NCBI GenBank assembly: GCA_021018995.1
Contig: CM037595.1
Location: forward strand, 78,121,159-78,185,158
Direction: 5' to 3'
Source: Chloranthus sessilifolius
Taxonomy: Eukaryota > Streptophyta > Magnoliopsida > Chloranthales > Chloranthaceae
Length of the DNA: 64,000 bases
The translations under genes and the position numbers were made by a program. Within the stretch, counting starts at the first letter, position 1. Every line of letters starts with the position of its first letter. This document shows, one piece after another, positions 1-64,000 of this stretch. The notes below the pieces were generated by a model. It had not been told where the DNA came from. It did no database searches and saw only the letters and a program-made list of their open reading frames with translations.

Positions 1-794
1 ATGCCATCAAAGTCATATTTTGAACTATCTAATGATATAAACAAATTGGTTTTAATAGAGTTTGAGACTCTTAAAAACATAACATGTGGGTGAACTTTTC
101 ATCGGATTGAATGGATAAGTAGTGTAGTAAATGGTAATTGTTTTAATACAGGAGGTTTGTATTCTTTCCAAAATCCAAGCATTGTAGTAAATGGTAATTG
201 TCATCTACATAGCTTCTTCCCGAAACAGGTTGAAAGTCATATTTTTTGTTGGTATGTGACTAGAAAGTGTGGGGGAAGATCAAATTGCACTGCACTGAGA
301 GCCCTTTTTAAATTATTATGATGTTCATATATAGTTTTGACTTAAATATAACTATTATAAATACTTTATCAATTTAAATTTTACTTTAAGTTTAAAATAA
401 ATGATTTTTTGTCTCAAGGCGCCATCTCGCCGAGATGTCTCAGATTTTTTAGATTTTAAACCAAGCACCAGAGCCTCTAGACAGTGATCCATCTCCCAGT
501 GCCTCACCCACAAGGGTATACGTACCAGGGCCTACCTCTCGCTTATGCAGGGACTCGAGGTGTGGCCCTAGATGCCGACCGACTCGCTATGGTCCCTGTC
601 AGAGCAGGAGTCCTATGTAATCTACATAAAGCGAAATAATTGGTCGCAGTTGCGCTCTCTGGGTAGTAGGAAAATCGGACTGACCTGTGCATAGATGACC
701 TGAATTCATAAACGAGAGATGGACTAGTCAGTAGTCACAGCTCAAAGAGAAAGGTAATCTATTTCACTTATGAGCTTTGGGCAGTCGTACCGAT

Positions 795-1090
795 TCAAAT
801 TAAAAACAAATCGGCCATGGCCCAGCCCGCAATGGGCGCCAGATATGGGTTAAGGTAGATAGGGCCCCAGCCAAATCGGATGGATTGAGACCTATTTTAA
901 AATTGTAGGCTGGTTTGCGGCCCAGTTCAACCCGATCGGCCATGGGGCAGCTATGGGCTAAGGTACGTAGACCCAATGCATAAACAGGTCAGTCCAGCCT
1001 GGCTCGATTAGTAATTGGGTCCCAATATTATCGGCTTGTTCTAGGGCCCAGCCCATTCAGTACCCCTGGCTAGGTCATCAATACTACTTG
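795..1090. repeat. GGCCCA-rich degenerate repeat
   Basis: Repeated GGCCCAGCCC, CGATCGGCCATGG and GGGCTAAGGTA words recur in direct and inverted form. This is the composition of common short non-autonomous DNA elements in plants. I could not fix ends or a target-site duplication. The flanking stretch 1-795 shows no gene. Confidence 0.3.
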
Positions 1091-1095
1091 TGATT

Positions 1096-1468
1096 AGGAG
1101 TGAAAAATTACAGGAAACTAACATTATGGAACCGAAAAATACCGATTCAAAATCAAACAGCCAAAACTTGCTTTGGATCAATTTGGTTTCGATTTTGGGT
1201 CCCAGAAACCGAAAACCTGTTGGATAGGGAGACTAAATCGACCCTAAAACCGAGAAACTAACATTTCCCAGACCTGAAAACCGAAACCGACACCGGAAAC
1301 CCAAACCGGTTAAAAATAATGACCCAGACCCACCCACAACGATTTGGTTCAAATTTGGTTTAGGAGGGGTGGGGTGGGAAGTTCAGTTAACCGAAACATT
1401 TCAGTTAATCGAAACTTAAATTCTGGTTTCAGTTCCAAATTAGTTAACCGAACGTCCACCCCTTCTGA
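1096..1468. mobile_element. AACCGA-rich hAT-like MITE (degenerate)
   Basis: A stretch dominated by CCGAAACC and GGTTTCGG words, starting near TAGGAGTGAAAA and ending near GTCCACCCCTT. These are poor inverted counterparts. The AACCGA-rich interior is typical of plant hAT-derived MITEs. No clear target-site duplication is seen. Confidence 0.35.
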
Positions 1469-1646
1469 TGACTGAGCTCAGGTTGGCACAGCCAAACATT
1501 GGCTGGGGTTTACATGCAATTCAAAACACACTTTAATTTAGCTACACCTTCCTAAGAGAGAATTAAAGCTGGCCAACTCCAGGAAGCTTGAAACCAGTGG
1601 GAATCAGCTTTCTGGAACTGAACATTGCCCTTTGAAAATATTCAAA

Positions 1647-1873
1647 GGCTGCGTTTGGGTTAGCTCTTTCAAGGCAAAGAGCAGCTCTTTTGCTTTTTGG
1701 CTCCGGCAGGGAACTGCTCTTATGTTTGGTAACACAGCTCCTTACCCCATTTGCTCCGACAGGGAGCTGTTTTAAGTGATAAAACTGCTCTGTCAGATCA
1801 AATTTTATCTGCTTTGACAGAGAGCAGACAGAGAGCTGCTTCTGCTCTTATAAGAGCTAATCCAAACACAGCC
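1647..1873. mobile_element. Tourist-like MITE, copy 1
   Basis: Inverted ends GGCTGCGTTTGGGTTAGCTC and GAGCTAATCCAAACACAGCC bound 227 bp full of GAGCAG/CTGCTC words. A related copy lies at 36144-36353 with a clean TTA duplication, which assigns the family to Tourist/PIF-Harbinger. This copy's flanks (AAA on both sides) are a weak duplication. Confidence 0.7.
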
Positions 1874-2238
1874 AAACTAATTAACCCTAGGGCAATGGTG
1901 CCCAACTGGTTAACCAGTTGATTTTGTGTCAACCAATTTTGCAGCCATTGGATATAAGAGAATCTTGACTGCACGTCATCCTATAAAAATGGAAACTGTG
2001 GAAATCAAGATTCTCTTTTATCCAATGACTGCAAAACTGGTGGAACACGAAATCGGTTCAACCAGTTTGACCCGACCATTACTCATTAAGACCAAGTCAA
2101 ACACGTAAAAAACTAAACACTATCATCAATTTAAGCAGCGTACATCAAAAAGTTTAGAGACATGCTAACTCCAATAGCCACACAATTATACAAACGAGAT
2201 CACATGCAATAAGCAACACATTAACATAAAGACCACTT

Positions 2239-2483
2239 TGGGCACGTTTGAATGTTGGTAACCTAGCGATACGTTTAAGCCACAAAACGTGTTATTTGTA
2301 TTATACGTAGCAACGAAAGAGTACGAGATCATAGCCTCGTACTCCATTTCTTGTAAGCTTAATGTAAAAAAGCGACGACGCATTTATCAAAAAAGTCATC
2401 AAAAATACATTCATAGTCAATAACACGTGAGAAAGTTTCTAAATGCATTTTGTAGAGGCCGTACATGCTATCAAACGTGCCCA
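2239..2483. mobile_element. Short inverted-repeat element (MITE candidate)
   Basis: A 13-bp perfect inverted repeat, TGGGCACGTTTGA at the left and its complement at the right, bounds 245 bp without coding potential. Interior AACGTG words continue the weak complementarity. No target-site duplication is visible, so the superfamily is undetermined. Confidence 0.5.
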
Positions 2484-2857
2484 TAGAGATGCATCATGAA
2501 TGAACACTAGGCACATGTGCATACACACCTCAATCAATCATCAGACTATCACACGCGAGCCTTGCGTCACAGACTGTCAGACACGCATGCATCTCCATGC
2601 TCTTGTACATCTGGCATGCATCTCAAGGTCCATGCAGCGCACAGCTCAATTGCCATCCGGTGACTGTATATCAGCTCTTCCTTCTGTAGGTCCCATGGAA
2701 GGTGAACACAGCCCATGTAAACGAGGGGCACATGCCCTGCCCCATGTTTAGCGAAGGGTTTCTGAACAAAATAATCAGTTTAAAGGGGACACTTTTAAAA
2801 TACTTACCTTAACGGGCATATACCCTATATTTCTTTAAAAATATTTACCTCAGAGGG

Positions 2858-3063
2858 CACCTGACTTACCCTATCAGGTGATTATTTTTTAAAATATTTA
2901 CCTCAGACACCATCTAGTACACCATCTCAGGTAATTACCATAGCGCATATGTTACCTCAGGGCGCACCTGACATACCCTATCAGGTGATTATTTTTTAAA
3001 ATATTTACCTCAGAGACCATTTAGTACACCATCTCAAGTAATTACCATAGCGCGCATATGTCC
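2858..3063. repeat. Tandem duplication, 107-bp unit
   Basis: Two copies starting CACCTGACTTACCCTATCAG (2858) and CACCTGACATACCCTATCAG (2965), each followed by an AT-rich block, TTTACCTCAGA and AATTACCATAGCGC. Divergence is low. A decayed part-copy may lie just upstream (about 2800-2857). Confidence 0.75.
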
Positions 3064-5787
3064 TCCTGATAAATATTTGAAAAACATGTACTTTAAGGTG
3101 ATCTTTTCCAAAATGGTGCCCTGTCAGGTAAAAAAACCACTTTAGAGAAATACTGGCCAGTGAGGACCCCCTGATAGATCGTACATTACATCTGAAAGGA
3201 TGATAAAAATATTGGTCGGTCCCTCTTTCTCTAGGACACCCGTCCCATGAACATCACATAGCATCATTCCTCACTACCGAAATTCCACGTGGCTTCTAAT
3301 ACTACAAATTCAAAAGGCTTTGGGACCATTATAACTACAAACCTAATGAGCACAGATCATAAGACAAGTGAAGATTATCGCTCTTTTAAGACATCAGATG
3401 TTAGTATGAAAAATAGAGTTCATAGAAATGGAGAGGTTGGGCTGTGTAAGCATGAAGAACGAGAAGTAGGCGCATTGTTGGCAGACTCGGAAACATAATA
3501 ATTTTACAACACTTAAAACCAGTAACCAGTTTAAGGCATGAAATGAATGAAGGAAACCTGAAGCAACAAAGGTAGGTATTTGTGGCTGAATACAGGGTTT
3601 ACCCATAGCCATGAATAGGCTTAGGCTAAGCCCCAAGAACATCGGACATATTAGGATCGAAAGAACATTTGTGAGGTTAGAGGAAACGAAAGTCAAAATG
3701 GCTCGCTAACATTTGTATTTCTACAGGATACCTCAGGACAGTGTCCCTGGTTTCCATCAATTGAACTGAATCATAGTAATCAACCCGTATGATTCAGATA
3801 AAGGATAGCGTCACTTACAAGCAGTAGCAGACACCTTGGCAAACTATCTGTAAGAGGTAAATGGCCACAAGTCGTAAGGACATATTGCACCTTATACCTG
3901 CACAAAAAGAACAAAAAGAAAAAATAGTAAGAATGTGGTTGGCGTGCTGTCCCAGAACAAGAGGCTCTAGAATCTCCTCCTGAACAACAGGCAAAGCCAA
4001 CAAACAGAAATAACCAACTGTAAAGCAGAAGAATAAAACCAATAGGAGATGGTATGCATAGCATAGTCATAAGTTTTCGTGGAAGAAAAGCTAATCGGTC
4101 TTTTTCCAATCATGAAAGAAAAAATGATTTTGCTACCTAGACAGTGAATCCTACTCACGGGGAGACAACTAGCTTACTTGTATTAATCAGCAGAATGATA
4201 TCCTCTGTGAATCTTGTGTTTGGGACCTCAGAAAATATTTCAAGTTTTAGAAACTTATTAGATGCAATCCTATAATGAAACAAGCTAAATTTTTCATCTC
4301 ATCAGTAATCAAACTCTTATATTATAATTCAAGAGAGAAATAGTTTTAGATTTTATCAGCATCTGTTAGTTCTGTAGTAGGACAACCGTTACACCAGCCG
4401 GTGCTGGGTCTCGCATCCGATGGTACCATAAACGGTTTCCCCACCATAGTGATGGTGTATGTAACATAGAATCATCCCTCAGAAACCATTAAAAAAGAAC
4501 GAAAAAATTACACCTCAGAAAAATGGGGTACCACGAACACATAGGACATAAATAGGTTCCTGACAAGCTGAAAAAAGCATAGCATCTGGCTCTATAGCAA
4601 CGCTAGCAGCTCCACTCCAAAGTACTGTATAAATGGTCCTGAATGCACCGCACACAGATATGCTACTCTAATCCTAGTTCTGAAGAAAAAAACACCAACC
4701 TCCAGGGCCGAACTCTGTAACGCCTAGTCAAACAGGAAATATAAAGGATGGCTGAAATTTACCAAAATACCTTTTGCAATCTTACTATTAGGAAAGGAAC
4801 ATCCATTCCACTGATCTCGATGTAGAAATTTTAATCACCCATTCAAATCGGTGTAGAAAAATGAAGAGAAAACGGAACCAGAATCTTAAAAGACTGAGAG
4901 ATCTGGCAGACTTTTTAAAAAAAGATCATTACCACATCTGGCAGCAGATATTTATGCAGACCATTCAATCATTGATACAAATCTGCACAATAAAAAGGAA
5001 AATAGTAGGGAAGTTACAAACCTGTCATTGATGTGATCAAAAAGTTAAAAATTTAGAAGAACTTGTTTTTGGATTCCTCAACAATCACCATCCACTTCAA
5101 AGATAGGAAAAAACAAAACATCTTATATAATCTGTTGTTGTGTCAGACCAATCCAAATCTGTACAAGAAATCACGTTCTATTATCTCAATTACGAGGATC
5201 CCTGAGCAAAGAATAGAGGTTAATTTGTAGCCTAAAAAAATAGACCTCTGATGGATCGGAACACTTGCTGTCTGTAGTCCAACTGACGCCTTACAAGAGA
5301 GTATCGGTGCCCATACAGATGTACAATAAGATTTTGTTGCTTCAGAACCATTACAATGCATGCAAAGATGATTCCATTATTATCTCCATCCGATTTTAAT
5401 TTTTCCTCTCATTTTTAGGCTGAAGTTGAAGATAACAAGCTCCCATTTGAGTACTTTGCCAGTGTAACAGGCCTGCCGATGACTGCTGTCGTATGGTTGA
5501 TACTTTACACGAACCCAATTGCCCACCAGTCCTGAACTTCCACTCTACCAACTGCGATTGTGACCGTTGGTGAGCATTTCATGTGGAGGATGTTAATGTA
5601 TGGTTCAGAGCCACAGGTTGTCTCCAGAGTTCAACCTCGTTCAACCAAATAGGTCACCGTCAAAAAGATTCCAGGAACTCCGGTATAACAATCCAACACC
5701 CACTTTGTAATTTGATACAAAAGGGTATATGGGTAATTAACAGACCATCTTGCAGAAAGATCACTCTCCAATTAATCCTCGGAAGCA
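3064..5787. other. Downstream flank of LDL3; no gene recognised
   Basis: AT-rich sequence holding the LDL3 3' UTR in its upper part. A plus-strand stretch at 5421-5537, after a consensus acceptor TTTTTAG, stays open for 38 codons (AEVEDNKLPFEYFASVTGLP..), but I recognise no protein family and see no partner exon. I found nothing else that can be supported. Confidence 0.4.
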
Positions 5788-5853
5788 TCAAGATTTTATA
5801 TTTGGATTTATTTCCATCTGCCTCTCTATCAGCTTATCCACAAAGGCACGAAT
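5788..5853 (-). CDS. LDL3: LDL3 last coding exon (21 codons and stop)
   Basis: After acceptor TTCTTGCAG (AG at 5855-5854) the exon reads IRAFVDKLIERQMEINPNIK then Ser and TGA. FVDKLIERQM is the final SRI-like helix, so the C-terminus of the protein lies 3.1 kb beyond exon 7. The exon is easily missed because it is so short. No poly(A) site can be fixed from the sequence. Confidence 0.87.
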   Translation of the reverse strand: MRAFVDKLIERQMEINPNIKS

Positions 5854-6101
5854 CTGCAAGAATAAGTCCAGCACTCAAAAGTCAAAATATATAGGAGTTC
5901 GTATATGCAAGATTGAGCATAATAAGTTTGATGGAACTTGAACACTTAGAAGTTGAGGCAGAAGTCAAATAGGAGAAAATATCCAATACTCAACTAATAC
6001 AGCAATTTTGCACATAAATTAAGCAATTTCTGTACAAGGGAACATAAGCAAAAATAATTGTCAGTGAATAGATAAAGGAATTGAACATTTGTAACTAGCA
6101 T

Positions 6102-6179
<78 letters not shown>

Positions 6180-9100
6180 AAGGCCAGGGGATGCATTCCA
6201 AACTCACGGATCATCCGTGCGTGCGTTTGAACCAGCTGGAAGCAACGTGGCACCCAACCCGAGGATCGGGTGCCATGGCAACTCGCCCAAGGTTAATCAG
6301 GTCGATCCATGAAATAAAAATTTAAAAGGGTATTTATCCACCATTCAAATGCTCGTCAAAGGTGCAAAATTTTAATGCACCAGACTCAGATGGCGAATGG
6401 GAAAACTTTGACCTGAGATTTGAAGGAAATAAAAGGTCCAAACAATAATTTATTTATTTTTCTAAACCCTAAAGGGCCGGGGGTGAACCCTTAAAGGATG
6501 GGTGTAACTCGCGATCACGTCTAACGTGGCACATGATCTAGCATTTGAGTGCACAGTCACCGCCGTGCACTCGAATGCATATTCCCATTTTTCATATGTA
6601 TATATATATATATGAAAAATGGGAAAGGTGTAGTGAGGTCTGCGTGGAGCTCCATGTTTTACGTGCCACGTGGCGAAAGGTAGCATTACTCAAATCATCT
6701 TTAAAACAAAAAATTTCAAAATGCATCCCCACCGTGTTTAACTGAGGCTTGAAATATGGACCATTGAATTTCAATCAAAAATTGACTTTCACCTTAAAAA
6801 ATCGGCTTCGAAATTCCTTCTTTTTTCTGGAAATTGATCTATACAACGTGCCCGTGCTCCACTGGGGTTGATGCACCTAAGAAGCATACTCCATGGGAGG
6901 GAAGGTAGATTCAAGTTCAGTGTGTGAGACTACACTCCAATGCCATTTCCCGTGGCATAGGCCCCTCTAAGGGTTCACCAATCCTGTAGGGTTTCTAAAA
7001 AAAAGTTGGACATGTATGCCCTTTCATTTCGGGGGTAAATATGGGTAATCCACCAAAAATATTTGCCTCTGAAATTTTCAGCTTTGACCACAAAATCAAA
7101 GGTGTAAAATTACTTTTTTTGCCCTTTTTAATGAATTTATCTTTACCATTAAAAAAAGAAGTAAAATCACTCTATTATTATTATTCCACCGATCGGCGAT
7201 CGGTGATCGAACTGGTTTTTGTGCAGGGTCCCAAGCTGCACTCGAATGCATACTCACACACCTCATATATGGGTGCAAAGACTCTAGAACACAGTCCTAA
7301 GGACCGGTCAACTTTTATATTTATATATATAAATGTAAGTTAAGGGGTCCCTAGGACCAAGTCTTAGAGATCAAACCTAGGACGGTGTATATACAAACAT
7401 AAGGGGTCCCTAGGACCAAGTCGTAGAGATCGAACCCTAGGGCAACACCCTTTTGTGGTGCCACATGGCACCCAATTGCCAAGTGCCACCTGTTCCCCTT
7501 AGGTTCATCAAATAAACAAATCTCATGCTTTTAGCAATAATTCAAAAACCACAAAACAACATTGGAGCAATGCTTTGTGTGTGTGTGTGTGTGTGTGTGA
7601 GCGTGTAGCCTAGATACACATGACACGAGCACAAATGCAGCAATCAAGGATATGAATCGAGATTTTAAAAAATATCGGAACGGATACAGACATGGTATTA
7701 TTATTAATAAATGTATAGAAGATGATATATAGATATCCTGGAAATTAGAGAGGGTCAGGCGTGTGCCTCTCTAGTGGCCCTGGGCTTGAGTTCTTGTCAG
7801 CTTTTGAGGGAGCAAACAACATCAAAAGCACAATAAAATCTGTCGGTATGACTTAAAGTGTTAAAAAAAAATATTATTCTTTTAGGGAAATTGAATCCAC
7901 CACGGCTCAATCTTACCTGATTCAATTTAGAAAACTTCTGCAGCATTTTTCTGAAAAGCTGGAAGATCTTATGTTTATGATAAAAAAATAAATACAAATA
8001 TCTCTCTCTCTCTCTCTCTGCATATATATATATATATATATATAAGGTTAAAGGGGTGTCACCCACGTCAATAGATAAACCCTCATCAGTCACCATTAAT
8101 TTCACACCATGTGGCAAACATGTTTGACCAATCCAAGTCGCTAAAGTCGTAGAACATCATTTGAATTGATGTCAACCTAAAAAGTGTTCCCATCAGATAA
8201 TTCAAATAATTCTATTTGGGCACTTTAACATGGACCACTGTTCAAATTGAACGTAGGGTCCATATTAAAGTGCTCAAATTAGATGGTATGAATCCTCTTT
8301 TGAGTACCATTTTTGGGCTGAGTTTGGATTATATGATGTCTTGCCACTTGAACAAATCAGATTCATAAAAAATGTGTCATGAGATACCACGTGGCCTAGA
8401 AGTATGTTAATGAGCGTGTTATATATTGATGTAGGTCATCAAAGTCGATCCCAATGAAAGAATTGATCGTCACTGTCAATAACTGATACGGTGCAGCTCA
8501 ATCCCACTCCCTCAGCTGAAGTCCAGAATCCTGGGAGTGGGAAAGCTAATGGAGTTCCCACCATGTAAAATGGACCAGACATAGACCTCACCGTTTGAAT
8601 AAATATTTGGCGGTCCTTACATTGTAATTCCTTGCAACAATGCTATATGCACACATGCGTGTGCATGCGTGCGTGGATGTGTGCGTGCACGCATGTGTGT
8701 GTGAAAAGAATAAGAAAATGGTTAAAATTCAGGAACATAAAGTAACTAATAGAATAAGAAAATGGTTAAATTTTCGGAACATTATGTAACTAATACAAGA
8801 GGATATAGTTGAACTGTATCCTACAAATATCCTAGATGCATTCTCACTAGCATCGACATTCTATTATATCACGAGTTTGTGAGAATACTAATATGCTACA
8901 CATGTACAAAGAATATCCAGGTATCGTAGAAAATATTGACTAACGTACTGGTAAAGATTGAGTGCAAACCTTATTCCTCCGCTTGAAGTCGAGAAATTCA
9001 GACACACTCATAACTTTCTCTGCTTCAGTGCTCTGATCCATAACCTGATAAAATAATGTGAGAACAAAAAAAAGGAGGCTGAAACCAAAAACTGTGTGCC

Positions 9101-12100
9101 CATGTATGCTAGCATAGATAAAATGGCTTGGAAAACAAAGGCCCTGTTTGGCAACCCTTTTCCAAAGTGCACTTTTCACGAGAAAAATGTTGGGTGAATA
9201 GCACTTTTCACCCAAGGACCTGGCCACCTCTAGCTTAAAATATGGTGTGATGTTGAGAAGCTTCCCCATGTTGCTTCTCACACAATACCAATTTCAGCAT
9301 TCTCACAAGACCTTTTTGAGAAACATCTTTACAGCACCTAAAAAGTGCTGTTGGAAAAGGGTTGCCAAACAGGGCCAAACATGAACAGATTCAACAGAAA
9401 AACCAATGTACCTTAGTCGCACTTTTCCTCATTATCGACTTATACCCTTCCTTATCAATCTTCCTAGCTTTATATAGAGGCATAAGCAACGATGCCACGT
9501 AATCCACAACAGCTTGTTTAATTTGCTCTGCTCCTTTTTTGTCATTTTCTGTTATACCTCTGCTTTCTGTAGCCTGTGAAGCAGAGATTTCTTCTGCCTG
9601 TTCTCCATACATCCCGACAAGTAGCTTTGATACCTTATTTGATTCTTCCTCATCCCTGATATGTATCGTTGGATCAAAAAAATCAGGATCAGCAGCTACT
9701 GCTTGTGACTGCCACCTCTCAATGGCATGATAGTCCTTTATCCCCCAGTTACCAGGGCTATCAACCCACGCTCTTGTTAAAAGACTACTATCTACAGCTC
9801 CACTTTCTCCCGAATGCTCTCTGAGATTCAAATGACATGCAATATCATTTGAATTGCTCCGCTGTGTATAGTTATCACCAGACATTCTTGAACTGTCGAG
9901 ATTGCCGCAGGCCAATGGGAAATCCACAGACCAATTCCTAACCCTGCAGTTTCTGGAGTCTATTTCGGATATGCAATCCTGTCTTCCCAAAGCACCGCCT
10001 GACCACTTCCGTCTCCTGAGGTCGGAGTCATCCATCTGGGCGTATTGCTCACGCCTAGCAAATTTGTGAAACGAAGGTATCTTTGGAAGCTCACGAAGGG
10101 TGTTATCTGCTTCAGAAGATGCATATGCCTGGAGAAAGTCACCAGCAGAGATGAGATTATCAAGACAATATATGGTAAAATAAATAGAAAATAAGGATTT
10201 ATAGAAGCTAGCCTAATAGGAAATTCGATCGAGTTTGAAATGAATTCGATTGAAAAAAGGAAGAACCGCCAACAGACTAATGAACAGAACCAAGTTACAA
10301 AACAATATCTTGTTTCCAGTTCAAAATAGGCAAACCTCTGCAGCTGCAAGGGCAGCATTCCGAGCTGCTTCTGCGGCAGCAAAGGCAGCAGCTTCTTCTT
10401 CGGAGATCGCAATGCTGCCACCCACCGTAGAATCCATACCATGTATAACATTGTGGGAATTTGACAAATTGAACCCGGATTTTGAGTTATTCAAGGCTTC
10501 TAACTTGACTGATGCGCAGGGCACTTTCTTATTGTTTGTGCCAGAAGGTGAATCACTTCCAGCAGTTGACGGAACCTGAATAGTTCCTCTACCATCTGAC
10601 GTTTCATTACGTAATGGAGGCTTTCCTGAGCTTAGAACTTTAGATTTGACTTTTGATGAATCAGCAACAATTGTTTGTCCCGGTATTTTCAAACCACCAT
10701 TGGCAGCTTTTTCCTTCCGGAAAACTTCAATCCACATGTTGACAAGCTGGCTTGCTACAGCTCGGATATCACGGCTAGTATGTACGCAAACTTTCTCTTT
10801 TACAGTCTTCCCAATACCTATACCAACAGGAAAAGGGGGAAAAGACCAAAAACCAGAGTCAATAGAAATCTAGCATTGCTAGTTGCAGATTTTGTTCCCT
10901 AGCAGATAATATAACAGGGAGTGCATGCAATTCAAGTAAATTTTCAGAAAATAGATGTAATAAGACTCTTCAGTCTGTAAATAAAAGATGACCCTCCCCA
11001 CTGATTTTGCAATATTCTGCAACTCCTCAGCAAGACATGATAAAAGCCATATATGTTGATAAATAGAGCAAAAAATGAAAAACATTTACACATACAATTG
11101 TAAAAGTAAATAAAGTGGCAAAGTTCTCAGTTCAATATTCAAGTTTCATTTGATGTGATGATGACATTACTCCATAATGTGGTGGTAAAGAAAAAACTTA
11201 GTTAAATGGATTTGAATCTGTGCAGAAAAAATAGGAGGCATTCCGTAGATTTAGAAGTGATCACTTGATGTTGAAGTTTTTGTGAGATCCCAAGTACGAT
11301 ATCTCCACATTGTAATTTTATGTCTTTTGGTCTTCTATTTTACACAAAGTCGACCTTATATTTTATTTTTAGGTTACTCTTAAAAGCTGCTTTATTAAAT
11401 GTTTAGTTAAAATAAGAAACCCAAGTGATACGTAGGAGTTGAGAGTACTAATTTAAAACTATTTTAGACTTTTTTTTATTATTCCAGAACTTTATTATTT
11501 CTGATTTTTATCAAGAAGACAGGTATTTTTCTTCGTTCTTCTAGTTCTCACTATTTGTTAAATTTTTTAGCTTGTTTACTATGCAATCGACATCGGGAAA
11601 ACTGCAGTTTGCATCATTGGTATCAGAGCTAGGTTATTTCCTACGGAGACCCTCACCAATTAATCAATGCCTTGATCAGTTAAACAAGTCAACCGAAGAC
11701 TAGATCTTCTAACGCATGTGTATAGAGAAGAATTGGAGATCAAGGATGCCATGGATGGCCATGAAAGCAACAATGTCCTGTCATTAACATCCATCATCGA
11801 CAAGGGGCTTCGAGACAATTTAGAGCCACCCAACGGTGTTTTTGGACCCTAAATTTACGTAATCAAGGTAGAAGCATGGATCAAAAATCGGATTTTTGAT
11901 ACGTATCGTCCAAACCTCCAAGACGATACATATCGCATATCGTCCGATTCATTCAATGTATCGGCGATACCTTGAATGTATCGTCCACTTCTCTTTTTTT
12001 TCAAATACCTTAAAATTCTGGGACATGGGTTAAAATTTCGCTCTACCGATATGTATCGTCCGAGCTCCAAAACGATGCGTATCGGAAATTCAATGTACCG

Positions 12101-15100
12101 GACGATACATTGAATGTATCGTCCGGGGCTTCCCATACAAACAGGACGATACAATACATTGAATGTATCGTATCGTCCTAGTCCAATACCGATACGTATC
12201 GGTATCGGACGATATTTTGACCCATGTTCTGGGACGAACAATAAATTGACCGATAATTTGGACTATACGGACGATAATTTGACTGTTTCTAAGAGGCAAG
12301 AGAAAAACCCTAAAATTCTGGGACGGACGATAAATTGACCGATAATTTGAACGATACATTGGATGATACGGACGATACAAACGATAATTTGACTATTTTT
12401 TAGGGGCCCCGAGAAAAACCCACTTTACCGTATCGTTCAGGTCCAACACCGATACGTATCGGACGATATGTATCGGTATCAGACAATATTTTGATCCATG
12501 TATAGAAGTGCCTATTTCTGTGGAAGATTCAATGTTGATGACTTTAGTGGTTGATTAAGTAAGATCGAGAATATATTTTATTTGAAAGAGGTGCCCAATG
12601 TACGTAGGGTCAATACTGTACCCGCAAAATTTTGGGGATGCTATCCGAGATGTCCAATCCAACCATATACAATGAGGAAAGAGACCAAGGGTGTGGGTCG
12701 CTACATCAACGATCTTCGATAGCAAATCCAAGAAGCGTTGGCCATACATGATATTTGGAGTGATGCGTATCGATGTTCCCTTAAAGCAGAAGAAATTCCC
12801 AATCAGAAGTCAGAACTACAATTAAAGGGGTGGTTTGGTAGCAGGCCAAGAGTTGATCATGGACCAACCCTCAAAAGGAGGGAGGAAGAACAGATTGGGT
12901 GACCACACCTCCACGATCATCCCATGCGTATGAGAATAAGTTCTTTACGTGTCATAAGGTAGGACATGGTTCCTTCAAATGTCTTAGGCAACAACATGGG
13001 GAACAGTTCAACCTATCATAAGAAAAAGAAAACTACGATAACAAAGCACAAAGACGATGTAGGATGGAGACGACTAAGAGGCAGGTAGAGGTGGAAATGC
13101 AAGAAGAGGATTGCATACAAATCATAATTGACGGAGGTAGCCAAGACACTACCAAAAATTGTGGATAAATTAAAAATGAAAGATGATGTGCATCCATATT
13201 CCTACAAGATCCATTCCTTTGGTTAGATAATGATAGAACTTTCTAGTTTTGTGGATCAATATGAACATGCATTAATATTGTTCAAAGAACTATAGATTCA
13301 ATTTCTACATTGTCGATACTGACTAATGTACTCTTGTTTGTAAACAACTTTTATGGGCTCCATATTAAACTGAGACTACGAACTTGATTTTTCATCTTGT
13401 GATTCCCAAATGCATCTTTTGAATGAAACAAAGCTCAAGAAAGAGGTGGACTTTTCATCCTAAGTAATTAGCATTACTATAACCAAACCCACCCCTAAAT
13501 CTTAGTTAATTAGTTGTTGGAACTTTATTTGCACCTTATTAATTGATATATTTCGATTTCCCCCTTTGATTGAATTAACCCTTTCGGGCCTTTAATTCTT
13601 CAAATCCTAGAGGAGTCGAGAGACGATATCGTAGTTGTCGCTTGGTGCCCTAAACTAGAACGAAAAATTGAGTTCCCTCGTCGGAGCCATTTTTCTTAAT
13701 TGAGAAATTTCAATGCATGTGATCGCTAGAATTTATTCAATCTAATTGTTTTAATTAAGTCTATTAAACTAGTTTATGTGATTGGAAAGTTTTGAATATT
13801 TCCGCTATTCAATTTAATCTGAAATTAATCTCAAATCCGCATAATTAGTTTGGCGTTTACCCTGCATCAATATCACATTCCAGTAACTTAAATGGAAATG
13901 TTCCAATAATATTCAAATGGAGCACTCATTTGGGATAGGATGTGAGAGATGGTGATCTATCCTAAAACTACACTAGCAGGAGGTTCGATATGATGATGGT
14001 AAAAAGGAGAAAATTAAAACCAAGAGACAGATGAATTTTTTCTTCATTCCAGCAGTAGAGGTAGACAAAAAGATTGGTTACTTTAATCGATTAATACCTT
14101 AACCAATTAATTGTCTACCAAAAGCATTCCTGGCACCTTATTCAGACCTTGGTTTGACCAGGCTTTTGAATGTTTCAACCTAAAACTAAGGTGGCAACAC
14201 CATTGATGGTCTTTTAGAACCACCTGGACTAACACCACCTACCACACAGTCAAGGGTAGATGCACATTGTGGGCAAACTATGAAACCACCTCCCAACATC
14301 TTGTCGAAGACAGATGACAGTACAAGTAAAGCTATTTGACCGTTGTTTCTTTGCAATTTGTCAAGGTTGGAATTTATTACAAAAATCCTCTTAAGGCATA
14401 AAAGAACTGAAAGCAGAGTTTCTACGTCATGCATATCTTTAACATATAATCAATCTAGTCACCATCATGGGTCAAAATATCGTCCGATACTGGTACATAC
14501 TTGTAAGGACCCAGACCAGCCTGACCCGACCATTTTCTTGGCCCAAACCAGGCCCAGACCCAACCAAAACCCCTTATAACTCCTTGTTGTTGCTGCTTAA
14601 CACCAAACCCTTTTCCTCCTATCCCATCTGCTGCAATCAGAAGCTTGAGCCCGAAACTCTGCTGCAAAGGTATGGAGTTCGAATACGTGCTACAGTCCAT
14701 CGTCGTCCCGACGACAGGCCGCCATCATCATACGGCCTTCTTCACGGCACCACCACCCCCCTCTGGTTATAAATAGGAGTCGGCCATCCCTTTTTCCTCC
14801 ACACTCCAAAGAAATCTCTGGTAAGGCATTCCGCCTCAGTTCTTCTTCTTCATCTTCTCTTTTTCTTTTTATTTTGGTCAGCTCAATCTTCGGTGACAAT
14901 CATTGGAGACGATCGTTGCCGTCCATTTCGACACTCGTGCGGCTGTCGTTACTAGGCGCGCCCTAGCGACCATTGTTCGCCATCGCGAACGGCGTCAACC
15001 CCATCGACGGCAATGCCGAACCCAACGACGAAATCCATTTTCCCTTTTTTGTGTTTTTCCCCTCTCTTCTCTACCAATCTCTTCTTCTTCCTCCCGTGCT

Positions 15101-15174
15101 ACCATCAACCCACGACCCCTTTTTCATCCATGTTTTGTCACAGGACAGTGACATTAAAATGCCTTTTTTATTTT

Positions 15175-15233
<59 letters not shown>

Positions 15234-18200
15234 CATACAAAGTATAAAGATTATATAATCCAGTTCTCCCTGTTTTGTCACAGACCAATGACCCTACAAC
15301 CCTTTTTATTTTTATATATATAAACATATAATACAAGGTATAAAACCTGTATATATACTTATTTATATATATGCTATATTTATTATTTAAAAACCTATTC
15401 TTTTATTATTTATTTTATTTTGCTATTAAAAATATAAGGGTTTAAAACCCATATGCTGTCAAGGACATTTTTAAGCCATTAATCAATTATAAAATATGTT
15501 ATAAATATATTTATCTATTAGTTTCATATCAGCCATATTATTATAAGATATATTTTATTTATTACGAATTATTATATTTATTCAAATTAAAAGAGCGGAT
15601 TTTTAATATTCTTCCGGCTTTAAATATTAGTTATTATTTGCTAATTATATTTTCAGTAATTTATATCTCGTTTAAATTTCTAATATTTGCTAAAAATATA
15701 TGTATCCATATTACGGGTAATGAAAACGAATTTGGCCCGCTTACCCCTTTTTGCAACCTATTTGGCGTCATGATACGATTTAATCATTCCTACTCTAATT
15801 GCGTCAACCCGTAGTTACACCTCTCATTTCTGAAACTTGATCATCATAGTCGAGACCCTATTGGCTAACCTTCCCGTGAATCGACTCAACCTCTAACTCA
15901 TACCTCTCACGTATTCATCCAACTTTTTCGTCGAGTCATCGCTTAGCACTAACACACCCTTGTTCTCGTGCAGGTAACACTTTGAGCAACCCGAGCTTCA
16001 ACCACCCCCATCACAATCACCAAGGAAGCGAACATCAAGGAAAGTGAGCTACCCTTATCACCTTGTTCTGTTTAATTAATTAGTACTATTTAAATACAAT
16101 GTATATATACAAGTACATATAACCCTATAATTATGAATTGAAACTCTTAGGTAGTGTGATACATCTACGAGACATTATTGTATGTTGATATTATAAATAT
16201 GTGAGTATACTTATATAAGAACTTGTTCTTTTAACTCTGCACAATCATGATTGATAATTGAAATTTCTGTATAAAGTTAATCGTAGTTCAATTCTTGATG
16301 GCATACCTAGCATGAACATACAATTGATCATATGAGAAAGCAAAGTATAGTATGATTTTTATCATAAACTGGTGTAGAAAGAATAATTATGAAAATTGAT
16401 TGACCGTAGTGTGTATTTCTTTTTGAAAAGCATCATGAAACACTATCTTGATTATGGAAAGCATCAATTATTGAACAAAGGATTTTCTATTGCATACGTT
16501 GTGCATGAACAAAGGATTTTCTATTGCATATGTTGTGCATCTATATAATTATATGATACTTCTAGTGTGGATCCCCCATTGGGTAGCATGGATTTAGGAT
16601 GAATGTCCATGTTAGTGCTTCCATATATGAAGTACATATTGCCTACCGCTCTGCTATGGTAAGGTGTGAAATTCAAATATATAATGTGATGTGGTAAGGA
16701 CCACCTGAATAAGAGGTGAAGTCCAAAAGGGTCACATGTGGCTGTACCATGGACCCGGTACTATAGTAGTAGAACCTACACCTATAAATGTGTAGCCGTT
16801 GAAATTAAGTTATTTTCTTTTGTTTTCCTTTCAAAGAAAAACTCCATGTTCTTTTATGCATACATCTCATTTCCTACTTGATGATAATCGCAAATGCAAT
16901 GCTTTGAGAACTAAATAGCGAATTTGAATATATATACAACATCTACTGAAATCAAAGGAATACTCATAAATGAATTTTGTCTCTCTCATTGATTATTAAG
17001 ACGTAGATTACTAGATATTATTAGAGATCCACTTGTTGAGTTTATCTCACCCCGTAGTTAATATTTCAGTGGCGGATCGAGTTAACCTTCTTTTGGTTTG
17101 TAATAGTGTTCACGATGAACAAGGAATCGTAACAATGGTGTACCCTTCTTTTGAATTTATGAATGAAATATCAGGTTATGTATTCTGTTTAACCTTTTAG
17201 TTGTGTTTTGATTATTGAATTTGCTCACGCACCGAAAGTTGCGGTGTATTGGATTTTGGGGCGTGACAATACCGGTATCGGTGGTCACTAGTACGATACT
17301 TTGAATGTATCGTACCGACGCAGTGCATATATTTGGGGAATGCACTGGATGATACATTCCAATGTATTGTCCAAGACCGGTACGTATCGTCTGGTACATA
17401 CCGGAATCGGAGTTGGACGGAACGTACTGGAAAACAGGTCTTTTAACCAATGGTCACCATAGAATAAGATAACAACCTTCCTAAATGCAATAGACACTAT
17501 GATTGAGAGTGTTTTATCTAGCAACCCTACAAGACTATAATTAACTAATGTGTCTAAGAACATATGAGCAAACGAGGATTTATGCTTAATAAACGAAAAT
17601 TTATAGTTGTCCAATGTACTAATGAGATCATGTTCCCGAAGATAACAAATAAGTCAGAACTAGGAGAGTGGATACCGGACAAACGGACAGCAAGTAGATC
17701 AGTTGATACAAGCACAAGCAAACGAACACAATGACGCAAGAGCTGGGTACCATCCTTCCCCATTGAATCCTGTAGTAAATTGAAACAGAAAAAATGTGTT
17801 AGCATTTTTTATGGACGAAGAAAATATTCAAATATGAGAAACTAGCACGTAGCAGACTGATGTCAGCTAATAATTTATAAAGGAAGTGGAAGAAGGCTGG
17901 TAGTAGAAACTAAACACATAAATAAAAATTGAGAGAGAGAGAGGAAAAGATATTAAAATACCCTTATCCATGAGTTGAGAGTCCTGAGTCCCTCTTTGGT
18001 CCCGGCAAAGGACTTCAGAACTTCCACAGGAAGACGCAATAACTTTTTAGCCAGATGTAATCGTCCAGCAGCAGTCATTGCATTAAAGAACATATCCCGT
18101 AGTAAAGCCTCCTCAGTCAACCTCTTCACACCATCCAAAGAATTCTTGCACAGATTATTAGAAAGCTCAACTGCATCAAGCCTCTTTACCAAGTCACTCA

Positions 18201-21200
18201 CTTCATTTCTTTCATTGTCTAACTCTCTGTGTGCAGCTTCCATTGCCTCTACTTCTGCTGTATAATCATTTCCAGTACTCAGGATATCAATTATGCGTAC
18301 TGCTTCTCGTAGACCACTCATCATTGCACCACCAACAGTGTCCGGGTGCTCTTTGCAGGTAGCTTCACCAGCAAAAAATAAACAATTCTCAACAGGCCTC
18401 CCCAAAATATCATAGTCCTCCCCAGAAGCTCCTACAGCAACGTAGGAGTAAGCTCCCCTGCTGAAAGGATCTCTCCCCCAATTGGTTAAAACAGAAGCAA
18501 TTGGATCTGGTACAGAAGCCTCGCCAAAAATGCTACGAAGAACCAACAGAGCATGATTCACATGTTCAGATGCACTCATATATTGGCCATCGATAGCTGC
18601 CTTACCAACCACAAGTGCTATCAGAACAGGAGCTCCAACAGTTTTCTTGACATTCCAGAACATAAAGCATTGACCCCTGCACCCAGTTTCCTCTGCAGTT
18701 GCTCCAAAGTAATCCACCGTAGCATCCCAAAAAACTTCTGGAAATTCCAGTACCACTTTATTCAGCACACCAAAACCAAGTCGCTGGATAGACAACTGTT
18801 TCCATTCAGGAAGAACTGGAGAGAACTTGATGGCATTCGCCTTTAAGCACCCTAGAGGCACAGTGATCAGAACAGCATCTCCTACAAACACACTACCACT
18901 TGACGTGTGAATGTTGACTACGCTTCCCTGACCATGAGCTCCTGCAGAGTCCATGCCATATGTGACTTCTGTAACAATTTGGTTCAAGTGAACACGGAGG
19001 CCTTGTCCTAAAGCTTCTAAAACAGTGCTGTAACCCCCCTTAATCATACAATGAGCTCCTCCAAATCCTCCGTAAACATCATCTTGATTCCAGTAAGGAA
19101 GAGATACCTCCTTAAGCAAAGCAGCACAACCATATTCCAAGTTTGCAAAATGCCAATTCATCACTCTCCTCTCAAGAGGACTCAAAATATTTTCCAAACT
19201 TCTACTTTCACCCAGGACTCTGTTGTCATCCCCATTTGTCAGTTTGGTATCAAATGAGGCATTCACTGAAATATGGGAAACTTCAGAATCAGAAACCTTA
19301 GGCTCATCAGATTCCAAAGCAGTAACCATTGATTGAGGCACACGGGTACGGCGCTTCCTCAGTGCATATTCTAATCCATCCTCAAGTGACATCCGCATTG
19401 CAACTTCGCAGTTTTGATCCATGAATACAACCATATCATCAAGGAGACTGTTATATTCTGCTTCCAGAGCTTCATCCAGATCCGAAGGAACCTTCTCACC
19501 CGTTACAGTATCATACAGAGGGCACTCGCTGTTCAATACGGTCAACTCAAGACCTAACTGAGCACAGAGCAAAGACGAAGGGTCTGGTCTTCTTTCTGTT
19601 GTCATGTCAGCCTCAACACCAGTAATAATGCTGGCACCGAGATCAACAGGTACAGAAAGTGAAGTGCGGTCTGTATAAACCCGACCACCTATCCTGTTCC
19701 GAGCCTCAAGAATCACGACGGAAAAACCTTGGCGCTGCAAATGGCGTGCTGCAGTTAAGCCAGCAGGACCAGCTCCTATAACTATTATCCTTTTCCCAAC
19801 TTCTGAATCATACTGAGTACCATTGCCGACCTCCAAAGGATTTATTGTAGTAGATTGAATTCCAGTAATTTTGGCATCCATAGCCTTTTCTTTGCTGATA
19901 TCAATGGATTGAAGCTTACTGTGAGCATCCACAGCATCCAATCTACCATCCAACGCTACAAAGGATGGATCATCATTATTATCCCATTTAGTCATTACAT
20001 TTGATACTTGAGCATCCCTGCAACCATCATCCTGGTCACTCGGTTCATATGTCCACGACTCACTCCCCAAATGGACTTCTAAATCTGAGTTCCTATTTAT
20101 CAAAACAGTTTTTTCACTAGTATCTATATGCATATTATCAACCGCGCATTCTGCAGGCTCTCCAATAGTGGATAATTCTGTTTGCGTGTTAGAAACAGAG
20201 AGTTTCTTGCTTCTTACATCTTTAACAACTGATGATGACCCATTATTCTTTGCTACGATAAGATTATCTGAATTCCTAACATTAGCGAGAATAAAGGGAG
20301 TGTCGTCATCTGAATCAGAAACTCTGCCCCGAAAACTATCCACAAGCATGTTCTCTTTAGAAAGTTTCAAATGAGACATAGGACAAGGTCTGGCCACCTG
20401 TTTTTCCGAAGCAATGCCTACATTTATATAACCCTGTCAAAAACTTGTTAGAATTTTGAATGGCATATATTATACCAATGTTTGTATAACAAATAAGAAA
20501 ATAAAAAGAAGTGCAGAAGATAGAGATACTTCCACGCATAAAACTAAAAGTATATTAAGAGGATACAGATAAGACTGGAATAAACTATTTGACCCAGAAG
20601 AAAAAGAAATAACGTATCCAAATTAATATTGAAGAAAAAAAAAAAAGTTAAACGCCATCCCCTCAGCATTACCAAGCCAAATGATGAACAAGCAGATGTT
20701 CTAAATGAAGTCTCAGACTGTAAAGCTTCAAGAGTAGTAGCCAATTTAAAAAGGAAGAAACCCAACCCAAGTAATTTGCTTACTAAGTCACCAATCAATC
20801 TCACAAAAAAGCCACTTTGCTTATTGTAATGGAAAATATTTGCATGCTTCCGAGGGAAACTTACTCTGTGGTCAAGAAATGCATAAATCTCCCTTATAAG
20901 GGATGAGCGTGGCAATTCATTTTCTAAAGGGGCTTCAGTTACTCCACAATCTATCAGTGGGAGAATGCGGCTCACATCTTTGTTCCAAAGACCTAAGATC
21001 AAATTCCTGCAAAAGGTAATCGCATAAATCCAAATTAAATTAACCTTAATTTGTTGATCACCAAGCCGTCAAGTCCAAGAAACCAATAATACAAAAGATT
21101 GGGTTCATATTCCAAAGATAATACATACAAACTACGACTTATTATTGAAAAAGTAAACCAAGATGCATTTGTGGTAAAAAGATAATACAGACAAACTGTG

Positions 21201-24200
21201 ATGACAATAAGTATTGGATGTAGGCATCCACCAATTATTAGCACTATCATACTCACAGTTCACAGTAACGCAGATACCAATATGTATAAGCCAACCCCAA
21301 GTAGATGGCATAAGGCTGTGATGAAGATGATACCAATATGCATCAATTTTTGGTTTGGCCAATGCCGAAACACGTGTATGGGCATATCCCAAGATATTAG
21401 TCGATACCTTATGGTATTGCCAAGGATGTATTGGTGTAATTTGTTTTAATTCTCTTATGTTTTTCATATTGTTAACATGGTAAATTATTTCTGTTACACC
21501 CACCTATTAAAAATTGCGGTGGAATGCTAAGATTATAAATTTGAACTTAAAATAGAAAATAACTTTAAATTTTAAGATAAAGTTTATACACCCAAGATCA
21601 TGGATCAAAAAATCAGATTTTTGATCCTTATCGTCCAAACCTCCAATACGTTACGCATCGTGTATCGTCCGATATATTCAATGCATCGGCGATACATTGA
21701 ATGTATCGTCCTGGTACTTTTTTTTTTTTTAATTCCAAAAATACTTTAAAATTCTAGGCCAAACGATAAATTGACCGATAATTTGGATGATACAAACGAT
21801 AATTTGACTGTTTCAAAGGGGCCAGAGAAAAACCCCAAAATTTTGGGACGAACGATAAATTGACCGATAATTTGGACGATACGGGCGATTTGAACGATAA
21901 TTTGATTGTTTTTTAGGGGCCCCGAGAAAACCCCATTTTACCGTATCGTCCAAGTCCAAAACCGATACGTATCGGTATCAGACGATATTTTGATCCATGC
22001 CCAAGATGTCTCTGGCAATGGTTTCTTGCTGATTTGACCTAAAATGAAATTTTTGATAATATTATGCCTTTCGGCAAAACTTTCAGCATTTGCAGAGGTT
22101 TCTTTCCTTGTTGATGAAGAAAAATGTTGTTACAGCTATAGAGTATAAGTCATAAATCATTGAATATTGCATACTTTTAAGTCTAATATATCATTGATGA
22201 ATCATTATTAGTGATACATCAATTCATCCTCATGCTCATTTTTTCATCATTATTCATCAGCATGCGCTATCACTCATAATTTATAACTTTAGTTACATTG
22301 ATGTCCAATATTCATATGTAATATATAAAATACTCAGTACACTAAAGTATTCACTTATTTTCTATTGAGTTATTAATTAAACCTTGCTGTAGTAATTCTT
22401 TATGTATCAAAAGCATCTAATTATATGTATGTATGCATAAAATAAATAAACAAATAAATCACATTTATATCTAGAAATATTTTTTATATGTTTAAGTCTT
22501 GTTTAAAAATTTTCAAAGGCAAATACATTTGTATCACCAATAGTATGGTTGTGGAAATAACATGATTCACTATTTGAACTGTGCAATTCTATTTGAATCA
22601 TACCCAAAAGAATTCAGATCATTGACGTGAATCGTTTTGTGTACATATTACACGATTAAAATTTGCATCATGTGACAGTTTCGCAAACCGATAATCCGCG
22701 AAACCCACAATTTTATAATTATTTTTTTTATGTTTTTTTTTTATGTTTTATAAGACCTTTACACCCACATTCCCTAGATTTCGCTCTTTAGGCTCTACTT
22801 TACAATAAGATGTTGGATTTGAAGAGGACGTCTCAAATAGGATTAACAGGTTAGATGAAATGGAGGCGAGTAAGCACAGTATTGTGTGACCAATAAGTTC
22901 TACCTAGATTGAAGGGATGTTTCTATAAGACGAAGGCTACACCTGCCATATTATATGGTACGAAATTTTGAACTACAAAGAACCGGCAAGATGATAGAGT
23001 GCATGTGGCTGAGATGCGTATGCTAAGAGGGTTTGTGTAGAGTAACAAGAAGGGTTAAATTTTGAAAAAAGTAGATAAGAGGAAACATGAGAGTGGCACC
23101 TAGAAAGGAAAAAAAAAATCATGGGAATGTCGCTTGAGATAGTTGGACATGTCCATCGGAGGCCAGAAGAAAACCTTGTATGAAAGGATGAGATGCTACA
23201 AGAACAAGGAAGTAGGAGAAGAGGAAGACTTGCGAAGACCTGGGGAGAAGCAGTGAGAAGGGAGATGAAGGATTGTGAAGTCAGAGAGAGACGAGTAGAG
23301 AAATAGGACTTGCAATCCTGACCCCAAATAGATGGGATGACAAGACCTTTAAACGAAACAAAGTCTTGTATGCATAACTGCACATTAAAATCATAAAATT
23401 AATAAAACTTAAGGTTGTGTTTGGGAATGCAGATTTTGATTTGGATTTAGGGATTTGGAAAAATTTGGAGATTTGGATTTGGATTTGAGTTTCCCATATC
23501 CAAGTCCATCGTTTGACGTTAGATTTGCGTTGGATTTGGATTTGACGAAACCATGAGTCATTTCCAAATTCGTGGTAGTGTAAAATGTAACTTTTGCAAT
23601 AATGCATGCAAGACGTTTTTTGCAAATCCACGATCCATTTGGTCAAGTGTGCACTATTTCTCCTCCATTTACTTTGAAGAAAGAAAGAGTCAAAGAACAA
23701 ATGTCACCTTCTCATCCATCTTTCACTTTCTCCTTCATTTGTTTTGAAGAATTGAACAATGAGCTACTTTAACAAGTCATTTATTTTTTCTCCCATCTGT
23801 TTTATATGAAGAGCAATAAACCCCCTTTACAATTGTTTCTTTCATCATATTCTGCAACAAGCATCAGTAATGACCTCCATCAACAAGCATCATTCATCAC
23901 CACTGAACTCATCATCCCCGCCGTTGATGGCCACCATCTTCTTCTCATAGCAATCCGACCATTAACGGCCTGCACCTTTCATCACCTCTAAAGAAAGAGA
24001 GAGAGGAGAGAAAGAGAGTATAAATAAGGGTTCATATTTTCCATTTACCTACTGCTACTTTTGGGTATCTATTTCCTTTCAAATTCAGTTGTTTTCTTCA
24101 GGGTCTAATTGATTTTCTTGTTTTGGAGAAGATTGAGTTTTGACTGGTGAACTTTTATCTTTGGTTTGTGGTATAAAAGAAAGGTGTATCCTTTCTGGGA

Positions 24201-27200
24201 GATTTCTACATTTTCAAGCATAAATTTGATCTTTCGTTCATGTAAACTGAGATAAAGATCACTTTCTTTTATTTTTTATTTTCTCTATATCTTGCGTTAA
24301 ATTTATTCTTGATTTTTGTCGGTGTGAGGTGGACTCCAACTATAGCTTCTTTTGGGGATATTTTCGTCTCTTGGGTTGTTTAATTTGTAAGAAATTGTTC
24401 ATGTTCTCATGTTTTCTGAGGTGGGCTTTTTGGGGTTTTTTTTTCGCTTTTGTTGATTGTGAAAAGAAGGGAGTGCCATGAATGAAGCTCTAGTTGCTAG
24501 GTACTAGTGCTGCATGTGCTCTCAAACGGGGAATCCAATAATGGAAGAGATGAAATGGCCATAAGCCTCCATATTCAATTGGAATACACGATCGTTGATT
24601 GGACGATTATGATAACTATGTGCCCTTTGGCAAGATACAAATTGTTTAAAACATCATTGGAAAGTACATCATTTTGAGATGAAATTAAATTTTTGAGACA
24701 ACGGTGGACAATAACAATGTTAGGATGGAATTAATCTCTGACCATGTGACCGAAGTGCTTTAATATTGACCGTTAAAATAAATATGCACAAGCGACTACA
24801 ATAACTACAAGCAATGAATGGTCAGGAATTAATTATAATGCATGGTTCCCACTTTTGGTTACCAAAATCCAAATCTAAATCCATGATTGTTTTGAGTTAC
24901 TAAACAAAGCATTTAGAAATCATCACGTTAAATCCAAATAATATATTTATGCTTCAAAATGAAAGATTTCCAAATCCAAATATTCCATATCCCCGGAATT
25001 TAGATACCTAGATTTCAAATACTTGAACCAAGTCCAACTTCACGTTCCCAAATGCGGCCTAAATGTTAACAAATGAAGATTTCAGAAAACTTAAGCCTTT
25101 AGGGAAGATTTTAAGAGTTTCCAAGCATGTTAACACATGCTCATAGTTAGTTTCTTTTGTTGTCTTCTCATTGTATTCATAAATTTAGTGAGATTCATGA
25201 TAATTATAAGATTTGCTACCATTCATGGTTTAAAATGTCAGCCTTGTAAGGATATGACAGGGACGCCACCAACAAGGATCTAGGTTTCAGGCCTTACAAG
25301 GTGTACCAGCGGAAGAAGAAGAAACGATGAGAGAACCCGAGTACTACAGCCTCAAGGAGGAAGGGAGACAAAGATCATCATCAGGTGACTGACGTCCGTG
25401 GCCTTCAGGACAGACGTTCGGATTTAGAGGGTGTCACTGGTTTTTGGTCACGAGCATCCATGGACCTCACAGACATCCGTGAGCTCCAGGACGGACGTCC
25501 ATAGAGATCTCCGCCCTGCGAATTAAGTGATGTGTTTTATCCTTTTTGTCCAGATTTTTGTGTCTAGTTGTAAGTTACCATTTAGGGTAATTTCGTACTT
25601 TTCCATTTTAAGGATTATTCCCTTTGTAGTTACTATAAAGAATACTTTTGTAAGCCATTTTGGCACTTTTGATGTTTTAATGAAAAGAGCTATTTGCTTT
25701 AGCTTGTGAGGAACTTGAAGAGTGAGTCTTCTTCCCCATTTGAGGTTTGGTGTGAGGCCAAGAGTGAGATGCCCATTTATCTTTAATTTTCTTATTTGAT
25801 CTCGTCTCATTTGATCTCTTATTTTCCCTTAATCTCTTGCATCCATTTTTCCCTTTTCCATTGATTGCCCTATTTCTCCGAACCCTAGATCTAGAATACC
25901 CTCAATGTTCATCCCCGTGGATCGAATCCGATCCTAACCCGTCAATCCACGACCGTTATTGGGCTTGAGCGTATTCAACTCGTGTCATTGATCGTTTCGA
26001 TTCCAAAGCCCTAGCAAGGAGCTATCGATTCCACCGCGAGCTACGGTCTAACGCCCCGACCTAGACGAAGCGAGAGTTCTATCTCTCGGTTCGCCTCTTC
26101 CTCCGTCCTAACAGATCTTGCGCGTCGGATTGGATCCTACGTGAACCGAGCACAGTCGCCCAAGCGGAATCCCACGAAACCCTAAGGAATCGCTTTAATT
26201 TATGGTTTAATTGCTCAATTAATTAGTTTAATTTCGGCAAATTAACATATCATGGGCATTCACGGATTTTAGGGTCGTTGTCCCGCGTCAGGATAACTTG
26301 GACCACTACTAGGCAGATTGCCTATCAAACACCGCCTCCACCCTAGACCCATGTTTCTAACGAGGGGATAAGCTCATCTCTCATCAGCGTAAATGCCTCC
26401 CCTCAAAAGCAGTGAACTATGATAGACATACCCATGCAATGCCTCCCCTCAAAAGCCATGGGAATTCAACCCTTCATGGGTACCTTCGAGTAATGTTTGA
26501 AGCCGAGACCTGATTGGGGCGCCTGCCAAGCCGCCCCGAGCACGCCTGCCCAATCCCCATTTATTTTTATTTTTAAGTTTTTTTGAATTGTTTTTCCCGG
26601 GAGCCATTATTTGACAGATTTAAGTTGGCCCTTGCATCGACTTTAAAGAGAGACTTCGTATTTTAGGGACATGTGACATGTGATGTGAAGGCCATTGATG
26701 GTGTCAGATCAGATGACGGAGGTTGTGTTTCACCCTGATATTCCACAATAGATCTTGAGATCATGGTACATTTATCAGGCGGTCAATTTTTTATTCCATG
26801 TGTCAGATTCCCAAAAAATGGCCCTAAATTTACATAATCACGTTTGAGCGTGATGTGTGTCATATGATTCAAGGGCCATGTTTTGGGGATCATTGACACA
26901 TGAAATCAAGTACTGGCTATATGATTGGTGCGTCATGATCTCAAGATCTAGTGTGTGGGACATTGGGCTGAAACAAGATCACCATCATGGCATCATCTGA
27001 TTAGAAGCAATCAATGGTTTTCAAGTTGTCTCTAACGTGGCCGCAAACAAAGGTACCCAAGAAAAATGTGGGTGTTCTTGGGTGCAATTAACGCCACCCT
27101 AAGTTAAAAATTTGGGGCAAATAAGCAAATAACCTTTCTTGGGTGCAATTAATACAACCCTAGGTTATGCATTTGGGTGCCAATAACGCAAATAGCCCAC

Positions 27201-30200
27201 CCTAAGTTGTAGGGTGCAAATAACTTCACAAGAAAAAAGGGTTGCAAGTAAAACCAGCCTAAATTAAAACTATAACCCCAAAGCCCCTCTTGCCCTAAAC
27301 CCCAAAACCCTCTTCCCTTTCCACTCCTCGGGTGGCTGCGGCTCTCCGACAACTACTCCCCAACGACAACCCTCCGAACCCTCGGGCGACGGCCAGATGA
27401 ATTTTTTATTATTGTTTCTTCTTCTTCCTCTCTTTTTCTTCTTCTTGTTCCTCAATTTTTTTTTCTTCTTCTGTTTTTCTTCTTCTTCCTCAGATTTTTT
27501 TTTCTTCTTTTGTTTTTCTTCTTCCTCCTCCTCAAAAAAAAAAAAAATTTCTTCTTCTTCCTCATATTCTTTTTTTTCTTCCTCAGATTTTCATTTCTAG
27601 CATTTCTTTTTTCTTATTCTTCTCTTTAATTCTTTTTTTCTACGTCTTCTTATTTTCTTCTTCTTCTTCCTTCACTCAAATTTTTTTTTTTTTTTGGAAT
27701 TTCTTTTTTGTTCTTCATTTTCAGATTTTTTTTCCTCACATCTTCTTATGTATTAATGTATATGGTTCTTGGCTTTGCTTAAGCACCTTGGCGGCCAAAT
27801 CATGAAAATCCACCCAACCAGAACCATGAGACATAGTAGATATAGGGTCTAGTTTAGAAACCTTGGACTACCTGGAGCATAGTAACAGACTTCGGTTTCG
27901 ATAGTATTTCAGTGGGGTTGTTTCGACTCAATTCAAAATCGAAAAGCTATATATGTCAACTTTTTTGGTGAGAGATATACTTCAATTGGTCTAGATCTAT
28001 CAAAGTCGGTGCTAGTCAACCCATTTTTAAAACATTCTACTACATATGATTCAGAGTTAGTATTAAGTCTATGGAATCATGCATCACATACAGTGTCTGT
28101 GTGTGTATATGATAGCCTGATAGATGCTTCATAGGCACTCTTGCTTCTTAAATTTTTTTAAATTGCACTTCTCCACTCTCGCTTTCGAATTGTCTTCCAC
28201 TCCCTCTTCCACATCATGCAACTAAGCTCCAAAGTCAAAGAAGAGCCAAGAGCAAGTCAGATGGACGCATTTCCTCAATCAAAACAAAAAGAAATCGAGA
28301 AATCGAGAGGGGTCAATCTGATAGACCCTAGATCGATCATTACTAGGATAAGAAGCGCCCCAGTGTCGCAGTTAAGCCCAATCTATCCCTTAATTGGGTC
28401 CATGGATCAAAATATCGTCCGATACGTATCGGTTTTGGACCATAACAATACGGTAAAATGGGTTTTTATCGCCCCCCTTAAAAAACAGTTAAATTATCGT
28501 TCAAGGTATCGTCCGCATCGTTTAATGTATCGTCCGCATCATTCAATGTATCGTTCGTATCGTCCGTATCGTTCAATGCATCGTCCGATAATTTCAAATT
28601 ATCGGTTTTGATGTTTTTTTTTTTTTTTTTTTTTTTTTTTGGGGAAAAAACCGGAAAGTATCGTCCGGAACCGATACGTATCGGTTTTGGGGCTGGACGA
28701 TACGTATCGAAAAACCGAGATTTTGATCCTTGATTGGGTCATTTGGGTCGTAGTATTGAGGAAACACCCAAATTGTCTTGATGCCCTCATATGTATAGGC
28801 CATTGAATCGCCGGACAACTGAGGCATTTTGGGTAACCATGGTCGTGGACCAGAAGATTGGGATGACATATTGGTCGGATCTGAGGGTGGTTAGAGAACC
28901 ATGCATTCCAAGCTCTAAAGCATTTGCCTCCAATGGACAAACCATGGCAAAAGTCATCCATTTGGCCCTAGTTTAATCTAGGCAACTTGCCACTCGCCTC
29001 CAAAGAACAGCATCATCGGAACCAGGAAACCCAAACACTGAGAGCCATGATAGAAAATTTTTGGACCAATTACTTAAAAGAGGAAAGAGGCTGAAGAGGG
29101 CGAATCAATGTTCGGGGTGTCATCCAGAAAATCTTTGGTTAGAGTTGGGTGTTCCCAAGATCGCATGGGGGACTTGTTGGCTTCTTGCGATCATGGTGTT
29201 TTTACTGGAGTTAAGAGGTCTTTTGAAGAGCGGCTATTTTTGTTGTTTGATAGGCCGTTTGGTTAGAAAGAAATGATAGGGTATCTATTGTCTTTGTCAT
29301 TAGAGAGGCAAGGAACTGGGTTTTGAACTAGGTTAAACTTGTCAATGATGTTGCAGTTGGGCTTGAGAGAGAGCTGGATCATACTTGGGATGACTTACTT
29401 GTCGTGAGGGCGTGGTCCTGGCTAGGAGGGTTCCCTGCTCTGCTGGGATTTGTCCTTTGAGGCGTAGGTGGTTTTATTTTTTCCTTTGGGGCTGGGTTTT
29501 TCTGCTTTTTCTTGCTTTTCTCTTTTGTGGGTTTTTATGCCTTGCACTTTAATCTCTCACTACCACACAGTGACACAGGTATCTCTCTCTTTCCTCTCTC
29601 CTCACTTCTAATATAGTGCTGTTTCAAGGACAAAAATAAAATAAATATAATAAAATACAAAAATTATATATTAGTATAATGATACATTTTTATGGCTTGT
29701 CTTCTAAATTTTCTACTGACTATTACAATTTTTCTTGTTTAAGTCTATTGGCTTTTTTGTGTTTAAAAAAAAAGGAGGCATACACCTCAAATCTCCGCCT
29801 CCTGAGGGGTCTAAGTCTAAGACCTCGCCTAATGCCTCTACCTTTTAAAACATTGCTTTGGTAGTAGATCTCGTCAAAAACACAGTTACAGAAATTTCAA
29901 GGACCCTGAAATCTGTAACATTTTTTGCCATAAATCCCATCAAAAGCTGGTTCACAAGAATTCCACACTCCTAAACTCTATAACATTCAATTTTTCACAA
30001 GATTTACCACTATGAAGCGCATTTACCAATAGATCCCCTGAAAAACAAATTAAAACAAATCAAGGCCTCTCAAATTGGTAGCATTTTTAAAGATAGCAGT
30101 TAGCATAGTTAAGATACGAAGAGCCTTTTGGCGTAGATTCCATTACAAGCAGCATTGCATTAATTCAAGACACTTAAAATCCTCAACTGTCAGCTTTTGA

Positions 30201-32081
30201 TAGGATTCGGTGGCTAGAAGGAGCTTCATAAGTGATGATTCTCTGGATGCCTTATTAATCCTTTCATATAAAGCATCAATTCTCTTGTCTCTCGACAAAT
30301 GTTTTTTTTTTTTTATAGGTAAACTGGGCTCAGGCCTGCCACTTTAAGGTTGAAATATTGTCAAATGTATTTTCATCCAAAAAAGGGGTGCATTTATCAT
30401 TTTTGTAGAGGGGTGGATTTATCAACAGCCATAAATTCCAATAAGTAAATTTTTATTAATATCGCAGCAAGAGAATACATATCAATGCCAAAAGGCAGCC
30501 AAACACATACAAAGGCCTAACATAAGTTCAATATTAACAAATTTCATAATAGGAGTATTGTATTATATAGCTAAGCAATTTTTTTTGAAGAAGATCTTAT
30601 TAATATTGCAGTGACGAGAATACACATCAATGCCTAAAAGGCAAACATATACAAAGGCTGCCCGCAGCTATGGGCCTACGGTCCAAAATGTTTAACAGCT
30701 CCTTCCTACCGTGTAAAAAAAGATGCATACACATTATCTCCTTGAGCAGGAAACCCTCATTATAACCCTCATAATCACCCAGGATATCTACTAAAAAGTT
30801 CAATGTGGAATTAGAGCTAAAGCCAACAAGGTTAAAAGAGTATAGCATGTTCCCTTCAATTTCAGGCCCTCATCTTCCCTATTAAATGTCTTGGTCTTCC
30901 CCATGGGTTAGGAGCCATAATATGGGAACGGATTCTAAAAAGAGTTGAAACGAGACTTGCTACCTGGAAAGGCACACTAACATTTTCTCGGAAAGATTGA
31001 TGTTGACGAAATCAGTTTTGTCCTCTCTACTTATCTATTAACTGTCTTTTTCAAATGTCTGGTTTGGGTGCAATCTATTATCTCTCTCTTTTTTAACAAT
31101 TAAAAAAAAAAAATGGTGCCACGTGGAGCAAGAGGCTGGTCATTTAAATCAGTTTCCAAAAGACAGAAAAATCTCTACCAGGTTAGTAAAAGTTATTTTA
31201 GCATCCATAAATGAACAGTGACACCAAAGCTGTTTCCCTGTCCATTTCTGATGCTTACAAGGCCTTTAATCAGATGGTAAAGATCGGGTTTTTTTTAAAT
31301 GATCTAAACGATACACCACCCCCCCCCCCTCTCCAAGTGGCACCGAAACATGTTTTATAATGCCATGTGGGCAGAAATGTCCGTCCCCAGTGTTATTAGC
31401 CGGGGAAGAGGTGCAGGCTACCAGTGCATTTATATATTATATATATCTATAAAGCAAATGCGAGGCAGCATCCTGTACACTTAAGTGTACAGTATGCTGC
31501 CCAATATATATGACATTAGCCATTGAATAAGATATTCTTCCCCCTCCATACTCTTCTCTGGGACGTGTCATTTGTTCATTCATTGATTCCAAGCAAGCCC
31601 TTACCTCCAATTCCCAGGATTTCTGAGACAAGGTTCTTTCTCTCACATATTTTTGGTCCCTAACCCGAATAAAAAAAGTATCGTTTTTCTTGCAAATTTG
31701 ACTAGTATAATAAAAAATTTGTCAATCAGAAATCAAACCATTACCCTCTTAAGTGTGTACATGAACATGCATGTGGCTTATAAGTTATAATTCCATTTAT
31801 ATCATATATGTATATAATTTATTATGTTAGTGATTCATTTGCAACAGTTAAACTGGCCCATTTGGAATCTACAACTTCATGAGGGTCTGCCGTATTGGTG
31901 AGGCAGCCATGCCGCCAATATAACATCACAATATTGTTTTTTATGGCTGAACATACTACAAAATCTAAGAGCTTAAAGTGAACTATAAGCTTAAATAAAT
32001 CAGATGTGTTACTGAAAAAATACACATCAGCCTGTGTTATAAATACCAAAAACAACATGTAGACTGGTTATAATGAAATAA

Positions 32082-32159
<78 letters not shown>

Positions 32160-35100
32160 AAGTTCAAGAAAGAGAATCAGATATGGACATGCACCAAAGC
32201 AAAAAAGTTCCAGCAACTCCAAGTAATAACATCATGCTACTAGGTTCAAGAACAAGAGACTAATTTATATTTTAGCGCTATGAGTATACAGCAGATGGAA
32301 CACAGATAGAGATATGTAAATGTAGAATATGTAAAAAGGTTTAATAGACTCCAGGATTATGAAAAGACAACCAACCTGCATTCCAAATACTCCTGAAGCC
32401 CACCTCTGCGCTTCAAGAGTTCCTTGAATTTAATTTTTTCAACTGGGCCAACTGCATGAGCTTTAAGCCCGGCTGCTACGGCTGCTGCACCTCCATCATC
32501 AGCCTCGGACAGCATATTTGAAGGTGAATCAGATTTATCCTTAGTTCGGATAGACCAATCTTCATCAGTGGCAGGATTATTACTTTCAAAAAACCCTTGC
32601 TGCTGCATCAAAACTTCCCAATCGATGTCCCCTTCGTAAGCCATATCACCATGCCGGCGCTTTTTAATCTTGCGCACTTCCCTCTGCATTGTCAATAGTG
32701 TCTTTTCCTTAATTTCAGGATCAGATGCCTTTCCTGGATCCTCTGAATAAAACTCTTTATTAATTGGGACAGAAGATGGCTCTTTTGAGGCATCAACTGT
32801 AGATGAAAACCTTAGGTTAGCTGAATCACGCTTTTGACTTAAGGTAGTTGAATCCACTATCAGTCCACAGGAAAATTGATTGAATACATCACCAGTGGGT
32901 GCTAGTTCCTCTTTGGGACACAAAGGGGTAACAAAATCAGATTTTTCATCATCAATTGAAGGTGACACTGCCATAGTTGTATCAGAAAATCTCTTTAATT
33001 CATCACCAGTTACCCTAGTTTGCTCTATTTGCAAGTCGACAGGAGCTGGGTGTGGCTTCGTTTCTGTAACAATTAAGGAATCTCCAATGGCTACATCAAG
33101 AGTTTCTAGCAAACCATCCGAAGAGCTGTCGGTTTCTTCTTTCTTCACTGTACCAGAAGCAGAAGAGGATGTTTGAAGTAGAACAAACTGAGGATCTTTT
33201 AAAATTCCATCAGAATATTTATCGAGTCCATCATCAGGTAGAAGAATGTCCCCTGCCTTCATTGGCATAGAATTAGGAGGAAATTTTTTAACTAGAGAGG
33301 ACAAAGAATACTTTAAATTTCCACCAACAGGTGCTCTGAGTTCATCATATCCTGTGCCTTCCGTGGCCTCATTTTTACTGTAACCAGAACAATTATCAGA
33401 GTCTGGAGCGCTCTCTGTATCCATTTTTTCACAGGGCCCATTAAACGGAGAACCATTGAAGCAAGAAGAGGGGATTTCCTTTCTTGGCACAAGGTCGGAA
33501 GCAGAGCAAGGTTTCAGAATTGCACTCGAACTCCGGACTTCTGGAAAACAATCGGATGGTCGATTCAACCCATCATCAGAACTGATAGTATCCTCTGTTA
33601 TCTTGACAGCATTAACAGAACATGGATTTTGAACCTGGATACAAGTACCATCAGAAAATTTGTTCAAAAAGTTATTTGTTTCTGGGTGCTCCTCGGCATG
33701 CAGTAGGACAGCTGGACCGGACATGATAACAAGGGATGATGATAAATCTACCGAAATTTCATTGGGATGTTCGTTCAACCTATTGTCATCAAACCCACTA
33801 GTTTCCTCCTTGTGTATCAAGTCGGAAGCAAAATTTGATGTTTTAGCTATATCATATAATGGATCACTTGATTTTTCATCAAAATATTTCTTTAAACCAT
33901 CCTCACACTTGTGCACTTCCTCTGTAAGCTTCACTGGTACCTCCGTAACCTCCGGGAAGGAATCGGAACCATCAAATGAAGCCGTTCTAATAAAATTCGG
34001 ATTTCTACTTGAGCCATCATCAGATCTTTGATTTTCAACTGTGCCCTTTGGAACTATATCAGAGAAGGTTTTCCCGACACCAGCAGGGAGAGACTCTTCT
34101 GAATTTTCATTAGAAGCTTGATCCAACTGCTCATCAAATTTAGTGTTCCCCTCTTGTAATTTTGCAACAGAAGCACGACGTGATTTCCTCTTCGAAGTTC
34201 CATCGGAGAGCGGTATAAACTTGCCTTCAGATTTTACGATTTCTTTTGTCAATTTCGAAGTAGATGGCGAATGGGGTCTCTGGCCTAGCATGGGAGCTAA
34301 ATCAGTCGATATCCCATCGTTTTTCCGTTTCTGGATAGACATCGAACGGGCTTTCCTAACCGAACATGAATTGGACTTCCGAACAAACTCCGACAGTGAA
34401 AGTTCCAAATTATCATCAGAAGAGTGACCAACACTCTCACCAAACCCTAAATCTCCCTTTTTCTGTTCTTCCAAAGACGTCAATTGAGATTTCTGAATCC
34501 CAGACGCATCCACCATCTTCTTCCCCGTCAAAGCACGGCGAGATTTTCTACCCCGCTTTTTCACAGAATCTTTCAGACCCTCTGGTCCTGCCCCATCTTT
34601 CAAAGACACGATCGAAGATTGATCAGAAGCTCCTGACTCATCTAAACGTTTTCTACCTAATACCTTATCAGAAGCACACCTAGGTTTTCTAACTAGCTGT
34701 TGCACAGAATCATTCAAACTCTCATCCAAAATCGCACTGGGCAGCCCTGCCCCGTCTTTCAAAGAAAGTCGTGCTTCATCCTTTTCCTTGACAACACCAG
34801 ATCCACCACCTTTAACCCGCTTTGGAGCCTTCAATTTCTTCTTAAAACTTGCCAATGTGTCCTCCATCTCACCCGAATCTTCTTCTTTAACCCTAGGTTT
34901 CTCCACCCCAATCCTAATTCCGCCATTGTCACCAGAAGTAACACTCTTCGCAACCCTAATCCCGCCATTGTCACCGGATATAACACTCTTCGCAACCGTA
35001 ATCCCGCCATTTTCACCAGATTTAACACTCTTCGCGCCACAACTGCGAGGCCGCTTTCTCAACTTAAAGAAAGATCCAATCGGTTCGTCATCGTCACCGA

Positions 35101-35293
35101 AATCGGCTTTCATCTCCAACGGTCTGGATCCTGATTTCTTATCGAAATCAACCACCTTATTCTCAACACCCATTTTTGCATAATCTGACCTAGTGTTTGA
35201 AAACCCTAACTTCAATCCTTCATCCAAATCAAATAAAACAACACCTTTTTCTCCAATCCCTCCCTTACCAAGTAAACCCCTTTCATCGTTCAT
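5788..35293 (-). CDS. LDL3: LDL3-type (KDM1C) LSD1-like histone demethylase, 8 coding exons
   Basis: Exons (minus strand, 5' to 3'): 35293-32376, 21006-20865, 20433-17962, 17769-17676, 10817-10336, 10128-9412, 9044-8970, 5853-5788. All introns are GT-AG, phases agree, and the 6,966 nt encode 2,321 residues. Residues 1-950 are charged and low in complexity. SWIRM lies at about 955-1031. The amine-oxidase domain is at about 1235-1735, with FAD motif GAGPAG (1240-1245), a lysine in LNKVVLEF (about 1579) at the place of the conserved LSD1 lysine, and C-terminal FAD motif LFFAGEATC (about 1706). An Ala/Glu-rich segment spans 2015-2036, and an SRI-like module spans about 2236-2313. Family knowledge: Arabidopsis LDL3 removes H3K4me2 from transcribed gene bodies in the nucleus, coupled to elongating Pol II. 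The ATG is fixed by an in-frame TGA 12 nt upstream. The protein is longer than Arabidopsis LDL3 (about 1,600 residues), mostly in the N-terminal part. No break was seen, so it is probably functional. Confidence 0.93.
6109..6179. repeat. (TA)n-(GA)n microsatellite in LDL3 intron 7
   Basis: About 24 TA units run directly into 11 GA units. It sits inside intron 7 (5854-8969). Confidence 0.9.
6582..6625. repeat. Hairpin-forming palindrome in LDL3 intron 7
   Basis: TTCCCATTTTTCATAT is followed by a TA run and the complementary ATATGAAAAATGGGAA, giving a stem of 16 bp or more with a TA loop. It may be the core of a small fold-back element. Confidence 0.65.
7342..7441. repeat. Direct duplication, 59-bp period, in LDL3 intron 7
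   Basis: AAGGGGTCCCTAGGACCAAG followed by TC(T/G)TAGAGATC and CCTAGG occurs at 7342 and again at 7401 with few changes. The unit is itself partly palindromic (GGTCCCTAGGACC). Confidence 0.8.
7577..8046. repeat. Simple repeats: (TG)n at 7577-7600, (TC)n-(TA)n at 7999-8044
   Basis: Two microsatellites in LDL3 intron 7, with no gene between them. The rest of the intron up to 8969 holds an inverted repeat around 8232-8274 (GCACTTTAACATGGACC and its near-complement) and a GT/GC-rich alternating stretch at 8648-8702. Confidence 0.8.
8970..9044 (-). CDS. LDL3: LDL3 exon 7 (25 codons), SRI-like helix
   Basis: Encodes VMDQSTEAEKVMSVSEFLDF and KRRNK. Acceptor is TTATCAG and donor AAG|GTTTGC, both phase 0. 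It fits between exons 6 and 8 in the conserved LDL3 C-terminus. Confidence 0.9.
9140..9376. mobile_element. Young MITE with long perfect TIRs in LDL3 intron 6
   Basis: A 26-bp perfect terminal inverted repeat beginning GGCCCTGTTTGGCAACCC bounds 237 bp. The pairing continues imperfectly inwards (AGTGCACTTTT against AAAAGTGCTGT). Flanks AAA on both sides suggest a 3-bp duplication, and the GGCC-TGTTTGG end resembles Tourist/Harbinger. The identical arms point to a recent insertion. It fills most of the 367-bp intron. Confidence 0.85.
9412..10128 (-). CDS. LDL3: LDL3 exon 6: linker and first part of SRI-like module
   Basis: 239 codons running from AYASSEADNTLRELPKIPSF to KSIMRKSATK. Most of it is polar linker. 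The last 40 residues (VVDYVASLLMPLYKARKID..) begin the SRI-like helical bundle. Donor AAG|GTACAT (9411) lies only 35 nt from the edge of an inserted MITE. Confidence 0.92.
10336..10817 (-). CDS. LDL3: LDL3 exon 5
   Basis: 482 nt. It opens IGKTVKEKVCVHTSRDIRA and contains ASQLVNMWIEVFRKEKA, a helical block reminiscent of a TFIIS N-terminal/LW-type module (inference). It ends in an Ala/Glu-rich helix (EEAAAFAAAEAARNAALAAA). Acceptor is TTGGTATAG and donor GAG|GTTTGC. Confidence 0.9.
11875..12500 (+). mobile_element. CATGG MITE copy A-outer (contains copy A-inner)
   Basis: Starts CATGGATCAAAAATC and ends ATATTTTGATCCATG. Flanking 8-mers ggTAGAAG and taTAGAAG are a degraded target duplication. 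The interior is made of CGATACGTATCG, GTATCGTCC and CGATAATTTG words. Without the nested copy it is about 415 bp, close to copy B (401 bp). It sits in the gypsy fossil of LDL3 intron 4. Confidence 0.88.
12024..12226 (+). mobile_element. CATGG MITE copy A-inner, inserted in A-outer
   Basis: CATGGGTTAAAATTTCG ... GATATTTTGACCCATG, 203 bp, flanked by an exact 8-bp duplication TTCTGGGA (12016-12023 and 12227-12234) made from the sequence of the outer copy. This proves one family member jumped into another. Confidence 0.92.
13471..14465. other. LDL3 intron 4 filler, nothing recognised
   Basis: AT-rich sequence without coding potential or clear repeats. It is perhaps further remnants of the retroelement to the left. 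Confidence 0.4.
14502..17268 (+). mobile_element. Solo LTR (Ty3/gypsy type) inside MITE copy D
   Basis: 2,767 bp from TGTAAGGACCCAGACC to TTTTGGGGCGTGACA, with 5-bp flanks ATACT and ATACC (a target duplication with one difference). The GGGGCGTGACA end is common in plant Ty3/gypsy LTRs. An LTR promoter is likely at TATAAATAGG (14767). No internal coding region and no second LTR are seen, as expected after LTR-LTR recombination. A (TA)n tract lies at 15179-15234. Confidence 0.75.
15179..15234. repeat. (TA)n microsatellite
   Basis: About 28 uninterrupted TA units within the solo LTR. Confidence 0.9.
17676..17769 (-). CDS. LDL3: LDL3 exon 4 (94 nt)
   Basis: Encodes DSMGKDGTQLLRHCVRLLVL through DLLAVRLS, a block conserved in LDL3 orthologues. 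Acceptor is TTACTACAG. The exon ends on the first base of a Gly codon before GTATCC and joins exon 5 across 6.86 kb of intron filled with transposable elements. Confidence 0.9.
17962..20433 (-). CDS. LDL3: LDL3 exon 3: end of SWIRM and whole amine-oxidase domain
   Basis: A single 824-codon exon opening GYINVGIASEKQ. About 190 residues of acidic linker come before the Rossmann motif VIGAGPAGLTAARHL. The catalytic domain then runs to SGLREAVRI, followed by a coiled-coil-like segment (EAAHRELDNERNEVSDL). A hydrophilic insert of about 60 residues sits between EYALRKRR and SPLERRVMNWHF. I did not identify a clear counterpart of the human LSD1 Tower there. The exon ends ..TGGATAAGG at donor GTATTT. 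Confidence 0.94.
20865..21006 (-). CDS. LDL3: LDL3 exon 2: SWIRM domain core
   Basis: A 142-nt exon encoding NLILGLWNKDV through IREIYAFLDHR. One base completes the Arg codon split by the 11.4-kb intron 1. Acceptor TTTTGCAG and donor AGA|GTAAGT are both strong. The hydrophobic helix pattern and the closing FLDHRGYINVG, continued in exon 3, are typical SWIRM sequence. SWIRM domains bind nucleosomal DNA or partner proteins. Confidence 0.92.
21599..21999 (+). mobile_element. CATGG MITE copy B in LDL3 intron 1
   Basis: CATGGATCAAAAAATC ... ATATTTTGATCCATG, 401 bp, with exact 8-bp duplications CCCAAGAT on both sides. The interior repeats GATAAATTGACCGATAATTT and CGATACGTATCGG. It is collinear with copy A-outer. 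Confidence 0.93.
22790..23385 (+). mobile_element. RTE-clade LINE, 3' fragment
   Basis: Translated in mixed frames, the stretch shows the conserved end of plant RTE reverse transcriptase: EDVSNRIN near 22818, an ILYGT-like motif near 22950, MRMLRG near 23016, then WGEAV-like and CEVRE-like blocks. It ends just before the Pack-type element. It is decayed, 5'-truncated, and lies in LDL3 intron 1. Confidence 0.7.
23413..25059. mobile_element. Harbinger/Tourist-type element with possible captured host sequence
   Basis: Subterminal inverted ends GGTTGTGTTTGGGAATGC and, inverted, GGCCGCATTTGGGAACGT, with an exact TAA target duplication at 23410-23412 and 25060-25062. Arms are rich in GGATTTGGA (left) and TCCAAATC (right). 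At 1,647 bp it is long for a MITE. The centre (about 23990-24480) looks like a host promoter, leader and first-intron region: a GA repeat, TATAAATAAGG, then T-rich sequence. No transposase is seen. Confidence 0.75.
25255..26290 (+). repeat. Possible LTR-derived fragment
   Basis: A stretch with LTR-like composition: GACGTCCGTGG-type repeats, a TATA-like CTATAAAGAATAC (25630), then a long leader with CCGAACCCTAG and a C-rich tail. No matching partner, primer site or target duplication was found, so the call is tentative. Confidence 0.3.
26689..27021. mobile_element. Fold-back element with ~135-bp inverted arms
   Basis: The left arm (26689-26824) and right arm (26873-27021) are imperfectly complementary over their whole length. 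Shared blocks include TAGATCTTGAGATCATG, CCATGTGTCA, ATGGCCC and CCATTGAT. A 48-bp loop separates them. Exact ends and a target duplication could not be set. Long arms suggest a Mutator-like or fold-back origin. Confidence 0.6.
27397..27745. repeat. CT-rich (CTT)n polypyrimidine tract
   Basis: About 350 bp of CTTCTTCTTCCTC and T runs on the plus strand. The 67-codon open frame across it (poly-Phe/Ser) is an artefact of composition. Just upstream (27060-27245) GGGTGCAATTAA-like words repeat several times. Confidence 0.85.
28401..28732 (-). mobile_element. CATGG MITE copy C in LDL3 intron 1 (reverse orientation)
   Basis: CATGGATCAAAATATCGTCC ... TTTTGATCCTTG, 332 bp, with exact 8-bp duplications ATTGGGTC (28393-28400 and 28733-28740). 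The left end matches the inverted right end of copies A and B, so the orientation is opposite. It contains a 26-bp T run and repeated ATCGTCCG(T/C)ATCG words. Confidence 0.93.
29265..29540 (+). mobile_element. Possible L1-type LINE 3' end
   Basis: Reads like the tail of a plant L1 ORF2 (ERNDRVSIV.. then WDDLLVVRAWSWL) followed by a T-rich 3' region. It is heavily decayed, and the identification rests on similarity of style only. Confidence 0.35.
30440..30665 (-). mobile_element. Two L1-like LINE 3' tails
   Basis: Two related stretches (about 30445-30520 and 30590-30660) share TTATTAATAT..GCAG, GAGAATACA and ATCAATGCC(A/T)AAAGGCA. Read on the minus strand they resemble plant LINE 3' ends finishing in ..AATATTAATAA. 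No coding part is attached. Confidence 0.4.
30868..31075 (+). mobile_element. L1-type LINE reverse-transcriptase fragment
   Basis: One frame gives PIKCLGLPHGLGAIIWERIL then KRVETRLATWKGTLTFSRKD. This is the diagnostic thumb region of plant L1 ORF2 (family pattern LPxKYLGLPLG..W..W). A following KSVLSSL-like piece is in another frame. It is a short fossil in LDL3 intron 1. Confidence 0.7.
31464..31501. repeat. 38-bp near-perfect palindrome
   Basis: GGCAGCATCCTGTACACTTA and its inverted complement are joined without a loop, with one mismatched pair. Centre GTACACTTAAGTGTAC. It would form a strong cruciform or RNA hairpin in LDL3 intron 1. Confidence 0.8.
32085..32157. repeat. (TA)n microsatellite, 36 units
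   Basis: Uninterrupted TA run in LDL3 intron 1, about 220 bp from the exon 1 donor. Confidence 0.95.
32376..35293 (-). CDS. LDL3: LDL3 exon 1: start codon, disordered N-terminus, start of SWIRM
   Basis: 972 codons plus two bases of a split Arg codon. The product is rich in Ser, Asp, Glu and Lys, with basic nuclear-localisation-like clusters (for example KLRKRPR near residue 77) and no recognised fold until the last 80 residues. There GDIDWEVLMQQQGFF and FKELLKRRGGLQEYLECR match the conserved lead-in to the LDL3 SWIRM domain. The exon ends ..TGC AG at the GTTGG donor (32375). A 42-bp tandem repeat encodes residues of about 87-128. Confidence 0.92.
34919..35040 (-). repeat. LDL3: 42-bp coding minisatellite in LDL3 exon 1
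   Basis: Three in-frame 14-residue repeats, pattern AKSV(K/I/T)SG(E/D)NGGI(T/R)(V/I), at residues of about 87-128. The 42-bp spacing is exact between units (34921, 34963, 35005). Confidence 0.85.
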
Positions 35294-35314
35294 ATGGGTT
35301 TCTTCTCAGCCAAG

Positions 35315-35495
35315 CTAACAAAATAATAGGCGCACGTTAGCAACTTCCTTGCGTTCCAGAGAAATACTAATACTAATAAAATAAAATAAAAATTGCATGG
35401 AAACAAGAACAAAGAAAACAAATCTGTTTATGAGGTTTCAAGTTTTTTCTTCTTCTAAGATTTATATTTGGAGAAAGATTAGAAGAACCCTTACC
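35315..35495 (-). other. LDL3: Probable 5'-UTR intron of LDL3
   Basis: On the minus strand the donor CACAG|GTAAGG (exon end 35495) and a pyrimidine-rich acceptor TATTTTGTTAG (AG at 35316-35315) bracket a T-rich 180-bp stretch just before the start codon. This fits a short leader intron. It is an inference from splice consensus alone, and the transcription start is not identified. Confidence 0.5.
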
Positions 35496-35822
35496 TGTGT
35501 ATTTTGAGCTCGCTCTATTCTGTAGCTCGTGGATCTGTCGAAAAAACCAGGGGTGCGCACGTTAAGCGAAGCTTATGAGTTCGATGGTCGGACCTCGACG
35601 AGAGAAATGTTTAAAAGGGCAGCTTTGGTTGAGATGTTATTCGGCATTTAGCCGGAGCAGCAAGGATAGTGTTAGGTTCATCTGTACCACTTGTTGCGTT
35701 GACCTCCATCAATCTAGATCGTCCACTTGAAAGATCTCTTCGATGAGTTATAATAAGGTAATAAGCTTTAACACTAAGAAAGGTGTACATACCCTCTCTG
35801 TGGATCTCTAGTTCTTCACAAA

Positions 35823-35945
35823 GGGCTGTCAATGGGTTGGGTCGGGACGGCCCGATGTCCAATCCGTTCAACCCAAAAAAGTTATTGGGGCGGACTCATA
35901 ATCTTGACCCGCCATTTTCTTATGGCCTTTGGGTCGACTAGACAA
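35823..35945. mobile_element. hAT-like MITE remnant
   Basis: Opens GGGCTGTCAATGGGTTGGGT, a typical left end of plant hAT-derived MITEs, and is rich in GACCCG and CGGCCCG words. The right end is not resolved. The rest of 35496-36143 shows nothing else. Confidence 0.45.
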
Positions 35946-36143
35946 AGATCACATTCACTTCAAGGAATAGGTTTTATATGCAAATTTCACTTTACATGTA
36001 AAATTAACTTTCAAAAATAGGGCAGAAGTCTCATTCCATGCTTAAAAATTCCAATTCTTTCACAACATTTATACATTGTAAAATGCATTTTTTAACAAGG
36101 AATTCACTTTATTACGAAGTGAGCGGCCTGAAAAGTTTCTTTA

Positions 36144-36353
36144 GGCTGCGGTTGGGTTAGCTCTGTTAGGGCAAAGAGCAGCTCTTTTGTTCTTTGACTC
36201 TCGGAGATAATACATTTCCTTGCCCCATTTGCTCTGGCGGAGAGGTATTTTAAGTGACAAAATTGCTTTATGTCAAAACAGATTTTATCTATTGTGATAG
36301 AGCGTAGATATGGAGTTGTTTTTGCTCTTATAAGAGCTAACCCAAATACAACC
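36144..36353. mobile_element. Tourist-like MITE, copy 2
   Basis: Ends GGCTGCGGTTGGGTTAGCTC and GAGCTAACCCAAATACAACC, with an exact TTA target duplication at 36141-36143 and 36354-36356. It shares the GAGCAG-rich interior with the copy at 1647-1873. Confidence 0.85.
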
Positions 36354-37031
36354 TTACAATTATACTTTAGATTAGAATGATCTTAACCATATATTTTACT
36401 ATCATCCGCCCCTTATCACGGATATGTCTAAATTTGATGAAAATATTTCTACTTTTCATCTACACCATTATGTTTGACTCTACTGGTTCATATTTCAATA
36501 GTCCCAATTTTGGACCGTTGATTACGTAGTGGACCCTTGAGCGTTACGCACTATAATCTTTTAATGTACACATCTAACAAACTTTTATATATTTACAATA
36601 TCTAACGTTCTGTATTATAAATGCTTCAAAGCATGCATATACACTAAACTACAAAGCCCACACATGCATAAACGTCATCATTATTGTAGGTCCAAAATAT
36701 CAACAAAATGAGATTGATACATTGAAGACTGGGTAACATAAAAGCATGAAAAAGAACCTAGCTACTACAGTTGCATATAAAGAGCAATCATGGCCGACTA
36801 AGAGCAACGAGAGTTAAATTTGAGTTGCTATACACTAATTTAGCTACTGCTACAGTATTTTAGCTACTGCTATAGTAAAAATCACTCCAACAGACACTCT
36901 ATTTTAATTATTTTATTATTTAAAATATTATTTTTCATTCTTGTTTTATTATATTTTACTACCAACACTCAACTTTTAAAAATTCAAATTCTCTAACGGC
37001 AATATTTTTACAACGGTCATATTTTCGAACG

Positions 37032-37227
37032 CAAGGTGTCAAATCGGTATCGGTCTTGGGTATCGGAATGCTCGGGATTGATACAAATCAGCCGATACCG
37101 ATACGTATCGGTCAATTATTAAAAATAAAATAAAATAAATACAAGTCTCGGTCGAAATCGAGATGTATCAGCCGCTTTCGAGTTGGATACCGATATGTAT
37201 CGGCATCAGCCGATTTTTTATACCATG
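37032..37227. mobile_element. CATGG-type MITE copy E in the Harbinger 5' region
   Basis: CAAGGTGTCAAATCGG ... GATTTTTTATACCATG, 196 bp, with 8-bp flanks TTCGAACG and TTCAAACG (one difference). CCGATACCGATACGTATCGG is its core. It is a diverged relative of copies A-D. Confidence 0.8.
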
Positions 37228-37479
37228 TTCAAACGGTCATATTGTTTTGTAACGGCTATATTTTTTTAATGGTCATATTTTCCTGTAATGATTATATTTT
37301 CCCAACAGTCATATTTTTCTATAACTATATTTTTTCAACGATCATATTCTCTTAACAGAAATCAGATTGGTCTATAAATATGTCAATCTATTCTAGTATT
37401 TCATACAATAAAATATTATCTCTTTTTAGCAAGTTCGTACGCTAATTCTCTACATCATTCATTTTTCACTTTCGCTCAA

Positions 37480-38707
37480 ATGCCTAAGGATTCTGTATAT
37501 CAAATGCTACTTGAAGATTCTAACTCCGATGATGAGTTGGTATTAACTACCGTAATTGTTAAGGCACATAAACTTTGTCATGGAGAGAGAGGGAGCAGAG
37601 CATGTCATGATTTTGTTCCAAGGCGTGTGTTCATCGATTGTGATACTATGCAAGAATACTAGAAGTTTTTTTCTGGATTATTTTATTGATTCACCAATAT
37701 ATATCTTCCGAAGTTATTTCGAAGGCGGTTTCGGATCAACCGCTCTCTTTTCCTTCGTATTTTATCTGTGGTAGAAGCTTATGATCCATACTTTACCCAA
37801 AAAAAAAATGTGTCGGAACTATCGGCTTATCTTCCCTTCAACAGATGGTAGCCGTACTTAGAATGCTAGCTTATGGAGTAGCGGCTAACTACGTGGATGA
37901 GTAAGTGAGGATTGAAAAATCTACCATAATTGAGTCCCTGGAATATTTTGTTATAGCGGTGGTTATAAAATTTTCAAACACGTACTTAAGGTCACCAAAT
38001 AGCAATGATTTCGCTAAATTGCTAGCAGTTGGCGTATAACGTAACTTTCCAGGGATGATAGGTAGCATTAATTGTATGCACTGAAAGTGGAAGAATTGCT
38101 CAGTCAGGTGAAAGGGGTAATTTTCTGGTCATTCTCGTAAACCAACGATTATTTTGGAAGCAGTGGCTTCATATGATCTATGGATATGGCATACATTTTT
38201 GGGGCTACCCAGTTCACACAATGACATCAATATATTAGAGCCATATTTTTTATTTTTTGCACTTGCTGAAAGACGTGCTCTTCATGCCAATTACTCAATA
38301 AATGGTCATGACTACACAGTAGGATACTACCTCGCTGACAGTATATATCCACGGTAGTTGACCTTTGTGAAGACAATTTCTCGTCCACAAGGAAGGAAGG
38401 AAAAATATTTTACTGCTACATAAGAGTCTGCAAGAAAGGATGTTGAATGTGTATTCGGAGTGCTTCAAGCACGTTTTGCAATAGTTCGTAGACCTGTACG
38501 TGAATGGAATCATCAAACACTAAAATTGATTATAAAAAATGCATAATATTATATAACATGAACATCGAAGACGAGCGAAATAGTGATGATGTCATTGACT
38601 TTGACTATGAGCAAGTCGATGACACTCCCAATGAAGAAGTTTCACGTATGCGCGCTGTTGAATTAACATCAAGCACCTATGATAACTACATGGCCAAAAC
38701 TGAATAA
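37480..38707 (+). pseudogene. PIF/Harbinger transposase (HARBI1-like nuclease), broken
   Basis: Pieces in several frames follow the plant PIF transposase: CDTMQEY near 37650, LRMLAYGVAANY near 37860, a GSI-CMHW motif near 38064, SHNDINILE near 38215 and VFGVLQARFAIV near 38450, ending in DEERNSDDVIDFDYEQVDD. The second and third acidic catalytic positions (HNDIN and KDVE) are present. The first is Asn instead of Asp (AAT at 38070-38072). There are several frameshifts and stops. It would have cut and moved the element by a DDE reaction. Confidence 0.85.
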
Positions 38708-39066
38708 ATAATATGCTGCAATTGTTGTATTCCTTTTTTTCTACTTTTTGAAGTTTAATGTTCAATGTTCGGCATTTAATATTTTTATAACAATATTTTT
38801 ACTTTAATGTTCATTTACCTACTAGTTTTTTTTCAAGCATATCATCTCTTCAAAAGATGGCATCTATCAAAAGATACCTTATCACCTCATAAACTTCAAT
38901 CATAGCATGAAATAACTATCAAAGCATGAATTAGGATATGAAGCTCCCCAATTGTCTTATACAAAAAAGTCAAACATAATGTAGAAAATTAACTTAGTGA
39001 TTGTCTTAAACAAACAAAAAGACCCTAGAGCTAACTATTAAATTTAGACACAACCAATTTGGCCAA

Positions 39067-39325
39067 ACTATTCATCTTTGAGACATTTCAATGACTTTCA
39101 TTTGTCGACTACAAGTATTCTTTTTGGAGATCAGACAATCCACTTGTATCCATCATCATAATTTTATCTTCCTCGACACATAGTTTACTTTATTGAATTC
39201 CAAGTCTTGCTTCCTCTCGAGCATCCGCTTTTCATAAAAGTTATAATTTTTCCTTCCTTGAAGTATCCACGCTTTCTTTCATCTTTGTTAGTAAACACAT
39301 AAATTTTTTTTTATCAAGCCCATCT
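39067..39325 (-). pseudogene. Harbinger second gene (Myb/NAM-associated type), C-terminal fragment
   Basis: The minus strand gives VEEDKIMMMDTSGLSDLQKE then Tyr-Leu and a stop, matching the conserved C-terminus of the DNA-binding partner protein of plant PIF elements. A charged helical stretch comes before it. The gene is convergent with the transposase, as usual in the family, and is interrupted at 39325 by the LTR of the retroelement. Confidence 0.65.
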
Positions 39326-42048
39326 TGTAGACACCCCCATTTTTCCCTCTCAAAATATACAAATTTATTTGGTCAACTTTTGACCTCATAACCCTAACGT
39401 AGGGAACTATGCACTGAAATAATAGTACATGACTAAATACAGGCTGAAACAATACCACTGTGGCTCAAGTCCCAATGTAGGGAGACTATATACTGAAACA
39501 ATAGTATATAGTCGGAATGCAGACTGAAATAATAGTCTAGCATTTCAGACCCCTTTACCCTAATGTGGGACCATATACTGAAATAATAGTATATGGCTGG
39601 ACACAGGCTGAAACAATAGCTCTGTGGCTTAGGCCCCATAACCCTAACTTGAGAATTATGCACTGAAACAATAGTACAGGGCTGAACACAGGCTGAAACA
39701 ATAGCTCTGTGGCTCAGATTCCAACGTAGGGAGACTATATACTGAAACAATAGTATATAGTCGAAATACAGACTGAAATAATAGTCTGACATTTCAAATC
39801 CCCTAACTCTGACTCGGGAACCATGCACTGAAATAATAGTATATGACTGGACACAGGCTGAAATAATAACTCTGTGGCTAAGATCCCGGCGTAGGGAGAC
39901 TATATACTGAAATAATAATATATAGTCGGAATACAAGCTGAAATAATATTCTCGCATTTCAGACCTGACCCGAACCCGAACAGCCCCGAATTATGCACCC
40001 AAAACCACACGCGTAAGTCGATTGCACGCAGAACCACAAGCGTGCAATCGGTCCTCTTTTCATATCAGCCTTCCTTTCTCATACCACCTCGAGACTTGAT
40101 CACGCGCCTGACATGAAATGCATAATTGGATTGAGCGCCCCACCACCGGCGCGCAATTGGCTACGCTTGACCTAGTCTTACCGTCGTTGACCCCTAAGCT
40201 TCCTCGATCAAGCGCTTCGGATGAAACGCTTAATTGGATTGCGCACTCCACATTGGGCGCGCAATTAGTTCTAATGTGATTAGGACTAGGAAACTCGTTG
40301 AGTAAGTCAGTCGGTCACTCACTGAGTCGGTGACCGACTCAAAGCGATTAAGCACCAAGAGATTGACGCATAATTCAGTTAAACGCCTGAAAAATGGCGC
40401 ATAATTGAAGAAAAACCTATAAAAAAGATTTTTTTTTATTTTCAAAAAAAGAACACAATGAGAGAGAACGGATTTTTTTGGGATTCAAAACCAGAGAACT
40501 CTAAGGATGAACTCATAGAGCGACCTAGCCATGATTTCGAGATTCAAACTTCGAATCTTTGAGATTTCTCTCCGCAGCCTCGACCTTAGGTAATTTTTTA
40601 TTCCCGACCGTAGTTCTTAGTCCTTAGACTTAGGATTTTCTTAGTTTTAATTATCAATATTAATTCAGTCTTAGACCGTAGCACCCTTTTTCGGACCGTA
40701 GTTTTAATATTTGGATTTAGTTCTTCGTTTTTAGAGCTAGTCCTTGATCTAACGGCCCAATCCATTGAATATAGACTCAATTTTGTTCTAAAATCTCAAT
40801 CTCTAGTCCTATCATTAATCTCTGGTTCTAGTTCATAGTTTCTAGAATCAGTCCTTAATCATACAGCCTGATTTTCTGATTTCAAACTCGAATTCAGTCC
40901 TTAAAATTTTAAATTCTAGTTTTAATCCATTAGTTTGGTATTTGTAAAATCCCAAATATCAATTTAGTCTTCTATAGTCCTATTTTTATAACTAAATTCT
41001 TAATTATAATCCCGAAAATGACTCCGAAAATCCAAAAAAATACTATTTTATAATCCAAAATCTAATTTATTTTTAATCTCAGCCACCCAATTTGCCCAAG
41101 GGAGCTTACAGAGGGTACTCGGGAACGAGGCCGATCCTCTTTAGCATAGCGGGCCCAAAACCCTTTTTTTAGGATTGTTTTATTGCTTTAATTAGGATTA
41201 GAATATCAAGTCCATAAATTTCTTAGATTCTTAGTATAAGTAGTTTACATGCTTTATTTTGATCAGATCCTTAGAATAATTGATCTGATTCTAATTCTAA
41301 TAAAATTGGTTCCTTTATTTTAATTAGATTTTTAATATAGTTAGTTTACTCATTTTAATTAGTTTTTCTTAATAAAATTAGTTTACTTGTTTTAATTAGA
41401 TTTTAATAAAATTAATTCCTTGCTTAAATTAGAGTCATAGTAAAATTAGTTCCATATTTCAATTAGAATTGTAGCAGGATTAGTATACTTGCTTTACTTA
41501 GAATTCTAGTATGATCAGCATACTTGATTTAATTAGAGTTTTTATCAGAACTAACATATTTGCATTCCTAATACAATCAGGAGATTGATATCAATTGGAC
41601 TTCTAGTAGGATTAGGAAACTAAATTAATTAGACTCCTAATAAAATCATAATATTAGATTAAATCACCATAATAAACCTACACCACTAGACTCATAATAG
41701 AATTAGGGAATTTGAACCGATCCGAATTATAATAATAACAGGAAAAGAAAAGAAAAATTGAACTATCTAAATTATAAGGAAGAGTTATAACTGCTGACGT
41801 CCGCAAGCGGACGATTTAGTATAAAAGTAACCCACACCTGTTCTAAAACGTGATCAATGACGTGTTACAGCGTCGTTAAATATCTACAGCTGGCGATTAT
41901 AACAAACTAGGAATCTTCCTAGCAAACCCCCCTTTTTTTATTTTACTTCTACCATTCCAAACGTCGCATCGCTAGAGTCCACTTGGATAGAATTGGGCCA
42001 CTGATTCAGCAGGGATCAAAAGGAACCCAGAAAAAGCGCGCACCAACA
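39326..42048 (+). repeat. 5' LTR of the Tat-like element
   Basis: Begins TGTAGACACCCCCATTTTTC and ends GCGCACCAACA just before the primer site, 2,723 bp. It carries a subrepeat block (39376-39960) and a region of GCGCAATTGG/AAGCGC words (about 40010-40400). A minus-strand open frame over the subrepeats is a by-product of their length. Confidence 0.8.
39376..39960 (+). repeat. LTR subrepeats
   Basis: Repeated CTGAAA(C/T)AATAGTATAT, GGCTGAAACAATAGCTCTGTG and CCCTAAC(G/T)T(A/G)GGGA words in a higher-order unit of roughly 170-240 bp, about three copies. Confidence 0.8.
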
Positions 42049-42050
42049 GA

Positions 42051-42068
42051 TTGGCGATCGCGATGGGA
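42051..42068 (+). other. Primer-binding site of the Tat-like element
   Basis: TTGGCGATCGCGATGGGA, two bases after the LTR end. It resembles the TGGCGACTC..TGGGGA primer sites of Tat/Ogre elements. Confidence 0.6.
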
Positions 42069-42399
42069 CATTTTTGTTGAACTCTTTCCTTTCTTTAGAT
42101 ATGTAACTTAGTTTGTTTTCCTGTTTTACTTTCCGTCGTGTCATTTCGAATCCCTTTAGGTACATGAGCCTTCGTCAAAAACTCGAGATGTCTGGCATAC
42201 GAAAAGTGAGTTTAGGAGACCCACCATTGTAGGGATATCATGACAACCCCATGTACGGAAAAAAAACCCCTTCACAATTCCAGCCCATGGTAACCTGAGA
42301 TTAATATGGCTGGTGAACAAGAGAATCCCTTCTCTACCCCACGTACACACCAAGAATAATCATAATGGGAGAGATGGTGGCATCGGACAAAACGTTACT

Positions 42400-44296
42400 G
42401 CTCAACAAATTATATAGCTCAGTATTCAAAGGATACAAAGAGGAGATGATGACTCTGAGGAATTGCTTCGGGGATTAGTTGCCGCATATAAGACCATTAG
42501 GTCACGACAATATTCAGAAGAACGATAACGACAGGAAAGGCCACCGCCTACCCCGAGCACAGTGTCGGCCCGCACCACACTATTGAGACAACCTGCTCAC
42601 ACATTCTTCAACAAGGACTCCCCAGACAAGGTTTGCTCACGGTTTGCTCCAAAATACGACACTATTGAAATTAAAGATCTCCCTAAAATGCTCGACGAAT
42701 ACATGACCAAAAGGAAATGCCCTGGTCACTCATTTGGGTTCGACAAATTTTGTCGGGATGTCGAATTTAACTTACCCATAGGATTTAAACTGCCAAACTT
42801 TACCAAGTACAACGGTACGAGAAATCCAAACCATCACTTGGCCCTCTTTTACAATAATTGTCGACCCATACGTGATAATTAGGGACTTTTCATTCACTAT
42901 TTCCAACACTCATTAGACGGGGAACCTCTAGATTGATTCGCGGGACTCCCACTCTCTAAGATAGAAATATTCGACGAATTAGTCGGTCAATTCCTAGACC
43001 AATACAAGCACTTAATTCAAGAGATGGTCAATCTCAACGATCTGATGGTGGCCAAGTAAGGGCCCGATGAAGAATTTACTGACTTTATCGCCAGATGGAG
43101 AAAACTTGCTCTAGGACCGACACGTTAATGAAGGAGAAAGACTCGGTTGATATTATTATTGACAATACTAGGGAACCGTTGAAGTGTGCGCTTGTCATAA
43201 GTGATTGCCCTGACTTCACTGCACTCCACTCCTGGACAACCCGACTAGCGCGACACATTAAATGCAGAAACCTCGCCCGTTTATAGTCACGTTGAAAGTA
43301 GGCTCTTCTAGTAAATCGAAGTCGAAAAATAACAAGAAAGCCTCAGGAACCGAATAGGTTAACATCATTGTTAACCAAGGACAAAACCCCGGGAACGAAA
43401 ATTTCCAATCGAGAAATTTCGGACAAAATCAGAATCAACAGTGGTACACGAACCAAAACCAAGGCACTAATCAACAAAAATATGCGAACCAAAACCAAGG
43501 CCAAAATAAAAATCAGGGCCAATACCAAAACAGGAACCAATATCCCAATACCTACCAGAACTAAAATACGATGCAGAACTACAATAACGTACCCCCACCG
43601 CAATTCAACCCAGCTAGAGGCCTCTACCAGCCGAGGCGGGAACACTACCCCCCTTTACCTGATATAATCCCTAACATTTTTCGTCTCATTAATACTCAGA
43701 ACCTCCTCCGATTCTCCCAAGAAAGACCCCGGCCTTGGCTGACAAATCTAAATTATAGTAAATACTGCGCGTTCCATCGATACGCGGGGCACAACCTAGA
43801 AGACTGCTGGGTCCTCTGGGATGTAATCTATGACATGAATGATCGAAATCAAATCGACTGGGAAGCGCTTAGGAATCCTAACCCTAGCAATAAACAACCC
43901 CAACAAAATTTAGGGATCATTAGCAACCCCATGCCTAACCACAACCAAACGACACCGGCTCAGGTCACCACCGTAGATCTCTCCAATCGATCCTCCTTCC
44001 AACCCTCCACCTTAATCACTCGCATCCCACCTTCTGACGCTTTTGCTACCCCTATGAGAGTTCCTTTACCCTTCCATCCCTCGGCCTTGACCACTCGAAT
44101 CACTCCGTCGAGCCCGCCTCCCTACCCGAAGTTTACTCAGATACAAGTCCACTCCTTTAGGGTCCGGAGACCAATCCTCCATCGTCACCCACCAGAACCA
44201 TCAACCCCTCCAAATCTTGAGCCAATGCCATTGCCACTCCCTTCGTCTGATTCTGAGCCCGAGTATGGAGACCATATTCTTCAAACTGCAGCTTAA
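42400..44296 (+). pseudogene. gag region of the Tat-like element
   Basis: Contains the gag core (DKFCRDVEFNLPIGFKLP near 42745, then a nucleic-acid-binding Asn/Gln-rich stretch). A CCHC-like zinc motif (YCAFHRYAGHNLEDCW, near 43762-43810) is followed by a Pro-rich tail. Fossil, broken. Confidence 0.75.
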
Positions 44297-44879
44297 ATCG
44301 TCGCATGGGTAGAAAGTGTCACCGAAAGACTCCGAACTTAGAAAATGAAATAAAGACTGAGTGTTTACTAAGTATAGAAGAAGGTGAGCGAGAAGAGCAT
44401 CCCAACTTGTGCGAGACTATGGTCTCTGCTTTCCTAGAAGAAGAGGATTATACACAGTACCTCCCACCTTGAAGCGGCACCATACAAGTACGCGCTCTGA
44501 CCTCGAATTTTACTCACTTTACAAATACATCGATATCGAGCCACATTGGGTTCGATCAATAATCGACTTGCCCGATTCTTAAATGAGGAACCAATTACCC
44601 ACCTCCGCCGTTCCCTCGGAATAAGGATTTCACGAACGCACAACCATTAGAGGGGAACGAACGAGAAAGAGAAGCTAACTTGCCGCCTCCACCTCACATT
44701 AGCCCTCCATCAATCCCTGCGCCTCAACAGCTCCAACCACCCGCACCTATGGCTCATTGACTAACAAGGAAATTGCACTCGAGCCAGGGCAAGAATATGA
44801 CCTTCTGCGGCATCTTTAAAAGATCCTGACCCAAATATCAATATTAAAACTCATCAAGAAATCCCTTGACCATCATCGA

Positions 44880-45707
44880 TTGTTGATAAAGATACTTGAG
44901 GACACACAAGTGGATGAAGACACAACATTGGATGAGCTACACCAAATTGCCTCGATCATGGCGCAACCCCCGGTGCTCACTTTCATAGATACAGATATGC
45001 CTAAAGAGTCGCTCTGCAGAAGCGCAACTTCCATATACCTTATAGTCATAATTAGAGGATTCTCCATACCCCATGCATTGGTCGATACAGGAGCAGGACT
45101 CAATATCTGCGTTCTCATGACGTTAAAGACACTCGAATATACAAAGCAGGATGTCAAACCCTCCACACTATCACTTATAGCTTATGACGGCTTGCATCGT
45201 TTTGTCAAAGGAACTATCAAACTCCAGGTTCGCCTTGGACCTGTAACGAAAGATATCACTTTTCATGTTTCTAATTATGCTAGCACGTATAATCTTATCT
45301 TAGGAAAAAATAAGTTAGAGTTAATGAAAGTCGTCGCATCCACATACCATCAATGCGTCAAATTCCCGTACGAAGACTCCATTGTCCGTATATATGCTGA
45401 TGCACCCCTCCAGGAGATGGACACTGATTACATTGCAAGTATTCTGACAATCCATGATTCCGTATTAAACACGGGCCATATTCAGAAGACCCAAATCCCT
45501 AATGAGACAACCGTGGCGGAAGTCTGTCCCCCTACGCCTCCTAGTTCTCCCCCAAGGTGTCAACGAAAATTAATGAGAAGAGAGGTCGTCCCAGACCTCG
45601 CCAAACTTTATGACATCAACCCTACCGCAACAAAAGGTTGGGACCTCATGTACCAACTCAAATACGTCCCCCACACCGGACTCTATAAAACAAGTAAGGT
45701 CGTGTAG
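44880..45707 (+). pseudogene. Retropepsin (protease) region of the Tat-like element
   Basis: ALVDTGAGLNIC (near 45076-45110) is the aspartic-protease active-site motif. SLIAYDGLHRFVKGTIKLQV and NLILGKNKL follow in the usual order. The stretch is open over 275 codons. Part of a fossil polyprotein. Confidence 0.8.
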
Positions 45708-46198
45708 GACCTATCGTCCCAATGAAAATATGCAAACACATAGGGTTAGGTTACCAATCTAACGGCTCACAAGCTCACTTGTTCCCTACCTCACCAAAAT
45801 GGTCTCTATACGACCACTTCGTTTATGGGACTATGGAGAAGGCGGATGTACCAAGGCAAAGAGAGGTGCCCTTCACTAAATCCCAAGAAACGAAAATCGA
45901 ACGAATGGCTAAAACATTTAACGATTTGACGAATCTAAACGACGACATTGATGAACCGCTTGAAGGAGTCAAACCTTTGTTTGACACTAAGGGGTTTACA
46001 TAAGAGAGAAAGGGAGAACCTTCCAAACTTGAGCCACAAGTAGAAGATTGGAAATCTACTGACGACGAAGATTTTCACATAGCTGCCTTACAAGATAGTG
46101 AAGAGTACTTACATCTAACATGGGAAGAGGATGACACCCCACAAGGGGATTTTAACTCACATAACATCCACCTCGGTCTTGGCCTTGGAGGATGGGAA

Positions 46199-46732
46199 TG
46201 CCCGTGGGACTCCCCGTGTATCGCTCACCCATATCAACCTCGTTGTAGGGCATGCACTAGCATATTGGAACGCTTTTCTAGTTGGGACCGATATTCCCCA
46301 ACCGTAGAATCGAACGACTCTAACCTCATGACAACGGAAGCAAGTAACAACCCACCAACTCGGCTACTAGCGCAAGAAGAAGAAAATCCCGACCGTCATC
46401 TAGTTGACCTAGGGGGAAACACCCCCATCACCCTCGTTGAGTTCAAAGAGGAACTTGGACTAGACACTCCTCCACCCCCAGACAAGCCACAACTCTAAAT
46501 ATTTTGGAAATCCCTTGAGGAAGAATGTCAACCCCATCCGAGTGATGACAAGGACTACTGGATAGACCTCCCTACACTCGAGCTAGTGGAGCAGGCCAAC
46601 CTGGGACTCTAAGCATGATCAGATCAATAAGACGAGTTTAATACCAGCCTTGAGTCCAACCCAGAAGGATGGGAATGTCCTTGGGGATCTCCCTGCATTT
46701 CTCACCACTATCAGCCTTGTTGTCGAGCATGC
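46199..46732 (+). other. Duplicated Cys motif between protease and RT regions
   Basis: Two 57-nt stretches (46199-46255 and 46676-46732) both encode C-x5-C-x8-C-x2-C, for example CPWDSPCIAHPYQPRCRAC in the first. The spacing suggests metal binding. I do not recognise it as a known domain. Confidence 0.55.
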
Positions 46733-47543
46733 GTGCTCATCCTAGCATATTACGAAGTCCAAGGGAAAGAGCTCGCTATCCCTGAGAATCCCTTAGGAGA
46801 TCACCATCGACGGGAAGAGCAACCGTACTATAATTCAGGGGATGATAGTTCGACTGATCACGATCTTCAAATCTTCTCCCAAGATGAGGCAATCAATATG
46901 ATAGAGGAAATTCGAATGTCGATACCACTGCCACTAACATTGCTTATTCAAAAAGTCTCATCAGATGAGGAATTCAAAAAAAAAATATCGAATTCAGAAT
47001 AAGTCCACATTTCCCGAAGAATCACTCGAACGACTCCAGCAGTCGTCTCGCTCCCTCAGCTAGAGGAAGTAACTTTTCCGGCCCTCTTAAGGCGATTGAC
47101 CCTGTACCATATCTACTATCGAAAATAAAAAAAATAGAAAAAGAAGAAAACCATAAAAATTCATAAATATAAAATCCAAAAAAATCATAAAACCCATAAA
47201 AGAAAGGGAACCCTTTATTCTAAACCAATTTTGCGACCAACAAGGAGACTTCTCTCCTAAGACTTTTATCCCGTCTCTCGTACGAGGACACAAGGCATCC
47301 AGGCTAAACAACAAGCCAGTGATCATACCAGATTAAATACTTCGTGACTTTGAGAGGATGATCAATAGCCTTGACTTTCACCTTACTAAAGATCTCTCGG
47401 TCATAAATTATACCAATGAAGGGTTACCTTTTGTAAAATTGAATCCCCAGTGTAATAATTTTGTAGTATATGAGCTTACCGAGGATGAAAAAGGAACACC
47501 AATCATCGAAGAGGCGCCAGACTTCTAACGGGTTATCAAGCGT

Positions 47544-49045
47544 TTGAACGAGCAAACTCAAGCTGTCACGAAACCCACAGAAGAATTTAACTTTGACACT
47601 GAAGAGAAACCCAAGAAGCTACTAATTAGCACAACGCTTAATTCTAAGGAATGTCAACAAATTGCACAGGTCCTGCAAGAACACCTCGACTCCTTCGCAT
47701 GGTCCTATGAGGACATGCCTAGTTTAGACCCAAGTTTAGTAGAATATCGCCCTATCTTAGAGCCCGATGCGAAGCCTGTTAAGCAAAAACTCTGTAGGAT
47801 GCACCCACAAACTACCCTTCAAGTTAAAGAGGAGGTTGACAAATTACACAAGGCCAAATTCATCCGAGTCATCCTCTACCCCAAGTGGGTCACCAATATA
47901 GTACCTGTCGCCAAGAAAGACGGCAGAGTGTAGGTTTGTATTGATTTCTAAAATCTCAATCAGACATGCCCAAAAGATGACTTCCCACTTCCGCACATTG
48001 ACACTCTAGTCGACAACACCGCTGGACATGAGATGCTATCCTTTATGGACGACTTTTCTGGGTATAATCAGATCAAATTAGTAGAGTCTGACCAAGAGAA
48101 GACTTCTTTCACCACACCATGGGGAACTTACTGTTATGTTGTCATGCTTTTTGGGCTCAAGAACGCAGGAGGCACGTATCAACGCACCATGATACTTATT
48201 TTTCATGACATGATGCATAAATGTGTAGAGGTCTACGTTGATGACATATTAGTGAAGTCCCAAATGCAAGTAGGACATGTTGAAGCACTCTGACTGGTAC
48301 TGCAAAGAGCCAAAAAGTATCAGCTGAAGATTAACCCGAATAAATGTGTCTTCGGAGTCACCTCCGAAAAATTACTCGATTTCATAGTCAGCAAGCGAGT
48401 GATCGAAGTCGACCCTGCGAAAGTCCGAGCCATCCTTGAGATGCCACCTCTCAGCAATATCAAAGAATTACGAGGACTGATAGGAAGATTGCAATTCATC
48501 AGGAGATTTATCTTTCAGCATTCAGACAGATGCGATCCTTTCTACAGACTACTTAATGGAGGAGTTGAGACAAATGGGATGATCAGTGCCAGCAAGCCTT
48601 CAACAATATAAAAAAATACCTCCTTAACCCACCAATACTATCGCTACCAGTTCTCGGAAGACCCCTAATCCTATACCTTTCAGCGAACGACAGAGCAATG
48701 GGAGTAATCTTGGGATAATATGAAGAAGACGACAAGAAAGAGAAGGCTATCTACTATCTTAGTAGGACAATGGTCAAGTACGAACGAAAATATACTCCGA
48801 TGGAGAAGACCTACCTCACATTGGTATGGGCCTCAACCAAATTACGGTACTACTTCAGAGTACATAAGATACTAGTATTAGCACGAATGGACCCTCTAAA
48901 GTACGTATTTGAAAAGCCCGCAATATCAGGAAAGATCGCTTGTTGGCATATGCTCTTGCAAGAATTCAATATCACTTATGTCACGCAGAAGTCGATCAAA
49001 GGACAAGTAATCACCGATTACCTCACAGATCTCCCACTGCTGAGT
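47544..49045 (+). pseudogene. Reverse transcriptase / RNase H region of the Tat-like element
   Basis: RT blocks in order: SFAWSYEDMP (47695), SFMDDFSGYNQI (48040), the active site YVDDILVKS (48236), then RNase H blocks ending in a VITDYL motif near 49010. YVDDILVKS is typical of Tat elements. The fossil is broken, and the coding stretch ends at the Mutator element. Confidence 0.85.
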
Positions 49046-49047
49046 GG

Positions 49048-49212
49048 GAGATAGCGGGCCGCTACTTCAAGATAGCGGACCGCTACTTCAAAATAGCGGC
49101 CTGCTACTTCAAGATAGCGGTCCGCTATCCTATGATAGCGGGCCGCTATCTTGAAGTAGCGGCCCGCTATCTTGAGATAACGGACCGTTATATCAGGATA
49201 GCGGGACGCTAG
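49048..49212. repeat. Palindromic minisatellite, array 1
   Basis: About seven units of GATAGCGG(G/A/T)CCGCTA plus a variable CTTCAA/TCTTGA spacer, period about 22-24 bp, at the left edge of the MULE. Each unit core is its own inverted complement. Confidence 0.85.
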
Positions 49213-49342
49213 CTATCTTGACTAATTTTATTATTATTATCAATTTAGTATTTAATTTCCATTATTTATTTTTTCCATTGAATTGATCAATTTAGGATTT
49301 AAGGTTTAAATTTTTTTTTTTTTTTAATATTTGTAGATTGAA

Positions 49343-51919
49343 ATGGATGTTCCCATTCTTTGTCATTTCGATGGGGTCCGTGTTAGAGATGATACTTACA
49401 ACGGTGGACATCGGAAGATTGTTGTTATCAAAGACAATATACCGTTTGATCAATTTAAGCATAAAATGTACAATATTAGTAGGACTCAATCGGAAGAGCA
49501 TTCAATTTCCCTATCCGTTTCATTGCGCATCGGGAAGGAGTTGGTGTTTGCTGAATTGTCGGACTTTGATGATCTTGCGAACTTATTTAGAGCATATCGT
49601 ATTGGTGATGATGTGATAAATGTTTATATCGAGAAATCATTAATCACTCATGTCACGAAACCAATAGTGTCTTCAGACGTTCCAATGAGACAAGACGATG
49701 AAGATCAAGGATATTGTCCTCAAATAAATCCGATGGACAATACATTAATCACTCATGTCATGGAACCAATAGCGTCTTCAGACGCTCCAATGAGACAAGA
49801 CGATGAAGATCAAGGATATTATCCTCAAATGAACCCAATGGACAATACATGTCAGCATAACGATGAAGCGGTGAACAACATATTTGATTGGAATCAGCGG
49901 GAAATATTTTTGGGAGGCATTAGTCCATACGAATGGCCTTCTGAACAAATAGCTTCGGAGCGAATGGTAATCGAGGCCAAAGCACAGGAGCGAACACTAA
50001 CCATACCTCGATGGACTCAACCCCAAGCACGTAATAATATTTCAGTCGACGACGATGATAGTGATCCTGAAAATATTGAATCACTGCCCTCCTCGCCCAC
50101 TTTGCGTGTTCATACTAATAGGGGAATTGATCAACCTATGGTGGACGAAGACTATCAGCTTAATGACTCGGAAGGAGAGTATATGGATTCAGATGATGAA
50201 GAATTGTATGAAGGGGGGCCATTAACTGTCGGTCAGGCATTCAGAAATAAAAAAACCTTTCAAAAAGCCCTTAGAGAGTTTGCAATGACAAATAATTTTC
50301 AAATTAAACCAATAAAAATCAGTCCTCTTCGAGTTACCGCGAGCTGTATTCAATTAGGGTGTACTTGGCGAATACATGCATCAAAATTGGTGGGTGTGGA
50401 CACGTTCGTCGTGAAGACATTTCGCCCGCAACATACGTGCGGAATGCCAGCTTTCGGAAGAGGACATCGCCAGTGTACGAATTCTTAGATAGCTTCCTTC
50501 GTGAGGGATAAATTGTTAAAAGGCTTTGACGAGACTCCTAGTTCAATAATTTTTTATATTGAAAAAAAATATGGGATAACAGTAAGTTATTAGAAAGCAT
50601 GGAGAGGAAAAGAAATGGCTTTAAGCGACATCCGAGGTAGCTGGAAGGAGCAATTTAAGATGTTATCGTCCTCTATCGCCGAATTACAGTGAGTTGATCC
50701 AAACGTACATACCGAATTATGTCGCGAGCCTGATAATGCATTTTAGAGGCTCTTCGTAGCATTTGGACCTTGCATTAGGAGCTATCGTAATACTTTACAA
50801 AGAATAATTACGATAGATGGAACGCATTTGTGCGGACGATACAATGGAGTGTTGTTAATAGCTACGGGGATAGACGGTAATAGACATTTATTCCCTATAG
50901 CATTCGGTGTTGTACCCAAAGAGAATGAAGACCATTGGACATGGTTCCTTGATCTATTAGGGAGACGCGTAATAGGGGAATTTGAAGAGCAATTTGTATT
51001 GATATCAGACCGGCAGAAGGGATTGATGGAAGCTGTGCATAATGTTTTTCCTAATGCATTTCACAGCTACTGTATGCGACACCTAACTTTGAATCTTTTT
51101 GATACATACAAGGATACAATCTCTCGACCACTATTTTGGATTGCTGCCCGTGCATTCTCCGAGGTAAAATTCAAAAGAATTTTACAAAAAATACAAGACC
51201 AGGCCCCCCCAGAATGTATAAAATGGATTAAAGAAGTCGGTGACCATTTCTGGGCGCGCGCATATTTTCCAGGAAAGCGCTATGACATGCTGACAACAAA
51301 TATAGCTAAAAGTGTTAACAGTGTGTTGAAGATAGCTAGAGAGGAACCGATCGTGACAATGTTAGAAACCATTCGCACGAAGGTAGCCGAATTCTACCTT
51401 CGGCATTAGGAAGAAGGAAATAAAATGACACACGAGTTAACACCGATGGCGGAAGAGCACATAACACAAAATTCAGGGTGGGCCCGTCGAAAGAACGTTA
51501 TTCCCTATGGTCGTGATACATTTCAAGTTAAACCTGGGCAGTACACTCACAGTGTCGACCTAGAGAAACGAACGTGTACATACAGACGTTGGGCTATCCT
51601 TGGTTTGCCATGTTCGCATGCGATTGCTGCATTATCGCACTGAAACAGGGATAAAGAGATTCCTCAATTTTGTGATTATTGGTTTACCAGTGCCTTATTT
51701 AGGGAAACTTATAAAGAACAATTTGTTCCGACAGTTGATAAACGCCAATGGACAGTTATAAGGGAAGATATAGAGGTTTTACCTCCGCACAACATACGTC
51801 AAGCCGGTCGCCCAAAGAAAAGGAGGATACGATCTAAAGGCGAAGTTCGACCACTACGGTGTAAAAATTGTAATGAATATGGACATAACCGCCGCTCTTA
51901 TAAATTTGTTAGAATATAA
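49343..51919 (+). pseudogene. MULE transposase, one frame with six internal stops
   Basis: 858 codons stay in one frame from ATG 49343 to TAA 51917-51919, broken only by TAG or TGA at 50486, 50585, 50690, 50741, 51407 and 51641. Domains: an N-terminal MuDR-type region with an internal repeat (TLITHVMEPIASSDAPMRQD and the similar stretch before it) and an acidic linker; the FAR1/MuDR zinc-binding region (CTWRIHASK..HTC); and a DDE nuclease with Asp492 (TIDGTH) and Asp556 (LISDRQKG). Then come SWIM (TCTYRRWAILGLPCSHA) and a final CKNCNEYGHN knuckle. In SWIM the second Cys is Tyr, and in the knuckle the last Cys is Tyr. It once moved the element and is now inactive. Confidence 0.9.
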
Positions 51920-52412
51920 AATCACCTTTTTTAGTCTTTTTTGGTCAATAAAATTTTTCATTAACCATGAATTATAATTTAGAGAGTTAAATTTGAATAG
52001 TTTAAACACCTACTCAGTCTCAAACCTGACTTAATTTGATCTTAAGGTTGTGTCTCCTCGGTTTGGTCATCCATTTTGATGAATGTCCACTGGGAATTCC
52101 TTTTATACATCCTAAAGCGATTCGTTTTCGGCGAGAAATGAATCAAATGGATCAATGGCTGTGTCTCCTCGTATAGTCTTGGGAACGCATCTAGGAAAGC
52201 ATTTTTCCATAGGGTTACAGAAAAATTGTCTTGTTAATGATCAATAACCTATGAATTAAAAGAATAAAGAGAGCGAGAGAGAGAGAGAGTTGATGATTAA
52301 ATTTGTAATGAGTTTTCTTGCTGGACCTCGAAGTATATAAAAAATACATTCATTATCTTAATAATTTGAATCATAATATACAAAATAAAATAAACAAGTC
52401 AAAAAATAAAAA

Positions 52413-55400
52413 CTAAGTCCCAAACGTGGACAATAAATGTCGAATTTCAGCTCGAAATTGCTGCATGTCTCTCTCTTCAAAATCTACTTTTCGCCGCTCG
52501 GAAAAGTATTCAACGTATTTCAGTACGAAAACCCCACAATCCCAACCGTTCTTTTGGAGGGGAAGACCAACACTATTTATGATAGTAAGTTGCCACTGCT
52601 GATCGAGAGCATAACTCAATCCTAAAGTGTAAAGAAGTCGTGACAGGTGATGTACCAATGAATCTTTATGCGTATCAAACCTCTTCGAACACTCTCGGTC
52701 GGCAGGGTCTAGAAGCTTTATAACGCGATCCGTTACGGAAATGATAGCCAATGCCCAATAATGGTGTCTCTGGCTATGCATTGGAAAAAATATCTGCGTG
52801 CAATCGTAAATCTAATTAGTAATGTGTTAATAAAATAAACTTTAAAAGTGTGATCGCTATCAAAAAATAACTTATCGTCTCACAATCGATAGCATTAATA
52901 CCGCGTGAAGTACTTCGAAAGAGTGGCTCAAGCGGCTTCGCCTGGTAGCGAATTTGCCACCTGTCATAATAGGCCTCCCATCTACCCTTTTCATCCAGTG
53001 GCTCCAAATTTTCATCACGGATAAAAATTTTAAACTTTACATGGTCCGCTATAATTAAGGTCTGAAATTTAATATGAAAATAACTCATTATTGGGCGAAA
53101 GTATTCAACGTATTTTCATCTATTAATGACGTAAAAAAAGGCAGATAAATAAATTAAATCATGAAATCAAATAATAAAAAATAAAAATGATACCAATGCA
53201 GAGGCCGATGCAAACCAGCTCTTCTCCGTCATTTCCACGAACATATTATCATTTCTACTGTCTAAAACTTTCAAATACAGATCGATAACTTTGTTATCGA
53301 GCCACGATCTTCCCTTTAAAACCTTTAAATACTCTACGGTGACGTCTAGATCGCAGATAGTGCTAATGATCACTAAATCTTCTTCCGCAGGCCGATTCCA
53401 TAAGCTCCTCATAAATTTCTGTTCATGACTCTGGAACCTCTTCTTCTTATTCTTCCACTTTTTTTCTTTTATATGTAATGATTTTTTTCGTTGGCGATTT
53501 TCTTTTGGTTCGATTTCGAAGCTTGTATAGCGTGCCCTTAGTAGAAGCAGGAATCTTCAGTAATAAGGGTTTAACAGACGCCGGTTGCGACTCAACAGTT
53601 GGCTGAGTTACTGGCGGATCAACCCCTTTATCTATATCTTCAACCGGTGGTTGGGGTTTAGAAGTTTGATTAATTGGGGCAGGTTGGTGATGAGTGATTG
53701 GGGCAGGATGAGGAGAAGTGGGTTCAAAAGTTTGAGTGATTGGAGCAGGGTGACGAGGAGAAGGGGGTTTAGCAGCTGATGAGGGGTGAGGGGCTGGTTT
53801 TGGGGCAGGAGATTTTGGAGTAACAAAGGTATCAAATAGTGTAGAGATAATTTCATCTTATATAAGAAAAAAAAAAAAGTCAGAAAAAAAAGTTAAAAAA
53901 TTAGGACCGCTCTCTCAGGATAGCGGACCGCTATCCTAGGATAGCGGTCCGCTATCCCAGGATATCCTGGGTCCGCTATCCCAGGATAGCGGTCCGTTAT
54001 CCTGACTTAGCGGTCCGCTACCCTGAGACAGCGGTCCGCAATAAAATTATTAAAAAATAATAGTATTTATATTAATTTTATACCTTTGTCAAATGAGATT
54101 AAACCTTTGCAAGTTCGTTCCTAATTACCATATTTTCCCTCTTTAATTTCTCTAACTCTTCTTTTAAACTCTTGTTCTCCCTTCCTTGAAGCTCAATTGT
54201 GAATGCCTGCCCTTTTAACATGGTGAAAGCACGTTTGAAATCGCCCTTAATTTCTTTAACAACCTTGCGTAAGGACGAACATTCTTTTCTAAGCACCTTA
54301 ACTTCATTTAGGAGCTCGGGATGACTAGCCGGTTGTTCTCTAATTGTTGGCTTCCCCTTTAGTTCTTTTTGATGACGTAATACGAATTCGTATTTGTTAT
54401 TACCATCACTGTCAGATTCATCGCCGTCATCATTATCTTTATCATATTCTTCACTTATCTTTTTTTCTTTCAATGGGTATTCCCTTTTTTCGGTAGGGTA
54501 ATCCCCTTTTTTTTATCGGTTTTTCAACTAACACTTCCCTTTCTCTCTCCCTATGACTGAAGAATTGTCGAACTGATAGATATTGTAGTTCGTGTTTCTC
54601 ATAATCAAGTTCGACAATTATTGGAGACGTAAGAATTTTTTCTCTGTAATAATTTGGAGTATGGCTGACTTTTAGAGCTTCCCATTTCAGTAGCCTCGGA
54701 AATGGATTTTTCATTTGTGTACGAGGAGTGTCGATTCCAGGAAAGTGCTCCAACGCCCACACCTGTAACGCTATAGTGCAACCGTATATGTTGTATTGTC
54801 CCTTTTCTGAGACTTTTGCCGATTCTCTTCTCCCAATCGCTTTTTTTATGCAATCAACTAAATTATTATAAACTTCAAGCCCCCACGGATATTGGTTGAA
54901 GCATTCTAAGTTATCAACTAACTTTAAATATTTACTATCAACTTCCTGATATGTGTCCGAAAGTAGAAAAGAGCATACAAGAAACAACAATGATAATTTC
55001 AAAATTTCATCTTCGGAAAGATGGGCACTATCTATGACTTCTTCGATACGAGATCTTCTAGCCGGTTGTTCTCTAAAGAATTTGTACCGATTGGTTTCCT
55101 CTTCTCTTATAGTCCTTTGCTCAGACTCATTTTTTTCAAAAATTTTCAACATATTTAATCCTAAAATCAGTGATATATCAGCCTCTTGCAAAATTAACTT
55201 GGTGTTGTTCACATTAAACATGTTATCTTTCACCCAAAAGCTTAAAATTGCCCCAATTAAGTCTCCAATAAAGATTAACTTCTTAGACATCTTAAACAGA
55301 TGACCAAAAATTGATTCATCCAGCATCCTCTTCCTCTCTTCGTTGCAATGCATGTAAAATTTTCTAACACTAATACCTGTACACTTTCGAAGGGCATTAA

Positions 55401-55418
55401 CGGCTTCGACTTTGACAT
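52413..55418 (-). pseudogene. DUF1985 / Ulp1-like protease cargo gene of the MULE
   Basis: Convergent with the transposase. Pieces from 5' to 3': DUF1985-like region (55418-54451; RKFYMHCNEERKRMLDESIF, then ADISLILGLNM), an acidic coiled coil (54473-54099), a Pro/Leu-rich linker (53856-53632) and two short blocks (53412-53167, 53088-52816). The C48 SUMO-protease domain comes last (52781-52413), with catalytic His in HHYWALAI, Asp in LLDPAD, Gln in LQKNGWDC and Cys in DCGVFV. The catalytic set is present. Several pieces differ in frame. Some breaks may be introns (array 2 lies in one), and at least one, near 54460 in an A run, looks like an indel. Confidence 0.8.
53909..54035. repeat. Palindromic minisatellite, array 2
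   Basis: About six units of GATAGCGG(A/T)CCGCTATCC(C/T)AG between coding blocks of the Ulp1 gene, the same unit as arrays 1 and 3. Probably intronic. Confidence 0.85.
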
Positions 55419-55507
55419 CTTAGTATATGTGAAAGGAACTGCATAGAACGTATTTAAACATAATTATTTATTTTTATTAAAAATCTAAAATTAATAAATA
55501 GAGTATA

Positions 55508-55664
55508 GCACATCTAGTATAGCAACCGCTATCTCGGAGTAGTGACCGCTATACTAGAATAGCGAATCGCTATCCTGGAGTAGCAACCGCTATCTCGGAG
55601 TAGCGGCCCGCTATCCTGGAGTAGCGGACCGCTATCCTGGAGTAGCGGACCGCTATGTCAGAGA
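55508..55664. repeat. Palindromic minisatellite, array 3
   Basis: About seven units with a TAGCGGACCGCTATCCTGGA consensus and a 22-bp period, just upstream of the Ulp1 gene start and some 280 bp from the right end of the MULE. Confidence 0.85.
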
Positions 55665-56399
55665 TTTAAAAAAATTACCTCAATCGCCCTTTTTCTCCTC
55701 TGAAAGGTAAAAGTGAAAGTGAAAAGTAGAAATGAAAAGTCGTTTCTTATTTTTTTAAATATCGTCGCGGCGGCGCTGTAGCGCAACGCTAATCTAATGT
55801 CGCGACGCTTGGAATCCATGCTGACTTGGCAAGTGGGAGGTGACGTGGATTTGGCTAAGCTTGGAGCTGGCCTGTTATGCAAGGAGTGAAACTATAGGGC
55901 CATTTTTGCAAAAAAGTAAAATTATAGGGCTGAAAATGCCAATTTCCCTAATATTTAGTAAAGAAATTTGAAAGAATTTCTTTCACGCATATCCTTAGAT
56001 TAGAAAACGAGCTCGCATACTCCCTTGTCACGATAGCCTCAATCATCTAGATACCTATTGGACAAAGTACCAAGACCTTCTTCATCAAAAAATTAATAGT
56101 ACCTGCCCATGAGGTAGCATGAACCGTCAAAAGAGAATTACCAATCCTCCCCATGAGCACGGGACCAAAAGAAGCAATCACTCTGAAAAATCACGTCAAG
56201 TCAGAAACCGAAGTTGCTATGTTCAGATTTGAGAAATCACCAACCGATGACAGACAACCATGGTATTTCAACATCTAAAATTTCTTGAAGCATTAACATG
56301 TCCCCCCATACGCTACAAAGATCGAACGGAAGACTATAAGGAACCAATGCGCCTGATTCTATATACTCGATAAAATATTATATAAAGAAGCCTTCACTA

Positions 56400-57540
56400 A
56401 AGGAGTACTGCTACGATGTGTCACAACCGCCGAAGGACAACACATCATCCGAGAAGCACACGCCAGTGCTTGCGGCGCCCACGCCGGTAGACAAAGACTC
56501 GCCGATCAAATTACACGACAAAGCTACTTCTGGCCGACAATGATCAGAGATTGCCACCTCTACGTCCAATTCTGTAAGAAATGCCAAGAACATGCCGCAC
56601 ATATCAAAGCTCCATCAATTGCGTTAAACACTATGACCGCATCGTGATCATTTTTGATGTGGGCCTTTGACGTTATCGGACCTTTCACAGGCACAGTTGG
56701 GAACACTCACAAGCACGCGTTCATACTTACAACAACCGAATACTATACCAAATGGGCAGAAGTTGAATCCTATGTCAGAATCACCACTTTAACACTCGCA
56801 AGGTTTATCATTCGAAATATCATCATCAGGTTTGGAGCACCCAGAATGTTTGTTACCGACAACGGTCTGCAGTTCATCATAGAGAAGATGAAGAAACTAT
56901 ACAAGAAGTTCGACATCGATCTACGTCATTCATCACCGTTCTACCCCCAAGGCAATAGACAAGCAGAAGCTACAAATAAAATGCCAATTTGAATTTTGAA
57001 GCGCACAGTAGAAACAAGCAATGGAGTCAACTAGTCTGAATGACTACCAGAAGAACTCTAGGCCTATAGGAGCTCTATTCGTACTGCCACTAACCAAACT
57101 CCCTACCTCCTTACCTACGGGATGGAGGCAGTCTTATCATACGAGATACAAGTACCATCCTTACAAATTCAACTCAATGATGAGCTATCTTTAGACGAGA
57201 GGAGAATCTCCCTACTCACGTAGCTAGAGCAACTTGATGAAACATTTCTAAAGGCAACTGATCACACTCAGGTATATCAGAGGAGAGTGGCCAGGGCTTA
57301 CGATAAGAAAGCCCTTGAACAAACCTTTAATATTGGAGAATTAGTCTTGAAGAAAATCATGCCTTCCAAGCACGCCCATCCAAAAGGAAAACTGAAACCG
57401 AATTAGGAAGGCCCTTATGTTATAACAGCCGCATACACTGGAAATAAATACAAACTGGCGAACCGAGATGGGGAAGAACTCCCTAGCCCTTGGAACACCA
57501 TGTATTTTAGAAAATGCTACCCTTAGCTCTATGATCGTCA
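56400..57540 (+). pseudogene. Integrase region of the Tat-like element
   Basis: An HHCC zinc-binding region (near 56440-56590) is followed by the integrase core: WAFDVIGPFTG (56657), TEYYTKWAEVES (56740), VTDNGLQF (56850), HSSPFYPQGNRQAE (56929), and C-terminal sequence to about 57540. Fossil, broken. Just before it (about 56000-56110) is the end of a second, archaeal-type RNase H (RLENELA-like). Confidence 0.85.
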
Positions 57541-57811
57541 AATCCCGTGGTTAAATACTTATACTTATCGCCCCCGTAGTCGTCACGACCCATTCATTGG
57601 TAGTACGTCAAGACTTTTAATTTATTATCCACTTTCTCACTCGGACAATCTGATTGAAGGACTAGTGACTTATCTAACCTCTTTCAAAAGCATAAGTAAC
57701 ACCCGATTCTCATTTTCCCTTCCCCCGCTATTGAAGAAGACATTAGAGCGAAAAAAATGAAGATGATAGGATAAATCAAAACTCATTATTCTTGCACTAG
57801 CAGGATGCTTT

Positions 57812-57855
<44 letters not shown>

Positions 57856-59097
57856 CGAGCGAGAGCATTACGACATGAATAAGTCAATGAGCTCAGGGAA
57901 GCATAAGCAGGCCCTGAGGACATCTCTAGTACTTTACTAGAAGCGTATAAGCAAGCTGCGAGGGCATCTCTGATGTCCCTATACTACTAGATGTCGCCGT
58001 AAGGTGGCAGGAGGAGGATAAACCCCTGTTAATCATAGAATGTGAGATTTTGATGGTACCGAAATATGACGAAGAGCCCGATCATGGCACCCCGTATCCC
58101 CCTGAGAAAAAGATTATTACTCACCCCTTTTGAAAAGCCTTAGATACAAACTATTCCCCACATCACTGAGCCTTACCCCCCTCTTCTATTTTTATTTCGG
58201 ACGATAAATCAAAGGCCTTACAGGATATTCCTTTAAATAAAACTAAAAATCGATTAATAATGACTGATGCAATCACCCGCTATACTTACCGTACTTCTCC
58301 CTAATAATCACGGGATAGGATGACCACCACCCTAAGGTAAACCCCCGTATGCAACTAACCTAATCAAAGCGACCTCCCCTGGTTCGATGACAGTACTGAT
58401 GAACTTCTCTTCAAAACTAACTCTCCAAATACACATGACTTCTTATGGACCCAAAGTGTTCATCTAAAATCTAGAAAAACTTCATTGCATATAGACATTG
58501 GGGCATTTCTTTTTGGTCAGAAAGAGAATCACCTTAGAAGCGCCGACTTGTCCACAAAGAATATGTGAGATAACGAAGTCACCATCCGGAGAATGCTACT
58601 GAAGATGTTATACTGTCAACCCTACCACACTCCTATATTAGGGTATTTTTATTTTTATTTATGTTCTATCTTAGTTATTTGCTTTCCCTGTTGTATTATT
58701 TTTATTTAAAAAAAAAAAATGAGCATATGTTCATCTTTTACTATCAGGCTCCAGTCTGAGACACTCCCTTGACGACTAGCAAGGGGGAGAACAAAAATTA
58801 TTGATAGCGTTACCTTTATAGGTGCAGATACAAAGCGACCTTTAATCATCACCGAGCCAGCTCAGGGAGCATCCAAGTCCCAATGACGATCAACGACGCT
58901 AAAGAAACTAAAAGTAAAAGTAGGTGCAAGAGGTAACTAAAAGAAAGAACAACCGATCAGGTACATCTAAACTAAAATCTATATATATATATATATATAT
59001 ATATTAAAGTTTTCTCTTCTTTTTACACTTGTCACCGGGGGCATCCCCCTATATGTACAACTCACACATATAGCTAAAAAAATATATACACACACCC
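57541..59097. other. Non-coding stretch between integrase and the antisense gene
   Basis: No coding sequence recognised. It has (TA)n tracts at 57816-57854 and 58979-59004 and an A run at 58710. The stretch belongs to the 3' region of the Tat-like element. Confidence 0.5.
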
Positions 59098-62000
59098 CTA
59101 CTCCCTATGCTGCCACTGGGATGGACGAGCGCTGCTGTCCCTAGTATCATCAGCCCGGAGGTCCATAGACTGATCCTCCGAAAATACAATCCCGGCACTT
59201 GGAGTCGGCAGAACCTCTAGACGACGTGGCCCCGCTATAGAACCCCCCTCACTCATTTGGATAACAGACTGCCTCGATCGAGAATGAGGAGCATACCCAG
59301 GGAGAATCTCACGAAAGACTGAATCCTCACGAGCATCACCCCTGACACAATCCCGAGACGTGTGGCGGGACTACCCAGCCGAGGAACCTGTAGCCCTCGA
59401 CTCCGATCCACCAAGTAGACTAGCCAACCTACGCACCCCTCGCTAGACGATATTGCAACTGATCTAGGGACACCTGCATCTCCGTCTGTGTTGTCCAACG
59501 CGTCAATGCCTCAGTCTGAGTCCTCTACGTGACCATCATCTTAATAAACAGGTCCTCGCGACTCTGCGTCTCCCCAAGGATCCATCTCGCCTCTGGAGTG
59601 GCACGCGCTCGCGCCACCTCTAAACATGCCTCCTCAAGCTGACGAACCGGTGTAACCAGACCAAGTCAAAGAAAACCAACGTATATATATATATAGAAAG
59701 CTTTGAAAGGGAAAGAACCATACCAGCTCCAGCCTCTCCTTCAGAAGGTGCTCAACCGTCGCAGCGGTCACTGGATCAACAGGTGGCACGAAAGAAACAA
59801 CAAACATAGGCGGTTGCAACAAGAACAAACAAATGCATCAGATAACACTATAATGACAAATAAACTACAAATACAATAACTAAAACATACCTGAGAAGGT
59901 ATAGGGATAGACTCCTTAGGGGGAGCCTCGAGAGTAGAGTCTGGAATAGCCTACGCAGAGAACCAAACAAGCCAACACAAAATACATCAGAATAAATAAA
60001 ATGAAATAACCTAAATTGAAAAATACTATGCCAGAAACTATACCTGACTCTCCGAGTGTAGAGAGGCAGCAGTCGCCTCCCTCGTCTAAAAATCCTCGAC
60101 AAACCGACGCTGAAATACCGCATAATATTAGTAAACTATTAAGAAAGTAAAACAATAATAAAAAACTAATGCAATGACACAAACGAGATAAAAGATTGAA
60201 TGGAACTCACCTAATGCTCTAGCTCGGCCCAAAGCTGAGCCATCGCTGGATCCCCCAGACTAGAGGAAGCAACTGAAGATGGATCAAACCCTGAAACGGG
60301 ACCTCTGACAGTGAGCTCAACTCTCTACGACTAACAATAAACATATCAGTTGGCGAACTCACGCTAACAATTAACCAAACCCGCGTTCATATAGACACTT
60401 ACCAATCGATCAATCTCAGATCGCAAACTGGCCGCTACCTCTCGGTCATCCTGCTGCTGACTGCGATAGACCTCCAGTAGGGCCTCCTGGTGGGCAACCT
60501 CGGCCTCCCTCTCAGACTGTCCAAAATAAAACGAGACACCACAACCATGTCAGAACGATCAGAAGACCAAGCCCACATAATATAAAAACCAATAAGTTAA
60601 CTCACCAGGAGCCGTCGAGTCTTCACTAGCCGAGCCCCCAACTCATCCTCCGCTGCTCTAGCCTGAGCCACCGAGAGGACTAAGGAGTGCAACATCTTCT
60701 CATCCGGACGAGGAGCACATCCCATATGCTCCATCGCCCTATGGAGAGCATCTATCGCCACCTGCACGCTCGCTGTGAGATGACCCTGCTCCAATGCAGC
60801 CAGCCTCTCCCTTAATGCCGACGCTGACTTCGGCCCGCTGATCATGAAAGAGCTACTCCCGTGGAAGGGACATGTGAAGAGGCGCCCACCACCCAATGCA
60901 CCGAACCATCTCCTATACTCTCGGACATCCGCCTCGTCATGCGCCCCCGTGACCCTGGTCCCCCTAGCTCTAAAATCCGCTATTTGAAGCACCATCTGCT
61001 CCGTAAAGTTTCAACCAGGGGGTCGATCATCCTCTTCGCCACCCTGTGGTGAATCTCCGGAGGGACTCCCTGAGCGAGCCCCAGCTGTCGCACCACTGGA
61101 GATAGGTGGATCCTCTCCACCCTCTCAAAATAATGGACCCATATGTCCACGTTGAAGAAAGGCTGACCAGACTAGATTACTGGCACACCCACATCCTCCT
61201 CGGCCGCGTATGACCTCCAAATCACCTAACCAAATAAATAAGTCAACCCGTCAATGAAGACTTAGAGCTAAAAAACCTAAAATAAAATGAAACAAAATGT
61301 ACATATGATGATATATATACCTGCCCCGCATGCATATCTTCGAAAAGGCCTCGCGCGGTCTGAAGATCCGAAGACCAGCAACGACCCCTTAACGCCTCCC
61401 TCCACGCGCGCATCCACGAAAACGTGAATGTCACCTCCAACGGAACTCTCGGACGAAGAAAGGCAAAATGATCATACACCTAGAACTTAAAAAAAAAAAC
61501 ATAAAAAAGAAATGCTAAACGGCTACTACGATAAAAAAAAAACTAAAGACGTCATGATACTAATTAACTAAAACTCACCTGGAGGAAGGGAAGAAAACCT
61601 CCAATCGTCGCGACGCCTCGTCCCCGATGATAAAGCTGCTCATAGAGATGTGCCAATGCGGCCGCACCCCACGCGCAAGTAGGGACCCGATCCAAGTCCC
61701 TGAGAACCATTAGAAACAACCCGGTGATGCATCCCTGAGTTAAAGAAGAAAAAAAGTACCGCACCGAGGAAGTGCATCAGGAACGCTCGGAGCACTCTAT
61801 TCGTAGCCAACCCGGCCTCAACCACAGGCCGACCTGCCAACACCACGTATCGTGCCTAATGAGATGCCCTCACCTCCGAATGACGCGTCAGAGGGAGGAA
61901 ATCGCTAGCAAACATGTCGAAGAACCAGGTGACTCGAACTACACCCAGCCCCGATCCACTCGATCTAAACAGTACACCTAGAATCTCCTCATGCACCTCC

Positions 62001-62855
62001 AAATAATTTCCCGCCCTCCGCCCGATGATCAGCTCGCCCTCAAAACTAAGATCGACGATGCGGCCCAGTCCTCCAGAGTCGGTAACATCATGCCTACTAG
62101 AAAGAGAAGTGCCTGATGCGCCTCCCTCCTCCTCTCTAGAATTGCCGCAATCAGGCCACGATCGATCTGAATGGGCTCAAGCTCCAGGATCGGCCCGAAG
62201 TTGAAAGATACCAACCTCGCTCGCTAGAACACCGACAAGGCGTGATACCAAGTATGGGACTCGATTCGCGCCGAGCTGATAGCTAGCTGCGGGGGCTCCT
62301 ATTGAACGAAACACAAGCAGATAAAAATACGACTACTTCTAGATGTCGTCATGATGCATGAATAGAAACATGACCTACTTCTAGATGTCGTCATGATGCA
62401 TGAGTGAGCACACAATCAATAACTGATGTAGGTTCGACAAATTAAAAGGGTTTCCAGATCCTAACAAGCCTATGTCATAACCTAAATGCCTAAGATAAGT
62501 GAAGAAACTCTTACTCAAGGGTACCTACCCAGCCTCGAGCAAAGAAATCCTCCAGTGGAAAGTGTCTGCGATCCTGATGCTCCTCACCCTGGTGCTCCTC
62601 AGCCCCCTCATCTCTAGCTCTATCACCCTCAACCCTCTCACCCTCCTCCTCAACCATACCTCGCTCAATCTCGAGTACCTCCTCCCTGACCTCCATCTAG
62701 TCAACCTCTAGTAACTACTCTCCAACTATCTCCCCGACGTCCTCCCCGACGACAGCATCAGTCCAAGCCTCGGACGTCTCACCTGCCTCCCCCATCATCA
62801 TCCTCTCCAACTCAGAAATAGTAAGATCACGCCCACTAATACCCTCACCCTCCAT
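59098..62855 (-). pseudogene. Antisense plant-mobile-domain (PMD) gene of the Tat-like element
   Basis: Opposite in strand to the retroelement. From an ATG at 62855 (MEGEGISGRDLTISELERMM) come an acidic leader and then the aminotransferase-like PMD (blocks MLPTLEDWAA near 62080, GRGVATIGGFLPFLQ near 61600, VYDHFAFLRPRVP near 61440). A helical C-terminal part full of Arg/Glu/Ala ends near 59098. Introns are likely. Family knowledge: PMD proteins occur in plant LTR elements and MULEs and in the host MAIN/MAIL1 genes, which act in silencing and gene regulation. Fossil state, broken. Confidence 0.7.
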
Positions 62856-63019
62856 CCTAGAATGAAGAACTCAAAAAATTGGAAAGAATAGAAGAAACGA
62901 CGCCTAAAACGAAAGACCGGATCACAAGATATCACGAAAACACGAAAAATAGAGCACTAGGAAACTTGGAATCTGGAGAATCGAAGACCAAATCAGATAG
63001 CGCAGGAAGAATGGGAAGT

Positions 63020-63034
63020 TTTTGAACTATTTAT
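63020..63034 (-). promoter_or_regulatory. TATA box of the antisense PMD gene
   Basis: CTTATAAATAG on the minus strand, about 170 bp before the ATG at 62855, followed by a leader-like T/C-rich stretch. Placement suggests a promoter independent of the LTR (inference). Confidence 0.55.
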
Positions 63035-63059
63035 AAGACCTAGCTGAATCGCACACTTG

Positions 63060-64000
63060 AACACACGCGCTCGACGGAATCACTCACCATGATCCCTGTG
63101 CTTAATTCGGATCAAGCGCTCATCCCTGAGCGCGGAAACGGATTGTCACCTGTTCAACCCAACCCGACCACCTGATTGCGCGTCGTTCATTAGGTGCGTA
63201 ATCACATCAAGCGCCTGAATATGAGCGCACAAATGTCAATAGTCGCTGCAATAGTGACCAGCCACTGCCTTAATCCTGCGCCCCATACCATGCGTGAAAC
63301 TCGATTAAATGACCGGTCACTGATGCTTAATGACCTCTCGACCCTCCGAAACACGCGCTCTCATATCGGTGCGCAAATAGCTTATGCGCTCGTAGTGAAG
63401 CGCACAATTTCCCGAAAACACAAAATACATGCCCAAAACAGTAGCATTACAAGACCAAATTAGGAGACTTCCAACACTAATTACTGACCTAAACTACTCC
63501 CTTGCTAAGACCAATCCACAAACACTTATGACAAAAAATATATACCTCGTGCAAAAAAATGAAAAAATGCCCCCTAACATCACTTACACACTTCAACTAA
63601 GACCGAATTAAACTAGAAAAAAATGATGAGAAAAAAAATGCCCCCATCACTTACGCACTTGATCTTAGACTAAATTAAACTACAAAAAATGCTCCCAACA
63701 CACCTCGTATCAAAATAAATAAATAAAAGCGGACCAAATTTAAGTAAATAAGCATCACGCCCAAAAAAGTCGAAGCAAGCTATTAAGATAAACCAAACTA
63801 AAATTTACCTAAATAGAAATGATCATAAATGAACGAAATATAATTACTTCATAAATAAATAAAATCATTACAAAACACACCGAGGGCATACCCTCTGAAT
63901 ATATGACTTAAAACAAGAAATTTAAAATCCGCACGTTCAGGCAATGCATGAATCCAAATTTATTTGGGAAACTAGAAATCTCGGAGAAGCTCATAGGAGG
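63060..64000. other. 3' region of the Tat-like element, no gene
   Basis: Begins with GC-rich sequence full of AAGCGC, GCGCA and CGCAAT words similar in style to 40010-40400 of the 5' LTR, then AT-rich sequence to the window end. No 3' LTR start was recognised. Confidence 0.4.

Follow-up and report, generated by a model that had tools for sequence, protein, structure and literature searches.

A hAT-type MITE family in Chloranthus sessilifolius and a same-ended element with DUF659 and hAT dimerisation segments

The six copies described here are very probably hAT-superfamily MITEs, non-coding internal-deletion derivatives of a DUF659-type hAT transposon of 5-7 kb. They lie in a stretch of 64,000 nt from Chloranthus sessilifolius (GCA_021018995.1, contig CM037595.1, positions 78,121,159-78,185,158, forward strand), referred to here in its entirety as the window, and the host genome searched comprises 2.17 Gb. 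The assignment draws on direct observation of the copies' ends and 8-bp duplications, of empty sites, of further family members across the genome and of a coding element that bears the same ends. A first-pass annotation had proposed a hAT MITE family from the length of the duplications, and this proposal is supported by 8-bp duplications throughout the genome and by a same-ended element with DUF659 and hAT dimerisation segments.

Copies within the window

The coordinates of all six copies (Table 1) proved exact to the base on rechecking. Copy C is oriented opposite to Ain, and copy E is inverted (minus strand) with respect to A and D. The 2767-bp insert of copy C is, to judge from its ends and flanks, probably a solo LTR. 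With A recounted without its nested copy and one duplication, and C without the LTR, the two length classes recognised earlier stand at 196-215 bp and 332-415 bp. The CATGG-type ends attributed to the copies are not universal: F starts with CAAGG, one end of E likewise reads CAAGG, and one end of C reads CATTGG.

Table 1. MITE copies and the inserted repeat in the window
Feature	Position	Strand	Description
MITE copy A	11875..12500	+	Long class, 415 bp minus the nested copy; flanks 11867-11874 and 12501-12508 agree at 6/8
MITE copy Ain, nested in A	12024..12226	+	Short class, 203 bp; duplication TTCTGGGA at 12016-12023 and 12227-12234
MITE copy C	14466..17452	+	215 bp without the LTR; duplication GTCACCAT at 14458-14465 and 17453-17460
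Probable solo LTR within copy C	14502..17268	+	2767 bp, TGTAAG...TGACA; 5-bp flanks ATACT/ATACC, 4/5 identical
MITE copy D	21599..21999	+	Long class, 401 bp; duplication CCCAAGAT at 21591-21598 and 22000-22007
MITE copy E	28401..28732	-	332 bp; duplication ATTGGGTC at 28393-28400 and 28733-28740
MITE copy F	37032..37227	+	196 bp, most diverged; flanks TTCGAACG/TTCAAACG agree at 7/8

As is typical of MITEs, the copies are short (196-415 bp in the window), non-coding, bounded by TIRs and target-site duplications, and present in high copy number. Five frames of 120 aa or more overlapping the copies, one of them within the LTR, were scanned and gave no Pfam match. The AT content of the copies is 55-63%, short palindromes and internal tandem repeats abound in their interiors, and the words TATCG and CGATA together occur at 43.7 per kb within the copies vs 1.18 per kb in the remaining window. 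The window yielded no seventh copy, whether in the full profile listing, among the matches listed for the single-copy search, or by BLAST, whose other matches in the window were short (16-42 bases). A candidate at 19407-19423 was set aside as a TIR-like match within an exon of an amine-oxidase gene, nor was a grouping of the copies near a single gene accepted as significant, since by hand estimate five independent places falling within 25 of 64 kb correspond to a p near 0.09.

Exact 8-bp duplications had been claimed for four copies and degraded ones for two, and this tally stands: Ain, C, D and E agree at 8/8, F at 7/8 and A at 6/8. Random placements in the window give such agreement at rates of 4.5e-5 for 8/8, 7.7e-4 for at least 7/8 and 6.5e-3 for at least 6/8. 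The duplication of copy F is the weaker evidence, since its surroundings form a local tandem repeat that likewise yields 7/8 or better at 25 of 3721 offset pairs. Exact flank duplications of 5-7 or 9-11 bp were absent from all six window copies. The nested insertions also permit the empty sites to be reconstructed: copy A minus Ain aligns to D with an ungapped junction, and the joined flanks of copy C minus the solo LTR align to Ain, again without a gap at the junction.

The family in the host genome

The window copies belong to a family with thousands of genome copies, and a 25-base family end has 5147 exact matches in the host genome compared to none for the reversed control. Searches with copies D, E and F each yielded 40 scored candidates, out of 3863, 2702 and 1351, respectively, and near-identical genome copies of Ain (98%) suggest recent movement of the family. 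A set of full-length copies, from which matches of lesser extent were excluded, comprised 77 rows and was reduced to 71 by removal of six repeat fetches of the same place; it includes D and Ain from the window. These copies range from 159 to 437 bp and uphold both features first noted in the window, with 8-bp duplications that are exact in 48 of 71 and agree at 7/8 or better in 63 of 71, and CATGG at one end in 64 of 71 and at the other in 52 of 71. Exact duplications of 5-7 or 9-11 bp occur in 0 of these 71 distinct copies.

A comparable picture emerges from 30 loci chosen by one end alone, nine of which overlap the 71 full-length copies: a partner end with a duplication of at least 7/8 is present in 25, and the duplication is exact in 20. 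A 26th partner (L040; 6/8, 690 bp) is weak and was counted as a miss, and the failure of another locus (L023) in the full-length table reflects a wrong boundary, its end lying at 517 bp with an 8/8 duplication. Elements of the hAT superfamily tend to prefer target sites of the form nTnnnnAn. The 48 exact duplications of the family show this bias: 27 have T as their second base (p 1.2e-4) and 29 have A as their seventh (p 5.5e-5). Among the 20 exact duplications of the one-end loci, which partly overlap the 48, T is found at position 2 in nine and A at position 7 in 14. Two matches in a viral collection (L001 and L002) were rejected, about the same number being expected by chance, by estimate, from the 17 fixed bases of the pattern, and a model search of L001, and perhaps of L002 too, gave no match.

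The wealth of short palindromes and internal tandem repeats in the interiors might be taken to favour a different origin, in which the copies, rather than being transposons, would form a dispersed, palindromic and satellite-like repeat with chance matches in the flanks. The duplications already refute this, as an exact 8-bp flank is expected at 4.5e-5 per placement vs the 48 of 71 copies that have one, and the ungapped empty site in A likewise contradicts it, such that a satellite-like origin retains practically no probability.

A coding relative with the same ends

A link between these MITEs and the hAT superfamily is provided by a 6590-bp element (C1:5529047-5535636) that has the same 12-bp ends as the MITEs and an exact 8-bp duplication, GATTGGAT, on both sides. 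Its interior matches DUF659 (PF04937; E 8.3e-17) and Dimer_Tnp_hAT (PF05699; E 8.7e-5, over the cut-off), and it is the sole same-ended element in which the hAT dimerisation domain was found. The search for an autonomous hAT with the same ends, as envisaged in the first-pass annotation, was thus answered in part: a coding element exists, but its recognisable coding pieces sit in separate short frames. Five of the six window copies (A, Ain, C, D and E) align with this element at both termini, as internal-deletion derivatives should, and F matches the left end only. Identities to the two ends are 81% over 110 bp and 85% over 75 bp for A, 100% over 38 bp and 70% over 111 bp for Ain, and 94.7% over 38 bp and 74.6% over 126 bp for D.

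A second coding element (C9:119236263-119241624) contains a DUF659 match and both 12-bp ends, with flanks that agree at just 3/8; it represents the one clear pair obtained when 40 scored left ends were compared by eye for proximity to 150 scored DUF659 places. Both domains are abundant in the host genome, the scored places being 150 out of 6301 candidates for DUF659 and 150 out of 4130 for PF05699. A 4.3-kb candidate (C1:11981168-11985489) was rejected, as it reads as two separate MITEs flanking sequence that resembles a Copia retrotransposon.

Mutator-like (MULE) elements were also considered as the source of the MITEs. In this view, mobilisation would have depended on a MULE transposase, an example of which is encoded in the window at 49337-51409. 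MULEs are indeed present there, with DBD_Tnp_Mut and MULE domains, and their duplications, usually of 9 bp and sometimes of 8, leave room for such an origin. Exact duplications of 9 bp, however, are found in none of the 71 copies vs 48 of 71 at 8 bp, and the segments inside the long same-ended element are of hAT type; a MULE origin is accordingly very improbable.

Within the hAT superfamily, the MITEs may instead have been moved mainly in trans by another hAT family, with the DUF659 element sharing ancestry only. The many hATs of the genome (the PF05699 places counted above) speak for this, as does the contrast between short MITEs that are up to 98% identical and a coding copy that reads as short separate frames only. 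No good match to the family end was found downstream of 39 other hAT-domain loci, 20 of which were read over 1.0 kb and 19 over 0.9 kb, a result that says little about other hATs and leaves room for family ends there because flanks so short would miss even the end of the coding element, which lies about 1.4 kb past its dimerisation domain. On the other side, the DUF659 element has two distinct ends, and five window copies (A, Ain, C, D and E) match the one as well as the other; movement mainly by another hAT family is considered unlikely.

Under the preferred reading, a transposase of the DUF659-hAT type, supplied by full-length relatives, would have moved the MITEs by a cut-and-paste route. 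It would recognise the 12-bp terminal repeat together with subterminal arrays of TATCGTCC/CGATACGTATCG, words that may serve as its binding sites, excise the element and reinsert it elsewhere with an 8-bp staggered cut. The usual start of hAT elements is YARNG; a 12-bp TIR is present in the family, but most of its ends read CATGG, in which the third base, T, departs from YARNG, and some read CAAGG, which fits. Together with this departure, the 3/8 flanks of the second element, the 6/8 flanks of copy A and the match of copy F to one end only are the points that count against a hAT assignment.

CpG-rich words and known systems

Both length classes are enriched in CpG, with median observed/expected ratios of approximately 1.9-2.1 vs 0.64-0.86 in the flanks, and the ratio of transitions at CpG to those at the remaining C/G sites is just 1.7 in the long class and 0.9 in the short class. 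It is conceivable, if rather doubtful, that the CpG-dense palindromic words (CCGATACGTATCGG and the inverted array of TATCGTCC/GGACGATA) constitute a putative transposase-binding platform that is kept CpG-rich. If so, the family may land or stay in unmethylated DNA near genes, a location that the CpG enrichment over the flanks and the low excess of CpG transitions would allow, and methylation of its own binding sites may switch its movement.

Subterminal arrays of transposase-binding repeats are a feature of Ac/Ds and other hATs, which the Chloranthus family resembles in its short TIR, 8-bp duplication and repeated subterminal words. Unlike those of Ac/Ds, its putative binding words include a perfect palindrome of at least 12 bases (CGATACGTATCG, in five of the six window copies). 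The 6590-bp element resembles DUF659-containing hAT-type transposases in carrying both PF04937 and PF05699, and the family's own marks are its CATGG/CAAGG ends together with its TATCGTCC/CGATACGTATCG arrays. The function of DUF659 is still given as unknown in its Pfam entry.

A further parallel is offered by the Brassica nigra hAT MITEs BniHAT-1 and BniHAT-2, which have TIRs of 25 and 12 bp and 8-bp duplications, and were assigned to hAT by their short TIRs and 8-bp duplications (PMC7385995). Their lengths are 666-673 bp, with an AT content of 70-75% and 331-434 copies (PMC7385995). The Chloranthus family shares their short TIRs, 8-bp duplications and high copy number, but differs in being 159-437 bp long, 55-63% AT, CpG-dense and represented by more than 5000 exact ends.

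Searches of the literature text found the family's sequence strings in no transposon paper, yielding unrelated papers instead, no paper that brings CATGG together with hAT and MITE, and, among the papers listed for DUF659 with hAT, transposase and MITE, none using the word DUF659. The family is described as a hAT MITE family of a known kind with a DUF659-hAT relative, and it may already have a name in a repeat library. It connects a plant MITE family of high copy number with a DUF659-type coding hAT and offers thousands of marked insertion sites, and the MITE and coding element form a concrete pair for transposition and binding tests.

Window copies: ends, nesting and interiors

The window (C12:78121159-78185158; 64 kb; 39.7% GC) holds six MITE copies, and the ends and flanks set out for all six in the first-pass annotation were borne out on re-reading. 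Flank identity was measured at lengths of 5 to 11 bp, and agreement was seen at 8 bp only, being complete (8/8) for copies Ain, C, D and E, 7/8 for F and 6/8 for A, compared with an 8/8 rate of 4.5e-5 among random placements. The duplication of F is weaker evidence because the sequence around this copy is itself tandemly repeated, and 25 of 3721 offset pairs there reach agreement of at least 7/8. That repeat, into which F inserted, spans 36989-37351 with units around AACGGTCATATTTTC.

Copy Ain is nested in A, which measures 415 bp after removal of Ain and one copy of TTCTGGGA; this restored empty site aligns to D gaplessly at the junction. Copy C is split: the intervening 2767 bp have TG...CA ends and are flanked by the 5-bp words ATACT and ATACC, features that mark them as a putative solo LTR. 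Once they are removed, 215 bp remain, whose alignment to Ain is likewise gapless at the junction. The orientation of E is opposite to that of A and D. No additional copy was found in the window by profiles of the long (A, D, E) and short (Ain, C, F) copies, nor among the matches listed in single-copy searches.

The terminal repeat is approximately 12 bp in length and encloses interiors with arrays of TATCGTCC and GGACGATA. Across the six copies, exact words run 13 forward and 2 reverse in the left halves and 3 forward and 7 reverse in the right halves, a contrast that weakens when one mismatch is permitted (17 and 7; 8 and 13). The perfect palindrome CGATACGTATCG is present in five of the six, C being the exception. 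TATCG and CGATA words together reach 43.7 per kb in the copies compared to 1.18 per kb elsewhere in the window, and CpG observed/expected is 1.33-2.47 compared to 0.72. As single-stranded DNA, the four copies tried fold more stably than shuffled sequences (z: Ain -10.7, D -4.6, F -4.15, E -2.9).

The family across the host genome

Further copies, the search for which had been proposed, were recovered from the 2.17-Gb host genome (32 contigs): the 25-base end CATGGRTCAAAATATCGTCYGATAC occurs 2557 and 2590 times, its reversed control 0 and 0 times. First-look candidates numbered 3863 for D, 2347 for Ain, 2702 for E and 1351 for F, counts that are lower bounds, with scores for the best 40 of each query alone; among these, the best copies reach 98% identity for Ain and, outside the window, 89% for D.

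Among 71 distinct full-length copies picked by similarity (38 Ain-like and 33 D-like, including two from the window), the predicted 8-bp duplication is exact in 48 and agrees at 7/8 or better in 63, while none of the 71 bears an exact duplication of 5, 6, 7, 9, 10 or 11 bp. Five agree at 5/8 or less, one of them (L023) owing to a wrong boundary. A second sample, the first 30 genome places listed for the 25-base end and thus selected on a single end, agrees with this: a partner end and a duplication of at least 7/8 were found at 25 of them, the duplication being exact at 20, and lengths range over 60-517 bp. The 48 exact duplications carry T at position 2 in 27 (p 1.2e-4 against flank composition) and A at position 7 in 29 (p 5.5e-5), and the 20 of the one-end sample do so in 9 and 14, respectively. 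This bias is the nTnnnnAn preference of hAT elements.

Median CpG observed/expected is 1.91 in the D-like copies (flanks 0.64) and 2.08 in the Ain-like copies (flanks 0.86). Transition rates at CpG sites are 0.142 compared to 0.085 at other C/G sites in the D class, and 0.051 compared to 0.055 in the Ain class. CpG decay is thus weak by this measure, although the similarity-based choice of copies biases it towards few changes.

At C1:11981068-11985589, two family MITEs lie approximately 4 kb apart, the left one flanked on both sides by CTATGAAT, and the frames between them read like a Copia retrotransposon.

A coding relative with the same ends

At five of the 30 one-end loci, no good partner end lay within 1.5 kb. 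Long interiors that resemble one another, for example 88% over 984 bp, are found at four of the five (L013, L019, L030 and L036). Inward reading from L036 placed the right end at C1:5535636, where the terminus CAAGGGTCAAAA (read inward) gives way to GATTGGAT, an exact 8-bp repeat of the left flank, for an element length of 6590 bp (C1:5529047-5535636). A Pfam scan of eight of its frames returned DUF659 (E 8.3e-17) and Dimer_Tnp_hAT (E 8.7e-5), both over cut-offs, and no match over cut-off in the other six. A hAT-type element with the family's ends is therefore present, with its recognisable coding pieces in separate short frames. In its left part, an AT-rich unit of 30 bp is repeated 14 times in tandem (C1:5530502-5530932).

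A left-arm genome search, in which the best 40 of 2237 candidates were scored, led to a second coding copy (C9:119236263-119241624; approximately 5.4 kb), with DUF659 1.2 kb past the scored left arm and the same terminus in its right region (93% over 236 bp). Its flanks agree at only 3/8, which would mean either loss of the duplication or ends that stem from separate insertions. The family end appeared in none of 39 downstream flanks of sampled hAT-domain loci, a result that is not evidence against anything because these flanks (1.0 or 0.9 kb) are shorter than the 1.4 kb the coding element requires. Genome-wide first-look candidates numbered 6301 for DUF659 and 4130 for the hAT dimerisation domain, the best 150 of each all over cut-off.

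Against the 6590-bp element, copy A aligns over 110 bp at the element's right end with 81% identity and over 75 bp at its left end with 85%; since the numbering of A runs the other way, the two matches come in inverted order. Two matches each were likewise obtained for Ain (left, 100% over 38 bp; right, 70% over 111 bp), D (94.7% over 38 bp; 74.6% over 126 bp), C (91% over 34 bp; 85% over 34 bp) and E (82% over 44 bp; 84% over 38 bp), and F matches at the left end only. Matches to both ends are, from sequence comparison, the expected remnant of internal deletion of a longer element. The shared ends lead to a model in which transposase made by full-length relatives would act in trans on the MITE ends, with insertion at an 8-bp stagger. 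Of this model, the ends, duplications, empty sites and common termini were observed directly, whereas action in trans is an inference.

The duplications and the DUF659/Dimer_Tnp_hAT element uphold the earlier hAT MITE reading, and the family is real. Its kind is already known, hAT MITEs with 8-bp duplications being common in plants; a search of transposon papers found no occurrence of the family's sequence words, and the family may already bear a name in repeat libraries.

Neighbouring features

The LSD1-like amine oxidase exon and the plant mobile domain match point to a plant host. Copies C and D lie either side of this exon, probably in introns. The DUF1985/plant mobile domain frame and the C48 peptidase perhaps belong to one mobile element.

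Features of the window (window coordinates)
Feature	Position	Strand	Details
MITE A	11875-12500		long class; terminal repeat 12/12
MITE Ain	12024-12226		short class; terminal repeat 11/12
MITE C	14466-17452		short class; terminal repeat 10/12
MITE D	21599-21999		long class; terminal repeat 12/12
MITE E	28401-28732		long class; terminal repeat 11/12
MITE F	37032-37227		short class; terminal repeat 9/12
LSD1-like amine oxidase exon	17953-20436	minus	E 1.6e-85; best solved relatives LSD1 chains
SWIRM match	20544-21068	minus	sub-threshold (E 0.0025); with the exon, 17953-21068
MULE transposon remains	49337-51409	plus	DBD_Tnp_Mut E 4.2e-13; MULE domain E 3.3e-21
Ulp1-type peptidase C48 segment	52413-52811	opposite to MULE remains	
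DUF1985 and plant mobile domain matches	54451-55419	minus	single frame

A perfect 40-bp palindrome (GGATAGCGGACCGC...) occupies 53918-53957. Three 42-bp units form a tandem array at 34909-35034, the second and third showing 88% and 86% identity with the first, and since they fall inside a long open frame (32357-35305, minus) they amount to an in-frame 14-residue protein repeat.
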